From Notolepis coatsorum (taxonomy: Eukaryota; Chordata; Actinopteri; Aulopiformes; Paralepididae), in NCBI GenBank assembly GCA_963971535.1, contig OZ020587.1:162972491-163036490 (forward strand): a stretch of 64,000 bases of DNA, read 5' to 3'. Shown piece by piece: positions 1 through 64,000 of this stretch. The first letter of the stretch is position 1. Each line of letters opens with the position of its first letter. Position numbers and translations under genes: made by a program. The notes beneath the pieces are model-generated. The model was not told where the DNA came from, did not search any database, and was given only the letters and a program-made list of their open reading frames with translations.

Positions 1-14
1 AGGGCTACGTTATC

Positions 15-98
<84 letters not shown>
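15..98. repeat. (TAA)n microsatellite
   Basis: About 28 uninterrupted TAA units. It abuts a reverse-oriented LINE-like tail (TATAGCACTTTTC motif just downstream), so it probably grew from that element's ATT-rich 3' terminus. Confidence 0.95.
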
Positions 99-99
<1 letters not shown>

Positions 100-480
100 T
101 TTACTTGTATAGCACTTTTCATACAGAAGTTGCGGTTCAAAGTGCTTCACAACAGTACAAAAAAATACAGGCATAAGCAAGCATAAAAAAGATAGAGAGG
201 TACAGTAGCAAGGTAAGGTAAATATATTTGTCACATATAAGGTACATGTACATGACAGTGAAATGCTTGGTTCTGTATGAGCCCCCTGAGACTGTGCTCC
301 ATACAGTTAAAAAAAAAGTAAAAGAAGAATAAAGACCAAACACTATACAAGAAAACATACAAAACTAAAGTATACAAAATGCAAAAACAAAAATGCAAAA
401 ATATCTTCTCAGTGACTCACAATCCAAAGTGCCTTTAGGGAGCTGCAACCTCTTATTAAGAGTCTCTAGATCCTGAGGAG
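99..480 (-). repeat. Nested LINE 3' tails, reverse orientation
   Basis: Two tail-like segments are visible. The first, at 99-160, has the TATAGCACTTTTC...AAAGTGCTTCAC pattern seen again near 5180. The second, at 215-275, has a TTTGTCACATATAAGGTACATG...CAGTGAAATGC pattern that resembles the Rex1-like tail at 33190-33230. No coding remnant is recognisable. Family assignment is by resemblance within this window only. Confidence 0.4.
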
Positions 481-1060
481 TGGTTCAAGAGTGCCTTTTG
501 ACAGATACAGGGCGCTGGTGAGGCCAGCAGCCAGGAGCAGGAGCAGGAGCAGAGGACCGGCGTGTGGGTAGCAGGGCTCCGGTTAGCTCATTGACCGTGT
601 GGCGGTGGTGGCAGTAGAGACGGAGGAGGTGTGATCCATCCTGGGGTGCAAAGTGTCTGTGAGCCCCTGAGTCTCTCTCCGCCTCCTTTTATAAGGAGAG
701 GAGGGACCCGGCCAGGCGGGATCCTGCTGAGCGCTGCCTTCCGCTCTGCCCTCAGGGGGGGGGGGGGGCTGGGATATACGTTTACAACACTCTGGGGGAC
801 GTTCAGAGACTCCATCCAAAGGTCCGGGTGAAATGTGTCTGTTTCAGACACACACAAAGGGGAAAAGAGGGGGAGGCCATTTGTGCAGAGACTGAGGGAA
901 TTGAATGGGGAGAAATCCACAGGTCAACAAAGACCACCGAGATTAGATTAGATTCAAATGCCTAAAAGATACATACTACAGACCAGATCGACGTTGTAAA
1001 TAAGAAACCTGTTCTTAATGTTTTATCTGGCTAAATAAAGGTTAAATAAATAAAGATAAG
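481..1060. other. Non-coding stretch with G-run and a SINE/LINE-like tail
   Basis: This is a GC-richer segment with a GGAGCA short repeat (535-555) and a 12-base G run near 757. At 1008-1056 an AATAAG...TTAAATAAAGGTTAAATAAA motif resembles a retroposon 3' end, and its reverse complement recurs at 20225-20280. The short frames here have no recognisable domain and are not called. Confidence 0.4.
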
Positions 1061-1663
1061 TAAATGGAAGATTGCTCCACTTCTACAAGGTCCATTTGCA
1101 TGTTCTTGATATCTAGGGACATCTATGGATCTCAAGGAATGTATTCACAGAAATGTGTCAGAAATAGTGTGTCTGTTACTAGGCTTGAGTAAATTGTGAT
1201 GAACCAAAGGAGAATATCAATTTTTTTTCTTCTTTGACGGTGAATAACACCATGCTAAAAATGACCAGACATGAAAAATTGCCACTGAGCTCATTCAGCA
1301 TCTTCTTGAGATCACGTGTACAAAGAACCGAAGCAAATGAATAAAGGGAAGATGATTAAACAGGAGATTTTTGTAGAGACAGTACTGAATTCTGCCATCC
1401 GGACACATGCAATTTGAAATATGATTATTAAAGAATATAGAATATCAGGCCTATAAATGACCTTAGTATCGCCAAGTTGCACATATGTGTAACACTTCCT
1501 CCGGGGGACCAGGACCCAGACATTCACATTCACAACCCCCCATCAATAACCCTCAGAACATAACATTGCCAACCGGTGGGCTGATGCAGATCTGGCATCA
1601 GCTCACACACCAACTCATTATTATTTATTGTCACTCAGTTGTGTTTGTTATGTGTATTATCTG

Positions 1664-1672
<9 letters not shown>
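1061..1672. other. No feature recognised
   Basis: AT-rich sequence without a recognisable gene, tandem repeat or terminal repeat. Confidence 0.4.
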
Positions 1673-1699
<27 letters not shown>

Positions 1700-1700
1700 C
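1673..1700. repeat. (GTT)n microsatellite
   Basis: Short perfect GTT run of about nine units. The surrounding 1701-2040 holds no recognised feature. Confidence 0.9.
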
Positions 1701-2044
1701 TCCACTGTGTTAGTCTTGTGTTCCCCTGTCTGTGGTTTGTAAATATGTGTTAGTCTGGTTGTTTAATTGTTATTGTTTTCCCAGTATACTCTGTGTTCGG
1801 TTGGTTCTGTCTATCACACCTGTGTCCTGTTTGTAATTACCCTCTGTGTCTATCAGTGTCTTGTCAATTAGTCTGTGTATATTAGTGTTGTCTGCAGTGG
1901 TGCAGTCGTAATATGGGCCAAGGCCAAACGCCACGTGCACGCGCGCTGCCGCGCGCACGTGCATACATGTCTCTCTCCTCTTTCATGAGTCGGAGTTGGG
2001 GACGAGACGGGCGGTCTTTTGTCACATAACACACGCCCAACACT

Positions 2045-2238
<194 letters not shown>

Positions 2239-2697
2239 TTGCATAATAATAGGATGCGCGCACTTGCCTCAGTGACGAAGCCCAAACGTCGTTTGACCGC
2301 GTATGCCCAGCACTGCACCCCTGGTTGTCTGTCCTGCCCTCCTGTGCGCGATCATTGCTAAATGTTACCTTTGTATGTCAGTCGTGTTTTTGTCTTGTGA
2401 AGTAAACTGTTCATCACCACGTCGACTTCTGTCTCATTATACTCTGCCACCTGGGTTCATCACCATGCCGAAGAAGCGTACTAATCGTAACACATATGGA
2501 TCGGGCCAAATCTCCCATTTCCAATGGCAGAGTTCAATTTGGATGGCGGCGTGCATTTCTTAGCGTCAATATTCGCCTTTTTCCGACTCGATTTCTATAA
2601 CTCATATTTCACTACTAACACTTTAACCTCTTGCAACATGCACTTTGGTGACCTCTAGCAGCTTGGGTGTGCATCTTTTTTAATACAATATATATAT
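2239..2697. other. No feature recognised
   Basis: Unique-looking sequence. An 86-residue frame across it has no recognisable domain, and I do not call it. Confidence 0.35.
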
Positions 2698-2800
2698 TAG
2701 GGCTGACCCCTATTAGTCGAATAGTCAACTAATCGATCGAAAGGAGCCGTAGTCGACTACCAACCTATTAGTCAAATAAAAAAAATAAAAAATAAAAAGA
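2698..2800. mobile_element. Possible hAT-type transposon end
   Basis: The motif TAGGGCTGACCCC followed by interleaved TAGTCGA/CGACTA inverted words is typical of terminal regions of non-autonomous hAT-like elements in fish. The partner terminus is not evident, so the extent is unknown. Confidence 0.35.
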
Positions 2801-4320
2801 TTATTATTATTATAATAATTTTTTTATCATTCTTTCCAAAAGAAAAGAGGCCACACATACCAGAGGCTAACTGCCTAAGAAAACAGGCACAGAGGCACTG
2901 AAAGAGGATTTCACCCATCTAATGAACACACTAGACTAGACAAATATCAAGATGTATCCATCAGTGGACCAATTGCATGCTTTTGCAGCGGACAAGAAGC
3001 CTTCCGTCGACTCCTTCAGACATTAAGCACCCCCACAGTCCAAATGAAATGATAATTATATATATATTTTTTTTTATTAAAAAATGAAACTTTTGTATCG
3101 CTCCTAATCACTCATTTCTGAACAGGTTTTTATGAAATTTGGACATGTACTACACGAGACTTCAGGCTATGGACCTGAAGGGTGTCTTTTCAGCCATACC
3201 AATTTTTGGGGAAATACTATTTCTGGACTACTAACTACTACAGAAAAACGTGAGTAACAAGTTTTTCTACAACTCAAGTTCAGGCCTATGTTACTCTATT
3301 TCATCAGCACTAAAAGTGAATTTTCTTTATTGTATCAGAGACTTCAGAATGTCATAGTTCAAAAGAGACCAGGCTCATGCATGTGCTATAATATAAAGTA
3401 TAGTATTTTGGTTTGCAAAATAGTCTGAGATCCCAAAAGTGCAATACCGGCCGCATCCTACCAGGCGGCGGTATCGAGCACCCTTTGAAACTCTGTGTCT
3501 TGGGCTGTGCGTCGATTATATTGGTCCGGGCGGACTTTTCCATGTCGGGCAAGGAAATCGGTTGTCCCGATTGGCTTGAGGAGCGTCAAATGCTCCAGAT
3601 GGATGATGTATGGCGGATTATGTTGGTGACACGATCAACACCAATACTGGGACTCGCGATCAGATAATTGGAATATTCTTTTTGGGGCACATCCTAGTCA
3701 AGGTAAGGGCTATATGATATCAATCTTGCGTTTATCAAAGCATGCCTTCATTGGGTTCCGAGCGTATGTGTGTAACGCTATCCATAACGTATTCCGTTGG
3801 TGACGATCAAAGCATAAAAAAACGCCAATGTATTTAGTATAATACACGTTGGGGGCTATTACCAGCCTCCCATGAATTACCCTAGACCGCTCTAAAACCA
3901 TACTTATATTCACCACGGTATAAAACGGGAATGTATGGATGATTTTTTTTTCTTTTTCACATATTGAACGATAGATACTCGATGTCAAATGGGCAATAGT
4001 ATTGTATCCATAGCTATAATATATAATATAGTTATAGCCCTGCAAACACCGCCATGTATTCCTATACTTTAGAACGCTGGCCTTTTAACCACACAGTACA
4101 CATCGCCCTCTGGCGCTGATTGAGTTAAGAGGTATACTGGGTATAAAATATATAAATTAGTACCACTACTACTACTGAATAATAGTGCTAATCAGATTAA
4201 TTAAGGTACAGTGATGCAGGTATAAAGACACTATGGTAGTAAATGGGGTATATTTTCAAAAACACAGCAGAGCAAACCAGTACAAGAAAAGTACATACTA
4301 TAACCGTGACAGGTCCAGTT
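2801..4320. other. Intergenic; faint MITE similarity near 3960-4130
   Basis: No gene is recognised. The stretch ending GTTATAGCCCTGCAA (about 4031-4045) also occurs in the piggyBac-like MITE at about 60210, and both have nearby GCCCTCTGGCGC/GCGCCATCTGG words and TTAA. This may be a decayed relative of that MITE. Short frames at 3413-4045 on both strands show no domain. Confidence 0.3.
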
Positions 4321-4493
4321 TCATGAATCAATAAATTAATTACTATGTAAAACACAAGTTACACTGCTATAGCTATGTTATTGCTATTACATTTACATTT
4401 AGTCATTTAGCTGAACACTTTTATCCAAAGCGACTTAGTAAGATTGTTCATCAAAGAGTGTCGAGCTTAGGTGTTACACTCTGAGTACATAGT
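4321..4493 (-). mobile_element. L2-type LINE 3' tail
   Basis: The segment reads as the reverse complement of the 3' end of the L2 LINE at 25.9-28.9 kb (TTACATTTAGTCATTTAGCTG...ATCCAAAGCG). Flanking sequence (CACTGCTATAGCTATG) matches the copy at 29605-29690, so the two loci derive from one longer repeat. No coding part is present. Confidence 0.75.
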
Positions 4494-5010
4494 ACTGTAT
4501 AGACATATTAGCATGATAGGTAGTAGACAGTATAAGTACAGTAGCATAGTAGTATAGACATATTAGCATGATAGGTAGTAGACAGTATAAGTACAGTAGC
4601 ATAGTAGTATAGACATATTAGCATGATAGGTAGTAGACAGTATAAGTATAGTAGCATAGTAGTATAGACATATTAGCATGATAGGTAGTAGACAGTATAA
4701 GTACAGTAGCGTAGTAGTATAGACATATTAGCATAGTAGTATAGACATATTAGCATGATAGGTAGTAGTATAAGTATAGTAGCATAGTAGTATATAGACA
4801 TAATAGCATGATAGGTAGTAGTATAAGTATAGTAGCATAGTAGTATATAGACATAATAGCATGATAGGTATTAGTATAAGTATAGTAGCATAGTAGTATA
4901 GACATATTAGCATGATAGGTAGTAGTGTAAGTATAGTAGCATAGTAGTTTAGACATATTAGCATGATAGGTACTGTAGTAGTATAAGTATAGTAGCACAG
5001 TAGTATAGAC
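4494..5010. repeat. Minisatellite derived from L2 3' UTR
   Basis: About ten degenerate units of 45-60 bp built from TAGTATAGACATATTAGC, ATGATAGGTAGTAG and TATAAGTATAGTAGCA. The words resemble the reversed L2 3' UTR seen near 7290 and 18900-18970 (GCATAGTAGTAGAGAG, GACATGTTAGTATATTAGG). An independent array of the same unit lies at 29826-30170. Apparent reading frames are repeat translations. Confidence 0.85.
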
Positions 5011-5084
5011 GTGCTCCACACAACATACTACAACCGTGACATGTCTTCTTCAGGGAGCGTGTGCTCCACACAACATACTACAAC
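5011..5084. repeat. Short direct duplication
   Basis: The words GTGCTCCACACAACATACTA and CAACC occur twice, at about 5010 and 5060, separated by a short TCTTCTTCAGGGAGC segment. Confidence 0.7.
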
Positions 5085-5085
5085 C

Positions 5086-5171
<86 letters not shown>
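5085..5171. repeat. (AAT)n microsatellite
   Basis: About 29 AAT/ATA units preceding a reverse-oriented retroposon tail. Confidence 0.95.
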
Positions 5172-5395
5172 TCATTACATTTATACAGCGCTTTTTATAG
5201 ACACTCAAAGCGCTCCCCACAATCTAGGGTGGAAATTGCCTCCTTCACCACCACTGGTAGCACCCAACCTTGGGCTATGCAGCAGGCTCAATGCCTGCCA
5301 TACGCTGGCACCAGGCACACATCACACGACACACTGGCACCAGGCACACATCACACTACACACTGGCTGAACGGCTCAGGAGACAGGGATTGATA
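5172..5395 (-). mobile_element. Reverse-oriented retroposon tail
   Basis: The pattern TACAGCGCTTTTTATAGACA followed by CTCAAAGCGCT is a common fish retroposon 3' region read in reverse, with the AAT run as its tail. A short CTGGCACCAGGCACACATCAC unit is duplicated at 5307-5360. Family not assigned. Confidence 0.45.
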
Positions 5396-5400
5396 TCACT

Positions 5401-5480
5401 CAATTAAGATAAGATAAGATAAGATAAGATATTCCTTTATTGATCCCCTTGGGGAAATTCAGGCATCATAGCAGCATGGG
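5401..5480 (-). mobile_element. LINE 3' tail with (AAGAT)n
   Basis: AAGAT repeats are followed by ATTCCTTTATTGATCCCCTT and GGGGAAATTCAGG. Reversed, this is the GGGGATCAATAAAGGAATATCTT-type terminus of fish LINEs (Rex-type, tentative). A near-identical copy lies at 30781-30850. Confidence 0.55.
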
Positions 5481-5985
5481 GGGGAGGGGGGAGGGGTACA
5501 GGTAGTAAAACAACACAGTATACAGGTAGTAAAAGACAACACAGGCAGTGTAAACAATTTGATCAATATGGTCAATATAATTTACAATTTATAATTTAAG
5601 GGGAAGGGATGATTAGGTGGCCCTGATGTCAGAGACCTGATTGGGAATTTGGCCAGGAACGTCGGGGAACCCCCCCTACTCTTTGCATAAGCGCCCTGGG
5701 TTCTTTAACGACCAAATTCATTCAGGTCTTCTTCAGGGAGCATGTGTGCAACATGTAATAATTATATATATATATCTATATCAACTGCAATCAAACCACT
5801 TTCACCTGTGCAAACGAACGCTAAACGTTATCGGCTGCAGGTGATGGTTTAACAGACCTATAAAATGTCACTTACAGTGGTTGTAGATCATGTGAGCTAG
5901 AGGTTATACTGTCCTGAACTGCACAGAATTTTGCACTAAATCTGCTTTTAGCTTCTGTGCCCCCTGACACGTGGAAAAGCACCTT
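5481..5985. other. No gene recognised
   Basis: G-rich run at 5479-5497, a short TATATA run near 5765, otherwise unremarkable sequence. No supported coding region. Confidence 0.4.
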
Positions 5986-5998
5986 AAAACTCAATACT

Positions 5999-6487
5999 GT
6001 AAGGCGGCTGGGTGGCGCAGCGGTCTAAGCGCTCTTCACCAACGCAAGAGACACCGGTATCGAATCCGGCTGTCAGTGTTGCCTCCGGCTCAGCCGGCCT
6101 GCGGCTGTCATACTGGTTCAATTGGCAGAGTCAGCGGGAAGGAAGCCGGTGGGGTGGTATTCTGGTCGTTGTAAACAGCGACTCCTACAGGTCGGTCAGG
6201 GCGCCTGCACAGCAAAGAAGGGATATGTTGAAGGTAGTGTGACCTCCCACGCGTTACACTCTACACCAATGAGAGTCCGCGCTGGCAGGTGAAAAGAGAT
6301 TGCTGGCTGTCTCCTATATGACGGAGGAAGCATCTGTTAGACTTCAGGACTCCCTAGACCGACCAGTGGGTGGCAAATGCCAGCAACGACCAGGAAGGGG
6401 AGGGGGGAATTGGCATAACGACGAAAATTGGGATGGGAGAAAATCAGAGAAAAACTGGAGAAAAAGTGGAAAAAAAAAACGAAAAAA
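5999..6487 (+). mobile_element. tRNA-derived SINE with target-site duplication
   Basis: A complete-looking short interspersed element of about 490 bp. The 5' head has a pol III box A (TGGCGCAGCGG, 6013-6023) and a box B-like GGTATCGAATCC (6056-6067) at tRNA-like spacing. A unique body follows, ending in an A-rich tract (6456-6487). The 13-bp direct repeat AAAACTCAATACT flanks it at 5986-5998 and 6488-6500, the hallmark of target-primed insertion. A functional tRNA is unlikely because the 3' half does not fold back to the acceptor and no anticodon arm is evident. The tail resembles no LINE in this window, so its mobilising partner is unknown. Confidence 0.85.
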
Positions 6488-6500
6488 AAAACTCAATACT

Positions 6501-6891
6501 CTAGTAGTATCCATCGGTCAGTTTACATCTATAACAGCCAAACATTTCACCTCAATCTGTAGTTGTTTTGATTGTTTTTATATTGTTTTTGTTCCTCTCG
6601 ACATCATTGTAAATCAGAGACTGCTCTCAATGGTCTTTCGAGATTAAATAAAGATTGAATGAATTACTTAATTGGTCTTCTATTCAAACAGTTAATTCAC
6701 TCAAGATTGTAATTGTGTTTTTTTTGGTCTCTTCATTTTGAAACTATGAAAATAAAATCAGTAGGCCTACGGACATTTTGACTGATGGGGACATGCTGTC
6801 ACTTGATTTTAACTTTAAGACTATTAATTCATTCACATAATACTGAGAGAAAAAAATAACGTAATCCCTCGGAGTCCCACCATGACATGAC
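6501..6891. other. Retroposon-like tail, then unremarkable sequence
   Basis: 6600-6660 has a GAGACTGCTCTCAATGG...GATTAAATAAAGATTGAATG ending typical of retroposon 3' termini. The rest to 6891 has no recognised feature. Confidence 0.35.
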
Positions 6892-7059
6892 GTGAACGGG
6901 TGGATAGCATTGTTAGCATTCCTCACCGGAAACAAGCTAACCGCTGTGTGAACGGGTGGTTAGCATTGTTAGCATTCCTCACCGGAAACAAGCTAACCGC
7001 TGTGTGAACGGGTGGTTAGCATTGTTAGCATTCCTCACCGGAAACAAGCTAACCGCTGT
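6892..7059. repeat. Tandem repeat, 3 x 56 bp
   Basis: Three almost identical 56-bp units starting at 6892, 6948 and 7004, each with GTGAACGGGTGG and ending AAGCTAACCGCTGT. Unit 1 differs at one position (GGATAGC versus GGTTAGC). Confidence 0.95.
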
Positions 7060-7305
7060 ACCGACAAGGGAACCGTAGAACAAACAGAAACATTTCTTAT
7101 CACAATGTGACGAGCAGAATATCTGGGGTAGAGAAATATTTACATTTACATTTTGTCATTTAGCTGACACTTTTATCCAAAGCGTCTTACAAGTTCTGTA
7201 CGACAAGTCAGCAGGAAGGGTACAACTCTTACAGCTGAGTAACAATGTTCATCAAACAGTGCTGAAACTTGGGTGCTGCAGTGTTGAGTGCATAGTAGTA
7301 GAGAG
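7060..7305 (-). mobile_element. L2-type LINE tail, target of Gypsy 1
   Basis: From about 7142 this is a reversed L2 3' end (TTACATTTACATTTTGTC, then the GACAAGTCAGCAGGAAGG words). It is interrupted at 7305 by Gypsy element 1. L2-like words (AGAGTGCATGATAG, CAGTAAGAAGGTT) resume beyond 18370, so the LTR element landed inside this tail. 7060-7141 holds nothing recognised. Confidence 0.75.
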
Positions 7306-7355
7306 TAGATGTTACAGGTACCAGGATATGGCACCTGATAGCAGAGATATGTTTA

Positions 7356-7438
7356 ACCTATGAAACAGGTTGTAGTTAATCATTTGACAAAGGAAAGGTG
7401 CAGACACGATGTTATTGACTCTGGCTCCTCCCGGTTGT
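7356..7438. repeat. 83-bp direct repeat within the LTR (4 copies)
   Basis: An 83-bp block beginning ACCTATGAAACAGG and ending CCGGTTGT lies near both ends of each LTR, at 7356, 8685, 16733 and 18044. Three copies are identical and the fourth has one base deleted. Such a duplicated block inside an LTR is unusual; it may be an old duplication or a functional enhancer or terminator pair. Confidence 0.9.
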
Positions 7439-8171
7439 ATATTTCAACAACATTTATTCATTCAATGGAATAATCAATCAATCATCATCATCATTGTATC
7501 ATCATTGTATCATCATTGTATCATCATTGTATAATCATTGTATCATCATTGTATCATCATCCAGTTCAATTCGTTACATTACTTCAATACATTCAATTAT
7601 AATCCCATACTTGTTATTAATTCAAAAGCATATTCATCATTGCAACACACATTCTACCCTTTTAGGATACCCTGGTTCACTTCAATAGCATTTTCCTTTT
7701 AAATGTAGTTATCCAGTATTATATACTGTACATTGTGATTACTTATGTCTTTATACATATTTGGCGTCTTAAATATAAGCACGTGAGAAGAGAAACATTA
7801 TCCTGTTAACCTCTGTCTAGACATGTCTAGGCATGTTGGAAGGGACCATAGTATGTCTTTTAACCAACACTGTCATTCTCATTGTCTGTCAAACAATTCC
7901 TTAAATCACCAATAAGTGTTACCTTTATCATCAGTCACTTATCATCAGTCATATCCACTATTCTCTAGTATACCGAAATACCTCCACACCTCAGTGTTAT
8001 CCATAGTTGTGTTCCTGTCTCAAGTTCTATTGAAACTCAAATGTGCACTGAAAGTACATTTATATATATATTTGTATCGGGCCGTTCTCAACCCTACTAG
8101 GAATTTGCTAAACCGTGACCATGGTATAACTCAAGGGAATAGATTTATATTTACATTTAACTGAGGGCGCA

Positions 8172-8295
<124 letters not shown>

Positions 8296-9079
8296 ATGTG
8301 GTACAGCCCCGGTGTTTAGCTACCTTCTTGGTAGGGTAAGCTAAAGTACTTTCCCTCTAACCATCTTGTACACAATATACACATTTACTACACAGCAATT
8401 CAACCCAACACAGTATGTATTTCAAAACATAAACCTTTATAATCCCCTTGGAGATACTTAACTTCGACACGTTAGTGCTTAAATGGACAATTGTGTTCCA
8501 ACACTATTTAAATGTACCAACGAAACGTGGCGCCATCAATAGACGGTCTGCTTCTCAACCACGTTACCTGTCGTCTTAAACTTCTTAAACTTGACTCAAA
8601 CATCGACAATAGTTACTTCATTTGAACCCTCGACATTGCATGTATCCTTGTTAACCTTTATGTGTGTTTTGTAGTATATTACCCACCTATGAAACAGGTT
8701 GTAGTTAATCATTTGACAAAGGAAAGGTGCAGACACGATGTTATTGACTCTGGCTCCTCCCGGTTGTGAGGCTGAGATTGCCTCGTGCGTTCCTAAGCAC
8801 ACAGTAACGGGTCCCTGGAAGGCGAAGTCACTAAACACCAGTCCTATACCGCCACCTATTGACCAGATTATGTTAATGTCTCCCATTACATATAAATGAC
8901 TCTTCTAACTTGTTTCTGATGGAGGTAATCCTGTACCCATATGTTCACACTGTTTTGACACATAATCTAAAGATATTAACATGATACCACTTCTAGTGGG
9001 CATCACACACTCCCTGACCTTAAAAAAATGGCTCCTGACATTTCCGAAAATCACTAAATACACCCATCCAATATCACCC

Positions 9080-12000
9080 TCAGGCGTGAACCCCTAACAA
9101 ACTTCCCATGGGCGGACCGTGGGTGACGGCTGGACGGTAAGCATACTGGCCATGTCGTGGAAGGCTGTAAAAAATTGAATGCAACCATGGCATTACGAAG
9201 GGTATCAATTGATGTGGTAGTGGACTGTGGTGTGGTGCGGGCACCATCGGTGGCCACTGTACTACTGAATTCACGGTCACCTTGTTCTGCACTGACGGTT
9301 CACCTAGCATATCATACGTGAGACATTGTTTAGGCCTTCTGTCACGGGCAGACCTCCTAACCTCTGACTGGACCTGTTCTACCGGCGAGAGTGGAGGGGT
9401 TCGGAGATTGAGCTGGGCTACGGGGGAGTGAGCTTGGGGTTGGGGTTGGGCTATTGGAGAGTGAGCTTGGAAGTGGGGTTGGGGTATTGGAGAGTGAGCT
9501 TGGGAGTGGGGTTGGGGTATTGGAGAGTGAGCTTGGGAGTGGGGTTGGGGTATTGGAAAGTGAGCTTGGGGTATTGGAGAGTGAGCTCGGGGGGTCTCCC
9601 TTTCTTCTTCTTCCCCTGATTCACTAACATCTCCCTCCGGTCTGGCCAAGACAGGCAAATTCCCATCCATGTTTCCTCCCCTGTCGTCTTCACTCTCAGG
9701 GCGCAGGCCTGGCATGACTTCAGGTCGTCGTTCACGGTGTCCAAGTGATCTTTCCTCTGTCCTTTCAACAGGTATCCTTAGCCAGTATCCTTTGTCACTG
9801 TCATCATCCGAATCACTGTCATTGCTGTCCCTTGTCTCTACTTGTCTTTGTGTGTCTGACATTCTTCCTTGTCTTGGTCTGTCATTCGTTTTCTTCGCAG
9901 GGACAGTTCTGGCTGGTGGTGGAGTCATTTCCACGGGCAAATCATTTACCAGCAGTAAGAGATTTCGGTGTAGTGTTCTGGTCTTTTTCTGGTCTCCATG
10001 TTCAAGGCAGACAATGTATACTGGACTCTCAGCGAGCTGGCTTTTGACCACGTAGATCGCCTTCTCCCAGTACGATCTCAACTTGCCTGGTCCTCCACGC
10101 TGATTGAGGTTTCTCACCAGAACTCTGTCTCCTGACTGCAGCACTACTCCTTTTGTTTTCTTGTCATAAGTTACTTTTCCTCTTGCACTGGACTTTTTGC
10201 TATGTTCGCAAGCAATCCGATAGGCTTCAGACATCTTCTCAGCCCATTGCTCCGCGTATCCTCTGGGTGAGTACGGTTCCTCTTTCTTCGTTAACCCAAA
10301 CAACAGGTCAACGGGGAGGTGTGGATGACGACCGTAGAGTAGGAAAAAAGGTGAGTAACCCGTTGATTCATGTTTGGTACAGTTGTACGCGTGTAACACA
10401 TGCGGGAGGTGGTCCTTCCACCGCAATTTCTCATTTTCAGTCAATGTCCTCAACATCTGTAGTATGGTCCGATTGAGCCGCTCCGCTGGGTTGCTCTGTG
10501 GATGGTAGGGTGATGTTCTAGAGTGGCCGACCCCAGACAGCCGTTGCAGTGCTTGGAACAGTTTATTCTCAAATTCTCGACCCTGGTCGTGATGTAATTT
10601 CGAGGGATAACCGAATTTGGGTATAAAGTCATTAAAGATACGCTCTGCAGCTGTTTTTCCACTCTTGTTCTTGGTGGGGTATGCCTGGGCAAACCTTGTG
10701 AAATGGTCGATCACCACTAGGATATATTCATACCCTCCACGACTGGTTTCCAGATGTAGATAGTCGATACACACAAGTTCTAATGGGAAGTTGGAGGTAA
10801 TGCTGCCCATGGGAGCTCGGACATGGGTGACCGGCTTCTTAGACTTGATACAAGGACATCTTCGGGTCACATATTCTTCAATCTCTCTGGACATGAAAGG
10901 CCAGTAGAATCTTTCTCTTGCGAGGTGGATCACTCTTTCTGTTCCAACATGACCCATCTCATTATGTAGATGTTTCAGGGCAAGTGTTCTATATTTTACA
11001 GGGAGGACCAACTGTTGGTATTGATTGGTCTTTCTGTAAAGGAGATCATTTTCAATATGTAATCTGCTCCATTCATGAAGTAGCTTTCGGGTTGCTGCGC
11101 TTACGGTTCTTCGTACGTCGTCTGACAATTTCGTGTTCGACTCTTTCAACTCCCTGATCGTGTTGATGGCTTGGTCCTCTTTTTGGGCCTTCACCAGTTC
11201 ATCGTGACTGATTGTTTGTAGGTGTGGGTGAGACTGCTGGTTTGAGTCTGGGGACGCGATGTTGAGCGCCGCAACCCATGCCACGTCTTTCCTTTCAGCT
11301 GCTTGGCTTCCTTCCCACGTTGCTCGTACTGCTTCATTAGAGAGCTCTTCTGTGCAGGTCCTTTCATATCTCTCCATATCCAGGGGAAGGCGGGAAAGTG
11401 TGTCTGCATCTATGTTGGACTTTCCGGGTCTGTATTTGATGTCAAACCGGAAGTCTGCCAGTTCTCCAACCCACCGATGACCGACTGCATTGAGCTTGGC
11501 AGTACTCATTACATAGGTCAACGGGTTGTTGTCGGTGTAGATAGTAAAGTGTGGGGCATAATACAGGTAGTCACGGAATTTCACACACACAGCCCATTTC
11601 AATGCAAGGAACTCCAATTTCCCACTGTGCATATGGTAATTTCGTTCGGCTGGTGACAATGTTCTTGACCCGTACCCGATGACTCTCAGTTTTCCATCTT
11701 GATGTTGATACAGAACAGCTCCCAGGCCTTGGTCGGAGGCATCCGTGTGCAACCTGAAGGGTAGGTTGAAATCAGGATATGCCAAGACAGGGGGGTTTGT
11801 GAGAAGGTCAATCAGTTGTTCAAGTGCTCTCTGCTGTTCCGTGGTCCACTCTATGGGCTCTCTGGAGGGCAACTGGGGGCGTTTGATGTTCTTACTCCGC
11901 GCTGGGGCTGGGGTCTTTCCTGGCTTGATTTGGAGTAGCTCGTAGATGGGTCTGGCAATTCGGGAAAAATCCTGAATGTATGAACGGAAATATCCCAGGA

Positions 12001-13012
12001 ATCCTGTTATTTTCCTCACTTCGCCGACAGTTCTGGGTGTCTTACTTGACAGGGCTTTCACGGCTTCAATGTCTCGTGGGTCTATCTTGACCCCTTCTGC
12101 TGACACAAGGCGACCCACGTATCTGACTTCTTGCTTGAAGAGGTCACACTTCTCAGGTCTCAATTTCACTCCGTGACGTTGAAGGGCTTGGAGAACCTTG
12201 CGGAGGGTCTCTACATGTTCTTCAAATGTCTTTGCGTAACAGAGTACGTCGTCAAGATACGGGATACAGCATTCGTCCCTGAGGGGGCCTAGCATCTCCT
12301 CCATGCTCCGTTGGAACGTTGCAGGGGCATTCGAGAGTCCAAATGGGATGCGCACCCACTCGTAAAGACCCCAAGGAGTGATGAAGGCGGTGAAGGGTCG
12401 TGAACCCTCGGCGACGAAGCCCTGGTGGTAGGCTTTCCCTTGGTCTAGGATACTAAACCAGGTATAGCCTCCAAGCGTGTCAGTCAGGTCTTGTATTCTA
12501 GGTAGTGGATGACGATCGGGCACAGTCTTTTTGTTCAGGAGGCGGTAGTCGATGCATAGCCGTAGGCTGCCGTCCTTCTTTCTGACGCAGACTACTGGGG
12601 CAGAATATGGAGACTTTGACTTGACTATCCAACCTTTCATTAACAGTTCCTGTATGTACTCTTTTACTTCTTTAAACAGTGGCTTTGGTACTGATGAGTA
12701 CGTCTTCTGGACTGGGACAGTATCATGGAGAGCGATTGTCATCTGCAGGCTCGGGATGCACCCAATGTCACCACTGTCTTGTGCAAAGGACCCAGCCTCT
12801 TCACAAAGCATCCGGTTGACTATTGTCTGTTGTTCGTCGTCGAGGTGACTGAGATCGACGGGGGGTTTGAACAGGATGGAGCTGGGCACAGCCGACGTTG
12901 TAGCAGCACGGTTGGGGGGTACCGTGGGCTGGGAGATTTCAGGTGAGTAGGTTGGGATGGGGGTTTGCCGTGGGGAGTCTGTCGTGATGACTCCCAGCTC
13001 CCCCCACAGTCT
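9080..13012 (-). CDS. pol: Gypsy 1 pol: RT-RNaseH-integrase
   Basis: An open frame of about 1,310 codons read leftward, with no internal stop. Its first few codons belong to the LINE insert, so the natural N-terminus joins the protease region across that insert. The reverse transcriptase has the YLDD catalytic box at about residues 258-261. RNaseH begins near TDAS at 429-432. Integrase has H689/H694 with C725/C727 as the zinc-binding part, then D756, D815 and E850 as the DDE triad. After the integrase a GPY/F-like region (about 967-1050) leads into a hydrophilic tail with tandem Pro/His/Ser/Gln repeats. The enzyme set copies element RNA into DNA and inserts it. All visible catalytic residues are present, so only the LINE insert separates it from protease. 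Confidence 0.95.
9425..9595. repeat. In-frame tandem repeat in pol C-terminus
   Basis: Units of about 36 bp (GGTATTGGAGAGTGAGCTT plus GGGAGTGGGGTTGG) encode repeating [14 protein letters not shown] residues on the minus strand. Length is preserved in codon multiples, so the tract stays open while varying in copy number. Confidence 0.85.
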
Positions 13013-13962
13013 GTAGTCAACTGCCTCCACGCTATAAAAACCTGGATGGCAACCAAATTACTCAAACTCAACAGCAAAAAGACAGAGCTCATGGTTGTGG
13101 CCCCCAAGGCACTGCTCGGGAAGGTTGGAGATCTCCTCCTCCACGTTGACGGCTCTTCCATCTCCCCGTCTCTCGAAGTCCGTAACCTGGGCGTCACCCT
13201 TGACTCCACACTTTCATTTCACTCCCACATCAAATCTGTCACCAAGTCTGCCTTCTACCACCTCAGGAACATCTCCCGTCTCCGACCCTCACTCTCAGAC
13301 TCTGTGGCGGAGACCCTGATCCACTCATTTGTCACCTCCCGGTTGGACTATTGTAATGGAGTCCTGTTCGGGGTACCCAGCAAAGCCCTGGACAGGCTCC
13401 AGTATGTCCAGAACTCAGCTGCCAGGGTTCTCACTCACACCAAGCCCTGGCAGCACATCACCCCCACCCTCATCCATCTCCACTGGCTTCCAGTCAGGTT
13501 CCGCATCACCTTCAAACTCCTGCTCCTCACCTACAAATCCCTCCATGCCCTCGCCCCCCGGTACCTGTCTGATCTCCTCCACCAGTACACTCCATCCCGG
13601 AACCTACGATCCTCTGATCTAGGTCTCCTCTCCATCCCTCGCACCAGGTTACGGACTTTTGGGGACATAGCCTTCAGCGTGGCGTCCCCTACCCTCTGGA
13701 ACTCTCTCCCCCCCGAAATCCGCAACGCCCCAACCCTGGACACCTTCAAATCCGCTCTAAAAACACACCTCTTCACCAAGGCTTTCCCCATCAGTTAGTT
13801 TTAGATTAAATTAGGTCCATTATCCCCTACTTTCCCTCATCCCCTCTTCCCCCTCCCCCCCTACTTTCCTTGCCCTATTTTTTGTCCTGATTGTAAAGCG
13901 ACCTTGGGTTCTATGAAAGGCGCTATATAAATTTGATTTATTATTATTATTATTATTATTAT
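13013..13962 (+). mobile_element. 5'-truncated L2-type LINE inside Gypsy 1
   Basis: The plus-strand insert splits the minus-strand Gypsy polyprotein. It encodes only the C-terminal part of a non-LTR reverse transcriptase (about 255 residues to the stop at 13796-13798), with the [26 protein letters not shown] and LHWLPVRFRI blocks typical of the L2/CR1 group. The catalytic box is missing because of 5' truncation. The 3' end has AAGGCGCTATATAAATTTGA and an (ATT)n tail at 13938-13962. The exact 5' junction is uncertain by about 20 bases, and I see no clear target duplication. It is younger than Gypsy 1. Confidence 0.85.
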
Positions 13963-14871
13963 GCTGCCCAGAGCTGTCTTCCTGGAGAGAGTGACGTTAT
14001 GCCTTGTGTTGTTTCCCACAGGCACGGTGACATACGGCTTCCTGGGGTTTTGCGCTTGCAGCAGGCCTTCTCCAACATCCAGTTCTGCCAGCGCTAAACT
14101 GCTGTCATCTGGTTCGAACAGGAAGGTGGGGTCAGACAGGTCCACGTGGGGGGGGATTTGGCACTTGACCCAGGCCACTTGACCGGCGGGGATGACAGTG
14201 GCTTGTTTACCTGTTCGTAGGCGACCAACCTGGACAGGGGGTCTGTCAGTCTGGATATAACTCACCAGGAGTTCTGCCTTCTCGGCTGGTATCACCATGG
14301 CGTTACAGAGCAGGCTGGTGAGAGTTGGGATCAGTCTTCCAGGTTGTTCTTGTATCATCACTTCCAGCACATTAAAACCCAGTAGGGGTCTCTCAATGAC
14401 AAGGCTGCTTACAAGGAAAGGCACAGTGATTGACAGGTTAGGATCTTCATTCCCCTTTAAGTTCACCGTAAGGGCCACCCAACCATCAAATGGGAGGACC
14501 TCACCGTTTACCGCGTAGACTTTCAACTCCTCTTCTTCTTCGATGATTTCGCTAAGGGGTCTGACTGGCATGTCAGGTAAGTATCTATTCTTCCAAGTTC
14601 TGTCAATCATGCTTACTTGAGCCCCTGTATCAAGCAGGGCTTGGACTGCTAAACCGTTTAGGTTACAATGGGTGAGAGCTCTTCTCCCTACGAGCTTGGC
14701 GAGGCATTCACTCTTAGTGTTTGGTAAATTAGGGGGGTCTGTGTGCTTCTGTATCTGGTTTACCGTCTTGGTTCCTGTTCTAGGTGCAGTTTTCTCCTCT
14801 CTTACTCTTTCCTTCTCAGGCTCACTAGTACGACGGTTGTCAGGTTGGGACAGTAAAGGGGAACCGGTCAA
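13963..14871 (-). pseudogene. Gypsy 1 protease region
   Basis: The minus-strand frame contains ALLDTGAQVSMI, the DTG active-site motif of retroviral-type aspartic proteases, about 90 residues in. A long linker follows, running towards RT. The frame is cut at 13962 by the LINE insert, so the visible C-terminal isoleucine run is only the translated ATT tail. It differs in frame from the zinc-knuckle segment upstream, so either programmed frameshifting or a mutation separates them. Confidence 0.85.
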
Positions 14872-14897
14872 TGGTTGTCCTCTTGCAGTGACCGGCC

Positions 14898-15167
14898 TCA
14901 GTTTCCCTGACGCGGTGGTCTCTTTTGACAGCCTAACGCTCTATGGCCTTCTTCGCCACAATGGAAACAGTGAGGGCAATTAGGTAAATTCTGTGCTACA
15001 CATTTGCTACAGCCATATGGCCTGTCCCTCTGCCTATTTATCCTCCCTGTTCTGACCTGGGGTGGTTGTTGCAGGAGATCCACTAGATTGGTAAGTTTCT
15101 CTACTTTCTCTGTTAACTGCTGGATCGGGTCTAGTTTAAGTTTCTTTCCTGTATTTTCTTCCCTAGT
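14898..15167 (-). pseudogene. Gypsy 1 nucleocapsid (zinc knuckle), shifted frame
   Basis: The segment encodes CFHCGEEGHRALGC, a CX2CX4HX4C zinc knuckle that binds element RNA in Gag. It lies in a different frame from the capsid part. The change of frame coincides with a 13-base G run at 15168-15180, a likely slippage indel or sequencing error. The frame ends at 14898-14900. Confidence 0.8.
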
Positions 15168-16368
15168 GGGGGGGGGGGGGACACTGTGCTCCCTTCACCT
15201 CAGCACCTGCACTATGTACATGGGGGGGTCTATTGCGATTGGTAGGCCCTAACCGTCGCTGTCTTTCACTCTCATCGCTCATGACCTTTTTCATCTGTCT
15301 GAGAATGGCCTCATCAGGTACTCTGTCTTCAAGTAAGGGTTTGAGTTCCCTACGAATGTCATCATGTTTGTGTCCTAAACCTTGATATACAGTGTGGAGA
15401 AAGACATCCTGAACGGTTCGTTCGTTGTACTTAACGTCAGTAGCAGCATATTTTGATGCTAGTAAAATCTTCTGCTTGAGTCCTATGACTCTATACAAAA
15501 ACTGCTGTGGTGTTTCACTATCCTTTTGCTTTGTACACATGAGTTCTTGAAACAACTCGGTATTACTTTGTTCACCGAGGTGAGAATGGAGAAAACCCTT
15601 CAGCTCATCGATAGTCAAATCGTCTTTTACCATTAACATATCCTTAAAGCTGCCAGCTTTGATCACTCTCAAGACTGCTCTAACAACCTCTGCATCGCTG
15701 AATTGCTCCTTCAGACCTTCGTCGATCTGTTTGCAGACACTGTTGTAACTAATGTCTGATCCCTGGTCTCCTATCTGACCTCCCTGGAGCTTAAACTCCC
15801 TGCGGTGAAGGTACGACAGTTCTCGTAAAGATATTAGTTTATCTGGCGACACACCAGGGGTTTCCTGTTTACTTTCGGTGTCTGTTACACTCTTATTCAA
15901 TGGCACAGCCTGAGCTGTGGGTGGTGGTACACTGGGCAGGCACTGTAAAACCTGGTTGCTTACTTTTGGAGTGGGCACACCCTCAATGGTTTCACTTACA
16001 TCATAAAAGACGCTAACGGGGTCGACTGGTACTGCATCACTTTGACTGGTGGACCGTAGGCCCTCGGTTTTACCCTCTTCTAGACCCACCACCTCACTCT
16101 GCATAAGTCCATCAGTTACATCTTTTATCTGTAATAAATAAGACAACCCTGTATCCTCTAACTCCAGTAAAACCTTACTGTACAGGTAGTCGTTGATAAA
16201 GTTGAAGCACCCCTCCACGTCGTCTACGGTAAGGTGGGTTCGGTCAGACGTCTCCAGTCCTGGTATCAGTTCCAATGCCTCGGCAATGCGAAACAGTTCA
16301 TCCGCAGGTAGAGTGAGCATGCTCTTCTTGATGTCCCACACCAAGCTTTTCCTCTCGCTGTCTCCCAT
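15163..16368 (-). CDS. gag: Gypsy 1 Gag (matrix/capsid part)
   Basis: A 401-codon frame starting at the ATG complementary to 16366-16368, about 300 bases from the primer site. The N-terminal part is acidic. The C-terminal half (about residues 190-370) is helical and holds a capsid-like region with TELFQELMCTKQKDSETPQQ, the conserved RSxxET-like stretch of Gypsy Gag. Gag forms the particle that packages element RNA. The last residues (poly-Pro) come from reading through the G run in the wrong frame. The natural protein should continue into the zinc knuckle. Confidence 0.85.
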   Translation of the reverse strand: MGDSERKSLVWDIKKSMLTLPADELFRIAEALELIPGLETSDRTHLTVDDVEGCFNFINDYLYSKVLLELEDTGLSYLLQIKDVTDGLMQSEVVGLEEGKTEGLRSTSQSDAVPVDPVSVFYDVSETIEGVPTPKVSNQVLQCLPSVPPPTAQAVPLNKSVTDTESKQETPGVSPDKLISLRELSYLHRREFKLQGGQIGDQGSDISYNSVCKQIDEGLKEQFSDAEVVRAVLRVIKAGSFKDMLMVKDDLTIDELKGFLHSHLGEQSNTELFQELMCTKQKDSETPQQFLYRVIGLKQKILLASKYAATDVKYNERTVQDVFLHTVYQGLGHKHDDIRRELKPLLEDRVPDEAILRQMKKVMSDESERQRRLGPTNRNRPPHVHSAGAEVKGAQCPPPPH

Positions 16369-16662
16369 GGCTGCTTCCCGATTCCTTGCACTTGGCTCTC
16401 AGTTCAGGATCACTGTGACGACTTTCCGTGGTGGGTGGATCTCCTCTACACGACACCGGTCTTCCTTCTCGTCAGGTAGAGTAGTGGACGTAGTCTTGTT
16501 GTCATCTGGCATCAGATGAGGCACTTCACTGCTGTCGATACTGCGCAGATCAATCCCTCATTCGACGACCTTTACACCGGGCGTTGGTTCCTGGTTCATC
16601 GGGTCGCGGTTGGTCCAGGTGTCAAGATCTCTGGATCAGCTCCCATCCAGCAGGTGGCGCTG

Positions 16663-16680
16663 ATCCCGGACGAGCCCCCA
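16663..16680 (-). promoter_or_regulatory. Primer-binding site, tRNA-Pro type
   Basis: On the element strand the 18 bases TGGGGGCTCGTCCGGGAT lie 6 nt after the 5' LTR. They match the proline-tRNA primer site familiar from murine leukaemia-type retroviruses, so minus-strand DNA synthesis would be primed by tRNA-Pro. Confidence 0.9.
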
Positions 16681-16686
16681 ATAAAC

Positions 16687-17555
16687 TGTTACAGGTACCA
16701 GGATATGGCACCTGATAGCAGAGATATGTTTAACCTATGAAACAGGTTGTAGTTAATCATTTGACAAAGGAAAGGTGCAGACACGATGTTATTGACTCTG
16801 GCTCCTCCCGGTTGTATATTTCAACAACATTTATTCATTCAATGGAATAATCAATCAATCATCATCATCATTGTATCATCATTGTATCATCATTGTATCA
16901 TCATTGTATAATCATTGTATCATCATTGTATCATCATCCAGTTCAATTCGTTACATTACTTCAATACATTCAATTATAATCCCATACTTGTTATTAATTC
17001 AAAAGCATATTCATCATTGCAACACACATTCTACCCTTTTAGGATACCCTGGTTCACTTCAATAGCATTTTCCTTTTAAATGTAGTTATCCAGTATTATA
17101 TACTGTACATTGTGATTACTTATGTCTTTATAAATATTTGGCGTCTTAAATATAAGCACGTGAGAAGAGAAACATTATCCTGTTAACCTCTGTCTAGACA
17201 TGTCTAGGCATGTTGGAAGGGACCATAGTATGTCTTTTAACCAACACTGTCATTCTCATTGTCTGTCAAACAATTCCTTAAATCACCAATAAGTGTTACC
17301 TTTATCATCAGTCACTTATCATCAGTCATATCCACTATTCTCTAGTATACCCGAAATACCTCCACACCTCAGTGTTATCCATAGTTGTGTTCCTGTCTCA
17401 AGTTCTATTGAAACTCAAATGTGCACTGAAAGTACATTTATATATATATTTGTATCGGGCCGTTCTCAACCCTACTAGGAATTTGCTAAACCGTGACCAT
17501 GGTATAACTCAAGGGAATAGATTTATATTTACATTTAACTGAGGGCGCAATAGAG

Positions 17556-17649
<94 letters not shown>

Positions 17650-18365
17650 GAGCATGTGGTACAGCCCCGGTGTTTAGCTACCTTCTTGGTAGGGTAAGCT
17701 AAAGTACTTTCCCTCTAACCATCTTGTACACAATATACACATTTACTACACAGCAATTCAACCCAACACAGTATGTATTTCAAAACATAAACCTTTATAA
17801 TCCCCTTGGAGATACTTAACTTCGACACGTTAGTGCTTAAATGGACAATTGTGTTCCCAACACTATTTAAATGTACCAACGAAACGTGGCGCCATCAATA
17901 GACGGTCTGCTTCTCAACCACGTTACCTGTCGTCTTAAACTTCTTAAACTTGACTCAAACATCGACAATAGTTACTTCATTTGAACCCTCGACATTGCAT
18001 GTATCCTTGTTAACCTTTATGTGTGTTTTGTAGTATATTACCCACCTATGAAACAGGTTGTAGTTAATCATTTGACAAAGGAAAGGTGCAGACACGATGT
18101 TATTGACTCTGGCTCCTCCGGTTGTGAGGCTGAGATTGCCTCGTGCGTTCCTAAGCACACAGTAACGGGTCCCTGGAAGGCGAAGTCACTAAACACCAGT
18201 CCTATACCGCCACCTATTGACCAGATTATGTTAATGTCTCCCATTACATATAAATGACTCTTCTAACTTGTTTCTGATGGAGGTAATCCTGTACCCATAT
18301 GTTCACACTGTTTTGACACATAATCTAAAGATATTAACATGATACCACTTCTAGTGGGCATCACA
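16687..18365 (-). repeat. Gypsy 1, 5' LTR
   Basis: 1,679-bp LTR, the right copy. Its 3' end on the element strand (CCTGTAACA) is 6 nt from the primer-binding site. The 83-bp repeat pair recurs at 16733-16815 and 18044-18125, the latter lacking one C. The (GA)n tract at 17555-17650 is shorter than in the partner. Confidence 0.95.
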
Positions 18366-18369
18366 TAGA

Positions 18370-18892
18370 CATAGTATTAGTACAACATGTGGATTTTATG
18401 GTGGTTTTTGGCTATACAAATGCATTTGATTTGATTTAGATTTATAGTAGGAAGAGTGCATGATAGAAGGCAGTAAGAAGGTTATTATTATTATTTTTTA
18501 ACTACTGTCTGTTGTTGTTGTCATTTATTTCTGATTTTGTTTTATTGTGTTTTTTATATTAAGCTGTATTTGTATGCTGTTATTAAGCAATAGGCAAGCA
18601 GGTTGGCACCTTGCATGGTTGCCTCCGCCATGAATGTGTGAGTGAATGGGTAAAATGTGAGGAACAAATAAAAGCGCTATATAAAAAAGCAGCCATTTAC
18701 CATTTGCCAAGGAAGAAAGTCAATCAATGACACTCAAAATGCAATATGGTAACACTTTACGTAACACGGATAAATAACCTTTTTTGTTTTTACTGTATAG
18801 GCTACATGTTTAATTTTCTTAAAATGGCCACATCCATGACACACATTATTTCTTAATTATACATAGTGCTCCAGTGGGGGGGGGGGAAACGA
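18370..18892. other. Retroposon debris
   Basis: Contains a TACAAATGCATTTGATTTGATTTAGA terminus-like segment near 18415, resumed L2-like words near 18450-18480, and a GCGCTATATAAAAAAGCAG...CCATTTACCA tail near 18675-18705. There is a G run at 18876. No gene. Confidence 0.45.
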
Positions 18893-19135
18893 ACCTTCTT
18901 ACTGTTCTCTACTATCATGCACTCTACCTAATATACTAACATGTCTCTCTACTACTATGCACTCAACACTGCAGCACTCAAGTGTCAGCACTGTTTGATG
19001 AACATTGTTACTCAGCTGAAAGAGTTGTACCCTTCCTGCTGACTTGTCGTACAGAACTTGTCATACAGAACTTGTACGAACTTGAAGTCACTTTGGGTAG
19101 AAGCGTTCAGCGAAATGACTAATGTAAATGTAAAT
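18893..19135 (+). mobile_element. L2-type LINE 3' tail
   Basis: Forward L2 3' UTR: CTTCTTACTGTTCTCTAC...GAACATTGTTACTCAGCTG...GACTTGTCGTACAGAACTTG, ending AATGTAAATGTAAATG. Only the tail is present. 19136-19342 has nothing recognised. Confidence 0.8.
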
Positions 19136-19342
19136 GATGTCTCTATAAGATGGTTTAACTAAAAAACACTTTCAGGGGGGAAGGCTAAGGTGGCCTTCCT
19201 CAAGTACGGCTAAAGGATTACAACTGTTTTCCAAAGACATTATCACAGAAAACTAAAGTGTGACTTCTAAGTGGTGCTTCGCCGATCCTGACCATCCACT
19301 AGTGCCGGTGACCTCTGCCCTTAGTCCTGGCGTGGCGAGAGA

Positions 19343-19800
<458 letters not shown>

Positions 19801-20092
19801 AATGGTATAGCAGGAAGGGAAATATGCTTTAAAAGCCTTTATTTTATCGCGGCCACATAGTTTAAAAACATGTTTGGACCGAGCAGGTCTTCATCAGGGC
19901 ATCAGGGTTGCTACGAGTTCACCGTTTTATACAAGGGTCGTCCCGGGTGCCCCATAGAGGGCACTCCCGTCATACACAGGTGATTGAGCTGTCAATCAAT
20001 CAATCAATTCAAGAAATACAAAACACATCAATAAAAATCACAACATGACAAATACACATTTTTAATAATAATAATAAAAAGTGCATACCAAA
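19801..20092 (-). repeat. Dispersed repeat with degenerate hammerhead-like core
   Basis: On the minus strand the segment reads CTGATGAAGACC, a short loop, GGTCCAAACATG. This resembles a hammerhead core and the HHR-like units at the window end (shared AAACATGT), but GAAA is CAAA and I find no stem I pairing. A relict Penelope-like terminus is possible. An ATCAATCAATCAATT short repeat lies at 19995. Confidence 0.35.
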
Positions 20093-20640
20093 AGACTAAA
20101 GATGCACTTCTTCAACCATTATCTGATTTTTTTTTAAATAATAACAATCAGGGATGTCCGATATTATCGGCCTACCGATATTGGCATTAAAATGTAATAT
20201 CGGAAATTATCGGTATCGTTTTTTCTTTTTACATTTATTTAACCTTTATTTACCCAGGCAAGCAAGTAAAAACAAATTCTTATTTTATTTATTTAATTCC
20301 ACGACAAGAGATATGTAATGTTAATTTCCTGAAATTATTACGTTTTTTGGGGGAAACCCTGCATATATCGGTATCGGTTGGACAATATCGGTATATCGGA
20401 TATCGGTATAAAAGCCAATATCGAACATCCCTAATAACAATCTAACCCTAACTAACCTTACTGTCATGCACTTGTCCTAATATACTAACCTACACTGTAG
20501 CACTCAACACTTTGATGAACATTGTTACTCAGCTGATAGAGTTGTGCCCTTCCTGATGACTTGTCGTACAGAATTTGTAAGGCACTTTGGATAAAAGCGT
20601 TCAGCTAAATGACTAAATGTAAATGTAAGAAGTAATCTAC
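20093..20640 (+). mobile_element. L2-type LINE 3' end, split by a hAT MITE
   Basis: The outer parts (20101-20140 and 20442-20630) match the end of the L2 coding region and 3' UTR at 28690-28925, including CACTTCTTCAACCATTATCT and the terminal AAATGACTAAATGTAAATG. The MITE at 20149-20433 sits between them. Confidence 0.85.
20149..20433. mobile_element. hAT-type MITE with 8-bp target duplication
   Basis: A 285-bp element with terminal inverted repeats CAGGGATGTCCGATATT and its near-complement at the right end (15 of 17 matched). It is flanked by the 8-bp direct repeat ATAACAAT at 20141-20148 and 20434-20441, the duplication length of hAT transposons. The interior is rich in ATATCGG words and includes a reversed TTTAACCTTTATTTACCC retroposon-like tail. 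No transposase, hence non-autonomous. Confidence 0.9.
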
Positions 20641-20895
20641 ATGTATCACATGCACAGACTGATTGAATTGTTTTGAATTCACACAATGTGATTCCGTTAT
20701 TTCCTCATAACTAAAAGTCTTCAACCTTGAAATAACCTTCTTCAACGTTCTCGGGCATAATATTTAGTTTGTTTGTGTGCTTGTTCTGCATATAAACAGA
20801 AAATGAGTTGAATGAAAATTCTGAAAGGCCTTTTGTTGTTGTTTAACAACTACTATAACTACTAACACTTGTATTTAACGTACTTGGGTTTGTTT
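20641..20895. other. No feature recognised
   Basis: AT-rich flank of DIRS-like copy A with no recognised feature. Confidence 0.35.
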
Positions 20896-20916
20896 GTTCT
20901 GTATCGTTAGTGGCTT

Positions 20917-21085
20917 AGCTTGGCATCGCCTTCTGCACTATCTCGCGTACGTGCACGCGTACTGAATAAACCACAAATGTACCTCTAATACCAGTATTAG
21001 TCTGACCACACCCCTCATCAGCTTACCTTCATAAGCAGGTGTGTGGTCACCTGCTCTCCTCCTTCTCGCTTTCACCACAAGGAAG
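20917..21085 (+). repeat. Left inverted terminal repeat, copy A
   Basis: Begins GCTTGGCATCGCC and ends CACCACAAGGAAG. Its reverse complement is at 29021-29187 with few differences. It contains the nearly self-complementary CGCGTACGTGCACGCGTAC and the TAATACCAGTATTAG palindrome. Confidence 0.9.
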
Positions 21086-21119
21086 AGGTGCCTCGGTAGA
21101 TCCCCACACTTGACACCAT

Positions 21120-23889
21120 GATGGAAGAAATTGGATTAGGAACAGCTTGGGAAACAAGGATACGTTGACATCATATCTTTATTTTCTCTCTCACTATTTT
21201 CGAGAAAATACGGCGATATTGTCTTCGTACTGGAGTGTCTAGAAGATGATGATCATTCTACAAACCCTCCACCGGTTTTCGTATTGGGAGCACGCCGCTG
21301 CATGCTTCTCAACTGCAGTTCCTTGCTGTGTTTGTTGGGGTGAAACCTGTCAGGCCACAGCTGAACTGTCGGACATGCCGCTGTTGTGAGGAGCGGTGCG
21401 TTCCAGGTTGGGTGAGTAGTGTTTGCTGGCGGGCTCCACTTGTCTGTTAGTGCTATGGGGGCTACTAGACAAAGTTTATGGAAACCGGCCCCAGGCTAGG
21501 GTCCTTTGTTTAGCCGTCTAGGCGACAGAAGGCCTTGGTCTGGCGACCATTATAGTTTTAACTAGTGGGCCGCGACCATTGACACTGGTGATCCCTGTGT
21601 GTTCTGGACGAGTGGATTCTCTCTGTCACCGTGTTAAGACCCCATCTTTCATATCCAAATGAGAGTATTCCTTCACGAGGGGATATGTGCATGTAATGTG
21701 CGATAGCGGCAGATTCATGTTCAAAGTCAGCTATACAGGCCAGTTGGTACTGTGCTGATTCCGCCGGACGTGGTATTATCACCGTTGTGAAGCGGTGTTG
21801 ACGTCTTGTTTTCTCTTTTTTCTTAAAAAATGAGGAGGGTTCAGAACGGCGGCCTGTCTGGGTGAGTGTTATGTCATTGTTTACATGTTCATAGCTTACG
21901 GTTAGCCGGTCGGTGGCCTGGCGCGGGGTAGCTTGGCTTCTCGCGCGCCGCCGGGAGCTCGCTCCTGATCGCGTGCGTCGTAGATCGGCGTCTCGCGAGC
22001 GGAAGCAATAGCACCCGAACGGTTGGAGCAGCCGTTAGCTTGATGCTATTCTGTTGAACGTGCTTTGATTTTTAACATGTTTTACACTCTTGACCACGAC
22101 GTCATCCTTGACAGGGGATGTTCGTCGACCCTGCCTGAGCCTAGACGGGGATTGCGTCAACAAAGAGGACTGTAGCGACTGGTGGAGCGGCGACGCTGCC
22201 CGGATCGAACAACACGGGACGGCTGTGTTCTACGGTGGCTTGTGACTGCACTTCGCTGATCTGCGTTCCGGGCAGGTACGGGGTTGGCCAGACCCCATAA
22301 CACGTCTTCTGGTTTTACCTTGCTAAATGTATTGTGAATAACGGTGTTTTTTCCCAAAACGTGTGTTGTTGCAATGCATTTGAGATACGTTGCGGGTTGT
22401 GTGTGAGCTGTTTTTGTCACTGGCAGTTAGCTTCTCCGTGCAGGTCGTGATGTATTGATCTGGTTGTTGTGTGAGAAACATCATGGTGTTTATGTGTACC
22501 GTGTACTCACTACTAAGGCAACTAACCTATGAAGCTATGCTTGGTGACGAGTGAGTAAAAGAATGTTCTTTCTCAGACTGTAATGACAATGAACAGTGAG
22601 TTCACACATTAACAGGTTTTCCTGTTTTAACTGGCCGTATTGAGGGTAAAATAGGAGGATTGTGTTTCCCCCCCCGGTTCCCTGGGGACTTTATCACCTC
22701 CTATCAGACATGTTGTGCATTAATTGTGTCTTTTGTGTGGTAGGGATACGATGTAACTCTCAGCTTGATTGCTGAGGTTGTGCTAAATCTGCTGGAGAAA
22801 CTTATTTCCTAAAGGGAAATTGGTTTGGTTGCTGTCATGTGTGCTTAGCAAGGCCTGTGGTCGATACTAATCAAGAATGATGTATTCTCTCATTGTGAAA
22901 AAAACGGCGTTCCTCTGTTGAGTGTTTTTGCCATTTTTTGTAGGTGATGATGGGTTGTGTGTGTCATGTGACCTACAACTGGGTTGTACTGGCCACAGAA
23001 GCACATGTGTATGTTGGACCGGGGTTCTTAGAGCCCTCTCTATTCTGTGTTTTTCCTTAGTAAAAATCAGATAGCAGGTTAGCTCGTGCGCTGTGTGGAG
23101 CTGTGAAACGCTTCATAGAGCTGACTATGACTGTGTCATATTCTCTTTTTGTCGTTACGTCGTATCATGGGTGTGGGGTCGTAAAGGGGTGAACTGGTAA
23201 CCTTTCCTCTCCCCATTGTTCTGTCGGTCAGGGGTACACCCCCTGTCCTTCAAGGTTCCCGTCACGTGGCGGTTCGGCACGTTACGGGGGGGGGGGGGGG
23301 GGGGGGAGGGAGTTCCTGGTCCCACGGCCTGGTATATTGGGCGTGTGCACCGCAGGAATTCCCCCGCCATAGAGTACGTCACCGTGCGCGTCTCTGTTGG
23401 TAGGACTTCCGTGTGCTGTTCAGGTCCATGTGATGGATCTGTTTTCAGGGGGGGTGGTCAGGGCTCCTCCTCACCAAGCGCCTACTCAGGCCTTCTGTGA
23501 GTTCGGACTCCTTCTTCCATGTGAGGAAGCCTCCATCAGAGTACAGAGCCTTCCTCCTCAGATTGTCAAAGTGAGTGGACCCTCTAGAAGGGTCCTTTTC
23601 TATTGTATGTATATTCGATTCAATTCGTTTATTGAGTGTGTATGGGTTCGGTGCCTCTTCCCCGGAGGCCCTAAAACCAGTTTTTTACATGGCTCGAGGT
23701 GCAATATATTCTTTTCAATCTGTACAGCTCGCGTGGGAAGTCTCTCTGGGGATCCCCGTCTCTTTCCTATGGGAGGGTGGTGGGATGTAAAAATGTGAAC
23801 ATTTTTTACCCCGGCTGTGTAGACTGGGATACATACTGTTGATGCTTCCTTCTTTCTATTCCAGAAGTGTTGGAGTTAGGGAGTGTCAC
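21120..23889. other. Copy A internal region without a recognised gene
   Basis: About 2.8 kb of GT-rich sequence with no long reading frame. It does not match the gag-containing part of copy B. A run of about 20 G lies at 23286-23306. Short frames at 23155-23800 have no domain. It may be degenerate coding sequence or a regulatory leader. Confidence 0.4.
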
Positions 23890-24505
23890 ACCCCTCTTGT
23901 CGTTCCCCTGGGCGCCTTGGGGATTCAATGACAGGTCTAAATAGCCTGTTCATTGATGGGGGTGTGTCCCGACGCACGTATAGTGCTAGCTCGCTGTAAA
24001 CAGGCGATTGACTGGCACGCCTTAGTTGCTTGTGGTTGAAACAGCGTTTTTATAAAGCAACTGAGATGGGGGTTTTTCCTCTTCCGGCGACCACATCCCA
24101 TGACCTGGGTGGGTTGTCGACGGATTCTCGTTCATGTCTGGGGGATGATGACGGGATGGATCTGAACATATGTAGTGGGGTCTCACGCCCTTGGGGTGGG
24201 CCGCCAGGCGCGGTTCGTCCCGACGTCTGGGTGGCGCCTTCTTTTCATGTTAAGATCAACACGCATATCTGCCCTTCTCCTGGAGTAGGCATGTCGGCGT
24301 GGTTAGGGCACGGGACTGGTTCTGGTCACGCTGGTCCAGATCAGTTGAACCCGTTGTCCGCCGGGGATGCAGATCTGCTGTTCTGGTACCCTGAGGGACT
24401 TGGGCTTTTTTCAGGGGGAAAAATGCCAGGTCGGTCTGGGTGTCACAGGGTTAAGCGCTATGGAGACCCTGGTTGGGTATGTTTTTACTCAGCACTGTCG
24501 TCATG

Positions 24506-24625
24506 GCTTACAGCCATGCCATTCTGTACGCGCTCGATCTCGTCGGATCTCGGCCGCTACACAGGTTGGTCCTGGTTAGTACTTGGTTGGGAGACCGCCG
24601 GGGAATACCGGGTACGGTGTGCTTA
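24506..24625 (+). ncRNA. 5S rRNA-like segment, copy A no. 1
   Basis: 120 bases that align with vertebrate 5S rRNA nearly end to end: GCTTACAGCCATGCC start, GATCTCGTCGGATCTCGG, and CCTGGTTAGTACTTGG followed by TTGGGAGACCGCC and GGGAATACCGGGTAC. Box C of the internal pol III promoter is well kept, while the box A region (GCCGCTACACAGG) is altered. It is a diverged 5S-derived module inside a mobile element, not a normal 5S gene. Its counterpart in copy B is at 39833-39952, so it is an inherited part of the element. Confidence 0.85.
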
Positions 24626-25205
24626 GGGGCTGGTTCTCCATTATTTTTCGCTCCTCTCTCACGCATGGCGAAGAGGGGCCTGTGGGGGTGGTTTTTTGAC
24701 CTCCTCTGGTGACCCTGTGCTTCCCGTACCGCCAGGCCCGGTCCGAAGTGATGTTTGCGACCCGTAGGCCTGGGTTAACCCTTTTTGGAAACTGAAACAC
24801 TTGTACTGCGGTATAGCCGGTGTATACCCGCAGGTGTGTTTTGGAGTTTTTTCTTGAGGGGTTATAGGAACAACCACCGCATTGGGTAACACCGAGGTGG
24901 TTGATTCCCTGGTGTGTTGGAGCAGTGTCAACTCCCGGGTTCACCGGTTGAGGGTGCCCCTGCACGTTCATGACGTCTGCCAATCGTGTCAGCCTTCTCT
25001 GCCTCGACCCCTCTGGGTGGGGGTTGTTAAATGGAGGCTTGGTCATGCAACACCGCCAGCTTACGCTCCTTCCGCCGGGGCGGCTGTGTTCAGCTGTCCC
25101 CTCTGGCGCCTGTCTCGTCCGCAGTCTCCAGGCTAGGGTTAACAGCCTGTTGCCTGGTTTTTCCCCGGTGCGCTGCCTGCTTCCGTTGGTTAACCTTTTT
25201 TGTGT

Positions 25206-25226
25206 GCTTACGGCCATGCTGACTGC
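25206..25226 (+). ncRNA. 5S rRNA 5'-end fragment
   Basis: GCTTACGGCCATGC resembles the first bases of 5S rRNA and then diverges. In copy B the homologous place reads TTACGACCATGC. It could be a truncated third 5S module or chance. Confidence 0.4.
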
Positions 25227-25284
25227 CTATTCTGCAGGGTCAGTGTGCCAGGCGGTGTACTATTGGGGGGACGGGGCCCGCTCG

Positions 25285-25387
25285 GCTTACGGCCATACCG
25301 ACCTGAACACGCCCGGTCTCGTCCGATCTCGGAAGCTGGGCAGGTTCTGGCCTGGTTGGTTCCGCCTGGGAATACCAGGTGCAGTAA
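25285..25387 (+). ncRNA. 5S rRNA-like segment, copy A no. 2
   Basis: The first 75 bases closely follow vertebrate 5S rRNA (GCTTACGGCCATACC, CTGAACACGCCCGG, TCTCGGAAGCT). About 17 bases of box C are then missing, and CCGCCTGGGAATACC and GTGCAGTAA complete the 3' end. Copy B lacks the whole segment: its sequence runs CCCGCTCGG directly into CTGAGGGGCC. Conservation is higher at the 5' end than in module 1, suggesting a separate, later acquisition. Confidence 0.85.
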
Positions 25388-25871
25388 CTGAGGGGCCTTT
25401 GTCCGAATACGCTGGCGATGTGGGGGGCGGGGCACTACGTGCCCACCTGGTGGGGTCTTGATGCTGGCATCATGGACTTCTCCGGGCCCCCATTCCAGGG
25501 AGTCCAGTCCTTTTGGTGGGTCTGGGTCTTCCTTCGTGCTCCGCTGCTACGGCCTTGCCACGGGGTTGGGTTTGCCCTTGACCCCGTGATTCTGGGGGCA
25601 GTAACGAGGTTGTTCCTCCGTTCGTTCCCGGGTGGCATGCGGGTTGTGCGTGTGTGTAGTCGTGGGGTCAAGCCACGGTCTGCTCACCCTGTGCGTTGAG
25701 TTGCTTGAGTGCCTCTTCGCACGGTCGGGTCCGTCGCCCTCCCGTGACGTCCCTAATAGGGGGGCTACCCTCCATTAGGGGGGGTCGGGGGGGCTCGGCC
25801 CTCCCTGTTCTGATGGTTTTGGGGGGCTGTCAGCGGGGTGTATTTGTCAGCCAAGTGGCTCCGCTTGGCCT

Positions 25872-25901
25872 CCCTTGTGCAGAAGGCGATGCCAAGCTAA
25901 G
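25872..25901. repeat. Internal complementary region, left half (copy A)
   Basis: GCAGAAGGCGATGCCAAGC followed by TAAGCCAC is the reverse complement of the left outer end (20907-20935). In DIRS elements this region templates restoration of the element ends. The L2 LINE begins immediately after it. Confidence 0.85.
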
Positions 25902-28900
25902 CCACACTGTCACAGTACAGGGAGGCTTATGGAATTGTCAATCAGCAGTCAAGAAAGCTGACTTCATTACTGCCTACGCCCATAGTCTAAATCTGCAGCT
26001 CCTGGCTCTAACTGAGACCTGGATAACCCCCAATAACTCGTCAACACCTGCAGCATTATCTACAAACTATAACTTCACTCACACACCTCGACCCTCCAGA
26101 CGGGGTGGAGGCACTGGCCTCATGACATCTCCTTCATGGGCTACAAACCTAACGCAACTCCCAGAACTGTCACTCTCCTCCCTCGAATATCATGCAGTAT
26201 CTGTCTCTAATCCTTTCAATCTCACCATTGTTACACTCTATCGCCCTCCAGGTCCCCTCGATCACTTCACAGATGAGCTGGACATGCTTCTAAGCTCCTT
26301 ACCGGAAGATGGTACCCCGCTCCTTCTATTGGGCGACTTCAACCTGCCTGACTCATCTCAGTCGGTCCCAGTGGTCTCCCTCCTACAACAATTTGACCTG
26401 ACTCCCACTGCCATGCCTCCCACCCACAAAGCAGGCAACTCCTTGGATCTCATATTTTCCCGTAACTCCAGCATCATTAACACCACGGTAACTCCCCTAC
26501 ATGTATCTGACCATTCCTTCATATCCTTCTCACTAACTCTCATGCTTAACCGAAAAGTCTTCACCCCAACTCAAACCGTCTCACTCAGACGCAACCTGCC
26601 CTCCCTATCTCCCTCCACCCTCTCCTCTGACATAATATCCGCTCTACCTTTGAGTGACACCTTCTCTGCTCTCCCCACAGAGATGGCAACCTCCACCCTC
26701 CTCTCAGCCCTTGCAACCTCCTTCGACAAGCTCTGTCCCCTCGTTGAGAAACCTGCCCGCCGTTCCCCACCCAGTCCATGGCTGACGGATGCAGTGAGAG
26801 AACAAAGACAGGTCCTGAGAGCGGCTGAGAGGAAGTATAGAAAGTCACGCCTCACTGCTGACATCGACACATATCACAACCTCTTGTTAACATTCTCCAA
26901 AACCATTACTAATGCCAAAGCTTCTTTCTTTCACCATAGGATCGAGGCCTCTGCCAAGAATCTTCGCAAACTGCATGCTACCATGTCCTCCCTCCTCACT
27001 CCCCCCCCACCTCCTCCTCCCTCATCTTTTTCTGCCGAAGACTTTGCGATCTTCTTTGAGGAAAAAGTGGAGAACATCCGCAGCTCCTTCTCCCAACCCC
27101 CACCCATTCCAAACGCTGAATCGAGAACCTCATCCTTCACTCTGTCATCTTTCTCTCCCATTACAGAAGCCGAGACCCTGACACTGGTAACGTCGAACCG
27201 TCCGACTACATGCCAGCTGGACCAGCTACCCTCCCCACTCCTCCAGACCATAGCACCGGACATCCTCCCATTCCTAACTGCAACCATCAACTCCTCACTC
27301 AACTCGGGGGTGGTCCCCACCTCCCTAAAACAAGCCAGAGTCACGCCCCTCATAAAAAAACCAACCCTGAACCCCACCGTCATAGCCAACTATCGCCCTG
27401 TCTCTCTTCTCTCCTTCCTTTCTAAAACACTTGAACGTGCTGTATCCAACCAACTTACTGCTTATCTCTTACAGAATGACCTCCTAGACCCCAATCAGTC
27501 TGGCTTCCGGACTGGCCACTCCACAGAAACGGCCCTCATTGCGGTCACAGAGGCACTTCACTTAGCAAAAGCGAAAGGCCTCTCCTCTGTCCTGATTCTC
27601 CTAGATCTATCTGCAGCCTTCGACACAGTCAACCATCAGATCCTCCTCGCGGCCCTCGCAGGAATGGGAGTGGCTGGATCTGCGCTGACATGGCTGACAT
27701 CATACCTCAATGACCGCTCCTACCAAGTGTCATGGAGAGGGACTCTGTCGGCCACCCGCCCCCTCCGGACGGGTGTCCCCCAGGGCTCGGTCCTAGGACC
27801 CCTTCTCTTCTCCCTCTACACTAAATCACTGGGTAACATTATCACATCTCATGGCTTCTCATATCATTGTTATGCCGATGATACTCAACTCTTCCTCTCC
27901 TTCCCTCCCTCAGATATCCACGTCTCTGAGCGGATCTCGGCCTGTCTGTCCGACATCTCCGCCTGGATGACGACCAACCACCTCAAACTGAACCTAAGCA
28001 AAACAGAATTGCTCCACCTGCCGGCCAAATCCTCCCCCCTGACCGACCTCTCCATCACAGTCGAGAATGCAGCTGTGACCGCGTCGCCGACCGCCAAGAA
28101 CCTTGGTGTTGTCCTCGACGACCAGTTGAACTTCTCTGCTCACATCGCAGCGACAACCAGAACCTGCAGATTCCTCCTGAGCAACGTCAGAAGGATACGC
28201 CCCTTCCTGACAAAAGAAGCCACCCAACTCCTCGTCCAATCAACAGTCATCTCCCGCCTCGACTACTGCAACGCACTGCTAGCTGGCCTCCCGGCCACTG
28301 CCACCAAGCCTCTTCAACTCATTCAAAATGCAGCGGCCCGCCTGATCTCAAACCTACCGAAGTCAGCCCATGTCACCCCACTTCTTAGGGACCTGCACTG
28401 GCTCCCCATTGCTGCACGTATCCGCTTCAAGGCCCTCGACCTAGCATACCGTGCGGCAAAGGGAACCGCTCCCGCCTACCTCCGGTCAATGGTCTCTAAC
28501 TACACACCCTCAAGACCCCTACGCTCTGCGTCTTCTGGCCGCCTCAGATCTACTCCTATCCAAGCTCCCGGAGGGTCATCAAAGAGAAGCCGCCTATTCT
28601 CAGTCCTTGCCCCACAATGGTGGAATGAACTACCCATCCCAGTTAGGACAGCCGAATCCCGTCCAATCTTTCGCCGTCGACTAAAGACTCACTTCTTCAA
28701 CCATTATCTGAAATGATAAAAAAAAAAAAAAAAAAAAAATCTAACCCGACTAACCTTAATGTCATGCACTTGTCCTAATAAACTAACCTACACTGTAACA
28801 CGCAACACTTTGATGAACATTGTTACTCAGCTGATAGAGTTATACCCTTCTTGCTGTCTTGTCGCACAGAACTTGTAAGTCGCTTTGGATAAAAGCGTCA

Positions 28901-28930
28901 GCTAAATGACTAAATGTAAATGTAAATGTA
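25902..28930 (+). mobile_element. L2 LINE, slightly 5'-truncated
   Basis: A non-LTR retrotransposon of about 3.03 kb inserted in the internal complementary region of copy A. It contains one long ORF (endonuclease plus reverse transcriptase) and a 3' UTR with an A run at 28718-28739. The ending, CTTTGGATAAAAGCGTCAGC then AAATGACTAAATGTAAATG, defines the L2 tail found at 4.3, 7.1, 18.9, 20.1 and 29.6 kb. It is the only copy here with a complete RT. Confidence 0.9.
25922..28716 (+). CDS. L2 ORF2: endonuclease-reverse transcriptase
   Basis: An uninterrupted frame that also extends upstream to 25696 for about 75 codons, but that extension is DIRS-like sequence and not part of the LINE protein. 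In the extended numbering, apurinic-type endonuclease motifs are TETW (106-109), GDFN (213-216) and SDH (271-273). A Pro run follows the linker at about 436-442. The reverse transcriptase has LDLSAAFDTVNH (636-647) and the catalytic YADD (726-729), and ends with LHWLPIAARIRFK-type C-terminal blocks. The enzyme nicks target DNA and primes cDNA synthesis there. The first endonuclease strand is missing through 5' truncation, so nicking may be impaired. The frame is otherwise intact, indicating a young copy. Confidence 0.93.
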
Positions 28931-28995
28931 ACGATACAGAACGTTAGGTTATGACTATAACCAAGTTCTGTTAGTTAGGGGCGATGCTTGGCATC
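28931..28995. repeat. Internal complementary region, right half (copy A)
   Basis: CGATACAGAAC completes the left-end complement. GTTAGGTTATGACTATAACC onward is the reverse complement of the right outer end (29188-29234). The two parts share the GTT at 28943-28945, matching the GTT at both element boundaries. Confidence 0.85.
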
Positions 28996-29020
28996 GGACG
29001 CCGCTGCAGCCCTTGTCCTC

Positions 29021-29187
29021 ACCTTGTGGTGAAAGCTTGGGAAGGAGGAGAGCAGGTGACCACACACCTGCTTATGAAGGTAAGCTGATGAGGGGTGTGG
29101 TCAGACTAATACTGGTATTAGAGGTACATTTGTGGTTTATTCAGTACGCGTGCACGTACGCGAGATAGTGCAGAAGGCGATGCCAAG
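29021..29187 (-). repeat. Right inverted terminal repeat, copy A
   Basis: Reverse complement of 20917-21085, ending CGATGCCAAGC. The outer extension (29188-29234) is specific to the right end and complementary to 28943-28990. Confidence 0.9.
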
Positions 29188-29234
29188 CATCGCCCCTAAC
29201 TAACAGAACTTGGTTATAGTCATAACCTAACGTT

Positions 29235-29604
29235 TTGTATAGTCGATACACTTTTGTATTAATGAACAACATTGACTACTATGTCCAATATAGAAATATA
29301 GAAAATAATTTTACCCTAATCTGTGATGTCACACAAATGCACAGCTGCTCCGTAGAGAATGAATAGCGTGTCAGTATCCAGTATTGGTTTCCTGAAGGAT
29401 CTACTGTCTTGTCTGGAAGTGATAGCGCTATAAAGCCATTCATCAGTCAAATAGCTCCAGGCTGTATGACCTCACAGATTTGTGTTGGTTCTCCGATTTC
29501 TAGATTTGTGACGAACTTGTTCATGCTCTCAAATACAGTCTTAAGTGACCTTTAAGTCAACAATTTAATTCTTAAAATGAGTGATATGCCCATTTAAGTC
29601 TATT
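29235..29604. other. No feature recognised
   Basis: AT-rich sequence flanking copy A. No gene or repeat structure seen. Confidence 0.35.
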
Positions 29605-29825
29605 ACAGGTCAGTTTCATTCATCAATAAATGAATTACTATTTAAAAGACACGTTACACTGCTATAGCTATGCTATTGTTATTACATTTACATTTAGTCA
29701 TTTAGCTGACGCTTTTATCCAAAGTGACTTACTGTACAAGTTGTGTACAACAAGTCAGCAGGAAGGAAGGGTACAACTCTGGCAGCTAAGGGTCAGCAAG
29801 ATTGTTCATCAAAGAGTGTGATGTG
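29605..29825 (-). mobile_element. L2-type LINE 3' tail
   Basis: Reversed L2 tail (ACATTTACATTTAGTCATTT, AACAAGTCAGCAGGAAGG). The flank upstream shares CACTGCTATAGCTATG with 4365-4385, so this locus and 4321-4493 are copies of one larger repeat. Confidence 0.75.
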
Positions 29826-30170
29826 CATAGTAGTATAGACATATTAGCATGATAGGTACTGTAGTAGTATAAGTATAGTAGCATAGTAGTATAGACATAT
29901 TAGCATGATAGGTAGTAGTATAAGTATAGTAGTATAGACATATTAGCACAATAGGTAGTAGTATAAGTATAGTAGTATAGACATATTAGCATGATAGATA
30001 GTAGTATAAGTATAGTAGTATAGACATATTAGCACAATAGGTAGTAGTATAAGTATAGTACCATATCGACATATTAGCATGATAGGTAGGTATAAGAATA
30101 GTAGTATAGACATTATTAGCATGATAGATAGTAGTGTAGTAGCATAATAGTAAGTAAGGAACATATTAGT
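29826..30170. repeat. Minisatellite derived from L2 3' UTR, second array
   Basis: About eight degenerate units of TAGTATAGACATATTAGC / ATGATAGGTAGTAG / TATAAGTATAGTAG, the same unit as 4494-5010 and in the same position next to a reversed L2 tail. Confidence 0.85.
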
Positions 30171-30780
30171 AAAAAGGCAGTAAGAAGTTAAATTCTTTCG
30201 GATATTGTTTGAATTACATAATTATGGTTTGTTTTACCTAAAAGAGTGTTATCAACAAGTGCATTGGATATTATAAAACATATAACTATATCAGCAATTG
30301 GTAACTTTTCTGAGAAATGAAATTAATGTTGACAAATGAAAAGGGACTAAAATATCATCTGTGTTTTTAACAACAGCTGACTATTGGCTCGGCCGGTATT
30401 CAGCTGATTTATGCATTGGGCCTAAATGACAAACAAAGAAATGTTAAACACACTGTTGGTGTGCGGCTGCCCAGGTGTTTTGTGAAATAAAACTGACTTA
30501 CTGCTGACTGACAAGATGGCCACCGTTACACTCTAAATGATTATATTGGCCTCCCCCGTATATACTTTCCAAGGAATGACCCTAGTATTACACACAGCCA
30601 ACCGAGTAATGTCGTCTACTCGAGGAATTACCCTAGTATTACACACAGCCAACAGAGTACTTGTCATCTACTTTCACTAAACACCTCCACGCTATATGAT
30701 TGATTGATTATGTTATTTTCCTGTCACACAAAGTGCACAACCCTGACACCAAACATACTGTTGCAGTGTTCCATTATTAC
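30171..30780. other. Mostly unremarkable; one 50-bp duplication
   Basis: No gene. At 30573-30672 a unit of about 50 bp (GGAATGACCCTAGTATTACA, CACAGCCAAC) occurs twice in tandem. Confidence 0.5.
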
Positions 30781-30870
30781 ATAAGATAAGATAAGATATT
30801 CCTTTATTGATCCCCTTGGGGAAATGCACGCATCATAGCAGCATGGGGGGGGGGGGGGGGGGGGGAGGGG
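30781..30870 (-). mobile_element. LINE 3' tail with (AAGAT)n
   Basis: AAGAT repeats, ATTCCTTTATTGATCCCCTT and CATCATAGCAGCATGGGG match the segment at 5401-5480. A G run of about 20 follows at 30846-30866. Confidence 0.55.
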
Positions 30871-31182
30871 GGAGGGGAGGTACAGGTAGTAGAAGACATG
30901 GTACAGGTCATAGAATTATAGTACAGTAAAAAAAAAATTTAAACAATATAACAATAAAATTAACTCTGGACATGCTCATATGGGCAACAAGCTGCAAGAT
31001 GTGGGTATGTATGCACTCTCAGTTATATTTGCCCTACAATAAATATAGTTACAATATATAGAATAGAATAGAATAATCTAAGTCTCTAGGGCTAGTGGTG
31101 ATGTCTGTCCTCCTCTAGGTGGCATTAAACCTGCTGGTCTCTAGGTTAGGTTTACTTTATTTGATCAATTAATAAATTTTTA
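30871..31182. other. No gene recognised
   Basis: A-rich and AT-rich sequence, with ATAGAATAGAATAGAATAAT at about 31057. No supported feature. Confidence 0.35.
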
Positions 31183-31740
31183 TTTTTTTTTTATTGCAAA
31201 ACAAAATTGTTAAAAGTCAATACTCAACACACAATGCATAATGAAACTAACAATTAAGGTGGCTAAAATGATATGCAAGTACAGAAACAGAAAACAAAAA
31301 AAAGTATATAATAATATTTTACCGTATACAGTGTATATCCAACGAAATTACCAATTGTACCAATGTCTTATACAGGATATACTCCTAATACCTATTATCT
31401 AAAACCCTACACACATATGCTCCAGCTCGAACCCCCCCCTCCCGGACCCCTCCTTGGATAGTACCTCCATTATCCCTCACTCCTAACCAGACACTACCAT
31501 TATAAGCTAGCTTTTATTCTCTCCACCACTTCTAACCACATTGACATTTTGGATTCGTTGAGTCCCAGAATTCTTGCTGTAGAAATGTCTTGATAAATCA
31601 CATCGAGATATGTAAGAAACCAAACCTTCCGGCAAATTTTTTCCGGTTGAAACCAGCGTGATGCGATCAGTTTCGGTTCCGGTTTAGCTACAACATGTAG
31701 CACACGCATTTGGTAACAGCTCCGCTCCCGTCACCATTAA
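31183..31740 (-). mobile_element. L1 LINE 3' end fragment
   Basis: Read leftward, the segment encodes the C-terminus of an L1 ORF2 protein (ASRWFQPEKICRKVWFLTYL then DVIYQDISTARILGL, stop at 31500-31502), a 3' UTR and a poly-A tail (T run at 31183-31195 on the plus strand). It is homologous to 56474-57000. It lies head to head with the plus-strand L1 that starts just downstream. Confidence 0.8.
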
Positions 31741-31845
31741 TTTCGTTCAAAAACATTATTTTAACAAATACCAAAGAGATTAGACCACATCGTATGTATT
31801 GATAGGAACTCCTACTAACTATATCAAAAGACATAAAGACTCAAC

Positions 31846-32900
31846 ATGGGGGGTAAGGATGAGAATAAGGGTAGAAAGAAAAAAGAAGCAGCGAATACAA
31901 CGGCGACGATTGATACACGTTCCAAGAAAATAACAGGCGGCGCGCCGGCAGATCCGCTGTTGACAACCCCCGATGGGAATATAATGGAGAATATACCGGG
32001 TACATCGGCGACTGGCTCCGAGATGGAGACAATAGAGGACAACACAACGGGAACGACAGGAAAAAGTAGCGTGAAGGACAAAGCAGAGGATATTGAGAAG
32101 ATAATAGCCAACAAACCCGTCGGCCCCATCACTGCAGCTACAATATCAACTGGCACTGGCAGTGTAATTACACAACCCGACTTTAACTCCCTGACTAGCC
32201 TGATCAAGGATCTGATTAATGAACAGATGGTAGCTTTCAAATTACACGTCGCACACATCGATACTAAATTCTAACACATCGATGCTAAATTAGAAGAAGT
32301 TATGAAAGCGGTCGCTGTACAGTCCGAGCGAATCACGACAGTGGAGAATACGGTGACAGAAATTACACGGGCAGTCAAAGAGAACGAGAACATCATCAAC
32401 GTTGGTTTGACAGAGGTAACAAAGGAGATAAAAAGGGTGGAAGAGGCATGCCGGAGGAAAATACAAGAAGTTAAAGATGAAGCGATGGAGAGGCTACTCG
32501 AAACCCAACGCTACTACAAGCGAAATAACATCCGCATTGTAGGACTTGATGAAGCAGTCAATTGCGCAGACGACAAGTTTCCAACAGTGCTATCAGAGAT
32601 TTTGGGTAACAACTTTCTAAACACAGTGCTGATAGTGGACCAAGCTTACAGAATCGGTACTCGGGATCAAAGAAGCAACGGGCCAAGAGTCATAATTGTT
32701 ACTCTGCGCAAGACAGCAATAAGAGATGACATCATCAAAATTGCTCGCAACCAAAGGGGAAAGCTGAAACATGGTGAAAACCCAATATTTATCTACGAGG
32801 ATCTTTGCAAAGAGGCCATCGCTCGGCGTCTCCCCTACAAGGAGGTGATGCAGAAATTGTTCAAGTCTGGCCTCAGACCAAGGCTAGGCTACATTTTAGA
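31846..32900 (+). pseudogene. L1 ORF1 protein, interrupted and truncated
   Basis: The ATG at 31846 opens a basic, Thr-rich N-terminus. An in-frame TAA at 32272-32274 falls beside a small duplication (CACATCGAT...AAATT twice). The frame then continues with a heptad-rich coiled coil (32302-32500) and an RNA-recognition-like core beginning RNNIRIVGL, with GPRVIIVTLRK further on. This is the trimeric RNA chaperone layout of L1 ORF1. The C-terminal domain is cut after about 32885 (RPRLGY), where sequence jumps to ORF2 endonuclease. A second copy with an intact C-terminus is at 58257-58652. Confidence 0.85.
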
Positions 32901-33175
32901 GGAAGACATAGACGTTAGCGGATAACACATATCATAATATTAGTCACTCTTCTTTTGGTACGAGAACTTGAGGTGTAGCCATAGTCGTCAGACGTAAGTT
33001 AAATATTGAATTAAAGGGGGTATGGTCGGATGCGGATGGGCGTATAACTATAGCTAAGATTGTACACAATAACAGGAAAATAGCGTTGGCAGCGGTATAT
33101 GCCCCAAATTTGTACGAAGAGGGTTTCTTCACTACACTAACCGATGAAATGTTAAACCATCCCGATTACTCATTT
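32901..33175 (+). pseudogene. L1 ORF2 endonuclease fragment fused to ORF1
   Basis: The translation ILEEDIDV and the following NISHSSFGTR-equivalent bases match the endonuclease at 60880-61000 (ILEKDIDTLADNTYHNISH). All ORF2 sequence before that point and the ORF1 end are missing, so an internal deletion joined the two genes. A stop (TAA, 32923-32925) and point changes disrupt it. The Rex1-like insert follows. Confidence 0.75.
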
Positions 33176-34121
33176 CAAGTCAAGTCAAGTCAAGAGTTTT
33201 AATTGTCACGGCATACAGGTATACAATGAAATACGGGTGGTCTTGCCCGCAACGATGTGCAATACAGTGGTACAACATATAATAGAATCAAAAATGAAAA
33301 AAATAACATTGTGCAGTAAACAGGTAACAGGTAACATGGAGTGACATCTCGGTATCTGTACATAGTTATTTACAGAGCATATGGGACATGCTAGTTAGCT
33401 TTGGTAGTGCAATACACTGTTCCTGTTATTCTAATTTAAAGTTTCCTTTCCTTTGGCCATAAGTGTGCGTGTGTGCGACATGAGTGTGTGCCCGCTCATG
33501 TTAAAGTGTTAAGTGGCTGCTCGTGTGTGAGCGTGCACAGCGTGCGTGTCGTGTGTGTGTTCATGTGTGCTTGTGTGTGGATAGTTCAATGTTCTGAGCA
33601 CTCAATGTTCATTGTTCATGGCTCTGATGGCCTGGGGGAAGAAGCTGAGCCTAAGCCGCTCTGTCCTAGTAGCTGGGGTTCGCAGGCGTCTGCCTGACCT
33701 CAGCAGCTGAAACAGGCTGTTATTGGGGTGGTGAGGGTCTTTCATTATCCTGCAGGCTCTGGATTTGCACCTCTTGTTGTATAGAACCTGCAGGGGGGGT
33801 AGTGCAATACCCGTGGTACGCTCGGCTGAGCGCACCACTCTCTGTAGGGCCTTCTTGTCCTGTGCCGTGCTGTTTCCATACCAGGCAGTGATGTTTCCGG
33901 TCAGGATGCTCTCTACAGCTCCTGAGTAGAAGGACTGGAGTATCTTCCCAGATACTCTGAACTTCCTTAACTGTCTCAGGTGGTAGAGGCGCTGTTTCGC
34001 CTTCTTTACTACTGTGTCTATGTGTGTTGACCATGTCAGGTCCTCTGAGATGTGGACCCCCAGGTACTTAAAGCTGCTCACCCTGTCTACGGTGGCCCCG
34101 TTAATCATCAGTGGTGTGCGG
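33176..34121 (-). mobile_element. Rex1-like LINE, 5'-truncated
   Basis: The minus-strand frame from about 34118 to 33602 encodes a non-LTR RT C-terminus: INGATVDRVSSFKYLGVHIS, a VKKAKQRLYHLRQLRKFRV block, and AWYGNSTAQDKKALQRVV. It ends SFFPQAIRAMNNEH. The 3' UTR ends at a (TCAAG)n tail, 33176-33195 on the plus strand. The protein closely resembles the LINE at 50.4-53.6 kb, so they are one jockey-superfamily family; Rex1 is a tentative name. The catalytic box is missing by truncation. Confidence 0.85.
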
Positions 34122-36648
34122 ATTTTAATGCCATTTGGAATCCAAGGATGGACAAATCTTACCTCGCCTTTTCCAGCGAACAAAAAAATTCATCTAAAGC
34201 ATTAAAGGATTGGTCAAAGATTACAGGTGTAAATGATTTATGGCGTTCACTTAATCCCACGACCCGAAAGTACTCTGGTCGATCGGCGAGACATAACACA
34301 TTATCCAGAATTGATTATGTCTTTGCATCCCCGAGACTATTTGATAAATATGAAGTGGAAATGATACCCAATCAGATCACTGTTATTTACTCCTAAAAGC
34401 AACATTTGGTATACTATCTTCCCGGGCCCCAAGATGGCGTTTTAATTCGATGCTGCTTAATAACAAGGAATTCATTACACAACTCAAAGAAGCTCTCATA
34501 GTATTCCTACGGGAGAATGCAAACTCGGTGCAAGACCCCAGAATAATATGGATGTCGGTAAAGGGTATGATCAAGGATTTCACTGATAGATTTTCCTCCA
34601 TAATGCGCAAAAATCAATGCACAAAACTGTCTGAACTGGAAACGCTTTACTCAACGTTATTTAATTCTTTAAAATACAACAACTCAACTAGACTAGAAAA
34701 TCAAGTTAACGTACTAAAAACAGAGATCAATGCCATATACAGACAACAATCGGAAATGCAAATACGCAGCACAAGACAACAGCAGTACTCCCAAGGTTCT
34801 AAACCTAGTCACCTATTAGCCATGCGATTAAGAATTAATGCAAAATTTGCAGATATAATTACCATTAGAGCACAACAAGTACTTGTAACAGACCCCAAAA
34901 CAATAAATGATACATTCAAAGAATTCTACTCCGACTTATATAAATCAGAAACGACCTTCGATCAATACAAAATGGACACATATCTTAATCAAATTATTCT
35001 CCCTAAACTTTCAGAGGATGACGCTAAACAGTTAGAAACACCGATCACACTAGAGGAACTCAAGAAGGCCATATCCGAAATGCAAAATGGTAAGGCTCCT
35101 GGAAGAGATGGTATCCCATCAGAAATGTACCTTTCTTGTTGGGACATAATTGGACCCTTATTACTAAATATGATCTTATACTCAGTCAAGGAGGGGAGCT
35201 TCCATAAAAACGACAATATTGCACTCATTTCAGTCCTTCTCAAAAAAGACAAAGACCCCACCGAGTGCGGTAGTTACAGACCCTTAAGCCTCCTCGGAAC
35301 CGATGTCAAACTGTACTCTAAGGTATTAGCCATCAGATTACAAAAGCATATGACGTCTTTAGTTCATCCGGACCAAACTGGCTTCATAAGAGGTCGCCTG
35401 ATCACTGATAACATAAGACGAATACTGCACGTACTAGATGCAGACAAGGACGACACCATACCTAAGGCGATGCTGTCCCTGGATGCTATGAAAGCCTTTG
35501 ACAGGCTGGAATGGTCATATCTATGGGCAGTATTAGAAAGGATGGGGTTAGGAAAAGGATTCATTGATATGATTAAAGTATTATACAAAGACCCATCGGC
35601 CATGATTACAACAGGTACATTCATCTCCGAAATCTTTCCGGTATCACGCTCAGCCAGACAGGGTTGCCCTCTTAGTCCCGGACTATTCAATCATTAGAGC
35701 CTTTAGCACAATATATAAGACAATCCCAATCCATAGAACCAATCGTAATCAAGGGCACACAACATAAAATTAGTTTATAAGCGGACGACGTAATATTGTT
35801 CATGCAAAGCCCCAACACCACATTGCCTCATCTACTCAAGTTGATTGAGAACTTTGGTGATTTATCGGGATTTAAAATAAATTGGCCGAAGTCGGCTTTC
35901 CTTCCACTTAACACCCATGCAAAAAAAGATACAACCCTCCCAGGTGAGATACCTATGGTAAAACATTTTAGATGCTTGGGTGTGGAAATATTTCCCACCA
36001 TAAGACAAACGGTGAAGCACAATTACACAAAAATACAGAACAAAATCAAAGACGACCTGGACAGGTGGGCAAAACTTAAAAACTCAGTACAGGCAAGGGT
36101 ATCAATAGTTAAGATGGATGTACTACCTAGAATCAACTTCATCAGTTCAATGCTACCGTTACCCCCTCCAGAGGGTTACTGGAAAAGATTACACTCCTCC
36201 ACATACAAATTTATTTGGAATAACAAACCACCACGTATAAAAAGATCCACCGCACAGAGAAATAAAGCAGACGGTGGCATGGCAGTTCCAGATTTTTTCC
36301 AATATTTTAAGGCGTACACATTAAGACCATTGACAATATGGTTAGATCCCCAAGCATTAGTATCCTGGAGAAAATTGGAAGAAAACATAGTAGCCCCACA
36401 TAGACTGAAGGACATAGCACACACTAAACTGCCAATCAAGCACTGTGAGCGGAAATTTGGCCCCATAATTACCCATGCGATCCGGATATGGCGTGAAACA
36501 CAAAAAAAATATCCTAACCCACAAAAATGGCACAATCACACTCCCTTATTCAATAACAATGCACTCTTAATTGAAAAACGTCCTATAAGATTCCCTATAT
36601 GGGAAGAGCAAGGCATACACTCATTAGGGGATGTTTTTAACAACCAGG
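34122..36648 (+). pseudogene. L1 ORF2: endonuclease end and reverse transcriptase, broken
   Basis: The sequence resumes with DFNAIWNP and SRIDYVF, the end of the L1 endonuclease. A linker and RT follow with [51 protein letters not shown] and [11 protein letters not shown] frameshift lies between 35690 and 35770. The catalytic YADD box is destroyed: the Tyr codon is TAA at 35778-35780, followed by intact Ala-Asp-Asp. The thumb and C-terminal region read on to 36648, where copy B interrupts it after DVFNNQG. Confidence 0.9.
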
Positions 36649-36670
36649 GTTCTGTTCCATTAGGGGCTCT

Positions 36671-36838
36671 GCTTGGCATCACACTGCACTATCTCGCGTA
36701 CGTGCACGCGCACTGAATAAATTCCACAAATGTACCTTTAATACCAGTATTAGTCTGACCACACCCCTCATCAGCTTACCTTCATAAGCAGGTGTGTGGT
36801 CACATGCTCTCCTCCTTCTCGCTTTCACCACAAGGAAG
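36671..36838 (+). repeat. Left inverted terminal repeat, copy B
   Basis: GCTTGGCATCACACTGCAC through CACCACAAGGAAG. Its reverse complement is at 41178-41343, and it is homologous to 20917-21085. The outer 22 bases (36649-36670) are left-specific. Confidence 0.92.
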
Positions 36839-36954
36839 TGCCTCGGTAGTACCCCACTTGACGTGTTGTTAGTTGAAAAGAGTTGTGACGGGTTTACATT
36901 GTGCTTAATTTTTTCTTCTCTCACATCTGTTGTACAAGAAAAAGTTGGGTCATA

Positions 36955-38619
36955 ATGTATTCCGCGGAGAGTAGACCCGCTAGACCTACTCTTCACCAGC
37001 GGTTCTCCATTCCCGCCTCCGTCGTGCGCCTCAGTGCTGGGCTGTTGCCACTTTTGTGGTTGCCGACCCAGCCCGGGAGACTGCCTGTGGATAGTTTGCT
37101 TCACCGAAGAGCCGAGGGTTCGGTGCCGTCGCTCCGGCGATGGCCTGATCTCGACTCTGGTTCTGGGGAATCGCCTGTTGGTGAACGGGGGGTTGTCTTG
37201 GAGCCAGAGGATTTGCGATGCAAACTTTTCGCGTCTGCCCGTTCACGTCGCAAGATGGTAGCATGCAGGCGCGAACGGCCTGGGTTTGGGGAACTGCTGG
37301 AGACCAGCGAAGATGCGTCCGGCTCTGGATTTCCAATGGAGACTGAGGACTTCATGGACGAGGCGGACGGGTTTTTGTATGAGGGCCCCGTGGAGGAGAG
37401 TATCCCTCCTCAGGAGACCCCGGAGGGGGGGGGAATGGCTCCATGGGGCGCCCTGTTCGAGGATGTCGAGGAACCACCTTGGCCTCATCAGCAGGATGCC
37501 CTACTGTCGGCCACATCAGACTGTGGCTCCTTGACCAGTCGCAGCCTGCTGTATGTGAGGGATGCGGGGTCGGTGGAGGAAGGTTCGCAGGGGGAACTGC
37601 GGGCCTTGTTTCCCGAGCTCATGGCGGTAGCCGCCGCCGCAAACGGCGTGCCGCTGCCGCTGCCATTGCCTGCACCTGTCCCTGATGACCTCATAGGCCA
37701 TCCCTGGCAGCGTCCCCCAGTGAGAGGGGTGGACGTTGTCTACCCATTTTTCCCATCGATGGGGGCCTATGTTCGTCGGGGTCAGGCGGTGTCCAACATC
37801 ATGGGACTAACTCCCGCCTACGTACCAGTTACGCGGGTGTCGGGGTTGGTCAAAGGTATGGAGGAGGGCGTGCCTCGGCTTGACAGTCCGATGGCCGCGC
37901 TCCTCTGTCCGGATATGGTGTGGGAACCCCTATGCAAGCCGGTCCTCCAGGGGAAATCGGCTAGGCGATTGGCTTATTGGGGTGACCAGTCATTCATCGC
38001 TGGTACACAATCGCTAGCTGCAGCATCTAACATCGCCCACCTGGCTAGATTTGTATCGGGGATAATGACGGGCGGCACGGATCTGAACGAGGTGAAATGC
38101 GATCAGATCACCCAGGCTGCGGGAGCTGTCCTGCACCTTTCCCAGGTGCTGGCCATAGCCATGGGGAAAGTGCGCGCCCAGGCCACCCTGGGCCAGCGTC
38201 ACCTTTGGCTGGAGCAGGCCCGTGTGCCAGAGAAGAAGAGAGCTCCTCTTCTGACGGCCGCCCTCTCCGACGCTGGCCTATTCGGGAAGGCCCTGCGGTT
38301 GATGACCTCAACATGCAGAGAGATGGCAGAGGAGAGGTCCATTCTCCAACCCCATTTTTCGCCTCCCGTCCTTGCCGGTGGAGTCAGAAGGCTTCCGCGA
38401 CGTCGAGCTGTCTCCGTCGCCGCTACCACTGCCTCCGCCGCCGCTGCTGGCCCTGCCAAGAGGGCCAGGGGACGAAATGGCGCTTCTGCCACCGCCGGCC
38501 CATCCACGACCGGAGGAGACGGTAGGGAACGTCGTGTCCAGCAGACTGTAACCTACCGTCCCTCCGGGGCTCCTCGGGGTGGCAAGACTCGAGCGGCGCG
38601 AGGTGGCAGACGCCGTTGA
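36955..38619 (+). CDS. Gag-like protein of DIRS-like element
   Basis: 554 codons from the ATG at 36955. The frame is open from 36901, but no earlier ATG exists. The N-terminal third is acidic and Pro/Glu-rich with no motif I recognise. Residues of about 330-470 form a helical region with QRHLWLEQARVPEKKRAPLL and AALSDAGLFGKALRLM. This RHLWL...DAGLFG pattern resembles the conserved part of Gag-like proteins of DIRS elements. The C-terminus is strongly basic (RRLPRRR, KRARGRNG, GGKTRAARGGRRR), suiting nucleic-acid binding. No zinc knuckle. The likely role is packaging element RNA. It follows the left ITR by about 115 bases. No stop or frameshift is present, which is notable in an element lacking its enzymes. 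Confidence 0.65.
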   Translation: MYSAESRPARPTLHQRFSIPASVVRLSAGLLPLLWLPTQPGRLPVDSLLHRRAEGSVPSLRRWPDLDSGSGESPVGERGVVLEPEDLRCKLFASARSRRKMVACRRERPGFGELLETSEDASGSGFPMETEDFMDEADGFLYEGPVEESIPPQETPEGGGMAPWGALFEDVEEPPWPHQQDALLSATSDCGSLTSRSLLYVRDAGSVEEGSQGELRALFPELMAVAAAANGVPLPLPLPAPVPDDLIGHPWQRPPVRGVDVVYPFFPSMGAYVRRGQAVSNIMGLTPAYVPVTRVSGLVKGMEEGVPRLDSPMAALLCPDMVWEPLCKPVLQGKSARRLAYWGDQSFIAGTQSLAAASNIAHLARFVSGIMTGGTDLNEVKCDQITQAAGAVLHLSQVLAIAMGKVRAQATLGQRHLWLEQARVPEKKRAPLLTAALSDAGLFGKALRLMTSTCREMAEERSILQPHFSPPVLAGGVRRLPRRRAVSVAATTASAAAAGPAKRARGRNGASATAGPSTTGGDGRERRVQQTVTYRPSGAPRGGKTRAARGGRRR

Positions 38620-39214
38620 GTGACTTTTTCCCCTCTGTGTCCCATCTCCTCTACACCCTCCCCGGCCCCTCTATGATTTTGTGCCTTACCGACTCCTATT
38701 ATATGACAGGAGCCGGCAGGTTTCCCCGCCCGTTGTAGCGGTGTTGCTATGGCGACGCCTTCCATGAGTTGGTGTCTTAAAGGTGTCGAGTTTTAGGGCG
38801 TAGGGCTCACAGTTCTGCTGCGCCCGATTTATGTGTCAACTTGAGTCGGTTGGTCACGTGACTCACAGTTGGCATATCTTTTTCATGACTATGAACTCAT
38901 GTGGGAAGGTGTTTCTGGGAGGGTCTGGTCTTACACTCTGATTAAAAAGAGTGACTGGATTAAAATCATGTGAAAACAGGTTTTTTACTCCCAGCTGTGC
39001 AGTTGGGTCATACGGGTGATGCTTTTTCTTTATTTTTATAAAGAGTTGGATGTGTCTATATGGATTGGAAATGAGGGTCCCTGATGGAAACAAGACTAAC
39101 GTCTTTCTCAGGTCTGCCTCCCCTTAACCAATTGTGTGTATTGCCGTACTGGGTTGTACCCTTTCTGCAGTCTGTTGGGTAAAGTTTTTCATTCATTCAT
39201 TCATGGAGTTGATT
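38620..39214. other. Copy B spacer after gag-like gene
   Basis: No reading frame with a domain. The stretch near 38980-39060 (TTTTTTACTCCCAGCTGTG) resembles copy A near 23800, marking where homology between copies begins. Confidence 0.45.
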
Positions 39215-41056
39215 GCATCTCGCCCCTCTTGTCGTTCCCCTGGGCGTCTTGGGGATTCAATAAGGTGGTCTAAACGGCCTATTGTTGATGTGGGTATGTC
39301 AAAACGCACACATAGTGCTAGCTCAGGATGTTCTTTTGGGGCATTGGCTGACTGGCGCGCCTTGATTGCTTGGGGTTGAAACAGCGTTTTTATGAAGCAA
39401 TTGGGATGGGGGTTTTTCCTCTTCCGACACCCTGTGTGGTTGTCGATGGGTTCCCGTTCATGTCAGGGGATGATAACGGAATGTGTCTGGACATATGGGG
39501 AAGGGTCTCACGCCCTAGGGGTGGGCCACCGGGCGCGGTTCGTACCGAAACGTCTGGGTGGCGCCTTCTTTTTATGTTGGGATCAACACGCATATCTGCC
39601 CCTTCTCCTGGGGTTGGCAGGTCGGTGTGATTAGGGCACGGGACTGGTTCTGGTCGCGCTGGTCCAGATCAGTTACACCCGTTGTCCGCCGGGGATGCAG
39701 ATCTGCTGTTCTGGTACCCTGAGGGACTTGGGTTTTTTTCGGGGGGAAAAAATGCTAGGTCGGTCCGGGTGTCACAGGGTTGAGCGTTATGGAACCCTTG
39801 TTGGGTGCGTTGTATTCTGCACTGTCGTAATGGCTTACGGCCATGCCAACCTGTACGCGCCCGATCTCGTCGGATCTCGGCCGCTGTGCAGGTTGGTCTT
39901 GGTTGGTACTTGGTTGGGTGACCTCCTGGGAATACCGAGTGCGGGGTGTTGGGGCTGGTCTTCCATTTTTTACGCTCTTCTCTTGCGCTTGGCGCAGAGG
40001 GGCCTGTTGGGGTGGTTTTAGCCTCCTCGGGGGACCCTGTGCTCCCCGTATCACCGGGCCCGGTCCGGGGTAATGTTTCGTTGACCCGTAGGCCCGGGAT
40101 AGCCCTGTTGGAAACCAGAACGCGGGCTGCGGCAGTGCCGCAGGTGTGTTTTTGGGGTTTCTTTCCTGAGGGGTTATGGGACCAACCATTGCATAGGGTA
40201 ATGCCTGGGTGGTTGGTTCTCTGGTGTGTTGCTGCAGTGTCAACTCCCGGTTTCTCCGGTTGAGGGTGCCCCTGCACGTTCATGACGTCTGCCGATCGTA
40301 TCAGCCTTCTCTGTGGAGGCTTGGTTATGCGACAACGCCAGCATACGCCCCTTCCGCCGGGGCGGCTGTGTTCAGCCGTCCTTTCTGGCGCCTGTCTCGT
40401 CCGCAGTCTCCAGGCTTGGGTTGACAGCCTGTTGCCTGGTCTTTTTTCCCAGTGCACTGCCTGCTTCCGTTGGTTAACTCTTGTGTGTTACGACCATGCT
40501 GTCTGCCTGTTGCAGGGCCTGTGTTCCAGGCAGTGTACTGTTGGGGAGGACAGGGCCCGCTCGGCTGAGGGGCCTTTGTCTGAATACGCTGGCGATGTGG
40601 GGGGCGGGGTCACTAGGTGCCCACCTGGTGGGGTCTTGATGCTGGCATCATGGACTTCTCCGGGCCCCCATTCCAGGGAGTCCAGTCCTTTTGGTGGGTC
40701 TGGGTCTTCCTTCGCGCTCCGCTGCTACGGCCTTGCCACGGGGTTGGGTTTGCCCTTGATCCCGTGATTCTGGGGGCAGTAACGAGGTTGTTTCCTACGT
40801 TCGTTCCCGGGTGGCATGCGGGTTGTGCGTGGGTGTAGTCGTGGGGTCAAGCCACGGTCTGCTCACCCTGTGCGTTGAGTTGCTTGAGTGCCTCTTCGCG
40901 CGGTCGGGTCCGTCGCCCTCTCGGTAAACCTCTAATAGGGAGGGTGCCCTCCATTAGGGGGGGTCGGGGGGGCTCGGCCCTCCCTGTTCTGTTGGTTGTG
41001 GGGGGCCTTCAGCGGGGTGTATTTGTCAGCCAGCGGCTCCGCTTGGCCTCCCTTTG
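39215..41056. other. Region shared by copies A and B, no clear gene
   Basis: Homologous to 23890-25870 at clearly visible identity (for example CTTGTCGTTCCCCTGGGCG, GGGATGGGGGTTTTTCCTCT). Frames are open for 60-260 codons on both strands, but none shows a domain, and gaps between copies are not multiples of three. I read it as non-coding element body holding a 5S-like module. Confidence 0.55.
39833..39952 (+). ncRNA. 5S rRNA-like segment, copy B
   Basis: Colinear with module 1 of copy A: GCTTACGGCCATGCC, CGCCCGATCTCGTCGGATC, GGTTGGTACTTGG and GGGAATACCGAGTGC. The 5' half is closer to real 5S than copy A's version, while box C has changes (TGGGTGACCTCC). It was present in the common ancestor of both element copies. 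Confidence 0.85.
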
Positions 41057-41147
41057 TGCAGTGTGATGCCAAGCAGAGCCCCTAATGGAACAGAACGTTA
41101 GGTTATGACTATAACCAAGTTCTGTTAATTAGGGGTGACGCTTGGCA
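41057..41147. repeat. Internal complementary region, copy B
   Basis: 41057-41096 is the reverse complement of the left outer end (36649-36688), including AGAGCCCCTAATGGAACAG. 41097-41147 is the reverse complement of the right outer end (about 41337-41389), beginning GTTAGGTTATGACTATAACC. The halves meet at GTT. This is the intact counterpart of the split region in copy A. Confidence 0.92.
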
Positions 41148-41177
41148 TCAGACGGCCGCTGCAGCCCTTGACCTCAC

Positions 41178-41343
41178 CTTGTGGTGAAAGCTTGGGAAGG
41201 AGGAGAGCAGGTGACCACACACCTGCTTATGAAGGTAAGCTGATGAGGGGTGTGGTCAGACTAATACTGGTATTAAAGGTACATTTGTGGAATTTATTCA
41301 GTGCGCGTGCACGCACGCGAGATAGTGCAGTGTGATGCCAAGC
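41178..41343 (-). repeat. Right inverted terminal repeat, copy B
   Basis: Reverse complement of 36671-36838, ending GATGCCAAGC. The right-specific end (41344-41386) reads GTCACCCCTAATTAACAG and onward to CCTAAC before the boundary GTT. Confidence 0.92.
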
Positions 41344-41386
41344 GTCACCCCTAATTAACAGAACTTGGTTATAGTCATAACCTAAC

Positions 41387-41640
41387 GTTTTTGTAGTTAT
41401 GGAGAAATATGCACAAAATGTAATCTCACCGAGTCCACATGGCTTTTTTACATACAGTTACAGCTATGTTTGAAGTCTCACGGTGTTCCATTAGACATAC
41501 CAGTTGAACACCACAGATACCACAAATTCTTCTATGAAAGAGAGACATCGAGAGGTTTTGTATCAGGTTTTTATTATCAATTACTAACGTCCTCGTATGA
41601 AACCCTCCAACTAGACTCTGTCTGGAGGAGGGATATACCC
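41387..41640 (+). pseudogene. L1 ORF2 continuation after copy B
   Basis: In frame with the part before copy B: FCSYGEICTKCNLTEST, then HGVPLDIPVEHHRYHKFF and RGFVSGFYYQLLTSS. This is the C-terminal segment of L1 ORF2. It breaks at RRDIP where the next insert begins. Confidence 0.8.
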
Positions 41641-42242
41641 AGGGGCGGACCTAGCCCATTTGGCGCCCTAGGCGAGATTCACCACTGCGCCCAATTTTTT
41701 TTTTTTTTTTTTGCTTTTTTCTTCATAGTTCTCTAACGGTAGTCTTTCTTTCCTCAACGTTCAATTCTATAAACACTTGACCGATACCCATCAATGCACA
41801 GCGCTCTAGCATGTTCTGACTGTGAACACCTAAAGCTGAGGCTCAGACCGACCGACCGTTTTAGATTTTTGGCTCATTTTCCCTTATGTTAGAATTTTTT
41901 TAATGTAAAAATAATGGTTGCAGATATAGAGGGGCTCGCCAAAACTGCACAGAAAAAATAAAAATAAAAAAAATAAAAAAAAATAAAAATTTTTTTTTAT
42001 TTTTTTTTTTATTTTTTTTTGCTTTTTTCTTCATAGTTCTCTAACGGTAGTCTTTCTTTCCTCAACGTTCAATTATATAAACACTTGACCGATACCCATC
42101 AATGCACAGCGCTCTAGCATGTTCTGACTGTGAACACCTAAAGCTGAGGCTCAGACCGACCGACCGTTTTAGATTTTTGGCTCATTTTCCCTTATGTTAG
42201 AATTTTTTTAATGTAAAAATAATGGTTGCAGATATAGAGGGG
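41641..42242. mobile_element. T/A-rich insert with internal duplication, in L1
   Basis: Begins AGGGGCGGACCTAGCCCATT and GGCGCCCTAGGCGAGA. A segment of about 225 bp (CTTTTTTCTTCATAGTTC to GCAGATATAGAGGGG) is present twice, at about 41714 and 42022, separated by an A/T-rich stretch. L1 ORF2 coding resumes right after. Probably a non-autonomous DNA transposon, but termini are not resolved. Confidence 0.5.
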
Positions 42243-42424
42243 GTGCCCACCAGTTAAGGCATTCTGGAAAGATGTGACCCATCAATTATCAAAACTCGTA
42301 TCTTGGAATATACCAGTACACCCCTCTGTATTACTATTGAATGATGTTTTTGAGTTTGCAGTAAATCCACAACTAAAGAGATTGGTTTTATCGGGTATCA
42401 CAGTAGCTAATAAAACATTTTAAA
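42243..42424 (+). pseudogene. L1 ORF2 C-terminal fragment
   Basis: Encodes PPVKAFWKDVTHQLS and IPVHPSVLLLNDVFEFAV then LKRLVLSGITVANK, colinear with the minus-strand copy at 56700-56993. The fragment ends without the rest of the 3' end. 42425-42690 has no recognised feature. Confidence 0.8.
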
Positions 42425-42690
42425 AATGTAAATGCACCCAATTTTAGCCAAAAGGCTCATTTCCATTGGCAGTCCCCCTGCCAGAAGGTACAGGCAAAAA
42501 TCCTGTGTGAAAAAGGGTTAGCAATAAAAACAGAATAAAATCAAGATAAATAACATTAGAATAAAAACACAACAAAAGCACATAGAACATACGATAGGGA
42601 TAGGATACAGGTCACAATACAGTCATGGACACAAGGACAGAGCACATCATGACATATTAAAAGACCCAGACATAGACAAACGCACCATAT

Positions 42691-43203
<513 letters not shown>

Positions 43204-43452
43204 ATGTGGCATAATTGCGAAAACGTGTTTAGTCCCTTAGACCCAATAAAGTGGTCACGCTTGAACGTGTTTAGTCCCTTAGACCCAATAAAGTGGTCAC
43301 GCTTGTGGGTGTACCCAATACAGTGGCCACTCGTATGGGTGTACCCAATAAAGTGGTCACTCTTGTGGGTGTACCCAATAAAGTGGTCACTCTTGTGGGT
43401 GTACCCAATACAGTGGTCACTCTTATGGGTGTACCCAGTAAAGCGGTCACAG
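43204..43452. repeat. Tandem repeat, about 30-bp unit
   Basis: Six or more units built on ACCCAATAAAGTGGTCAC with a GTGGGTGT spacer. The period is 30 bp from about 43314 and longer in the first two units, which share AACGTGTTTAGTCCCTTAG. Confidence 0.9.
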
Positions 43453-43558
43453 TAAGGCGGTTCCCTCCCAAAAATAAGACAGATTCACATCTAGAAGTGA
43501 GTGAATTTATTATTAACTCCGGTACACACAACATTTCATACAGTATATCCCTTGTTGA

Positions 43559-45364
43559 TGTAGCAGCCTGAAGATATTGCTTATTATTCAGAGCTGCTGA
43601 CTTGCCTTTTTGTCTCCCCTTTCTACACCAAGACATTCTAACTAGTTTCATTGATATTCGCACGAACAATGACACAAGCGTCCCCTTCTGAAGAGCACTG
43701 GAATATTGATTATAAACGACATTACTGGATCATATTCTACAATGCTTTTCCCTGTGGAGCTAGTAGGCGACCAGCAGGGGGCGGTAGCAGGCAGAGAGTG
43801 TCGGGGAGAGTTGGGAGGAGATATATGGAGGAGAGAGACGGAAGACGCTCTCTTCGGCAGTGAACTTGAACACGAACAGTCGCAACGGACGGGGGCTCTG
43901 GAGAGCCCTGTTGCAGAAGTTATGCCAGAGGGCCCCGTGGGATAGCCTCGGGTGATAGGAAGTACTTGCTAGTGGACACGATATCCTAGCAGTACCAGCG
44001 ATAGTGTGTGAACAATTAGTGCAGAGCCAGGCACTAACAATCGGGTTATAATAGTTACTGTGTGCGGTATAAGTAACGTGCGGCTAACAACGTATCAAAG
44101 TCCTTAACAATCGAGTTATAGTAGTTACTGTGTGCGGTATAGTGTGCAAGCCCCAAGACGAGCGTGGGCCAACAACCGGTCTGCTCCGGCTGCCTTCAAT
44201 CAGATCTGCACTCGGCTGCCTGCAATCAGTCTGCTCCGGCTGCCTTCAATCAGATCTGCACCCGGCTGCCTGCAGCCCACGGGAGTTCGTCCCGTCCAGC
44301 AGGGGTCGTCATCGCTCAGCACACGCTCTCTGCCCAGCTCCGCCTGCTAGCATCCTCACCGAGAGCGTTCGATGCCATCTTGCTTTCCGGACAACAGTGG
44401 CGTGGCGAGGCGGCCATTTTGGATGAGTACCAATGGGCATTGATGCTCCCGAGTTATTATACAGTATACAGTGTGGTGCAGCCTGCGGGCGAAAGTAACG
44501 TTACTACTACCATTCCATAGGGGTACCCCAAACAATACATGCCGGCATTAAGATAGGACTTTACTGGTATTTTGTGGGCCCACTCTTTTGCTTTCTGTTT
44601 ATTTCTTTTGGTTGTGACACCGTGTTGGTGTAATAATATTTTCCCATTCAGTGAACCCTTCTATTCCTCCCCTATGTCCTCCCTTCTTTCCCCATATTAC
44701 GGAGTACTAGAGCAGTATATGTAAACCCTTAGGGAAGGTATTGATACTGTGTCTAGCCCAGACGTGGGCAGCACTTAGTCTGGGTACAACGAGAGCACTT
44801 GGTGCCTAGGGCGTAATTACATAATTATCAGACTGTAATTATTGTGTAACAATAACCATGGTGCAATAATCACCAGACGTAGCTATTGTGTAACTAGGCC
44901 AATGATATAATAATAATCAGACTGAATGGGAGCACGGTGTGTGTGTCTTTTATTGAGCCTATCTTAACCCTTTTGGTGTGGGTAATGTTAATATAATTAA
45001 CCCTTTCCTATTCCACCTTTCCCTCTTCATTGTAAGGTTTCTAGGGTCATTGAGGGAGGGTACTGCTTGCGGGGGGAACTCAGAGTATTTGATTACAATT
45101 CAGTCACGAGGTGTGGGAGGGTTTAAGGAGCAACTGGGAGGAGTGGGAGCGTGTTGGGGAGTACTGCTGACCGCCCTGCGGCAGGGAAGGAAGCCCAGAG
45201 TACCAGACCAGGTTGGTAAATCCCGGGCCCCATCCACTCACACTACCAGTCGACGCCCCAGGCCCAAAGACGAGGGTGCAGACAGACAGAGTTCTACTGT
45301 GTCCAGCTACCTCCTGACTGCCAGCAACCGTTCCCACGAAGCAGGGATAATCCACCCTGCTACA
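43559..45364 (+). repeat. Gypsy 2, 5' LTR
   Basis: 1,806-bp LTR. It contains an imperfect internal duplication of GGCTGCCTTCAATCAGATCT near 44190 and 44240. Differences from the 3' LTR are more numerous than in Gypsy 1, including a short indel near 45255 where the 3' copy has extra CCTCCAG. Confidence 0.93.
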
Positions 45365-45432
45365 TTTGCCATCACGAACAGGATCTACATCCTAACTTAC
45401 TCCCTTGACCGGGACCCGTAGAGAGACCCACG

Positions 45433-46731
45433 ATGTCTGAGGAGATGGCGGCGGTGTTGGAGACGCTAAAGAAGCAGTGTCAGACTCAGGCGGCACTGCT
45501 AAAGCAGCAAGCCGCAGCGATGAAGGAGTTGACTGACCAGGCCCTCCACACTCAGGCGGCCCTACAGGAGCTACGAGAAGGCTGAGACGCCGCCACCGAG
45601 ATACTGCAGGAGGAGTGTCGGGCGAAGACGACACTACTGGTGCAGCAAGCCGAAGCGATGAAGGAGATGACCGAACGGGCACTCCAAGAGAAGCGCTACA
45701 CCCAGGCGGCCCTAAAAGAGCAACGAGACGGCCAGGACGGCGCCGCCGAGGTAAAGGAGGAGGAGGCCGAAACCATGGAGGACTTGACCGCGCAGGTGAA
45801 GGCCCTGACGAACAGAACACACACGCACGCCGGCCTCCTGGACCGACAGGCGCTGGCCCTGTAAAAGACCCAAGCCACTCTCGACCGAGACGGCCGCGAA
45901 TCCCGCACCGGCCCCTCCACCGTGTACGTCCAACGGGACCGAAAGTGCAGCGAGTTCGGAGGGGGAAAAGAGAGAGGAGAGCCGCTGGTGGAAGACTGGA
46001 TCCGAGACATGAAAGTGCATTTTCGGAGCAGCAGAGTGCCCGGTGACGAACAGGCGGAGTTCGTACAACAGCACCTAAAAGGCGAGGCTAAAAGGACAGT
46101 GCGCTTCGTGCTAGAAGGGACCGCCCCAGAGCCGGACGCCGTGTTCCGGGTGCTGCAGGAGACATACGGAGACAAGACCTCGGTCAGTGCCCGCCTGAAA
46201 GAGTTCCTCGACCGCCGACAAAGAGATGGCGAGACCGTGAGGGAGTTTGCTTATGATCTACAAGAGCAGATGCGTCGCATACAGGGCCGAGAACCCCAAC
46301 GAGTCGCGGATCCTGCCGCCCGGCTGCAGGAGCAGTTCGTGATGGGCCTGAAGGATGGGATGCTGCGACGGGAGATGAGGAAGTCCATAAAAGAGAATGG
46401 GGAGCGGACGTTTCTCGAATTGATGATGGTGGCGATAGACTGGTCTGAAGAGGAGATGGTCCTGCCCCCCACTAGGGGTGGCACCCAGGCCCTGGTCCAC
46501 GCCGCAGCCGCAGAGGGACGAGAGGCCCCGATGAGCGGAGACGCAATACAGGAAGCTTTTAAGCAGCTCTTCGCAGGGCAAGAGCGGCTGGGCGCATCTC
46601 AGGAGCGACTCGTACAGGCCGTCCAACAGACGCGGGACGCGACCCAGAGAGGCGGCCCGGACGGCGACACAGAGACGACGCGCCCGCCGCTAAGCGGGAA
46701 CCGCCCGACCGGGACGAAGAGGGTAGGTTGA
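45433..46731 (+). pseudogene. gag: Gypsy 2 Gag, with two in-frame stops
   Basis: Starts at the ATG at 45433, 69 bases after the 5' LTR. The N-terminal part is a Glu/Gln/Ala-rich coiled coil with repeated QAALLKQQAAAMKEL-type units. In-frame stops occur at 45583-45585 (TGA) and 45862-45864 (TAA). The remaining frame from 45922 carries the capsid region (EDWIRDMKVHF, then the RRQRDGETVREFAYDLQEQM stretch typical of Gypsy Gag). It ends at 46729-46731 immediately before the zinc knuckle, which is in another frame. A ribosomal frameshift is the usual arrangement here, but a mutation is equally possible. Confidence 0.85.
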
Positions 46732-47987
46732 TTTGCTATGCCTGCAATCAGCCGGGCCACATCAGCAGGGATTGCCCCCGCCACGCCAGCGAGCTCCACC
46801 CAGCCTCGGCTCCCACCCCCGAAGTTCCGGGCTCGTCAGGGTACCGACCCGGACCCCGAAAGGCAGTCAACGGCGTCGTAACCGGAGTCGCCGACTCGGC
46901 CGCAGGGGACACTGGGACGCAAGACATGCAAGGGGAATGCCTCACCTTAGACGTCCAGATCGACGGGGTCGAGACCCGCTGCCTTTTCGACACCGGCGCC
47001 GAAGTCACCACCATGACCGAAAGCCACTTCCGCAGACACTTCCCGCGGTCGAGGTTGACCCCCTCCAACTGGATCACTCTCTTCGCCGCCAACGGGTTGG
47101 AGATCCCAGTGGTGGGGTGTCTCTACGCAGAAGTGAAGTGCCTAGATATGACATTTCCGGGGAAATGCATATTCATACTAAAAGACGATTCAGGCCGAGA
47201 AGCCACAGGAGACGCCATCCCGGGACTTCTGGGCATGAACGTGCTCGGCGGGGTAGATGGCCTGTTCAAGGGGATCAAGGGGATGCAGCCGGCGAGCCGA
47301 AGACGTGTCGACGCTGGGAGCGTCGCCATCCGCCGTGTGGTCGCCGCCATGGCCCAAGAAGCCCGAGAGTGCATCGCCCCGGGAAGGATGGGGTACGTCA
47401 AAGTGGCCGGCAGGGAGCCAGTGGTCATTCCCCCGCACAGCGAAGTGGTCGTCTCAGGCCGTTGTGAGACGACAGCGGGGATGCGGCGCCCCGTGATGAT
47501 AGAGCATGCGCCGAGTGCCAACCTGCCTCCCGGACTATTGGTGGCGAACGTGGTGGCATACGCCCGACAGGGGAGAGTGCCTGTGCGAGTGTTGAACCCG
47601 ACCAACGTCGAGATGGTACTCCGACCCCGGGCCAGGCTGGCGGAGATCCACTGCCCCCGTCAGGTACGGCCTAAGGAGAGAGTGACCGTGGAGGAAGTAG
47701 ACGGAGGTGTCCGAGTGACGGCGATTGAGACTCGGGACCGCCCGCCAGAGGCGGAGCCGGACGGGAAGACCCACGGGCTCGCCGTGGCCGTACAGGCGAA
47801 CCTGCAAGATCTCACACCGGCCCAAGTGAGTCGGCTGAATCAAGTGTTGGAGAAACACAAGGCGGTGTTCTCCGTTGACGACGGAGACTATGGTTACACA
47901 ACCACGGTCACACACTACGTCCCCACTGGTGACGCACACCCGGTCAAGCAACGGCACCGCCGAATACCGCCCCACGGTAAGAAGTAA
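46728..47987 (+). pseudogene. Gypsy 2 nucleocapsid-protease region
   Basis: Begins with the zinc knuckle CYACNQPGHISRDC (CX2CX4HX4C). CLFDTGAEVTTM follows about 85 residues in, carrying the DTG of a retroviral-type aspartic protease. A long connector then leads towards RT with DLTPAQVSRLNQVLEKHKAV and a V-K-Q-R-H-R-R stretch. The frame stops at 47985-47987, just before the RT fingers, because of a frameshift. Confidence 0.88.
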
Positions 47988-48080
47988 AGAGACACGTACA
48001 AGACCTGGTGGAGCTGGGTGTCCTGGTAGAGAGCTGCAGTCCGTGGGCGTCACCAGCCGTGATCGTCATAAAGAAAGTCT

Positions 48081-50362
48081 GTGCGGTTCTGCTGCGACTA
48101 CCGCCGCCTAAATAACGTGACGCCCCGAGATGCGTACCCCCTACCTCGCATCGAGGAGTCCCTAGACGCCTTGGGGCAGGCCAAGATCTTCTCCTCGCTC
48201 GATCTCACCGCCGGCTACTTCCAGGTGGCGGTGAAAGAAGAAGACCAAGAGAAGACGGCAGTCACGACGCCCTTCGGCCTCTACCAGTGGACCCGTATGC
48301 CCTTTGGGCTGTGTAACGCACCAGCGACATTCCAGCGGTTGATGAGCGCCGTGCTGGGAAACCTGGCCTTTGATGTCCTACTCGTCTATTTAGACAACGT
48401 CTTGGTGTTCGCCAGGGACTTTGAGAGCCACTGTCAGAAGTTGGACCTGGTGTTTGGACGGCTTCGGGAGCATGGGCTCAAACTCAAGCCCCGGAAGTGC
48501 TTCCTTCTTAAAACCGAAGTCAAGTTCCTGGGACACGTCGTCTCCGCGGCCGGCATACAGGTCGACACCGACAAAGTGAAGGCGTTGGAGGACTGGCCGG
48601 CGCCACGCTCAGCGAAGGAAGTGAGGCAGGTGATCGGATTCCTGTCCTACTATCGGCGGTTCGTGCCCCGCTTCGCCCAGGTGGCCCAGCCACTGCACGC
48701 CCTGATGGGGAAAGAAAAAAAGGGGTTCGCCAAAGGCCGGCCCGAGGCCTTCAAGTGGACTCCGCAGTGTCAGACGGCCTTCGATCATCTGCGGCAGTGC
48801 CTCTTGACACCCCCGGTGCTGGCCTACCCCGACCTCCAGCTCCCCTTCATAGTGACCACCGACGGGAGTTACTTGGGACTGGGAGCAGTACTAAGTCAGG
48901 AACAGGAGGGCGTGGAGCAAGTCATCGCCTTTGCGAGCCGAGGCCTGCGTGGGTCCGAAAGGAATGACCAAAATTATAGTGCGTTCAAGCTGGAACTCCT
49001 CGCCCTGAAGTGGGCGGTCACTGAGAAGTTCAGAGACATCTTGATGTACGCCCAGTTCACCGTGATCACCGACCACAACCCGCTGAGACACCTCGGCACG
49101 GCCAACCTGGGAGCAGTGGAGCAGCGGTGGAACGCTCAGCTTGCGGAGTACGACTTCGTGGTGTACTACAAACCTGGTCGACTCAACCAGAACGCAGCCG
49201 CTCTGTCTCGCATGCCGATGCGATCAGAACCTGAAGTGGAAGACACTGAGAAGGACTTCCTAATGATAGCCGCGGCCGGCACCCACACCCGTCAGGGTCT
49301 CCAGGAACGGGCCGCTCCATTGTCCGTCTCCGCCCCAGTCGCCCGCGAGGGCTACGTCATGGTCTCAGCGGAGGAAGTACGGGCCAAGTTGTGCCCTGGG
49401 AGACCGACAGAGACGCGGGAGGTCTCGAGTGTCGGCGCACAACGGATAGCGGCACAGAAGGGGAACAGCGGATATGACTGGGCGGAAATGCGGCAGCTCC
49501 AGGCAGACGACCCCGAGTTGGGTCCGGTGTGGCGGGCGGTGACACAGGGGGCCCCCCCCACTAAAGTACAGCTGAAGGAAGGAGACCCGAAACTCCGCAA
49601 GTTATACGGGCAGTGGGAGCGGTTCCGTCTGCACCAACAAGTACTGTTTCGGCGCGTCAGCGATCCCCGCGACGGGGAGGAGGTTTTCCAGCTGGTGGTG
49701 CCCACCGCCCTGCGACAGCGGATCTACGAGACCCAGCACGAAGATGCGGGACACTACGGGGGACGGGGGACGGTGGACCTGATGAGGCGAGGTTATTACT
49801 GGATCGGAATGGCAGAAGAGGTGAAGAACTGGGTGCAGCAATGCAAGCGATGTGCATTAGCCCGTGATGTGTTCCCTAAAGCCCAGGCCCAGATGACCTG
49901 CACTAACGTGACGGCACCCATGGAGGTCCTGGCCATGGACTTCACCATATTGGAGAGGTCGGCGGGTGGCTACGAGAACGTACTGGTGCTGACCGATATG
50001 TTCACCAGATTCACTATTGCCGTACCGACCAAAGACCAGACTGCGAAGACCACTGCCGCTGCCATCATCAAGTACTGGTTCGTGTACTACGGTTGCCCTG
50101 CCCGACTCCATGCCGATCAAGGGCGAAATTTCGAGTCGAGCGTCATCAAGGAGCTCTGCCGACTGTACGGGATTTCAAAGAGCCGGACCACGCCTTACCA
50201 TCCCCAGGGGAATGGACAATGCGAGAGGTTCAATCGGACAATGCACGACATGCTGCGCAGTCTGCCCGCGGAGAAGAAGCAGGACTGGAAGGAGGACCTA
50301 CCCGAGTTGGTACTTACGTACAACTGCCACGTGCACTCCTCCATGGGATACTCCCCCTTCTA
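48081..50362 (+). pseudogene. pol: Gypsy 2 RT-RNaseH-integrase, catalytic box altered
   Basis: The frame opens inside the RT fingers ([19 protein letters not shown]). Upstream, bases around 47985-48080 contain a frameshift and a small loss. The polymerase box reads YLDN (48387-48398) instead of YLDD, removing one catalytic aspartate. RNaseH has TDGS in place of the usual TDAS, and the later ADALSR motif reads AAALSR. Integrase keeps HX4H (HEDAGH), CX2C (CKRC) and the D, D, E residues ([23 protein letters not shown]). The frame is cut after SSMGYSPF by a LINE. The natural continuation is at 53645. Confidence 0.92.
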
Positions 50363-50446
50363 GGAGGACATCAGGACCGGATCTCGCCCCCAGGGACAAA
50401 GGACCCAGACGGCGAGGAAAGAGAGCTGGAGTCCGTAACAGGCTGA

Positions 50447-51711
50447 GAACCAGGCGGCACAGGACACCACTACCCAGTATATTGCTAGCCAATGTACAAT
50501 CAATAGACAATAAACTAGACGACATCCGAGCAAGGATTCAATTCCAGAGAGACGTTAGGGACTGTAACGTTCTCTGCTTCATCGAGACGTGGCTGGCGCC
50601 AGAAGTCCCAGACCACGCCATTCAACCGGCCGATCACTTCTTCATTCACCGCAAGGATAGAACAGCAGAATCCGGCAAACAGCGTGGAGGTGGAATAGCC
50701 TTCATGTTGAACAACAATTGGAGCGATCCAGGCAACGTGAAGGAACTATCGAGCCACTGCTGCCCAGACCTGGAATATATAACCATCAAGTGTCGTCCTT
50801 TCTTCCTCCCGAGGGAGTTAACGGCGATCATCCTGATCGGAGTGTATATTCCACCGCAAGCCAGGAACAACGTTGCGCTCTCCAGACTCCACGACGAGGT
50901 AAATAGAATACAAGTGGCGAACGTTAACGCCGCCATTTTGGTTCTGGGTGATTTCAATAGCGCCAATCTGAGAAAGGTATTACCTGACTTCTATCAGCAT
51001 GTGACTTGCAACACCAGAGGCGGTAACATCCTAGATCACTGTTACACGCAATTTAAAGGTGGCTACAAGGCTCATTCTGATAGTGGCTTTGGTAAATCAG
51101 ATCACGCGTCAATCTTTCTTTCACCAATGTACAAACAGAGAATCAAAAGTACTCCTGTAGTCTCGCGAGAGGTGCAGAAATGGGATTTGACGTCAGAGGA
51201 GACGCTCCGGTCTGCGTTTCACTGCAAAGACTGGAATGTGTTCCGCGACACAGATAACATTAATGTCTACACGGAAACAGTGCTGAACTATGTTTGTACT
51301 ATGGTGGAAGAAACAATCCCCACTACCAAAATGAGAGTTTACCCAAATCAAAAACCCTGGGTAGACAAATCCGTCCGTGAAGCTCTGAGAGAGCGCACCA
51401 AAGCATACAACGACGGCCTAGTGGCAGGCAACATGAATGACCACAAGGTGGCGCGATACAACGTAAGGAGGACAGTGTCAGAGGCCAAACGGCGCTACAG
51501 GGATAAAATTGAACTCCAGTTTGAACAAGCTGACTCTAGAGCTATGTGGCAGGGGCTCAAAACGATGACAGACTACAAAGGCGCCTCCCTCAAACTGAAC
51601 AGTGACATCTCCTTAGCAAATGACCTCAATACCTTCTATGCGAGGTTTGATGCTGGTAATAACAACACCAGCTCACAAGCCACGGCAAGGGGGGGGGGGG
51701 TCGGCTGCTGA
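50447..51711 (+). pseudogene. Rex1-like LINE endonuclease part
   Basis: The translation includes ANVQSIDNKLDDIRARI, FIETWLAPEVPDH, IGVYIPPQA, LGDFNSANLRK and KSDHASIF, the ordered motifs of an apurinic-type endonuclease. A linker follows with the [18 protein letters not shown] RT entry in another frame. The frame is lost at a 10-base G run (51691-51700), where a single-base slip would rejoin endonuclease and RT. The start codon is not certain: the long upstream frame is Gypsy sequence read out of frame. Confidence 0.85.
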
Positions 51712-53116
51712 TGGAGGCGCAGTGTTCAGGGTAACAGAGCATGAGGTGAGGCGGACCTTTAAAAAAGTGAATATCAGGAAGGCAGCAGGTCCGGACGGCA
51801 TCCCCGGCCGCGTCCTAAAAGTCTGTGCCGACCAACTGGCCCCAGTATTCACTGACATCTTCAACCTGTCCTTAGAACAGGCTGTCATCCCCACCTGCCT
51901 GAAGAAGTCCACTATTATCCCTGTACCCAAAAAATCCAAGCCTGCTTGCCTCAACGACTACCGCCCTGTAGCTCTCACCTCCATAGCCATGAAGTGCTTT
52001 GAGAAGCTAGTAAAGGGCTACATCTGCTCCTCCCTCCCCATCAACATGGACCCCCTGCAATTTGCATACCGCCCCAACAGGTCCACGGAGGACGCCATAG
52101 CCCAGGTGCTGCACACAGCAGCATCACACCTGGACAAGAGGCAGGGGAACTATGTGAGAATGCTATTCATCGACTACAGCTCGGCATTCAATACCATAGT
52201 CCCCTCCATACTCATAGCCAAGCTCAGGGACCTGGGCTTGAACTATGACCTCTGCCAGTGGGTCTTGGACTTCCTGACTGGCAGACCCCAGGTGGTGAGA
52301 GCAGGCAACTGCACCTCCTCATCCATCACCCTCAACATAGGGGCCCCCCAGGGCTGTGTTCTGAGTCCCCTCCTCTACTCCCTGTACACACACGACTGTG
52401 TGGCTCAGCGGAGTAGCAATACAATCATCAAATTTGCTGACGACACAGTGGTGGTGGGCCTGATCTCTGCCAACGACAAGAGGGCCTACCTGGAAGAGGT
52501 CAAGGTCCTGGCGGGATGGTGCCAGGAAAACAGCCTCTCCCTGAACGTCAGCAAAACAAAGGAGATGATTGTGGACTTCAGGAGGTCGGGGGTCAAGGAC
52601 TACAGCCCCCTCAGCATCGACGGGGCACCGGTTGAGAGAGTCAACAGCTTTAAGTACCTCGGAGCCTATATATCCGAGGACTTGACATGGACCACACACA
52701 TTGACAGTGTTGTGAAGAAGGCACGACAACGCCTCTACTTCCTCAGGCGCCTAAGGAAGTTCCAAGTCAGTCAGAAGATCCTTAAGAACTTCTACTCATG
52801 TACAATAGAGAGCATCTTGACCGGCAACATCACCTCCTGGTTTGGGAATAGCACTGCACAAGACCGAAGCAGACTACAAAGAGTGACACGTTAAGCCGAA
52901 CGCACAATTGGAGGGGGGCTCCCCACCCTCCAGAACATTTACAACAAGCGTTGCAAGGGCAAGGCTAAGAGAATCATTAAAGACTCCAGTCACCCGAACA
53001 ACTGCCTCTTTGAACTGCTGCGGTCAGGCAAGCGATACCGGAGTCTCAAGGCGAGCACAGAAAGACTCAGAAGAAGCTTCTATCCCCAGGCCATCAGGCT
53101 GCTAAACGAACAATGA
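51701..53116 (+). pseudogene. Rex1-like LINE reverse transcriptase, one stop
   Basis: RT blocks in order: [73 protein letters not shown] and the catalytic FADD (52432-52443). C-terminal blocks [15 protein letters not shown] and [16 protein letters not shown] follow. One in-frame TAA at 52892-52894 interrupts the frame, which then continues with AERTIGGGLPTLQN to SFYPQAIRLLNEQ and a TGA at 53114-53116. It is the same family as 33176-34121. Confidence 0.9.
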
Positions 53117-53644
53117 ATGAACACTACACAACAACAACCACCATAGATCCTCCCCCACACAACAACAACCACCAAACGCACATAGCACACACATCCACAC
53201 GCACACACTCACTTTAAACAAACACACTGTAGCACCCACTCCACACACTTTATAGCACACACCCACTTTAAACAAACACACTGTAGCACCCACTCCCCAC
53301 ACTTTATATTTATTGATGAAGGATTGCACTACAACTCGTACACCTTACTGTAAATTGTACCTAAATTGTACCTCATCCCATTTCTGCCTTGCACTATATA
53401 GTACTGTACATTAGTACACTGCATAGTATTGTATATTATATGGTAACTCAGAACATTGTACATATGTCTATACCGAACACTGTGACCTCATTTTCTTCTT
53501 CTAAACTACATGCTATACTATGTTATTTGATACTATCTTGTCTAGCACAGTCTCTGGAGCGTAACAGTAAGAAGCATTTTGTATGAAAGTATTCTGTACT
53601 TCTGTATGACAACTATTAAAGAAACTTGAAACTTGAAACTTCTA

Positions 53645-54544
53645 CCTGCTCTTTGGGAGGGACGCTGGTAGAAGAGCAGGTAGACGGAGGGACGCTTCGG
53701 CAGAGACGTCATCGAGGAGGGGGCGGCGGACCTAGACGAGTGGGTGCAGAGTCACCATGAGCGACTAAAGGCCGCTGCGGAGGCCGCTGAGGCCACGGCG
53801 AAGCAGGCGTCCCATCGACGCAAGATAATTTACGACAGGAAGAGCAGAGGTGCACTCCTGCGGGCCGGAGACCGGGTCCTGATACGCGACCACCGAATCC
53901 GGGGCCGTAATAAGATACAGGACAAGTGGGAGCCTACACCGTATGTGGTGGTTAGGCAGAGCCACGAAGGGACGCCCGTGTTCACGGTCAGGCCCGAAGC
54001 AGGGGGTCCAGAAAGGACCGTGCATCGAGACCAGCTCAAGACCTGTCCCTTCCCGGCTTCTGACCCGGAAGTGCGGGGGAGGGTCCCTCGACAGATCCCG
54101 GTGGCACCGCGGAGCTCGTCCGAATCAGACATCGGAGGTGCTTTCGGGCACCGGCGGGAACCGCATCCTAGGGCGTGTAACCACCCCGGGCCCCTGCGGG
54201 ACGCCCCTGAGGAGGCCGCGAGCGCCGAGTCAGAGGTGGAGTCGACCCCCTCAGGAGAGGAGGGGGAAGGCGGCAGAGACGGAGTCGAAGAGGAAGTCGT
54301 GGGCGGTCCACCGATGGCCCCGGAGGGCGCGGCTGTGGTCCATGACCCGCCGACGGACACTGAAGAATCTGACACGGAGTCGGAGGTGGGAGAGGTGGAA
54401 CCCCCCAGAGTGGAGCCCGCTCGGCCCCAGAGGAGCACCAGAGGTCGGCTACCCGCTCGGTATTTCCAGGACTACGTGCTCAAGAGTGTGTTTGTTGAAC
54501 AGTGTGTCCAACTCATGAAGGAGTGTGTGAAACTGTTAGCATAG
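53645..54544 (+). pseudogene. Gypsy 2 integrase C-terminus
   Basis: Resumes YLLFG after the LINE. A frameshift lies between 53660 and 53705, after which [19 protein letters not shown] reads on. The GPY/F-like module follows ([20 protein letters not shown] then WEPTPYVVV). A long acidic, Pro-rich tail ends at 54542-54544. Confidence 0.88.
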
Positions 54545-54648
54545 TGTGTGCTTGTCGATCTATGTGTGAAACTGTTGGTCTCAGGACCGTTTTCATGCAT
54601 GCGTTGGTTGGTGTTTTGTTGTTAACTTGCAGAGGACTTAGCAAGTTC

Positions 54649-54662
54649 AAAGTGGGGGGAAA
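54649..54662 (+). promoter_or_regulatory. Polypurine tract of Gypsy 2
   Basis: AAAGTGGGGGGAAA abuts the 3' LTR start (TGTAGCAG). This is the plus-strand primer position of LTR elements. Confidence 0.9.
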
Positions 54663-56473
54663 TGTAGCAGCCTGAAGATATTGCTTATTATTCAGAGCTG
54701 CTGACTTGCCTTTTTGTCTCCCCTTTCTACACCAAGACATTCTAACTAGTTTCATTGATATTCGCACGAACAATGACACAAGCGTCCCCTTCTGAAGAGC
54801 ACTGGAATATGGATTATAAACGACATTACTGGATCATATTCTACAATGCTTTTCCCTGTGGAGCTAGTAGGCGACCAGCAGGGGCGGTAGCAGGCAGAGA
54901 GTGTCGGGGAGAGTTGGGAGGAGATATATGGAGGAGAGAGACGGAAGACGCTCTCTTCGGCAGTGAACTTGAACACGAACAGTCGCAACGGACGGGGGCT
55001 CTGGAGAGCCCTGTTGCAGAAGTTATGCCAGAGGGCCCCATGGGATAGCAACGGGTGATAGGAAGTAATTGCTAGTGGACACGATATCCTAGCAGTACCA
55101 GCGATAGTGTGTGAACAATTAGTGCAGAGCCAGGCACTAACAATCGGGTTATAATAGTTACTGTGTGCGGTATAAGTAACGTGCGGCTAACAACGTATCA
55201 AAGTCCTTAACAATCCAGTTATAGTAGTTACTGTGTGCGGTATAGTGTGCGAGCCCCAAGACGAGCGTGGGCCAACAACCGGTCTGCTCCGGCTGCCTTC
55301 AATCATATCTGCACTCGGCTGCCTGCAATCAGTCTGCTCCGGCTGCCTTCAATCAGATCTGCACCCGGCTGCCTGCAGCCCACGGGAGTTCGTCCCGTCC
55401 AGCAGGGGTCGTCATCGCTCAGCACACGCTCTCTGCCCAGCTCCGCCTGCTAGCATCCTCACCGAGAGCGTTCGACGCCATCTTGCTTTCCGGACAACAG
55501 TGGCGTGGCGAGGCGGCCATCTTGGAAGAGTACCAATGGGCATTGATGCTCCCGAGTTATTATACAGTATACAGTGTGGTGCAGCCTGCGGGCGAAAGTA
55601 ACGTTACTACTACCATTCCATAGGGGTACCCCAAACAATACATGCCGGCATTAAGATAGGACTTTACTGGTATTTTGTGGGCCCACTCTTTTGCTTTCTG
55701 TTTATTTATTTTGGTTGTGATACCGTGTTGGTGTAATAATATTTTCCCATTCAGTGAACCCTTCTATTCCTCCCCTATGTCCTCCCTTCTTTCCCCATAT
55801 TACGGAGTACTAGAGCAGTATATGTAAACCCTTAGGGAAGGTATTGATACTGTGTCTAGCCCAGACGTGGGCAGCACTTAGTCTGGGTACAACGAGAGCA
55901 CTTGGTGCCTAGGGCGTAATTACATAATTATCAGACTGTAATTATTGTGTAACAATAACCATGGTGCAATAATCACCAGACGTAGCTATTGTGTAACTAG
56001 GCCAATAATATAATAATAATCAGACTGAATGTGAGCACGTGTGTGTGTCTTTTATTGAGCCTATCTTAACCCTTTTGGTGTGGGTAATGTTAACATAATT
56101 AACCCCTTCCTATTCCACCTTTCCCTTTTCATTGTAAGGTTTCTAGGGTCATTGAGGGAGGGTACTGCTTGCGGGGGGAACTCAGGGTATTTATTTACAA
56201 TTCAGTCACTAGGTGTGGGAGGGCTTAAGGAGCAACTGGGGGAAGTGGGAGCGTGTTGGGGAGTACTGCTGACCGCCCTGCTGCAGGGGAGGAAGACCAG
56301 AGTACCAGACCAGGTTGGTAAATCCCAGGCCCCATCCACTCACACTACCAGCCTCCAGTCGACGCTCCAGGCCCAAAGACGAGGGTGCAGTCAGACGGAG
56401 CTCTACTGTGTCCAGCTACCTTGTGACTGCCAGCAACCGTTCCCACGAAGCAGGGATAATCCACCCTGCTACA
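54663..56473 (+). repeat. Gypsy 2, 3' LTR
   Basis: 1,811-bp LTR directly after the polypurine tract. It carries the same internal duplication (about 55293 and 55343). Confidence 0.93.
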
Positions 56474-57000
56474 ATTTGAAACAATATAAATGTAGTTTAC
56501 GAGATATATACCTAATACTTGCTATCTAATACAATACATACATTTGCTCTTGCTCGCTCTCCCCCCCCCCCCCCCCCGGACCCCCACTTGGATAATCCAT
56601 CCATTATCATTTGTTTCTAACCAGGCACTACAATTCATATGCTAGCCTTTATTCTCTCCACCACTTCTAACCAGATTGCAATGTTGGTTTCACTGACACC
56701 TAAATTCTTGCTGTAGATATCTCTAGATAAATCACATCGAGATAGGTAAGAACCCATACCTTCCGGCACATTTTATCCGGTTGAATCCATCGTGATGCTA
56801 TCAGCTTTTTAGCCGCTGTGAGACCGGATAAAACTAGTCTCTTTAGCTGTATAGGGACTGCAAACTGAAAAACATCATTCAACAGCAATACAGAGGGGTG
56901 TACAGGTATGTTCAGAAATAAGAATTCTGATAATTGCTGGGTCACTTCTTCCCAGAATATCTTAACCGGTGGGCAATCCCAATACATGTGCATAAATGTA
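56474..57000 (-). mobile_element. L1 LINE 3' end fragment
   Basis: The minus-strand frame 56993-56700 encodes the L1 ORF2 C-terminus: HMYWDCPPVKIFWEEVTQQL, IPVHPSVLLLNDVFQFA and AAKKLIASRWIQPDKM, ending ISTARI. The 3' UTR (56474-56690) is homologous to 31370-31500 and includes an 18-base C run near 56560. It forms the right flank of Gypsy 2. Confidence 0.85.
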
Positions 57001-57169
57001 CCCTCAACACAACAAACTGCTTATTAGCGGAAGTGGGCTAAAATATATCTGAACATGTAAAAAATATATAAAAATGTTTGTATTTTCTCCAAGTGAAGAA
57101 AAACACATTAGTTTTTTGTTGCATCTTTGTTCAAGTTACGGACTTCTTCAATCTTCTTGTCCTGTTAGG
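57001..57169. other. No feature recognised
   Basis: AT-rich sequence between the L1 fragment and tandem repeats. Confidence 0.4.
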
Positions 57170-57425
57170 AAACACATAAAAAAGTAGTTATTGTATCTGA
57201 CTCATTTCAACAAATAATAAAGTAGTTATTGTTTTCATTCATTTCAACACATATAATAAAGTAGTTATTATATTCACTCATTTCAACACATAATAAAGTG
57301 TTTATTGTATCTGACTCATTTCAACAAATAATAAAGTAGTTACTGTTTTCATTCATTTCAACACATATAATAAAGTAGTTATTATATTCACTCATTTCAA
57401 CACATAATAAAGTAGTTATTGTATT
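57170..57425. repeat. Degenerate tandem repeat, about 40 bp
   Basis: Units of AATAAAGTAGTTATTGTAT plus a CATTTCAACAAAT/CACAT spacer, in a higher-order pair of about 120 bp. Related to the array at 57588-58256. Confidence 0.85.
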
Positions 57426-57475
57426 TTGAATTGTCTGATTGTAAATGTTCTAAAACTGGGTAATTCACATGCAGG

Positions 57476-57580
57476 GGGAGGCAGAGAGAGAGAGAGCAGA
57501 GAGAGAGAAGGAGGCAGAGAGAGGCAGAAAGAAAGAGGGACAGAGAGAGAGAGACAGAGCGAGAGGTAGAGAGAGGCAGG
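57476..57580. repeat. GA-rich low-complexity tract
   Basis: Irregular AGAGAG, GGCAGAGAG and GACAGAG words; no coding signal. Confidence 0.85.
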
Positions 57581-57587
57581 AGAGGCC

Positions 57588-58256
57588 CACACATTATAAA
57601 GTAGTTATAAAGAGTCTTCACTCGTGTCAACACATTATAAAGTAGTTATAAAGAGTCTTCACTCGTGTCAACACATTATAAAGCAGTTATAGTCTTCACT
57701 CGTGTCAACACATTATAAAGTAATTATAAAGAGTCTTCACTCGTGTCAACACATTATAAAGTAGTTATAAAGAGTCTTCACTCGTGTCAACACATTATAA
57801 AGTAGTTATAGTCTTCACTCGTTTCAACACATTATAAAGCAGTTATAGTCTTCACTCGTGTCAACACATTATAAAGTAGTTATAGAGAGTCTTCACTCGT
57901 TTCAACACATTATAAAGTCATTATAAAGAGTCTTCACTCGTTTCAACACATTATAAAGTAGTTATAAAGAGTCTTCACTCGTGTCAACACATTATAAAGT
58001 AGTTATAAAGAGTCTTCACTCTTTTCAACACATTATAAAGTAGTTATAGAGAGTCTTCACTCGTTTCAACACATTATAAAGTAGTTATAAAGAGTCTTCA
58101 CTCATTTCAACACATTATAAAGTAGTTATAGAGTCTTCACTCGTGTCAACACATTATAAAGTAGTTATAGTCTTCACTCGTTTCAACACATCATAAAGTA
58201 GTTATAGTCTTCACTCGTTTCAACACATTATAAAGTAATTATAAAGAGTCTTCACG
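57588..58256. repeat. Minisatellite, about 35-42 bp unit
   Basis: About 16 units of CACATTATAAAGTAGTTATA, optional AAGAG, then GTCTTCACTCGTGTCAA. Unit length varies by the AAGAG block. It stops abruptly at 58256, where L1 ORF1 coding begins mid-gene. Confidence 0.93.
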
Positions 58257-58652
58257 ACAGTGGACCAATGTTACAGAGTCGGTACACGAGGCCAAAGAGG
58301 TAACGGTCCGAGAGTTATCATTGTTACCCTGCGTAAGACGGTAATAAGAGACGCCATCATTAGAGCAGCGCGCAATCAAAGGGGGAAACTGAAATATGGT
58401 GAAAATTCAATATCTATCTACGAAGATCTATGTAAGGAGGCCATCGCTCAGCGTTTCCCCTACAAGGATGTGATGCAGAGAATGTTTAAGAGTAGTCTCA
58501 GACCAATCCTTAACTACCCGGCACTATTATCGATCTTGGGAAAAGACGGTATTAGGCAGGGAATACGCACCCCTAAAGCAGCCGAAGATTACATGAAGCA
58601 ACATGGATCTGGTCCCCCCGGGCAGGACGCAACACTGGCTCGTAACAGATAA
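58257..58652 (+). pseudogene. L1 ORF1 C-terminal fragment
   Basis: Encodes VDQCYRVGTRGQRGNGPRVI, IYEDLCKEAIAQRFPYKDVM and a complete C-terminus (GIRTPKAAEDYMKQHG) with stop TAA at 58650-58652. It parallels 32635-32885 in the other L1 and supplies the C-terminal domain missing there. The N-terminal half is replaced by the minisatellite. Confidence 0.85.
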
Positions 58653-59354
58653 GCTTACTCATCTCTCTCTTTCTCTTTGTATTTTAGTAATTTTATTAGA
58701 ATGACTTTACCACGGCTCAACAAAAGTAACAGATGATATGCACGCTGGCAACAATAAGGCACAAGATGTTTAATATGGCTCGTAAGGCATTATATTTACA
58801 GTCTTCTGGTCTCTGTGGAGACAACAATCCAACATTGACATTATGAACATTCTGGAACATTCTGGGCTCCTCTCTCGACTGCTCAGGGACACAAAGGAAT
58901 ATCCCGGAAAATACTAGAAGGTCATGACCCCTGGGTAGGAAGATCATTCTGGAACATAACAGCAGTCTTTACATATTTACTAGTATTCTACAACCTTCTA
59001 GAATATAATGCACCCCTTCAACGAAGGCCTGTAAATTTAACACTAACATCCGGTGTGAATAAGCATAGGATTCAAGGACTGAAGTTTAATTAGGCTTTAA
59101 TAAGGCTTTAAAAAAATAAAAATAAAAAAAATACATCAGCCACATCTAAATGTTTAAGCACGACAAGGTTATTCTAATATTTTAAATAATTACTCCACTG
59201 ATTTAGAGATTTGCACAATGTAGCTCTAAAAGCCTTTGTTTTTCTCTTTTTTCTCTTTACTCAATTTTATTTTATCTGTTTTTCTCTGATGAGTTTTATT
59301 TTTGTTCTCACTCCTTTTTTTATTTTTTATCTTTCATTGTTATTTTTTTTCATT
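58653..59354. other. L1 spacer and unremarkable AT-rich sequence
   Basis: Bases just after 58652 are probably the ORF1-ORF2 spacer. From about 58730 the sequence has no recognised feature. Confidence 0.4.
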
Positions 59355-59358
59355 TTAA

Positions 59359-60300
59359 CACTTTAATCGTCGATGACGAGTTTAGACGTCATTCCTAGCC
59401 ATGCTCATTCTGCCGAAGACGCCGTAACTCGTCTTTGATGTCAATATTTAAAAAATCTGTCATCGAAATCATATTTCCTTTCTGGAGCCCTGAGATGTAC
59501 TGGTGAGCTCCACTCAACTGTCTAACGGTTCGAGAGCGCCATCTGGTGGCCGATCGGCAGAGGGAGGGGCGCGCCAAACAGGAAGTGCCCATCCATATGT
59601 GCTCCGGGCACTCGCGATCGGTAGCCGGACTCCATCTCAACACACTGGATGATCAATCGCTCGCCCTAACTCAATAAACAACGTTATTTGGACGTATATA
59701 GTATTATACAACCTGGAAATGGTTCATCAGGATCAACATCCCATAATCGAAAACGGTCTACTCCACGCTGATCGTCCAACGGCACGAGGAACATACGGTA
59801 AGATTCAGCGTTATTTTCTAACCTATTCCATATAAACTGCTATGATGAACATATGACCCACTCTGGATGAATCATCTAACGCTGCCCACGGAATTATAAA
59901 CGATCCCCCGCCCATCCGGTCATCATCAGATCATACGTAGATCATTCTAGAAGTACGTCCAGTTGAAATTTTTCATCTTGCGCCGATCGCTACCAAACTG
60001 TATTTCATCATCAATATAATGCATTTAGGGCTATAAATCACGTTCTGAAGAAAGCTGCAGAAAACGATAAAAACATACTTATACTTTAGACCATATTTTA
60101 GTATGAATATGTGAATGAAAAAGTTTAACGTTGCTACACCCTGAACAATACATATAGGACATTGAATGGGCCATAATAATGGCAATGTAGCAATAGAATT
60201 TAAAAAGTTATAGCCCTGCAAAGAAGGGGAACTTCTCCATAGACAAATAGAGCTGGCGAGGGATGGTAAATTATGAATTTAACCCATGGCGATCAAAGTG
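59359..60300. mobile_element. piggyBac-like MITE (TTAA-flanked)
   Basis: 942 bp bounded by TTAA at 59355-59358 and 60301-60304. Terminal inverted repeats are CACTTTAATCGTC and, at the right, GGCGATCAAAGTG (11 of 13 paired). TTAA duplication is the signature of piggyBac transposons. No transposase frame is present. It sits inside the L1 ORF1-ORF2 interval. Confidence 0.75.
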
Positions 60301-60304
60301 TTAA

Positions 60305-60762
60305 GGTGTTAGTGTTTATCTCCACTCTTTTCCTTTTTTCTGATGTTTCCTACATAAGTTAGTAGAAGGTTCAAATGAATATATTAATGAAGGTATATTT
60401 TTCATTTTTCAAACTATTGTTAGTACATTAATGGGAAGGCGCAAGACCAAAAGCGACATTCTATTGAATTAGAATGAAAGTTTTAGATCCTATGGCAATT
60501 AGCATAGGAAGAATAGGATTACAAAGCTCAATTTGGGTAATCCGGTGGCCTAAGGGAGGGAGTCATACGTGTAGGATGTGTCTATGGGACACAATCCTGT
60601 ACGACTCTCGGTGGGAGGGGGGGAAAGGGGATTTTTATTTGTATATATGTATGTTTTTAAGCTCGGCTCTCAACGGGACCTCACTAGTTGGATGTATATC
60701 TATTGTTGCCTCGCACTCCAGAAGCATTACCAATAACTACACAACAACATGTATAGATTATG
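60305..60762. other. Probable L1 spacer/upstream region
   Basis: No gene. It leads into the L1 ORF2 ATG and may include L1 inter-ORF sequence. Confidence 0.4.
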
Positions 60763-61046
60763 GCTAGTTTGAATATAATGATCTGGAACACTGGGGGAAT
60801 AAATAACCAACACAAACGCAAAAGCGTGCTCACACTGATGAAAAAAGAACAGGTGGACGTTGCTCTGCTAAGCGAAACGCACATTCTAGAGAAAGACATA
60901 GATACGTTAGCGGACAACACATATCATAATATTAGTCACTCTTCTTTTGGTACGAGAACTCGAGGTGTAGCCATAGTCGTTAGACGTAAGTTGAATATTG
61001 AATTAAAGGGAATATGGTCTGATGTAGATGACTATGAAGTGAAGTT
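60763..61046 (+). pseudogene. L1 ORF2 endonuclease N-terminus
   Basis: ATG at 60763. Encodes NIMIWNTGGINNQHKRKSVL, VALLSETHI (catalytic Glu region) and TRGVAIVVRRKLNIELKG. It is truncated at about 61046 by the inverted Penelope-like fragment. It corresponds to the ORF2 start deleted from the other L1. Confidence 0.85.
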
Positions 61047-61187
61047 AGACCGCGCTCTCAGTATCTGACACTGGGTGCTGAAATCCCAAACATTTAAGAA
61101 GAATAAAGCCGAAGGCCGGACCAGCACTCTCAGATTTAAAAAAATTGTTTTTAATGGCAGCCTATAGTACAGACATGTTTCGGAACA
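61047..61187 (-). mobile_element. Inverted partial unit of Penelope-like array
   Basis: Reverse complement of about 61860-62002: GCAGCCTATAGTACAGACAT, then GCCGAAGGCCGGACCAGC and GACACTGGGTGCTGAAATC. It breaks inside the stem II loop of the hammerhead-like fold. An inverted partial copy beside direct copies is a common arrangement of Penelope-like insertions. Confidence 0.8.
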
Positions 61188-61827
61188 GGCCTTCTGCAGG
61201 CCTACCAGGCAGCCCAGAGACCGACCTAAGAAGGAGATGTATCCGCTGTGCTCCCTCCGTAGATGATGTTTCCGGACAGCCACCATGGAGGAGTAAGCAA
61301 GACAGGATCATCTGTCCCGGAGATATACACATCTACTGACATTTCAAGTGTTTATTTGAGTGATTAGCACCACTATGTCCTTGTTTAAGAGTGTACCGTA
61401 TCTCTCTATTTTCTCCTAATGCAATCTTATTGTTTAAAGGACTTGTTAGTCTACAATGCCCTCAGAGGGGAGACAGGTTACTATATTCATTTGATTAATG
61501 GCTCTGTACCAAAGGGAATGAATGAAAATTTTTTGTTATCCTGCTTCCTACAAGTGACTTTTTATTACTTTTATTTTCATGAGTATATTATTATTATTTT
61601 ATGAATTGAGAAAAGTTTTCCTTCTGTTGTAGTGGTTCTTTGCTTCTTAGAATTTTGTGTTTGCTTTTGGCTTATTTAAGTTTCTGGTAAAAATTTGTTT
61701 TCAACATACTACATTAACAAGTCCTTACTCTGGAGGTCAAAGTTCACTAGCATTCCCAAGCTCACCTCTATGATGTCACTTCCTGCCCACATGGTATATA
61801 GCTCCCATTTTTACAAGCTATCACTGC

Positions 61828-61885
61828 TAGCCTATTACACTGAAGATGGAACACCTGTTCCGAAACATGTCTGTACTATAGGCTG
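61828..61885 (+). ncRNA. Hammerhead ribozyme-like motif 1
   Basis: Core CTGAAGA (61840-61846, fitting CUGANGA), then one extra U and stem II GGAAC/GTTCC with loop ACCT. GAAA follows at 61862-61865, then a minimal stem III (A65-U70, C66-G69) and cleavage-site triplet GUC ending at 61871. Stem I pairs 61828-61839 with 61872-61885: UACA/UGUA, a mismatch, UA/UA, a two-base bulge, then AGCC/GGCU. This is type I topology with a very short stem III, as described for Penelope-like and retrozyme ribozymes. The extra U may weaken activity. Confidence 0.7.
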
Positions 61886-62909
61886 CCATTAAAAACAATT
61901 TTTTTTAAATCTGAGAGTGCTGGTCCGGCCTTCGGCTTTATTCTTCTTAAATGTTTGGGATTTCAGCACCCAGTGTCAGATACTGAGAGCGCGGTCTAAC
62001 TTGACTTTTGATACATAGCTACTTTGGTAGTTTAGAGACCTGCAGCTCCAGAGTTTACAGTCCACCCTGTCCCTAGTGGATTTACATCAGCTTTCGTAGC
62101 TACAACGATGGAGTCAAGAGACATCCTACTCCATGGCGTGACCCTTATTAACGATTGGCAGGATGCCATCATCCTGAGGGGCCTGCTTTTTGCCAAGGCA
62201 TGACATCGAGCGGCATAAGAGATGCGGGAGACGAGGAGACGAACGGGACTATCTACACACTTGGTGCATCCTGCACTTCTGCAGGCCTACCAGGCAGCCC
62301 AGAGACCGACCTAAGAAGGAGATGTATCCGCTGTGCTCCCTCCGTAGATGATGTTTCCGGACAGCCACCATGGAGGAGTAAGCAAGACAGGATCATCTGT
62401 CCCGGAGATATACACATCTACTGACATTTCAAGTGTTTATTTGAGTGATTAGCACCACTATGTCCTTGTTTAAGAGTGTACCGTATCTCTCTATTTTCTC
62501 CTAATGCAATCTTATTGTTTAAAGGACTTGTTAGTCTACAATGCCCTCAGAGGGGAGACAGGTTACTATATTCATTTGATTAATGGCTCTGTACCAAAGG
62601 GAATGAATGAAATTTTTTTGTTATCCTGCTTCCTACAAGTGACTTTTTATTACTTTTATTTTCATGAGTATATTATTATTATTTTATGAATTGAGAAAAG
62701 TTTTCCTTCTGTTGTAGTGGTTCTTTGCTTCTTAGAATTTTGTGTTTGCTTTTGGCTTATTTAAGTTTCTGGTAAAAATTTGTTTTCAACATACTACATT
62801 AACTCCTTACTCTGGAGGTCAAAGTTCACTAGCATTCCCAAGCTCACCTCTATGATGTCACTTCCTGCCCACATGGTATATAGCTCCCATTTTTACAAGC
62901 TATCACTGC

Positions 62910-62967
62910 TAGCCTATTACACTGAAGATGGAACACCTGTTCCGAAACATGTCTGTACTATAGGCTG
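62910..62967 (+). ncRNA. Hammerhead ribozyme-like motif 2
   Basis: Identical to motif 1, offset by 1,082 bases, with CTGAAGA at 62922-62928. A third copy begins at the window edge (GCTAGCCTA at 63992) but is cut off. Confidence 0.7.
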
Positions 62968-64000
62968 CCATTAAAAACAATTTTTTTAAATCTGAGAGTG
63001 CTGGTCCGGCCTTCGGCTTTATTCTTCTTAAATGTTTGGGATTTCAGCACCCAGTGTCAGATACTGAGAGCGCGGTCTAACTTGACTTTTGATACATAGC
63101 TACTTTGGTAGTTTAGAGACCTGCAGCTCCAGAGTTTACAGTCCACCCTGTCCCTAGTGGATTTACATCAGCTTTCGTAGCTACAACGATGGAGTCAAGA
63201 GACATCCTACTCCATGGCGTGACCCTTATTAACGATTGGCAGGATGCCATCATCCTGAGGGGCCTGCTTTTTGCCAAGGCATGACATCGAGCGGCATAAG
63301 AGATGCGGGAGACGAGGAGACGAACGGGACTATCTACACACTTGGTGCATCCTGCACTTCTGCAGGCCTACCAGGCAGCCCAGAGACCGACCTAAGAAGG
63401 AGATGTATCCGCTGTGCTCCCTCCGTAGATGATGTTTCCGGACAGCCACCATGGAGGAGTAAGCAAGACAGGATCATCTGTCCCGGAGATATACACATCT
63501 ACTGACATTTCAAGTGTTTATTTGAGTGATTAGCACCACTATGTCCTTGTTTAAGAGTGTACCGTATCTCTCTATTTTCTCCTAATGCAATCTTATTGTT
63601 TAAAGGACTTGTTAGTCTACAATGCCCTCAGAGGGGAGACAGGTTACTATATTCATTTGATTAATGGCTCTGTACCAAAGGGAATGAATGAAAATTTTTT
63701 GTTATCCTGCTTCCTACAAGTGACTTTTTATTACTTTTATTTTCATGAGTATATTATTATTATTTTATGAATTGAGAAAAGTTTTCCTTCTGTTGTAGTG
63801 GTTCTTTGCTTCTTAGAATTTTGTGTTTGCTTTTGGCTTATTTAAGTTTCTGGTAAAAATTTGTTTTCAACATACTACATTAACAAGTCCTTACTCTGGA
63901 GGTCAAAGTTCACTAGCATTCCCAAGCTCACCTCTATGATGTCACTTCCTGCCCACATGGTATATAGCTCCCATTTTTACAAGCTATCACTGCTAGCCTA

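Follow-up and report, generated by a model that had tools for sequence, protein, structure and literature searches.

Two DIRS-type elements with 5S modules

The window, a 64-kb stretch of DNA analysed as a whole, holds two DIRS-type elements, here called copy A and copy B, which carry modules following 5S rRNA. Copy A presents the following features:

20896..29234, + strand: copy A, DIRS-type element; limits set by GTT at both ends
20896..21065, + strand: left inverted terminal repeat with GTT end; arm 20906-21065, 98% complementary to 29041-29200
24506..24623, + strand: 5S module 1 (A1); RF00001 65.4 bits; up to 83% identity to host 5S
24644..24648, + strand: T5 run 3' of A1, possible pol III stop
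25204..25268, + strand: possible, weak vestige of a further 5S module; in A and C its first 13 nt are exact
25285..25390, + strand: 5S module 2 (A2); RF00001 52.3 bits; up to 91% identity to host 5S; 13-nt deletion
25877..25905, + strand: left internal complementary region, first part; inverse of the left end, read by eye
25906..28928, + strand: L2-type LINE; Pfam RT and endonuclease; UnaL2 54.5 bits (cut-off 55)
28940..28999, + strand: circular junction AAC and right internal complementary region
29041..29234, + strand: right inverted terminal repeat and right extension

Those of copy B are:

36649..41389, + strand: copy B, DIRS-type element; GTT ends, one long gag-like ORF; sits in a Tx1-like L1
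36649..36818, + strand: left inverted terminal repeat; arm 96% complementary
36955..38619, + strand: 554-aa ORF, C-terminus basic; termed gag-like from its position alone
39833..39950, + strand: 5S module 1 (B1); RF00001 63.1 bits; up to 81% identity to host 5S
39966..39971, + strand: T6 run 3' of B1
41094..41154, + strand: circular junction AAC and right internal complementary region
41196..41389, + strand: right inverted terminal repeat and right extension

An earlier note on this DNA had described two DIRS-like elements. The DIRS-type ends of both carriers are confirmed, with limits now placed at 20896-29234 and 36649-41389. The arms of the inverted terminal repeats measure 160 nt, and the AAC at 28940 (copy A) and 41094 (copy B) joins inverses of the left and right ends, the left parts having been read by eye. 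The left internal complementary region of copy A is split by the LINE and resumes at 28929-28942; it is unbroken in the A-type loci L034, L046 and L060. The LINE insertion is missing in 28 of the 29 other fetched A copies, the remaining one (L054) stopping before the site. When the sequences on either side of copy B are joined at GTT, an open Tx1 frame that matches L081 is regained, indicating, for this copy, integration without target duplication. DIRS1-like elements, as described in the consulted extract of PMC3266345, likewise have inverted terminal repeats, two internal complementary regions overlapping on 3 bp, and a 3-bp target that is not duplicated.

According to the same extract, DIRS1-like elements encode gag, YR and RT/RH/MT (PMC3266345), whereas the copies here hold at most a gag-like ORF, plus the 5S modules. 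In the ORF listing, no reading frame of copy A exceeds 216 aa except inside the inserted LINE. The 554-aa ORF of copy B is also intact in L081 and L140 (dN/dS 0.31 vs L140); it gave no Pfam match and no credible PDB match, none of the 7,993 candidates scored in a gag protein search reached E 0.001, and its predicted structure (AlphaFold, pLDDT 31) is unusable. YR, RT, RNase H and MT were not found by Pfam on the long ORF of copy B, which gave no match, or on the long frame of copy A, which gave the L2 LINE; the other copy A frames (up to 216 aa), the frames of L081 and L082, and 3 kb of L140 were inspected by eye only. As neither a recombinase nor a reverse transcriptase was found to be encoded by the carriers themselves, they look like non-autonomous DIRS-type elements rather than autonomous DIRS1-like ones.

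The search for an autonomous partner via PF00589 gave 18 matches, and two neighbourhoods (L123, L124) were fetched. Both were rejected: L123 holds a 419-aa frame, presumably Crypton-like, with no resemblance to the DIRS copies, and none was seen for L124 by BLAST and Rfam only. Of two 3-kb upstream stretches, L140 contains a gag-like ORF with 3' sequence and L141 a BEL/Pao-like frame, named by eye.

Scanning the 64 kb with Rfam cmscan gave exactly three matches above the gathering score (38 bits), all of them 5S_rRNA (RF00001) on the + strand over model positions 1-120. Modules in other loci also pass this cut-off (L082, 86.2 bits; L081, 59.3 bits). Local alignment of the modules to host 5S scores 72-73, compared with a maximum of 14-15 over 1,000 first-order Markov shuffles and 14 for the best module-free 150-nt window (60-nt steps). 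An identity no better than that of shuffled sequence, which the earlier note had named as evidence against its claim, thus did not occur, and it is strongly supported that the modules are no chance resemblance. A1 and B1 lie at homologous places within the alignable 3' region of the two copies, in agreement with the claim that the segments at 24506 and 39833 follow 5S at the same place in both; the additional segment near 25285 is likewise found in copy A only. The stretch at 25204-25268 was considered as a vestigial module and is too weak to claim, shuffles reaching its score in 1/1000 (A), 0/1000 (C) and 71/1000 (B) cases.

Capture and inheritance of the two modules

Module 1 is internal, located in the 3' part of the element (in B, after the gag-like ORF), 1.4-1.6 kb from the right end and outside the terminal repeats. 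Sampled genomic sites with the module lay in DIRS flanks in 40 of 40 cases, strongly supporting the proposal that it is built into an element family. Nine derived differences from host 5S are common to A1, B1 and C1, and module 1 is shown to be a single old capture of host 5S, in sense orientation, that predates the split into subfamilies A, B and C.

At 7,251 sites the stretch bounded by fixed flanks measures 105-130 nt, corresponding to a near full-length module 1; 31 of 7,282 are shortened to 74-104 nt, in several lengths, and none is empty (0-30 nt). The flanks used are typical of A and B and miss most C copies, the left-flank pattern failing to match 7 of 10 C-type loci. In 30 A-, B- and intermediate-type loci, indels of at least 2 nt number 0 in 3,570 module nt vs 31 in 13,817 flank nt, where many of the flank events are shared and the locus-finding patterns favour an intact module at nt 8-36 or 31-54. 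Of the 9 modules sampled from the older C type, 4 carry such indels (4 in 1,071 module nt vs 20 in 4,166 flank nt, 16 of the latter in the badly aligned L109). As this rate is not below that of the flanks, the C-type module is at least as damage-prone as its surroundings. The earlier note had asked whether other copies lack the module at random; for module 1 of A and B they do not, and the suspicion retains some force for the C type and for the decaying module 2.

Module 2 is an independent capture younger than module 1, and not another copy of it. It forms an extra block 0.8 kb downstream of module 1 in part of subfamily A, and its site is empty in intermediate-type relatives and in B (near 40564 in copy B). 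In L128-L130 the module is nearly full length, starting at nt 1 of mature 5S and reaching about nt 116. The 13-nt-deleted form of the window belongs among 3,114 left-junction matches, and 717 copies carry one large-deletion form. Module 2 may be redundant and in the course of being lost. The series of empty, nearly full and decayed sites shows capture in steps and bears on template switching in DIRS reverse transcription.

Comparison of A2 with its empty site reveals that only 5S was gained, without a body, A-rich tail or long target duplication and with an overlap of at most a few nt. Boundaries at the 5' end of the mature 5S RNA and the lack of a tail favour template switching by a reverse transcriptase. 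We hypothesize that in each capture the element's reverse transcriptase would leave the genomic RNA for 5S rRNA and later rejoin it: the strand being made would extend as far as the 5S RNA's 5' end and return via GCT microhomology, leaving neither tail nor long target duplication. Alternatively, a SINE3-type element might have jumped into an ancestral DIRS element, bringing its 5S head along. Such an origin is suggested by Kojima for Ajax and reported as speculation for Cassandra in the extract of PMC10886601. It appears very improbable here, as the gain of module 2 is of bare 5S and module 1 ends at the 5S end, followed by sequence common to A, B and C.

Constraint on the modules and their possible role

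Copy variation does not support constraint on module 1. It has accumulated 0.55 changes per site, no fewer than the left flank (0.43-0.54) but fewer than the right flank (0.92-1.27), and its variation among 20 young B copies resembles that of the flanks. In one comparison of A copies A1 is invariant, which is uninformative because the copies were chosen by identity over A1. The pol III promoter boxes A, IE and C, at positions which we take from Xenopus 5S, are not depleted of differences from host 5S, holding 3 of 12, 6 of 22 and 8 of 23 (expected share 0.328; the last two counts include the missing nt 63).

Base pairs point in another direction. Relative to host 5S, B1 keeps 30 of 34 pairs (P 0.007) and A1 29 of 34 (P 0.035); with a C-type copy as the start, the values are P 0.015 and P 0.077, respectively, all P values being uncorrected, the rows sharing ancestry and the typed host sequence standing one base off both nearest fetched host forms. 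Retention beyond random mutation is also seen in L085 and L102, and no excess of kept pairs in C1, L104 and L121 (P 0.21-0.27 vs host; 0.69 for L121 from L104). Minimum-energy prediction folds A1 into a structure other than that of 5S, and host 5S also fails by that method. Hence in the A and B modules base pairs seem better kept than random mutation predicts, and promoter boxes do not.

We tentatively prefer, while giving it somewhat less than an even chance, the reading that module 1 entered by template switching and was then retained in A and B as a structured domain of the element RNA, with module 2 redundant. Known 5S-binding proteins include RPL5/uL18, RPL11/uL5 and TFIIIA; a 5S-like fold could borrow such proteins for nuclear export, stability or RNP assembly. 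We think it rather unlikely that the element RNA is a working 5S mimic which recruits the 5S RNP pathway, with 5S rRNA as a component, possibly a helper or primer, of the particle in which reverse transcription takes place. At least two captures in the same orientation and region would then have occurred because 5S rRNA sits in that particle.

Nearly as likely as the retained RNA domain is a passive passenger, that is, a template-switched 5S inherited through few amplifying source copies without any role. The flank-like substitution rate, the flank-like variation in young B copies, the unspared boxes, the larger indels in 4 of 9 C-type modules and the free decay of the second module all agree with it. 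However, A, B (both in the window) and C (L082) each kept one near full-length module while the DNA around it gained and lost blocks; 31 of 7,282 counted sites are shortened and none is empty, while one A2 deletion spread to 717 copies; and pairs are retained in B1, L085, L102 and A1.

The earlier note had also proposed that the module may serve pol III transcription, nuclear retention or targeting. An internal promoter as in Cassandra, Ajax and SINE3, with TFIIIA on boxes A, IE and C yielding a useful transcript, would be consistent with the recognisable boxes, with segment 80-105, which includes box C and changes least of the later part of the module (0.38 changes per site), and with the T-run of 4-6 located 15-20 nt 3' of module 1 in A, B and C. 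Yet the boxes hold their chance share of differences, and box A departs from host in A1, B1 and C1. Moreover, the module is internal, outside the terminal repeats, and has T-runs after it, so that on a linear copy it cannot be the start of a full-length transcript. In the extract of PMC10853983, Cassandra promoters mirror host promoter mutations, whereas the modules here differ from host. A pol III role, not supported by these data, is accordingly improbable, and we favour an RNA-level 5S mimic over a promoter.

Relation to other 5S-carrying elements

SINE3 elements, with Cassandra and Ajax the nearest known parallels, are generally short and LINE-mobilised, with 5S at the head and a tail, whereas the elements here measure ~4.7-5.3 kb without inserts and bear 5S in their 3' part. 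Compared with its empty site, A2 is bare 5S, whereas SINE3 joins a 5S head to a LINE-type tail and is flanked by a target duplication. P5SM, a plant 5S rRNA mimic in TFIIIA pre-mRNA, is read at the RNA level by ribosomal protein L5. It resembles the proposed domain in being a 5S-like RNA element within a longer transcript and differs in being a splicing switch of plants, not a mobile element, so it is a precedent for mechanism only.

The 5S-derived module of SINE3 and other 5S-headed SINEs is described in PMC10886601, consulted, as the other papers here, in extract. Cassandra, a TRIM of plants, is an amplified non-autonomous retrotransposon with host-derived 5S (PMC10853983, PMC10886601), and the Ajax TRIMs of two nemerteans are animal counterparts with 5S-derived sequence (Kojima 2024, PMC10886601). 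In these extracts, Cassandra has 5S in its LTRs and a promoter mirroring host changes, and of 5S, Ajax has just the promoter portion in its LTRs, together with 5-bp target duplications and no 5S-like fold predicted. In contrast, the elements here have no LTRs, an internal and whole 5S, drifting boxes, and DIRS-type integration without target duplication (copy B). Against the definition of Cassandra/Ajax (TRIMp3), the terminal repeats are inverted, the 5S lies outside them and the boxes are not conserved. Reverse transcription can also join 5S rRNA to element cDNA in 5S/LINE-1 chimeras, with 27 5S cases in a catalogue of 253 (PMC13174262, extract). Those are typically truncated, antisense, single events, whereas the modules here are sense, nearly full length, inherited and present in thousands of copies.

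DIRS-type elements add to the LTR elements, SINEs and LINE-1 chimeras known for 5S capture; our searches of the open-licence literature, including the extracts of PMC10138776 and PMC6387122, gave no earlier case in elements of this type. With a kept and a decaying 5S module within one element, function becomes testable. Because all five Rfam-scored modules pass the cut-off and one 5S-module signature has 9,101 genome matches, thousands of modules could be mis-annotated as 5S genes by Rfam-based pipelines. Two signature patterns gave this same total with differing listed places, which we take as coincidence.

5S rRNA matches in the window and their copies in the genome

The earlier note had read 5S-like segments in two DIRS-like elements, delimited here as copy A (20896..29234) and copy B (36649..41389). 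Searched over the whole window, Rfam returns three 5S rRNA matches and no other family above cut-off:

24506-24623, + strand: 5S rRNA match A1 (Rfam), copy A
39833-39950, + strand: 5S rRNA match B1 (Rfam), copy B
25285-25390, + strand: 5S rRNA match A2 (Rfam), copy A only

A1, B1 and their type C counterpart C1 are termed module 1. Host 5S sequences came from the species' own 3.42-Gb genome, where the best 47 of 112,738 first-look candidates were scored and 30 fetched, yielding five close variants. Alignment to these, the check proposed earlier, gives identities of 81-83% for A1, 80-81% for B1 and 89-91% for A2, the last with a 13-nt gap; best scores of 72-73, compared with at most 15 in 1,000 shuffles, bear out the 5S likeness. 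The typed host form used for the difference, box, parsimony and base-pair comparisons differs by one base from the host form L001 (at nt 112) and by one from the form fetched most often (at nt 43).

The genome search likewise recovered further module copies. When at most two mismatches are allowed, a module signature that differs from host 5S at three bases matches 9,101 times, and its reversed control never. Of the about 100 places listed for this signature, 20 distributed over one contig were fetched, together with 20 taken from the list of a second signature to cover other subtypes; every one of the 40 lies in DIRS 3' flanks and, over at least 403 nt, is at least 93% identical to its closest counterpart among A, B and C. 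In best-first lists, the best 40 of 219 candidates scored with copy A's module and flanks are all 100% identical over 671 nt, and the best 40 of 3,579 scored with copy B's all reach 99-100%. Next to one B copy lies type C (locus L082), which can be aligned with A and B at about 80% and carries the module at the same place (86.2 bits).

An old and a younger capture

A1, B1 and C1 have nine differences from host 5S in common, and A1 and B1 share more, including loss of nt 63; module 1 is one old capture. A2 retains the host state at each still-spanned site among the nine and hence was not copied from module 1; it is a second, younger capture.

Flank-defined counts, independent of the module sequence and requiring an exact match to both flanks, give 7,251 sites with 105-130 nt between flanks (at every one of the about 100 places listed, the letters shown resemble 5S), 31 sites of varying length with 74-104 nt, and no empty site of 0-30 nt, the range 31-73 nt lying outside the counts. 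As seven of ten C-type loci have another left flank, these numbers describe A-, B- and intermediate-type copies. Each locus was also compared with whichever of A, B and a C-type copy is nearest to it, and indels of 2 nt or more were scored. In 30 A-, B- and intermediate-type loci, among them L122, nearest to C, the module has none in 3,570 nt and the flanks 31 in 13,817 nt; in the other nine C-type loci the module has 4 in 1,071 nt and the flanks 20 in 4,166 nt, 16 of them from L109, whose end fails to align. Many of the flank events go back to common ancestry, and the loci were found with patterns that favour an intact nt 8-36 or 31-54. With these qualifications, the module is intact in A and B; in C it is often damaged. 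The loss at random that the earlier note had considered is not seen as empty sites in A-, B- or intermediate-type copies. C-type loci L103-L112 show more module damage than A or B: an insertion (L105), deletions of 10-17 nt (L106, L107, L109) and of 1 nt (L111).

For A2, 15 places were fetched, two of which proved to lie outside an element. A2 is present in 7/7 A-type places, picked as absent from the listing of left-junction matches (three nearly full length, three with a common large deletion, one with other small changes), and absent from 5/5 intermediate-type places and the single readable C-type place. Matches to the left-junction pattern number 3,114 and those to the large-deletion form 717, the latter with the same span at every listed place; an A2 deletion was therefore amplified, which shows the picture of a dispensable module in this family.

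The filled A2 site spans mature 5S from nt 1 to about nt 116. Leaving out nt 112, a position that differs between host genes, the nearly full-length L128 and L130 carry three changes each and L129 carries four. The insertion site is undisturbed in relatives and in copy B, and GCT is common to it and the 5S start. We propose that 5S RNA would have been captured by a template switch during cDNA synthesis, followed by return, because the edge is the 5' end of mature 5S RNA, in sense orientation with a short shared GCT, and neither a tail nor a long target duplication is present. Insertion of 5S gene DNA by repair is a possible DNA-level route. For LINE-1, 5S rRNA has been shown joined to element cDNA (PMC13174262). 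A template switch is inferred for module 1 by analogy.

Constraint and possible function of the module

More base pairs survive than random mutation of the host form predicts in B1 (P 0.007), L085 (0.005), L102 (0.017) and A1 (0.035), with no excess in C1, L104 and L121 (P 0.21-0.27). Started from the C-type L104, the test gives 0.015 for B1, 0.008 for L085, 0.034 for L102, 0.077 for A1 and 0.69 for L121; all P values are uncorrected and the rows related. Pair 68-107 is C-G in the host and A1, C-A in C1 and T-A in B1. For A and B, these tests lend modest support to a role at the RNA level. Our favoured if tentative reading is a compound claim, an RNA mimic of 5S.

Parsimony changes per site over 53 rows, where nt 8-54 are biased by the choice of places, amount to 0.43-0.54 in the left flank, 0.55 in module nt 55-119, 0.38 in nt 80-105, and 0.92 and 1.27 in the right flank. 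Among 20 B copies the number of variable sites per 100 nt is 6.7 in the module, similar to the 7.7 and 6.5 of its flanks. A passenger, inherited without a role, ranks second and is only slightly less probable than the mimic. The pol III role put forward in the earlier note is not backed by the substitution pattern: differences are no rarer in the pol III boxes of the modules. A pol III promoter ranks third and seems unlikely.

SINE3 elements carry 5S as their head. In Cassandra (PMC10853983) and Ajax (PMC10886601) it lies in the LTRs and serves as a promoter. None of these three is DIRS-type, unlike the present carriers, which hold 5S whole, not just its promoter part, and captured it repeatedly. 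No DIRS element with 5S was found in the open-licence papers searched; small-RNA capture by a retroelement is an already known kind of event, and its DIRS-type instance is new within the literature searched.

The carriers and neighbouring elements

Both copies end in long inverted terminal repeats; close to the right end lies an internal region in which inverses of the left and right ends are joined across AAC/GTT, an arrangement described for DIRS1-like elements (PMC3266345). Copy B splits a Tx1-like L1 reverse transcriptase frame (34354-36648 and 41390-41640); joining its flanks at a single GTT restores the open frame, matching the uninterrupted relative in L081, whose own B copy is also next to or inside a Tx1-like L1. 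An L2 LINE lies inside copy A's internal complementary region, at a site uninterrupted in 28/29 other fetched A copies (L054 stops short of it).

Apart from this L2 LINE, copy A has no ORF above 216 aa. Copy B holds a 554-aa gag-like ORF (36955-38619) with no recognised relative found, intact in L081 and the more distant L140 (L140:552-2219). Its dN/dS is 0.94 to L081 (dS 0.018) and 0.31 to L140 (dS 0.287), the latter showing that selection acted on the gag-like protein between subfamilies. Neither YR nor RT was seen, with Pfam on long ORFs and by eye in the remaining frames, so both carriers appear non-autonomous; copy B would be such an element retaining its own gag-like ORF.

At 25883 in the internal complementary region and at the corresponding position 29174 in the right terminal repeat, an identical A/T difference is present in 23/29 aligned A copies at each site, as expected if one site were copied from the other during replication. 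Beside the 5S modules, 24286-24465 and 25410-25727 are better conserved than the modules (about 92-96% among A, B and C; 97-99% between A and B) and are possibly packaging or RNA-processing signals. Compared with the window copy, the A-type copies L053 and L060 show rearrangement or internal deletion, and L082:2847-3024 is a long palindrome with sub-threshold small-RNA family matches on both strands.

Elsewhere in the genome, L123:4616-5875 encodes a 419-aa tyrosine-recombinase frame, which by its appearance we take to be Crypton-like; 7 of 18 PF00589 places have such a frame, and these elements are perhaps recently active. Two further elements, read partly by eye, lie in the window:

9080-16398, - strand: Gypsy-like element with long frames
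45865-54544, + strand: Gypsy-like element with long frames

Within the second, a LINE-like endonuclease/RT insertion lies around 50500-52894.
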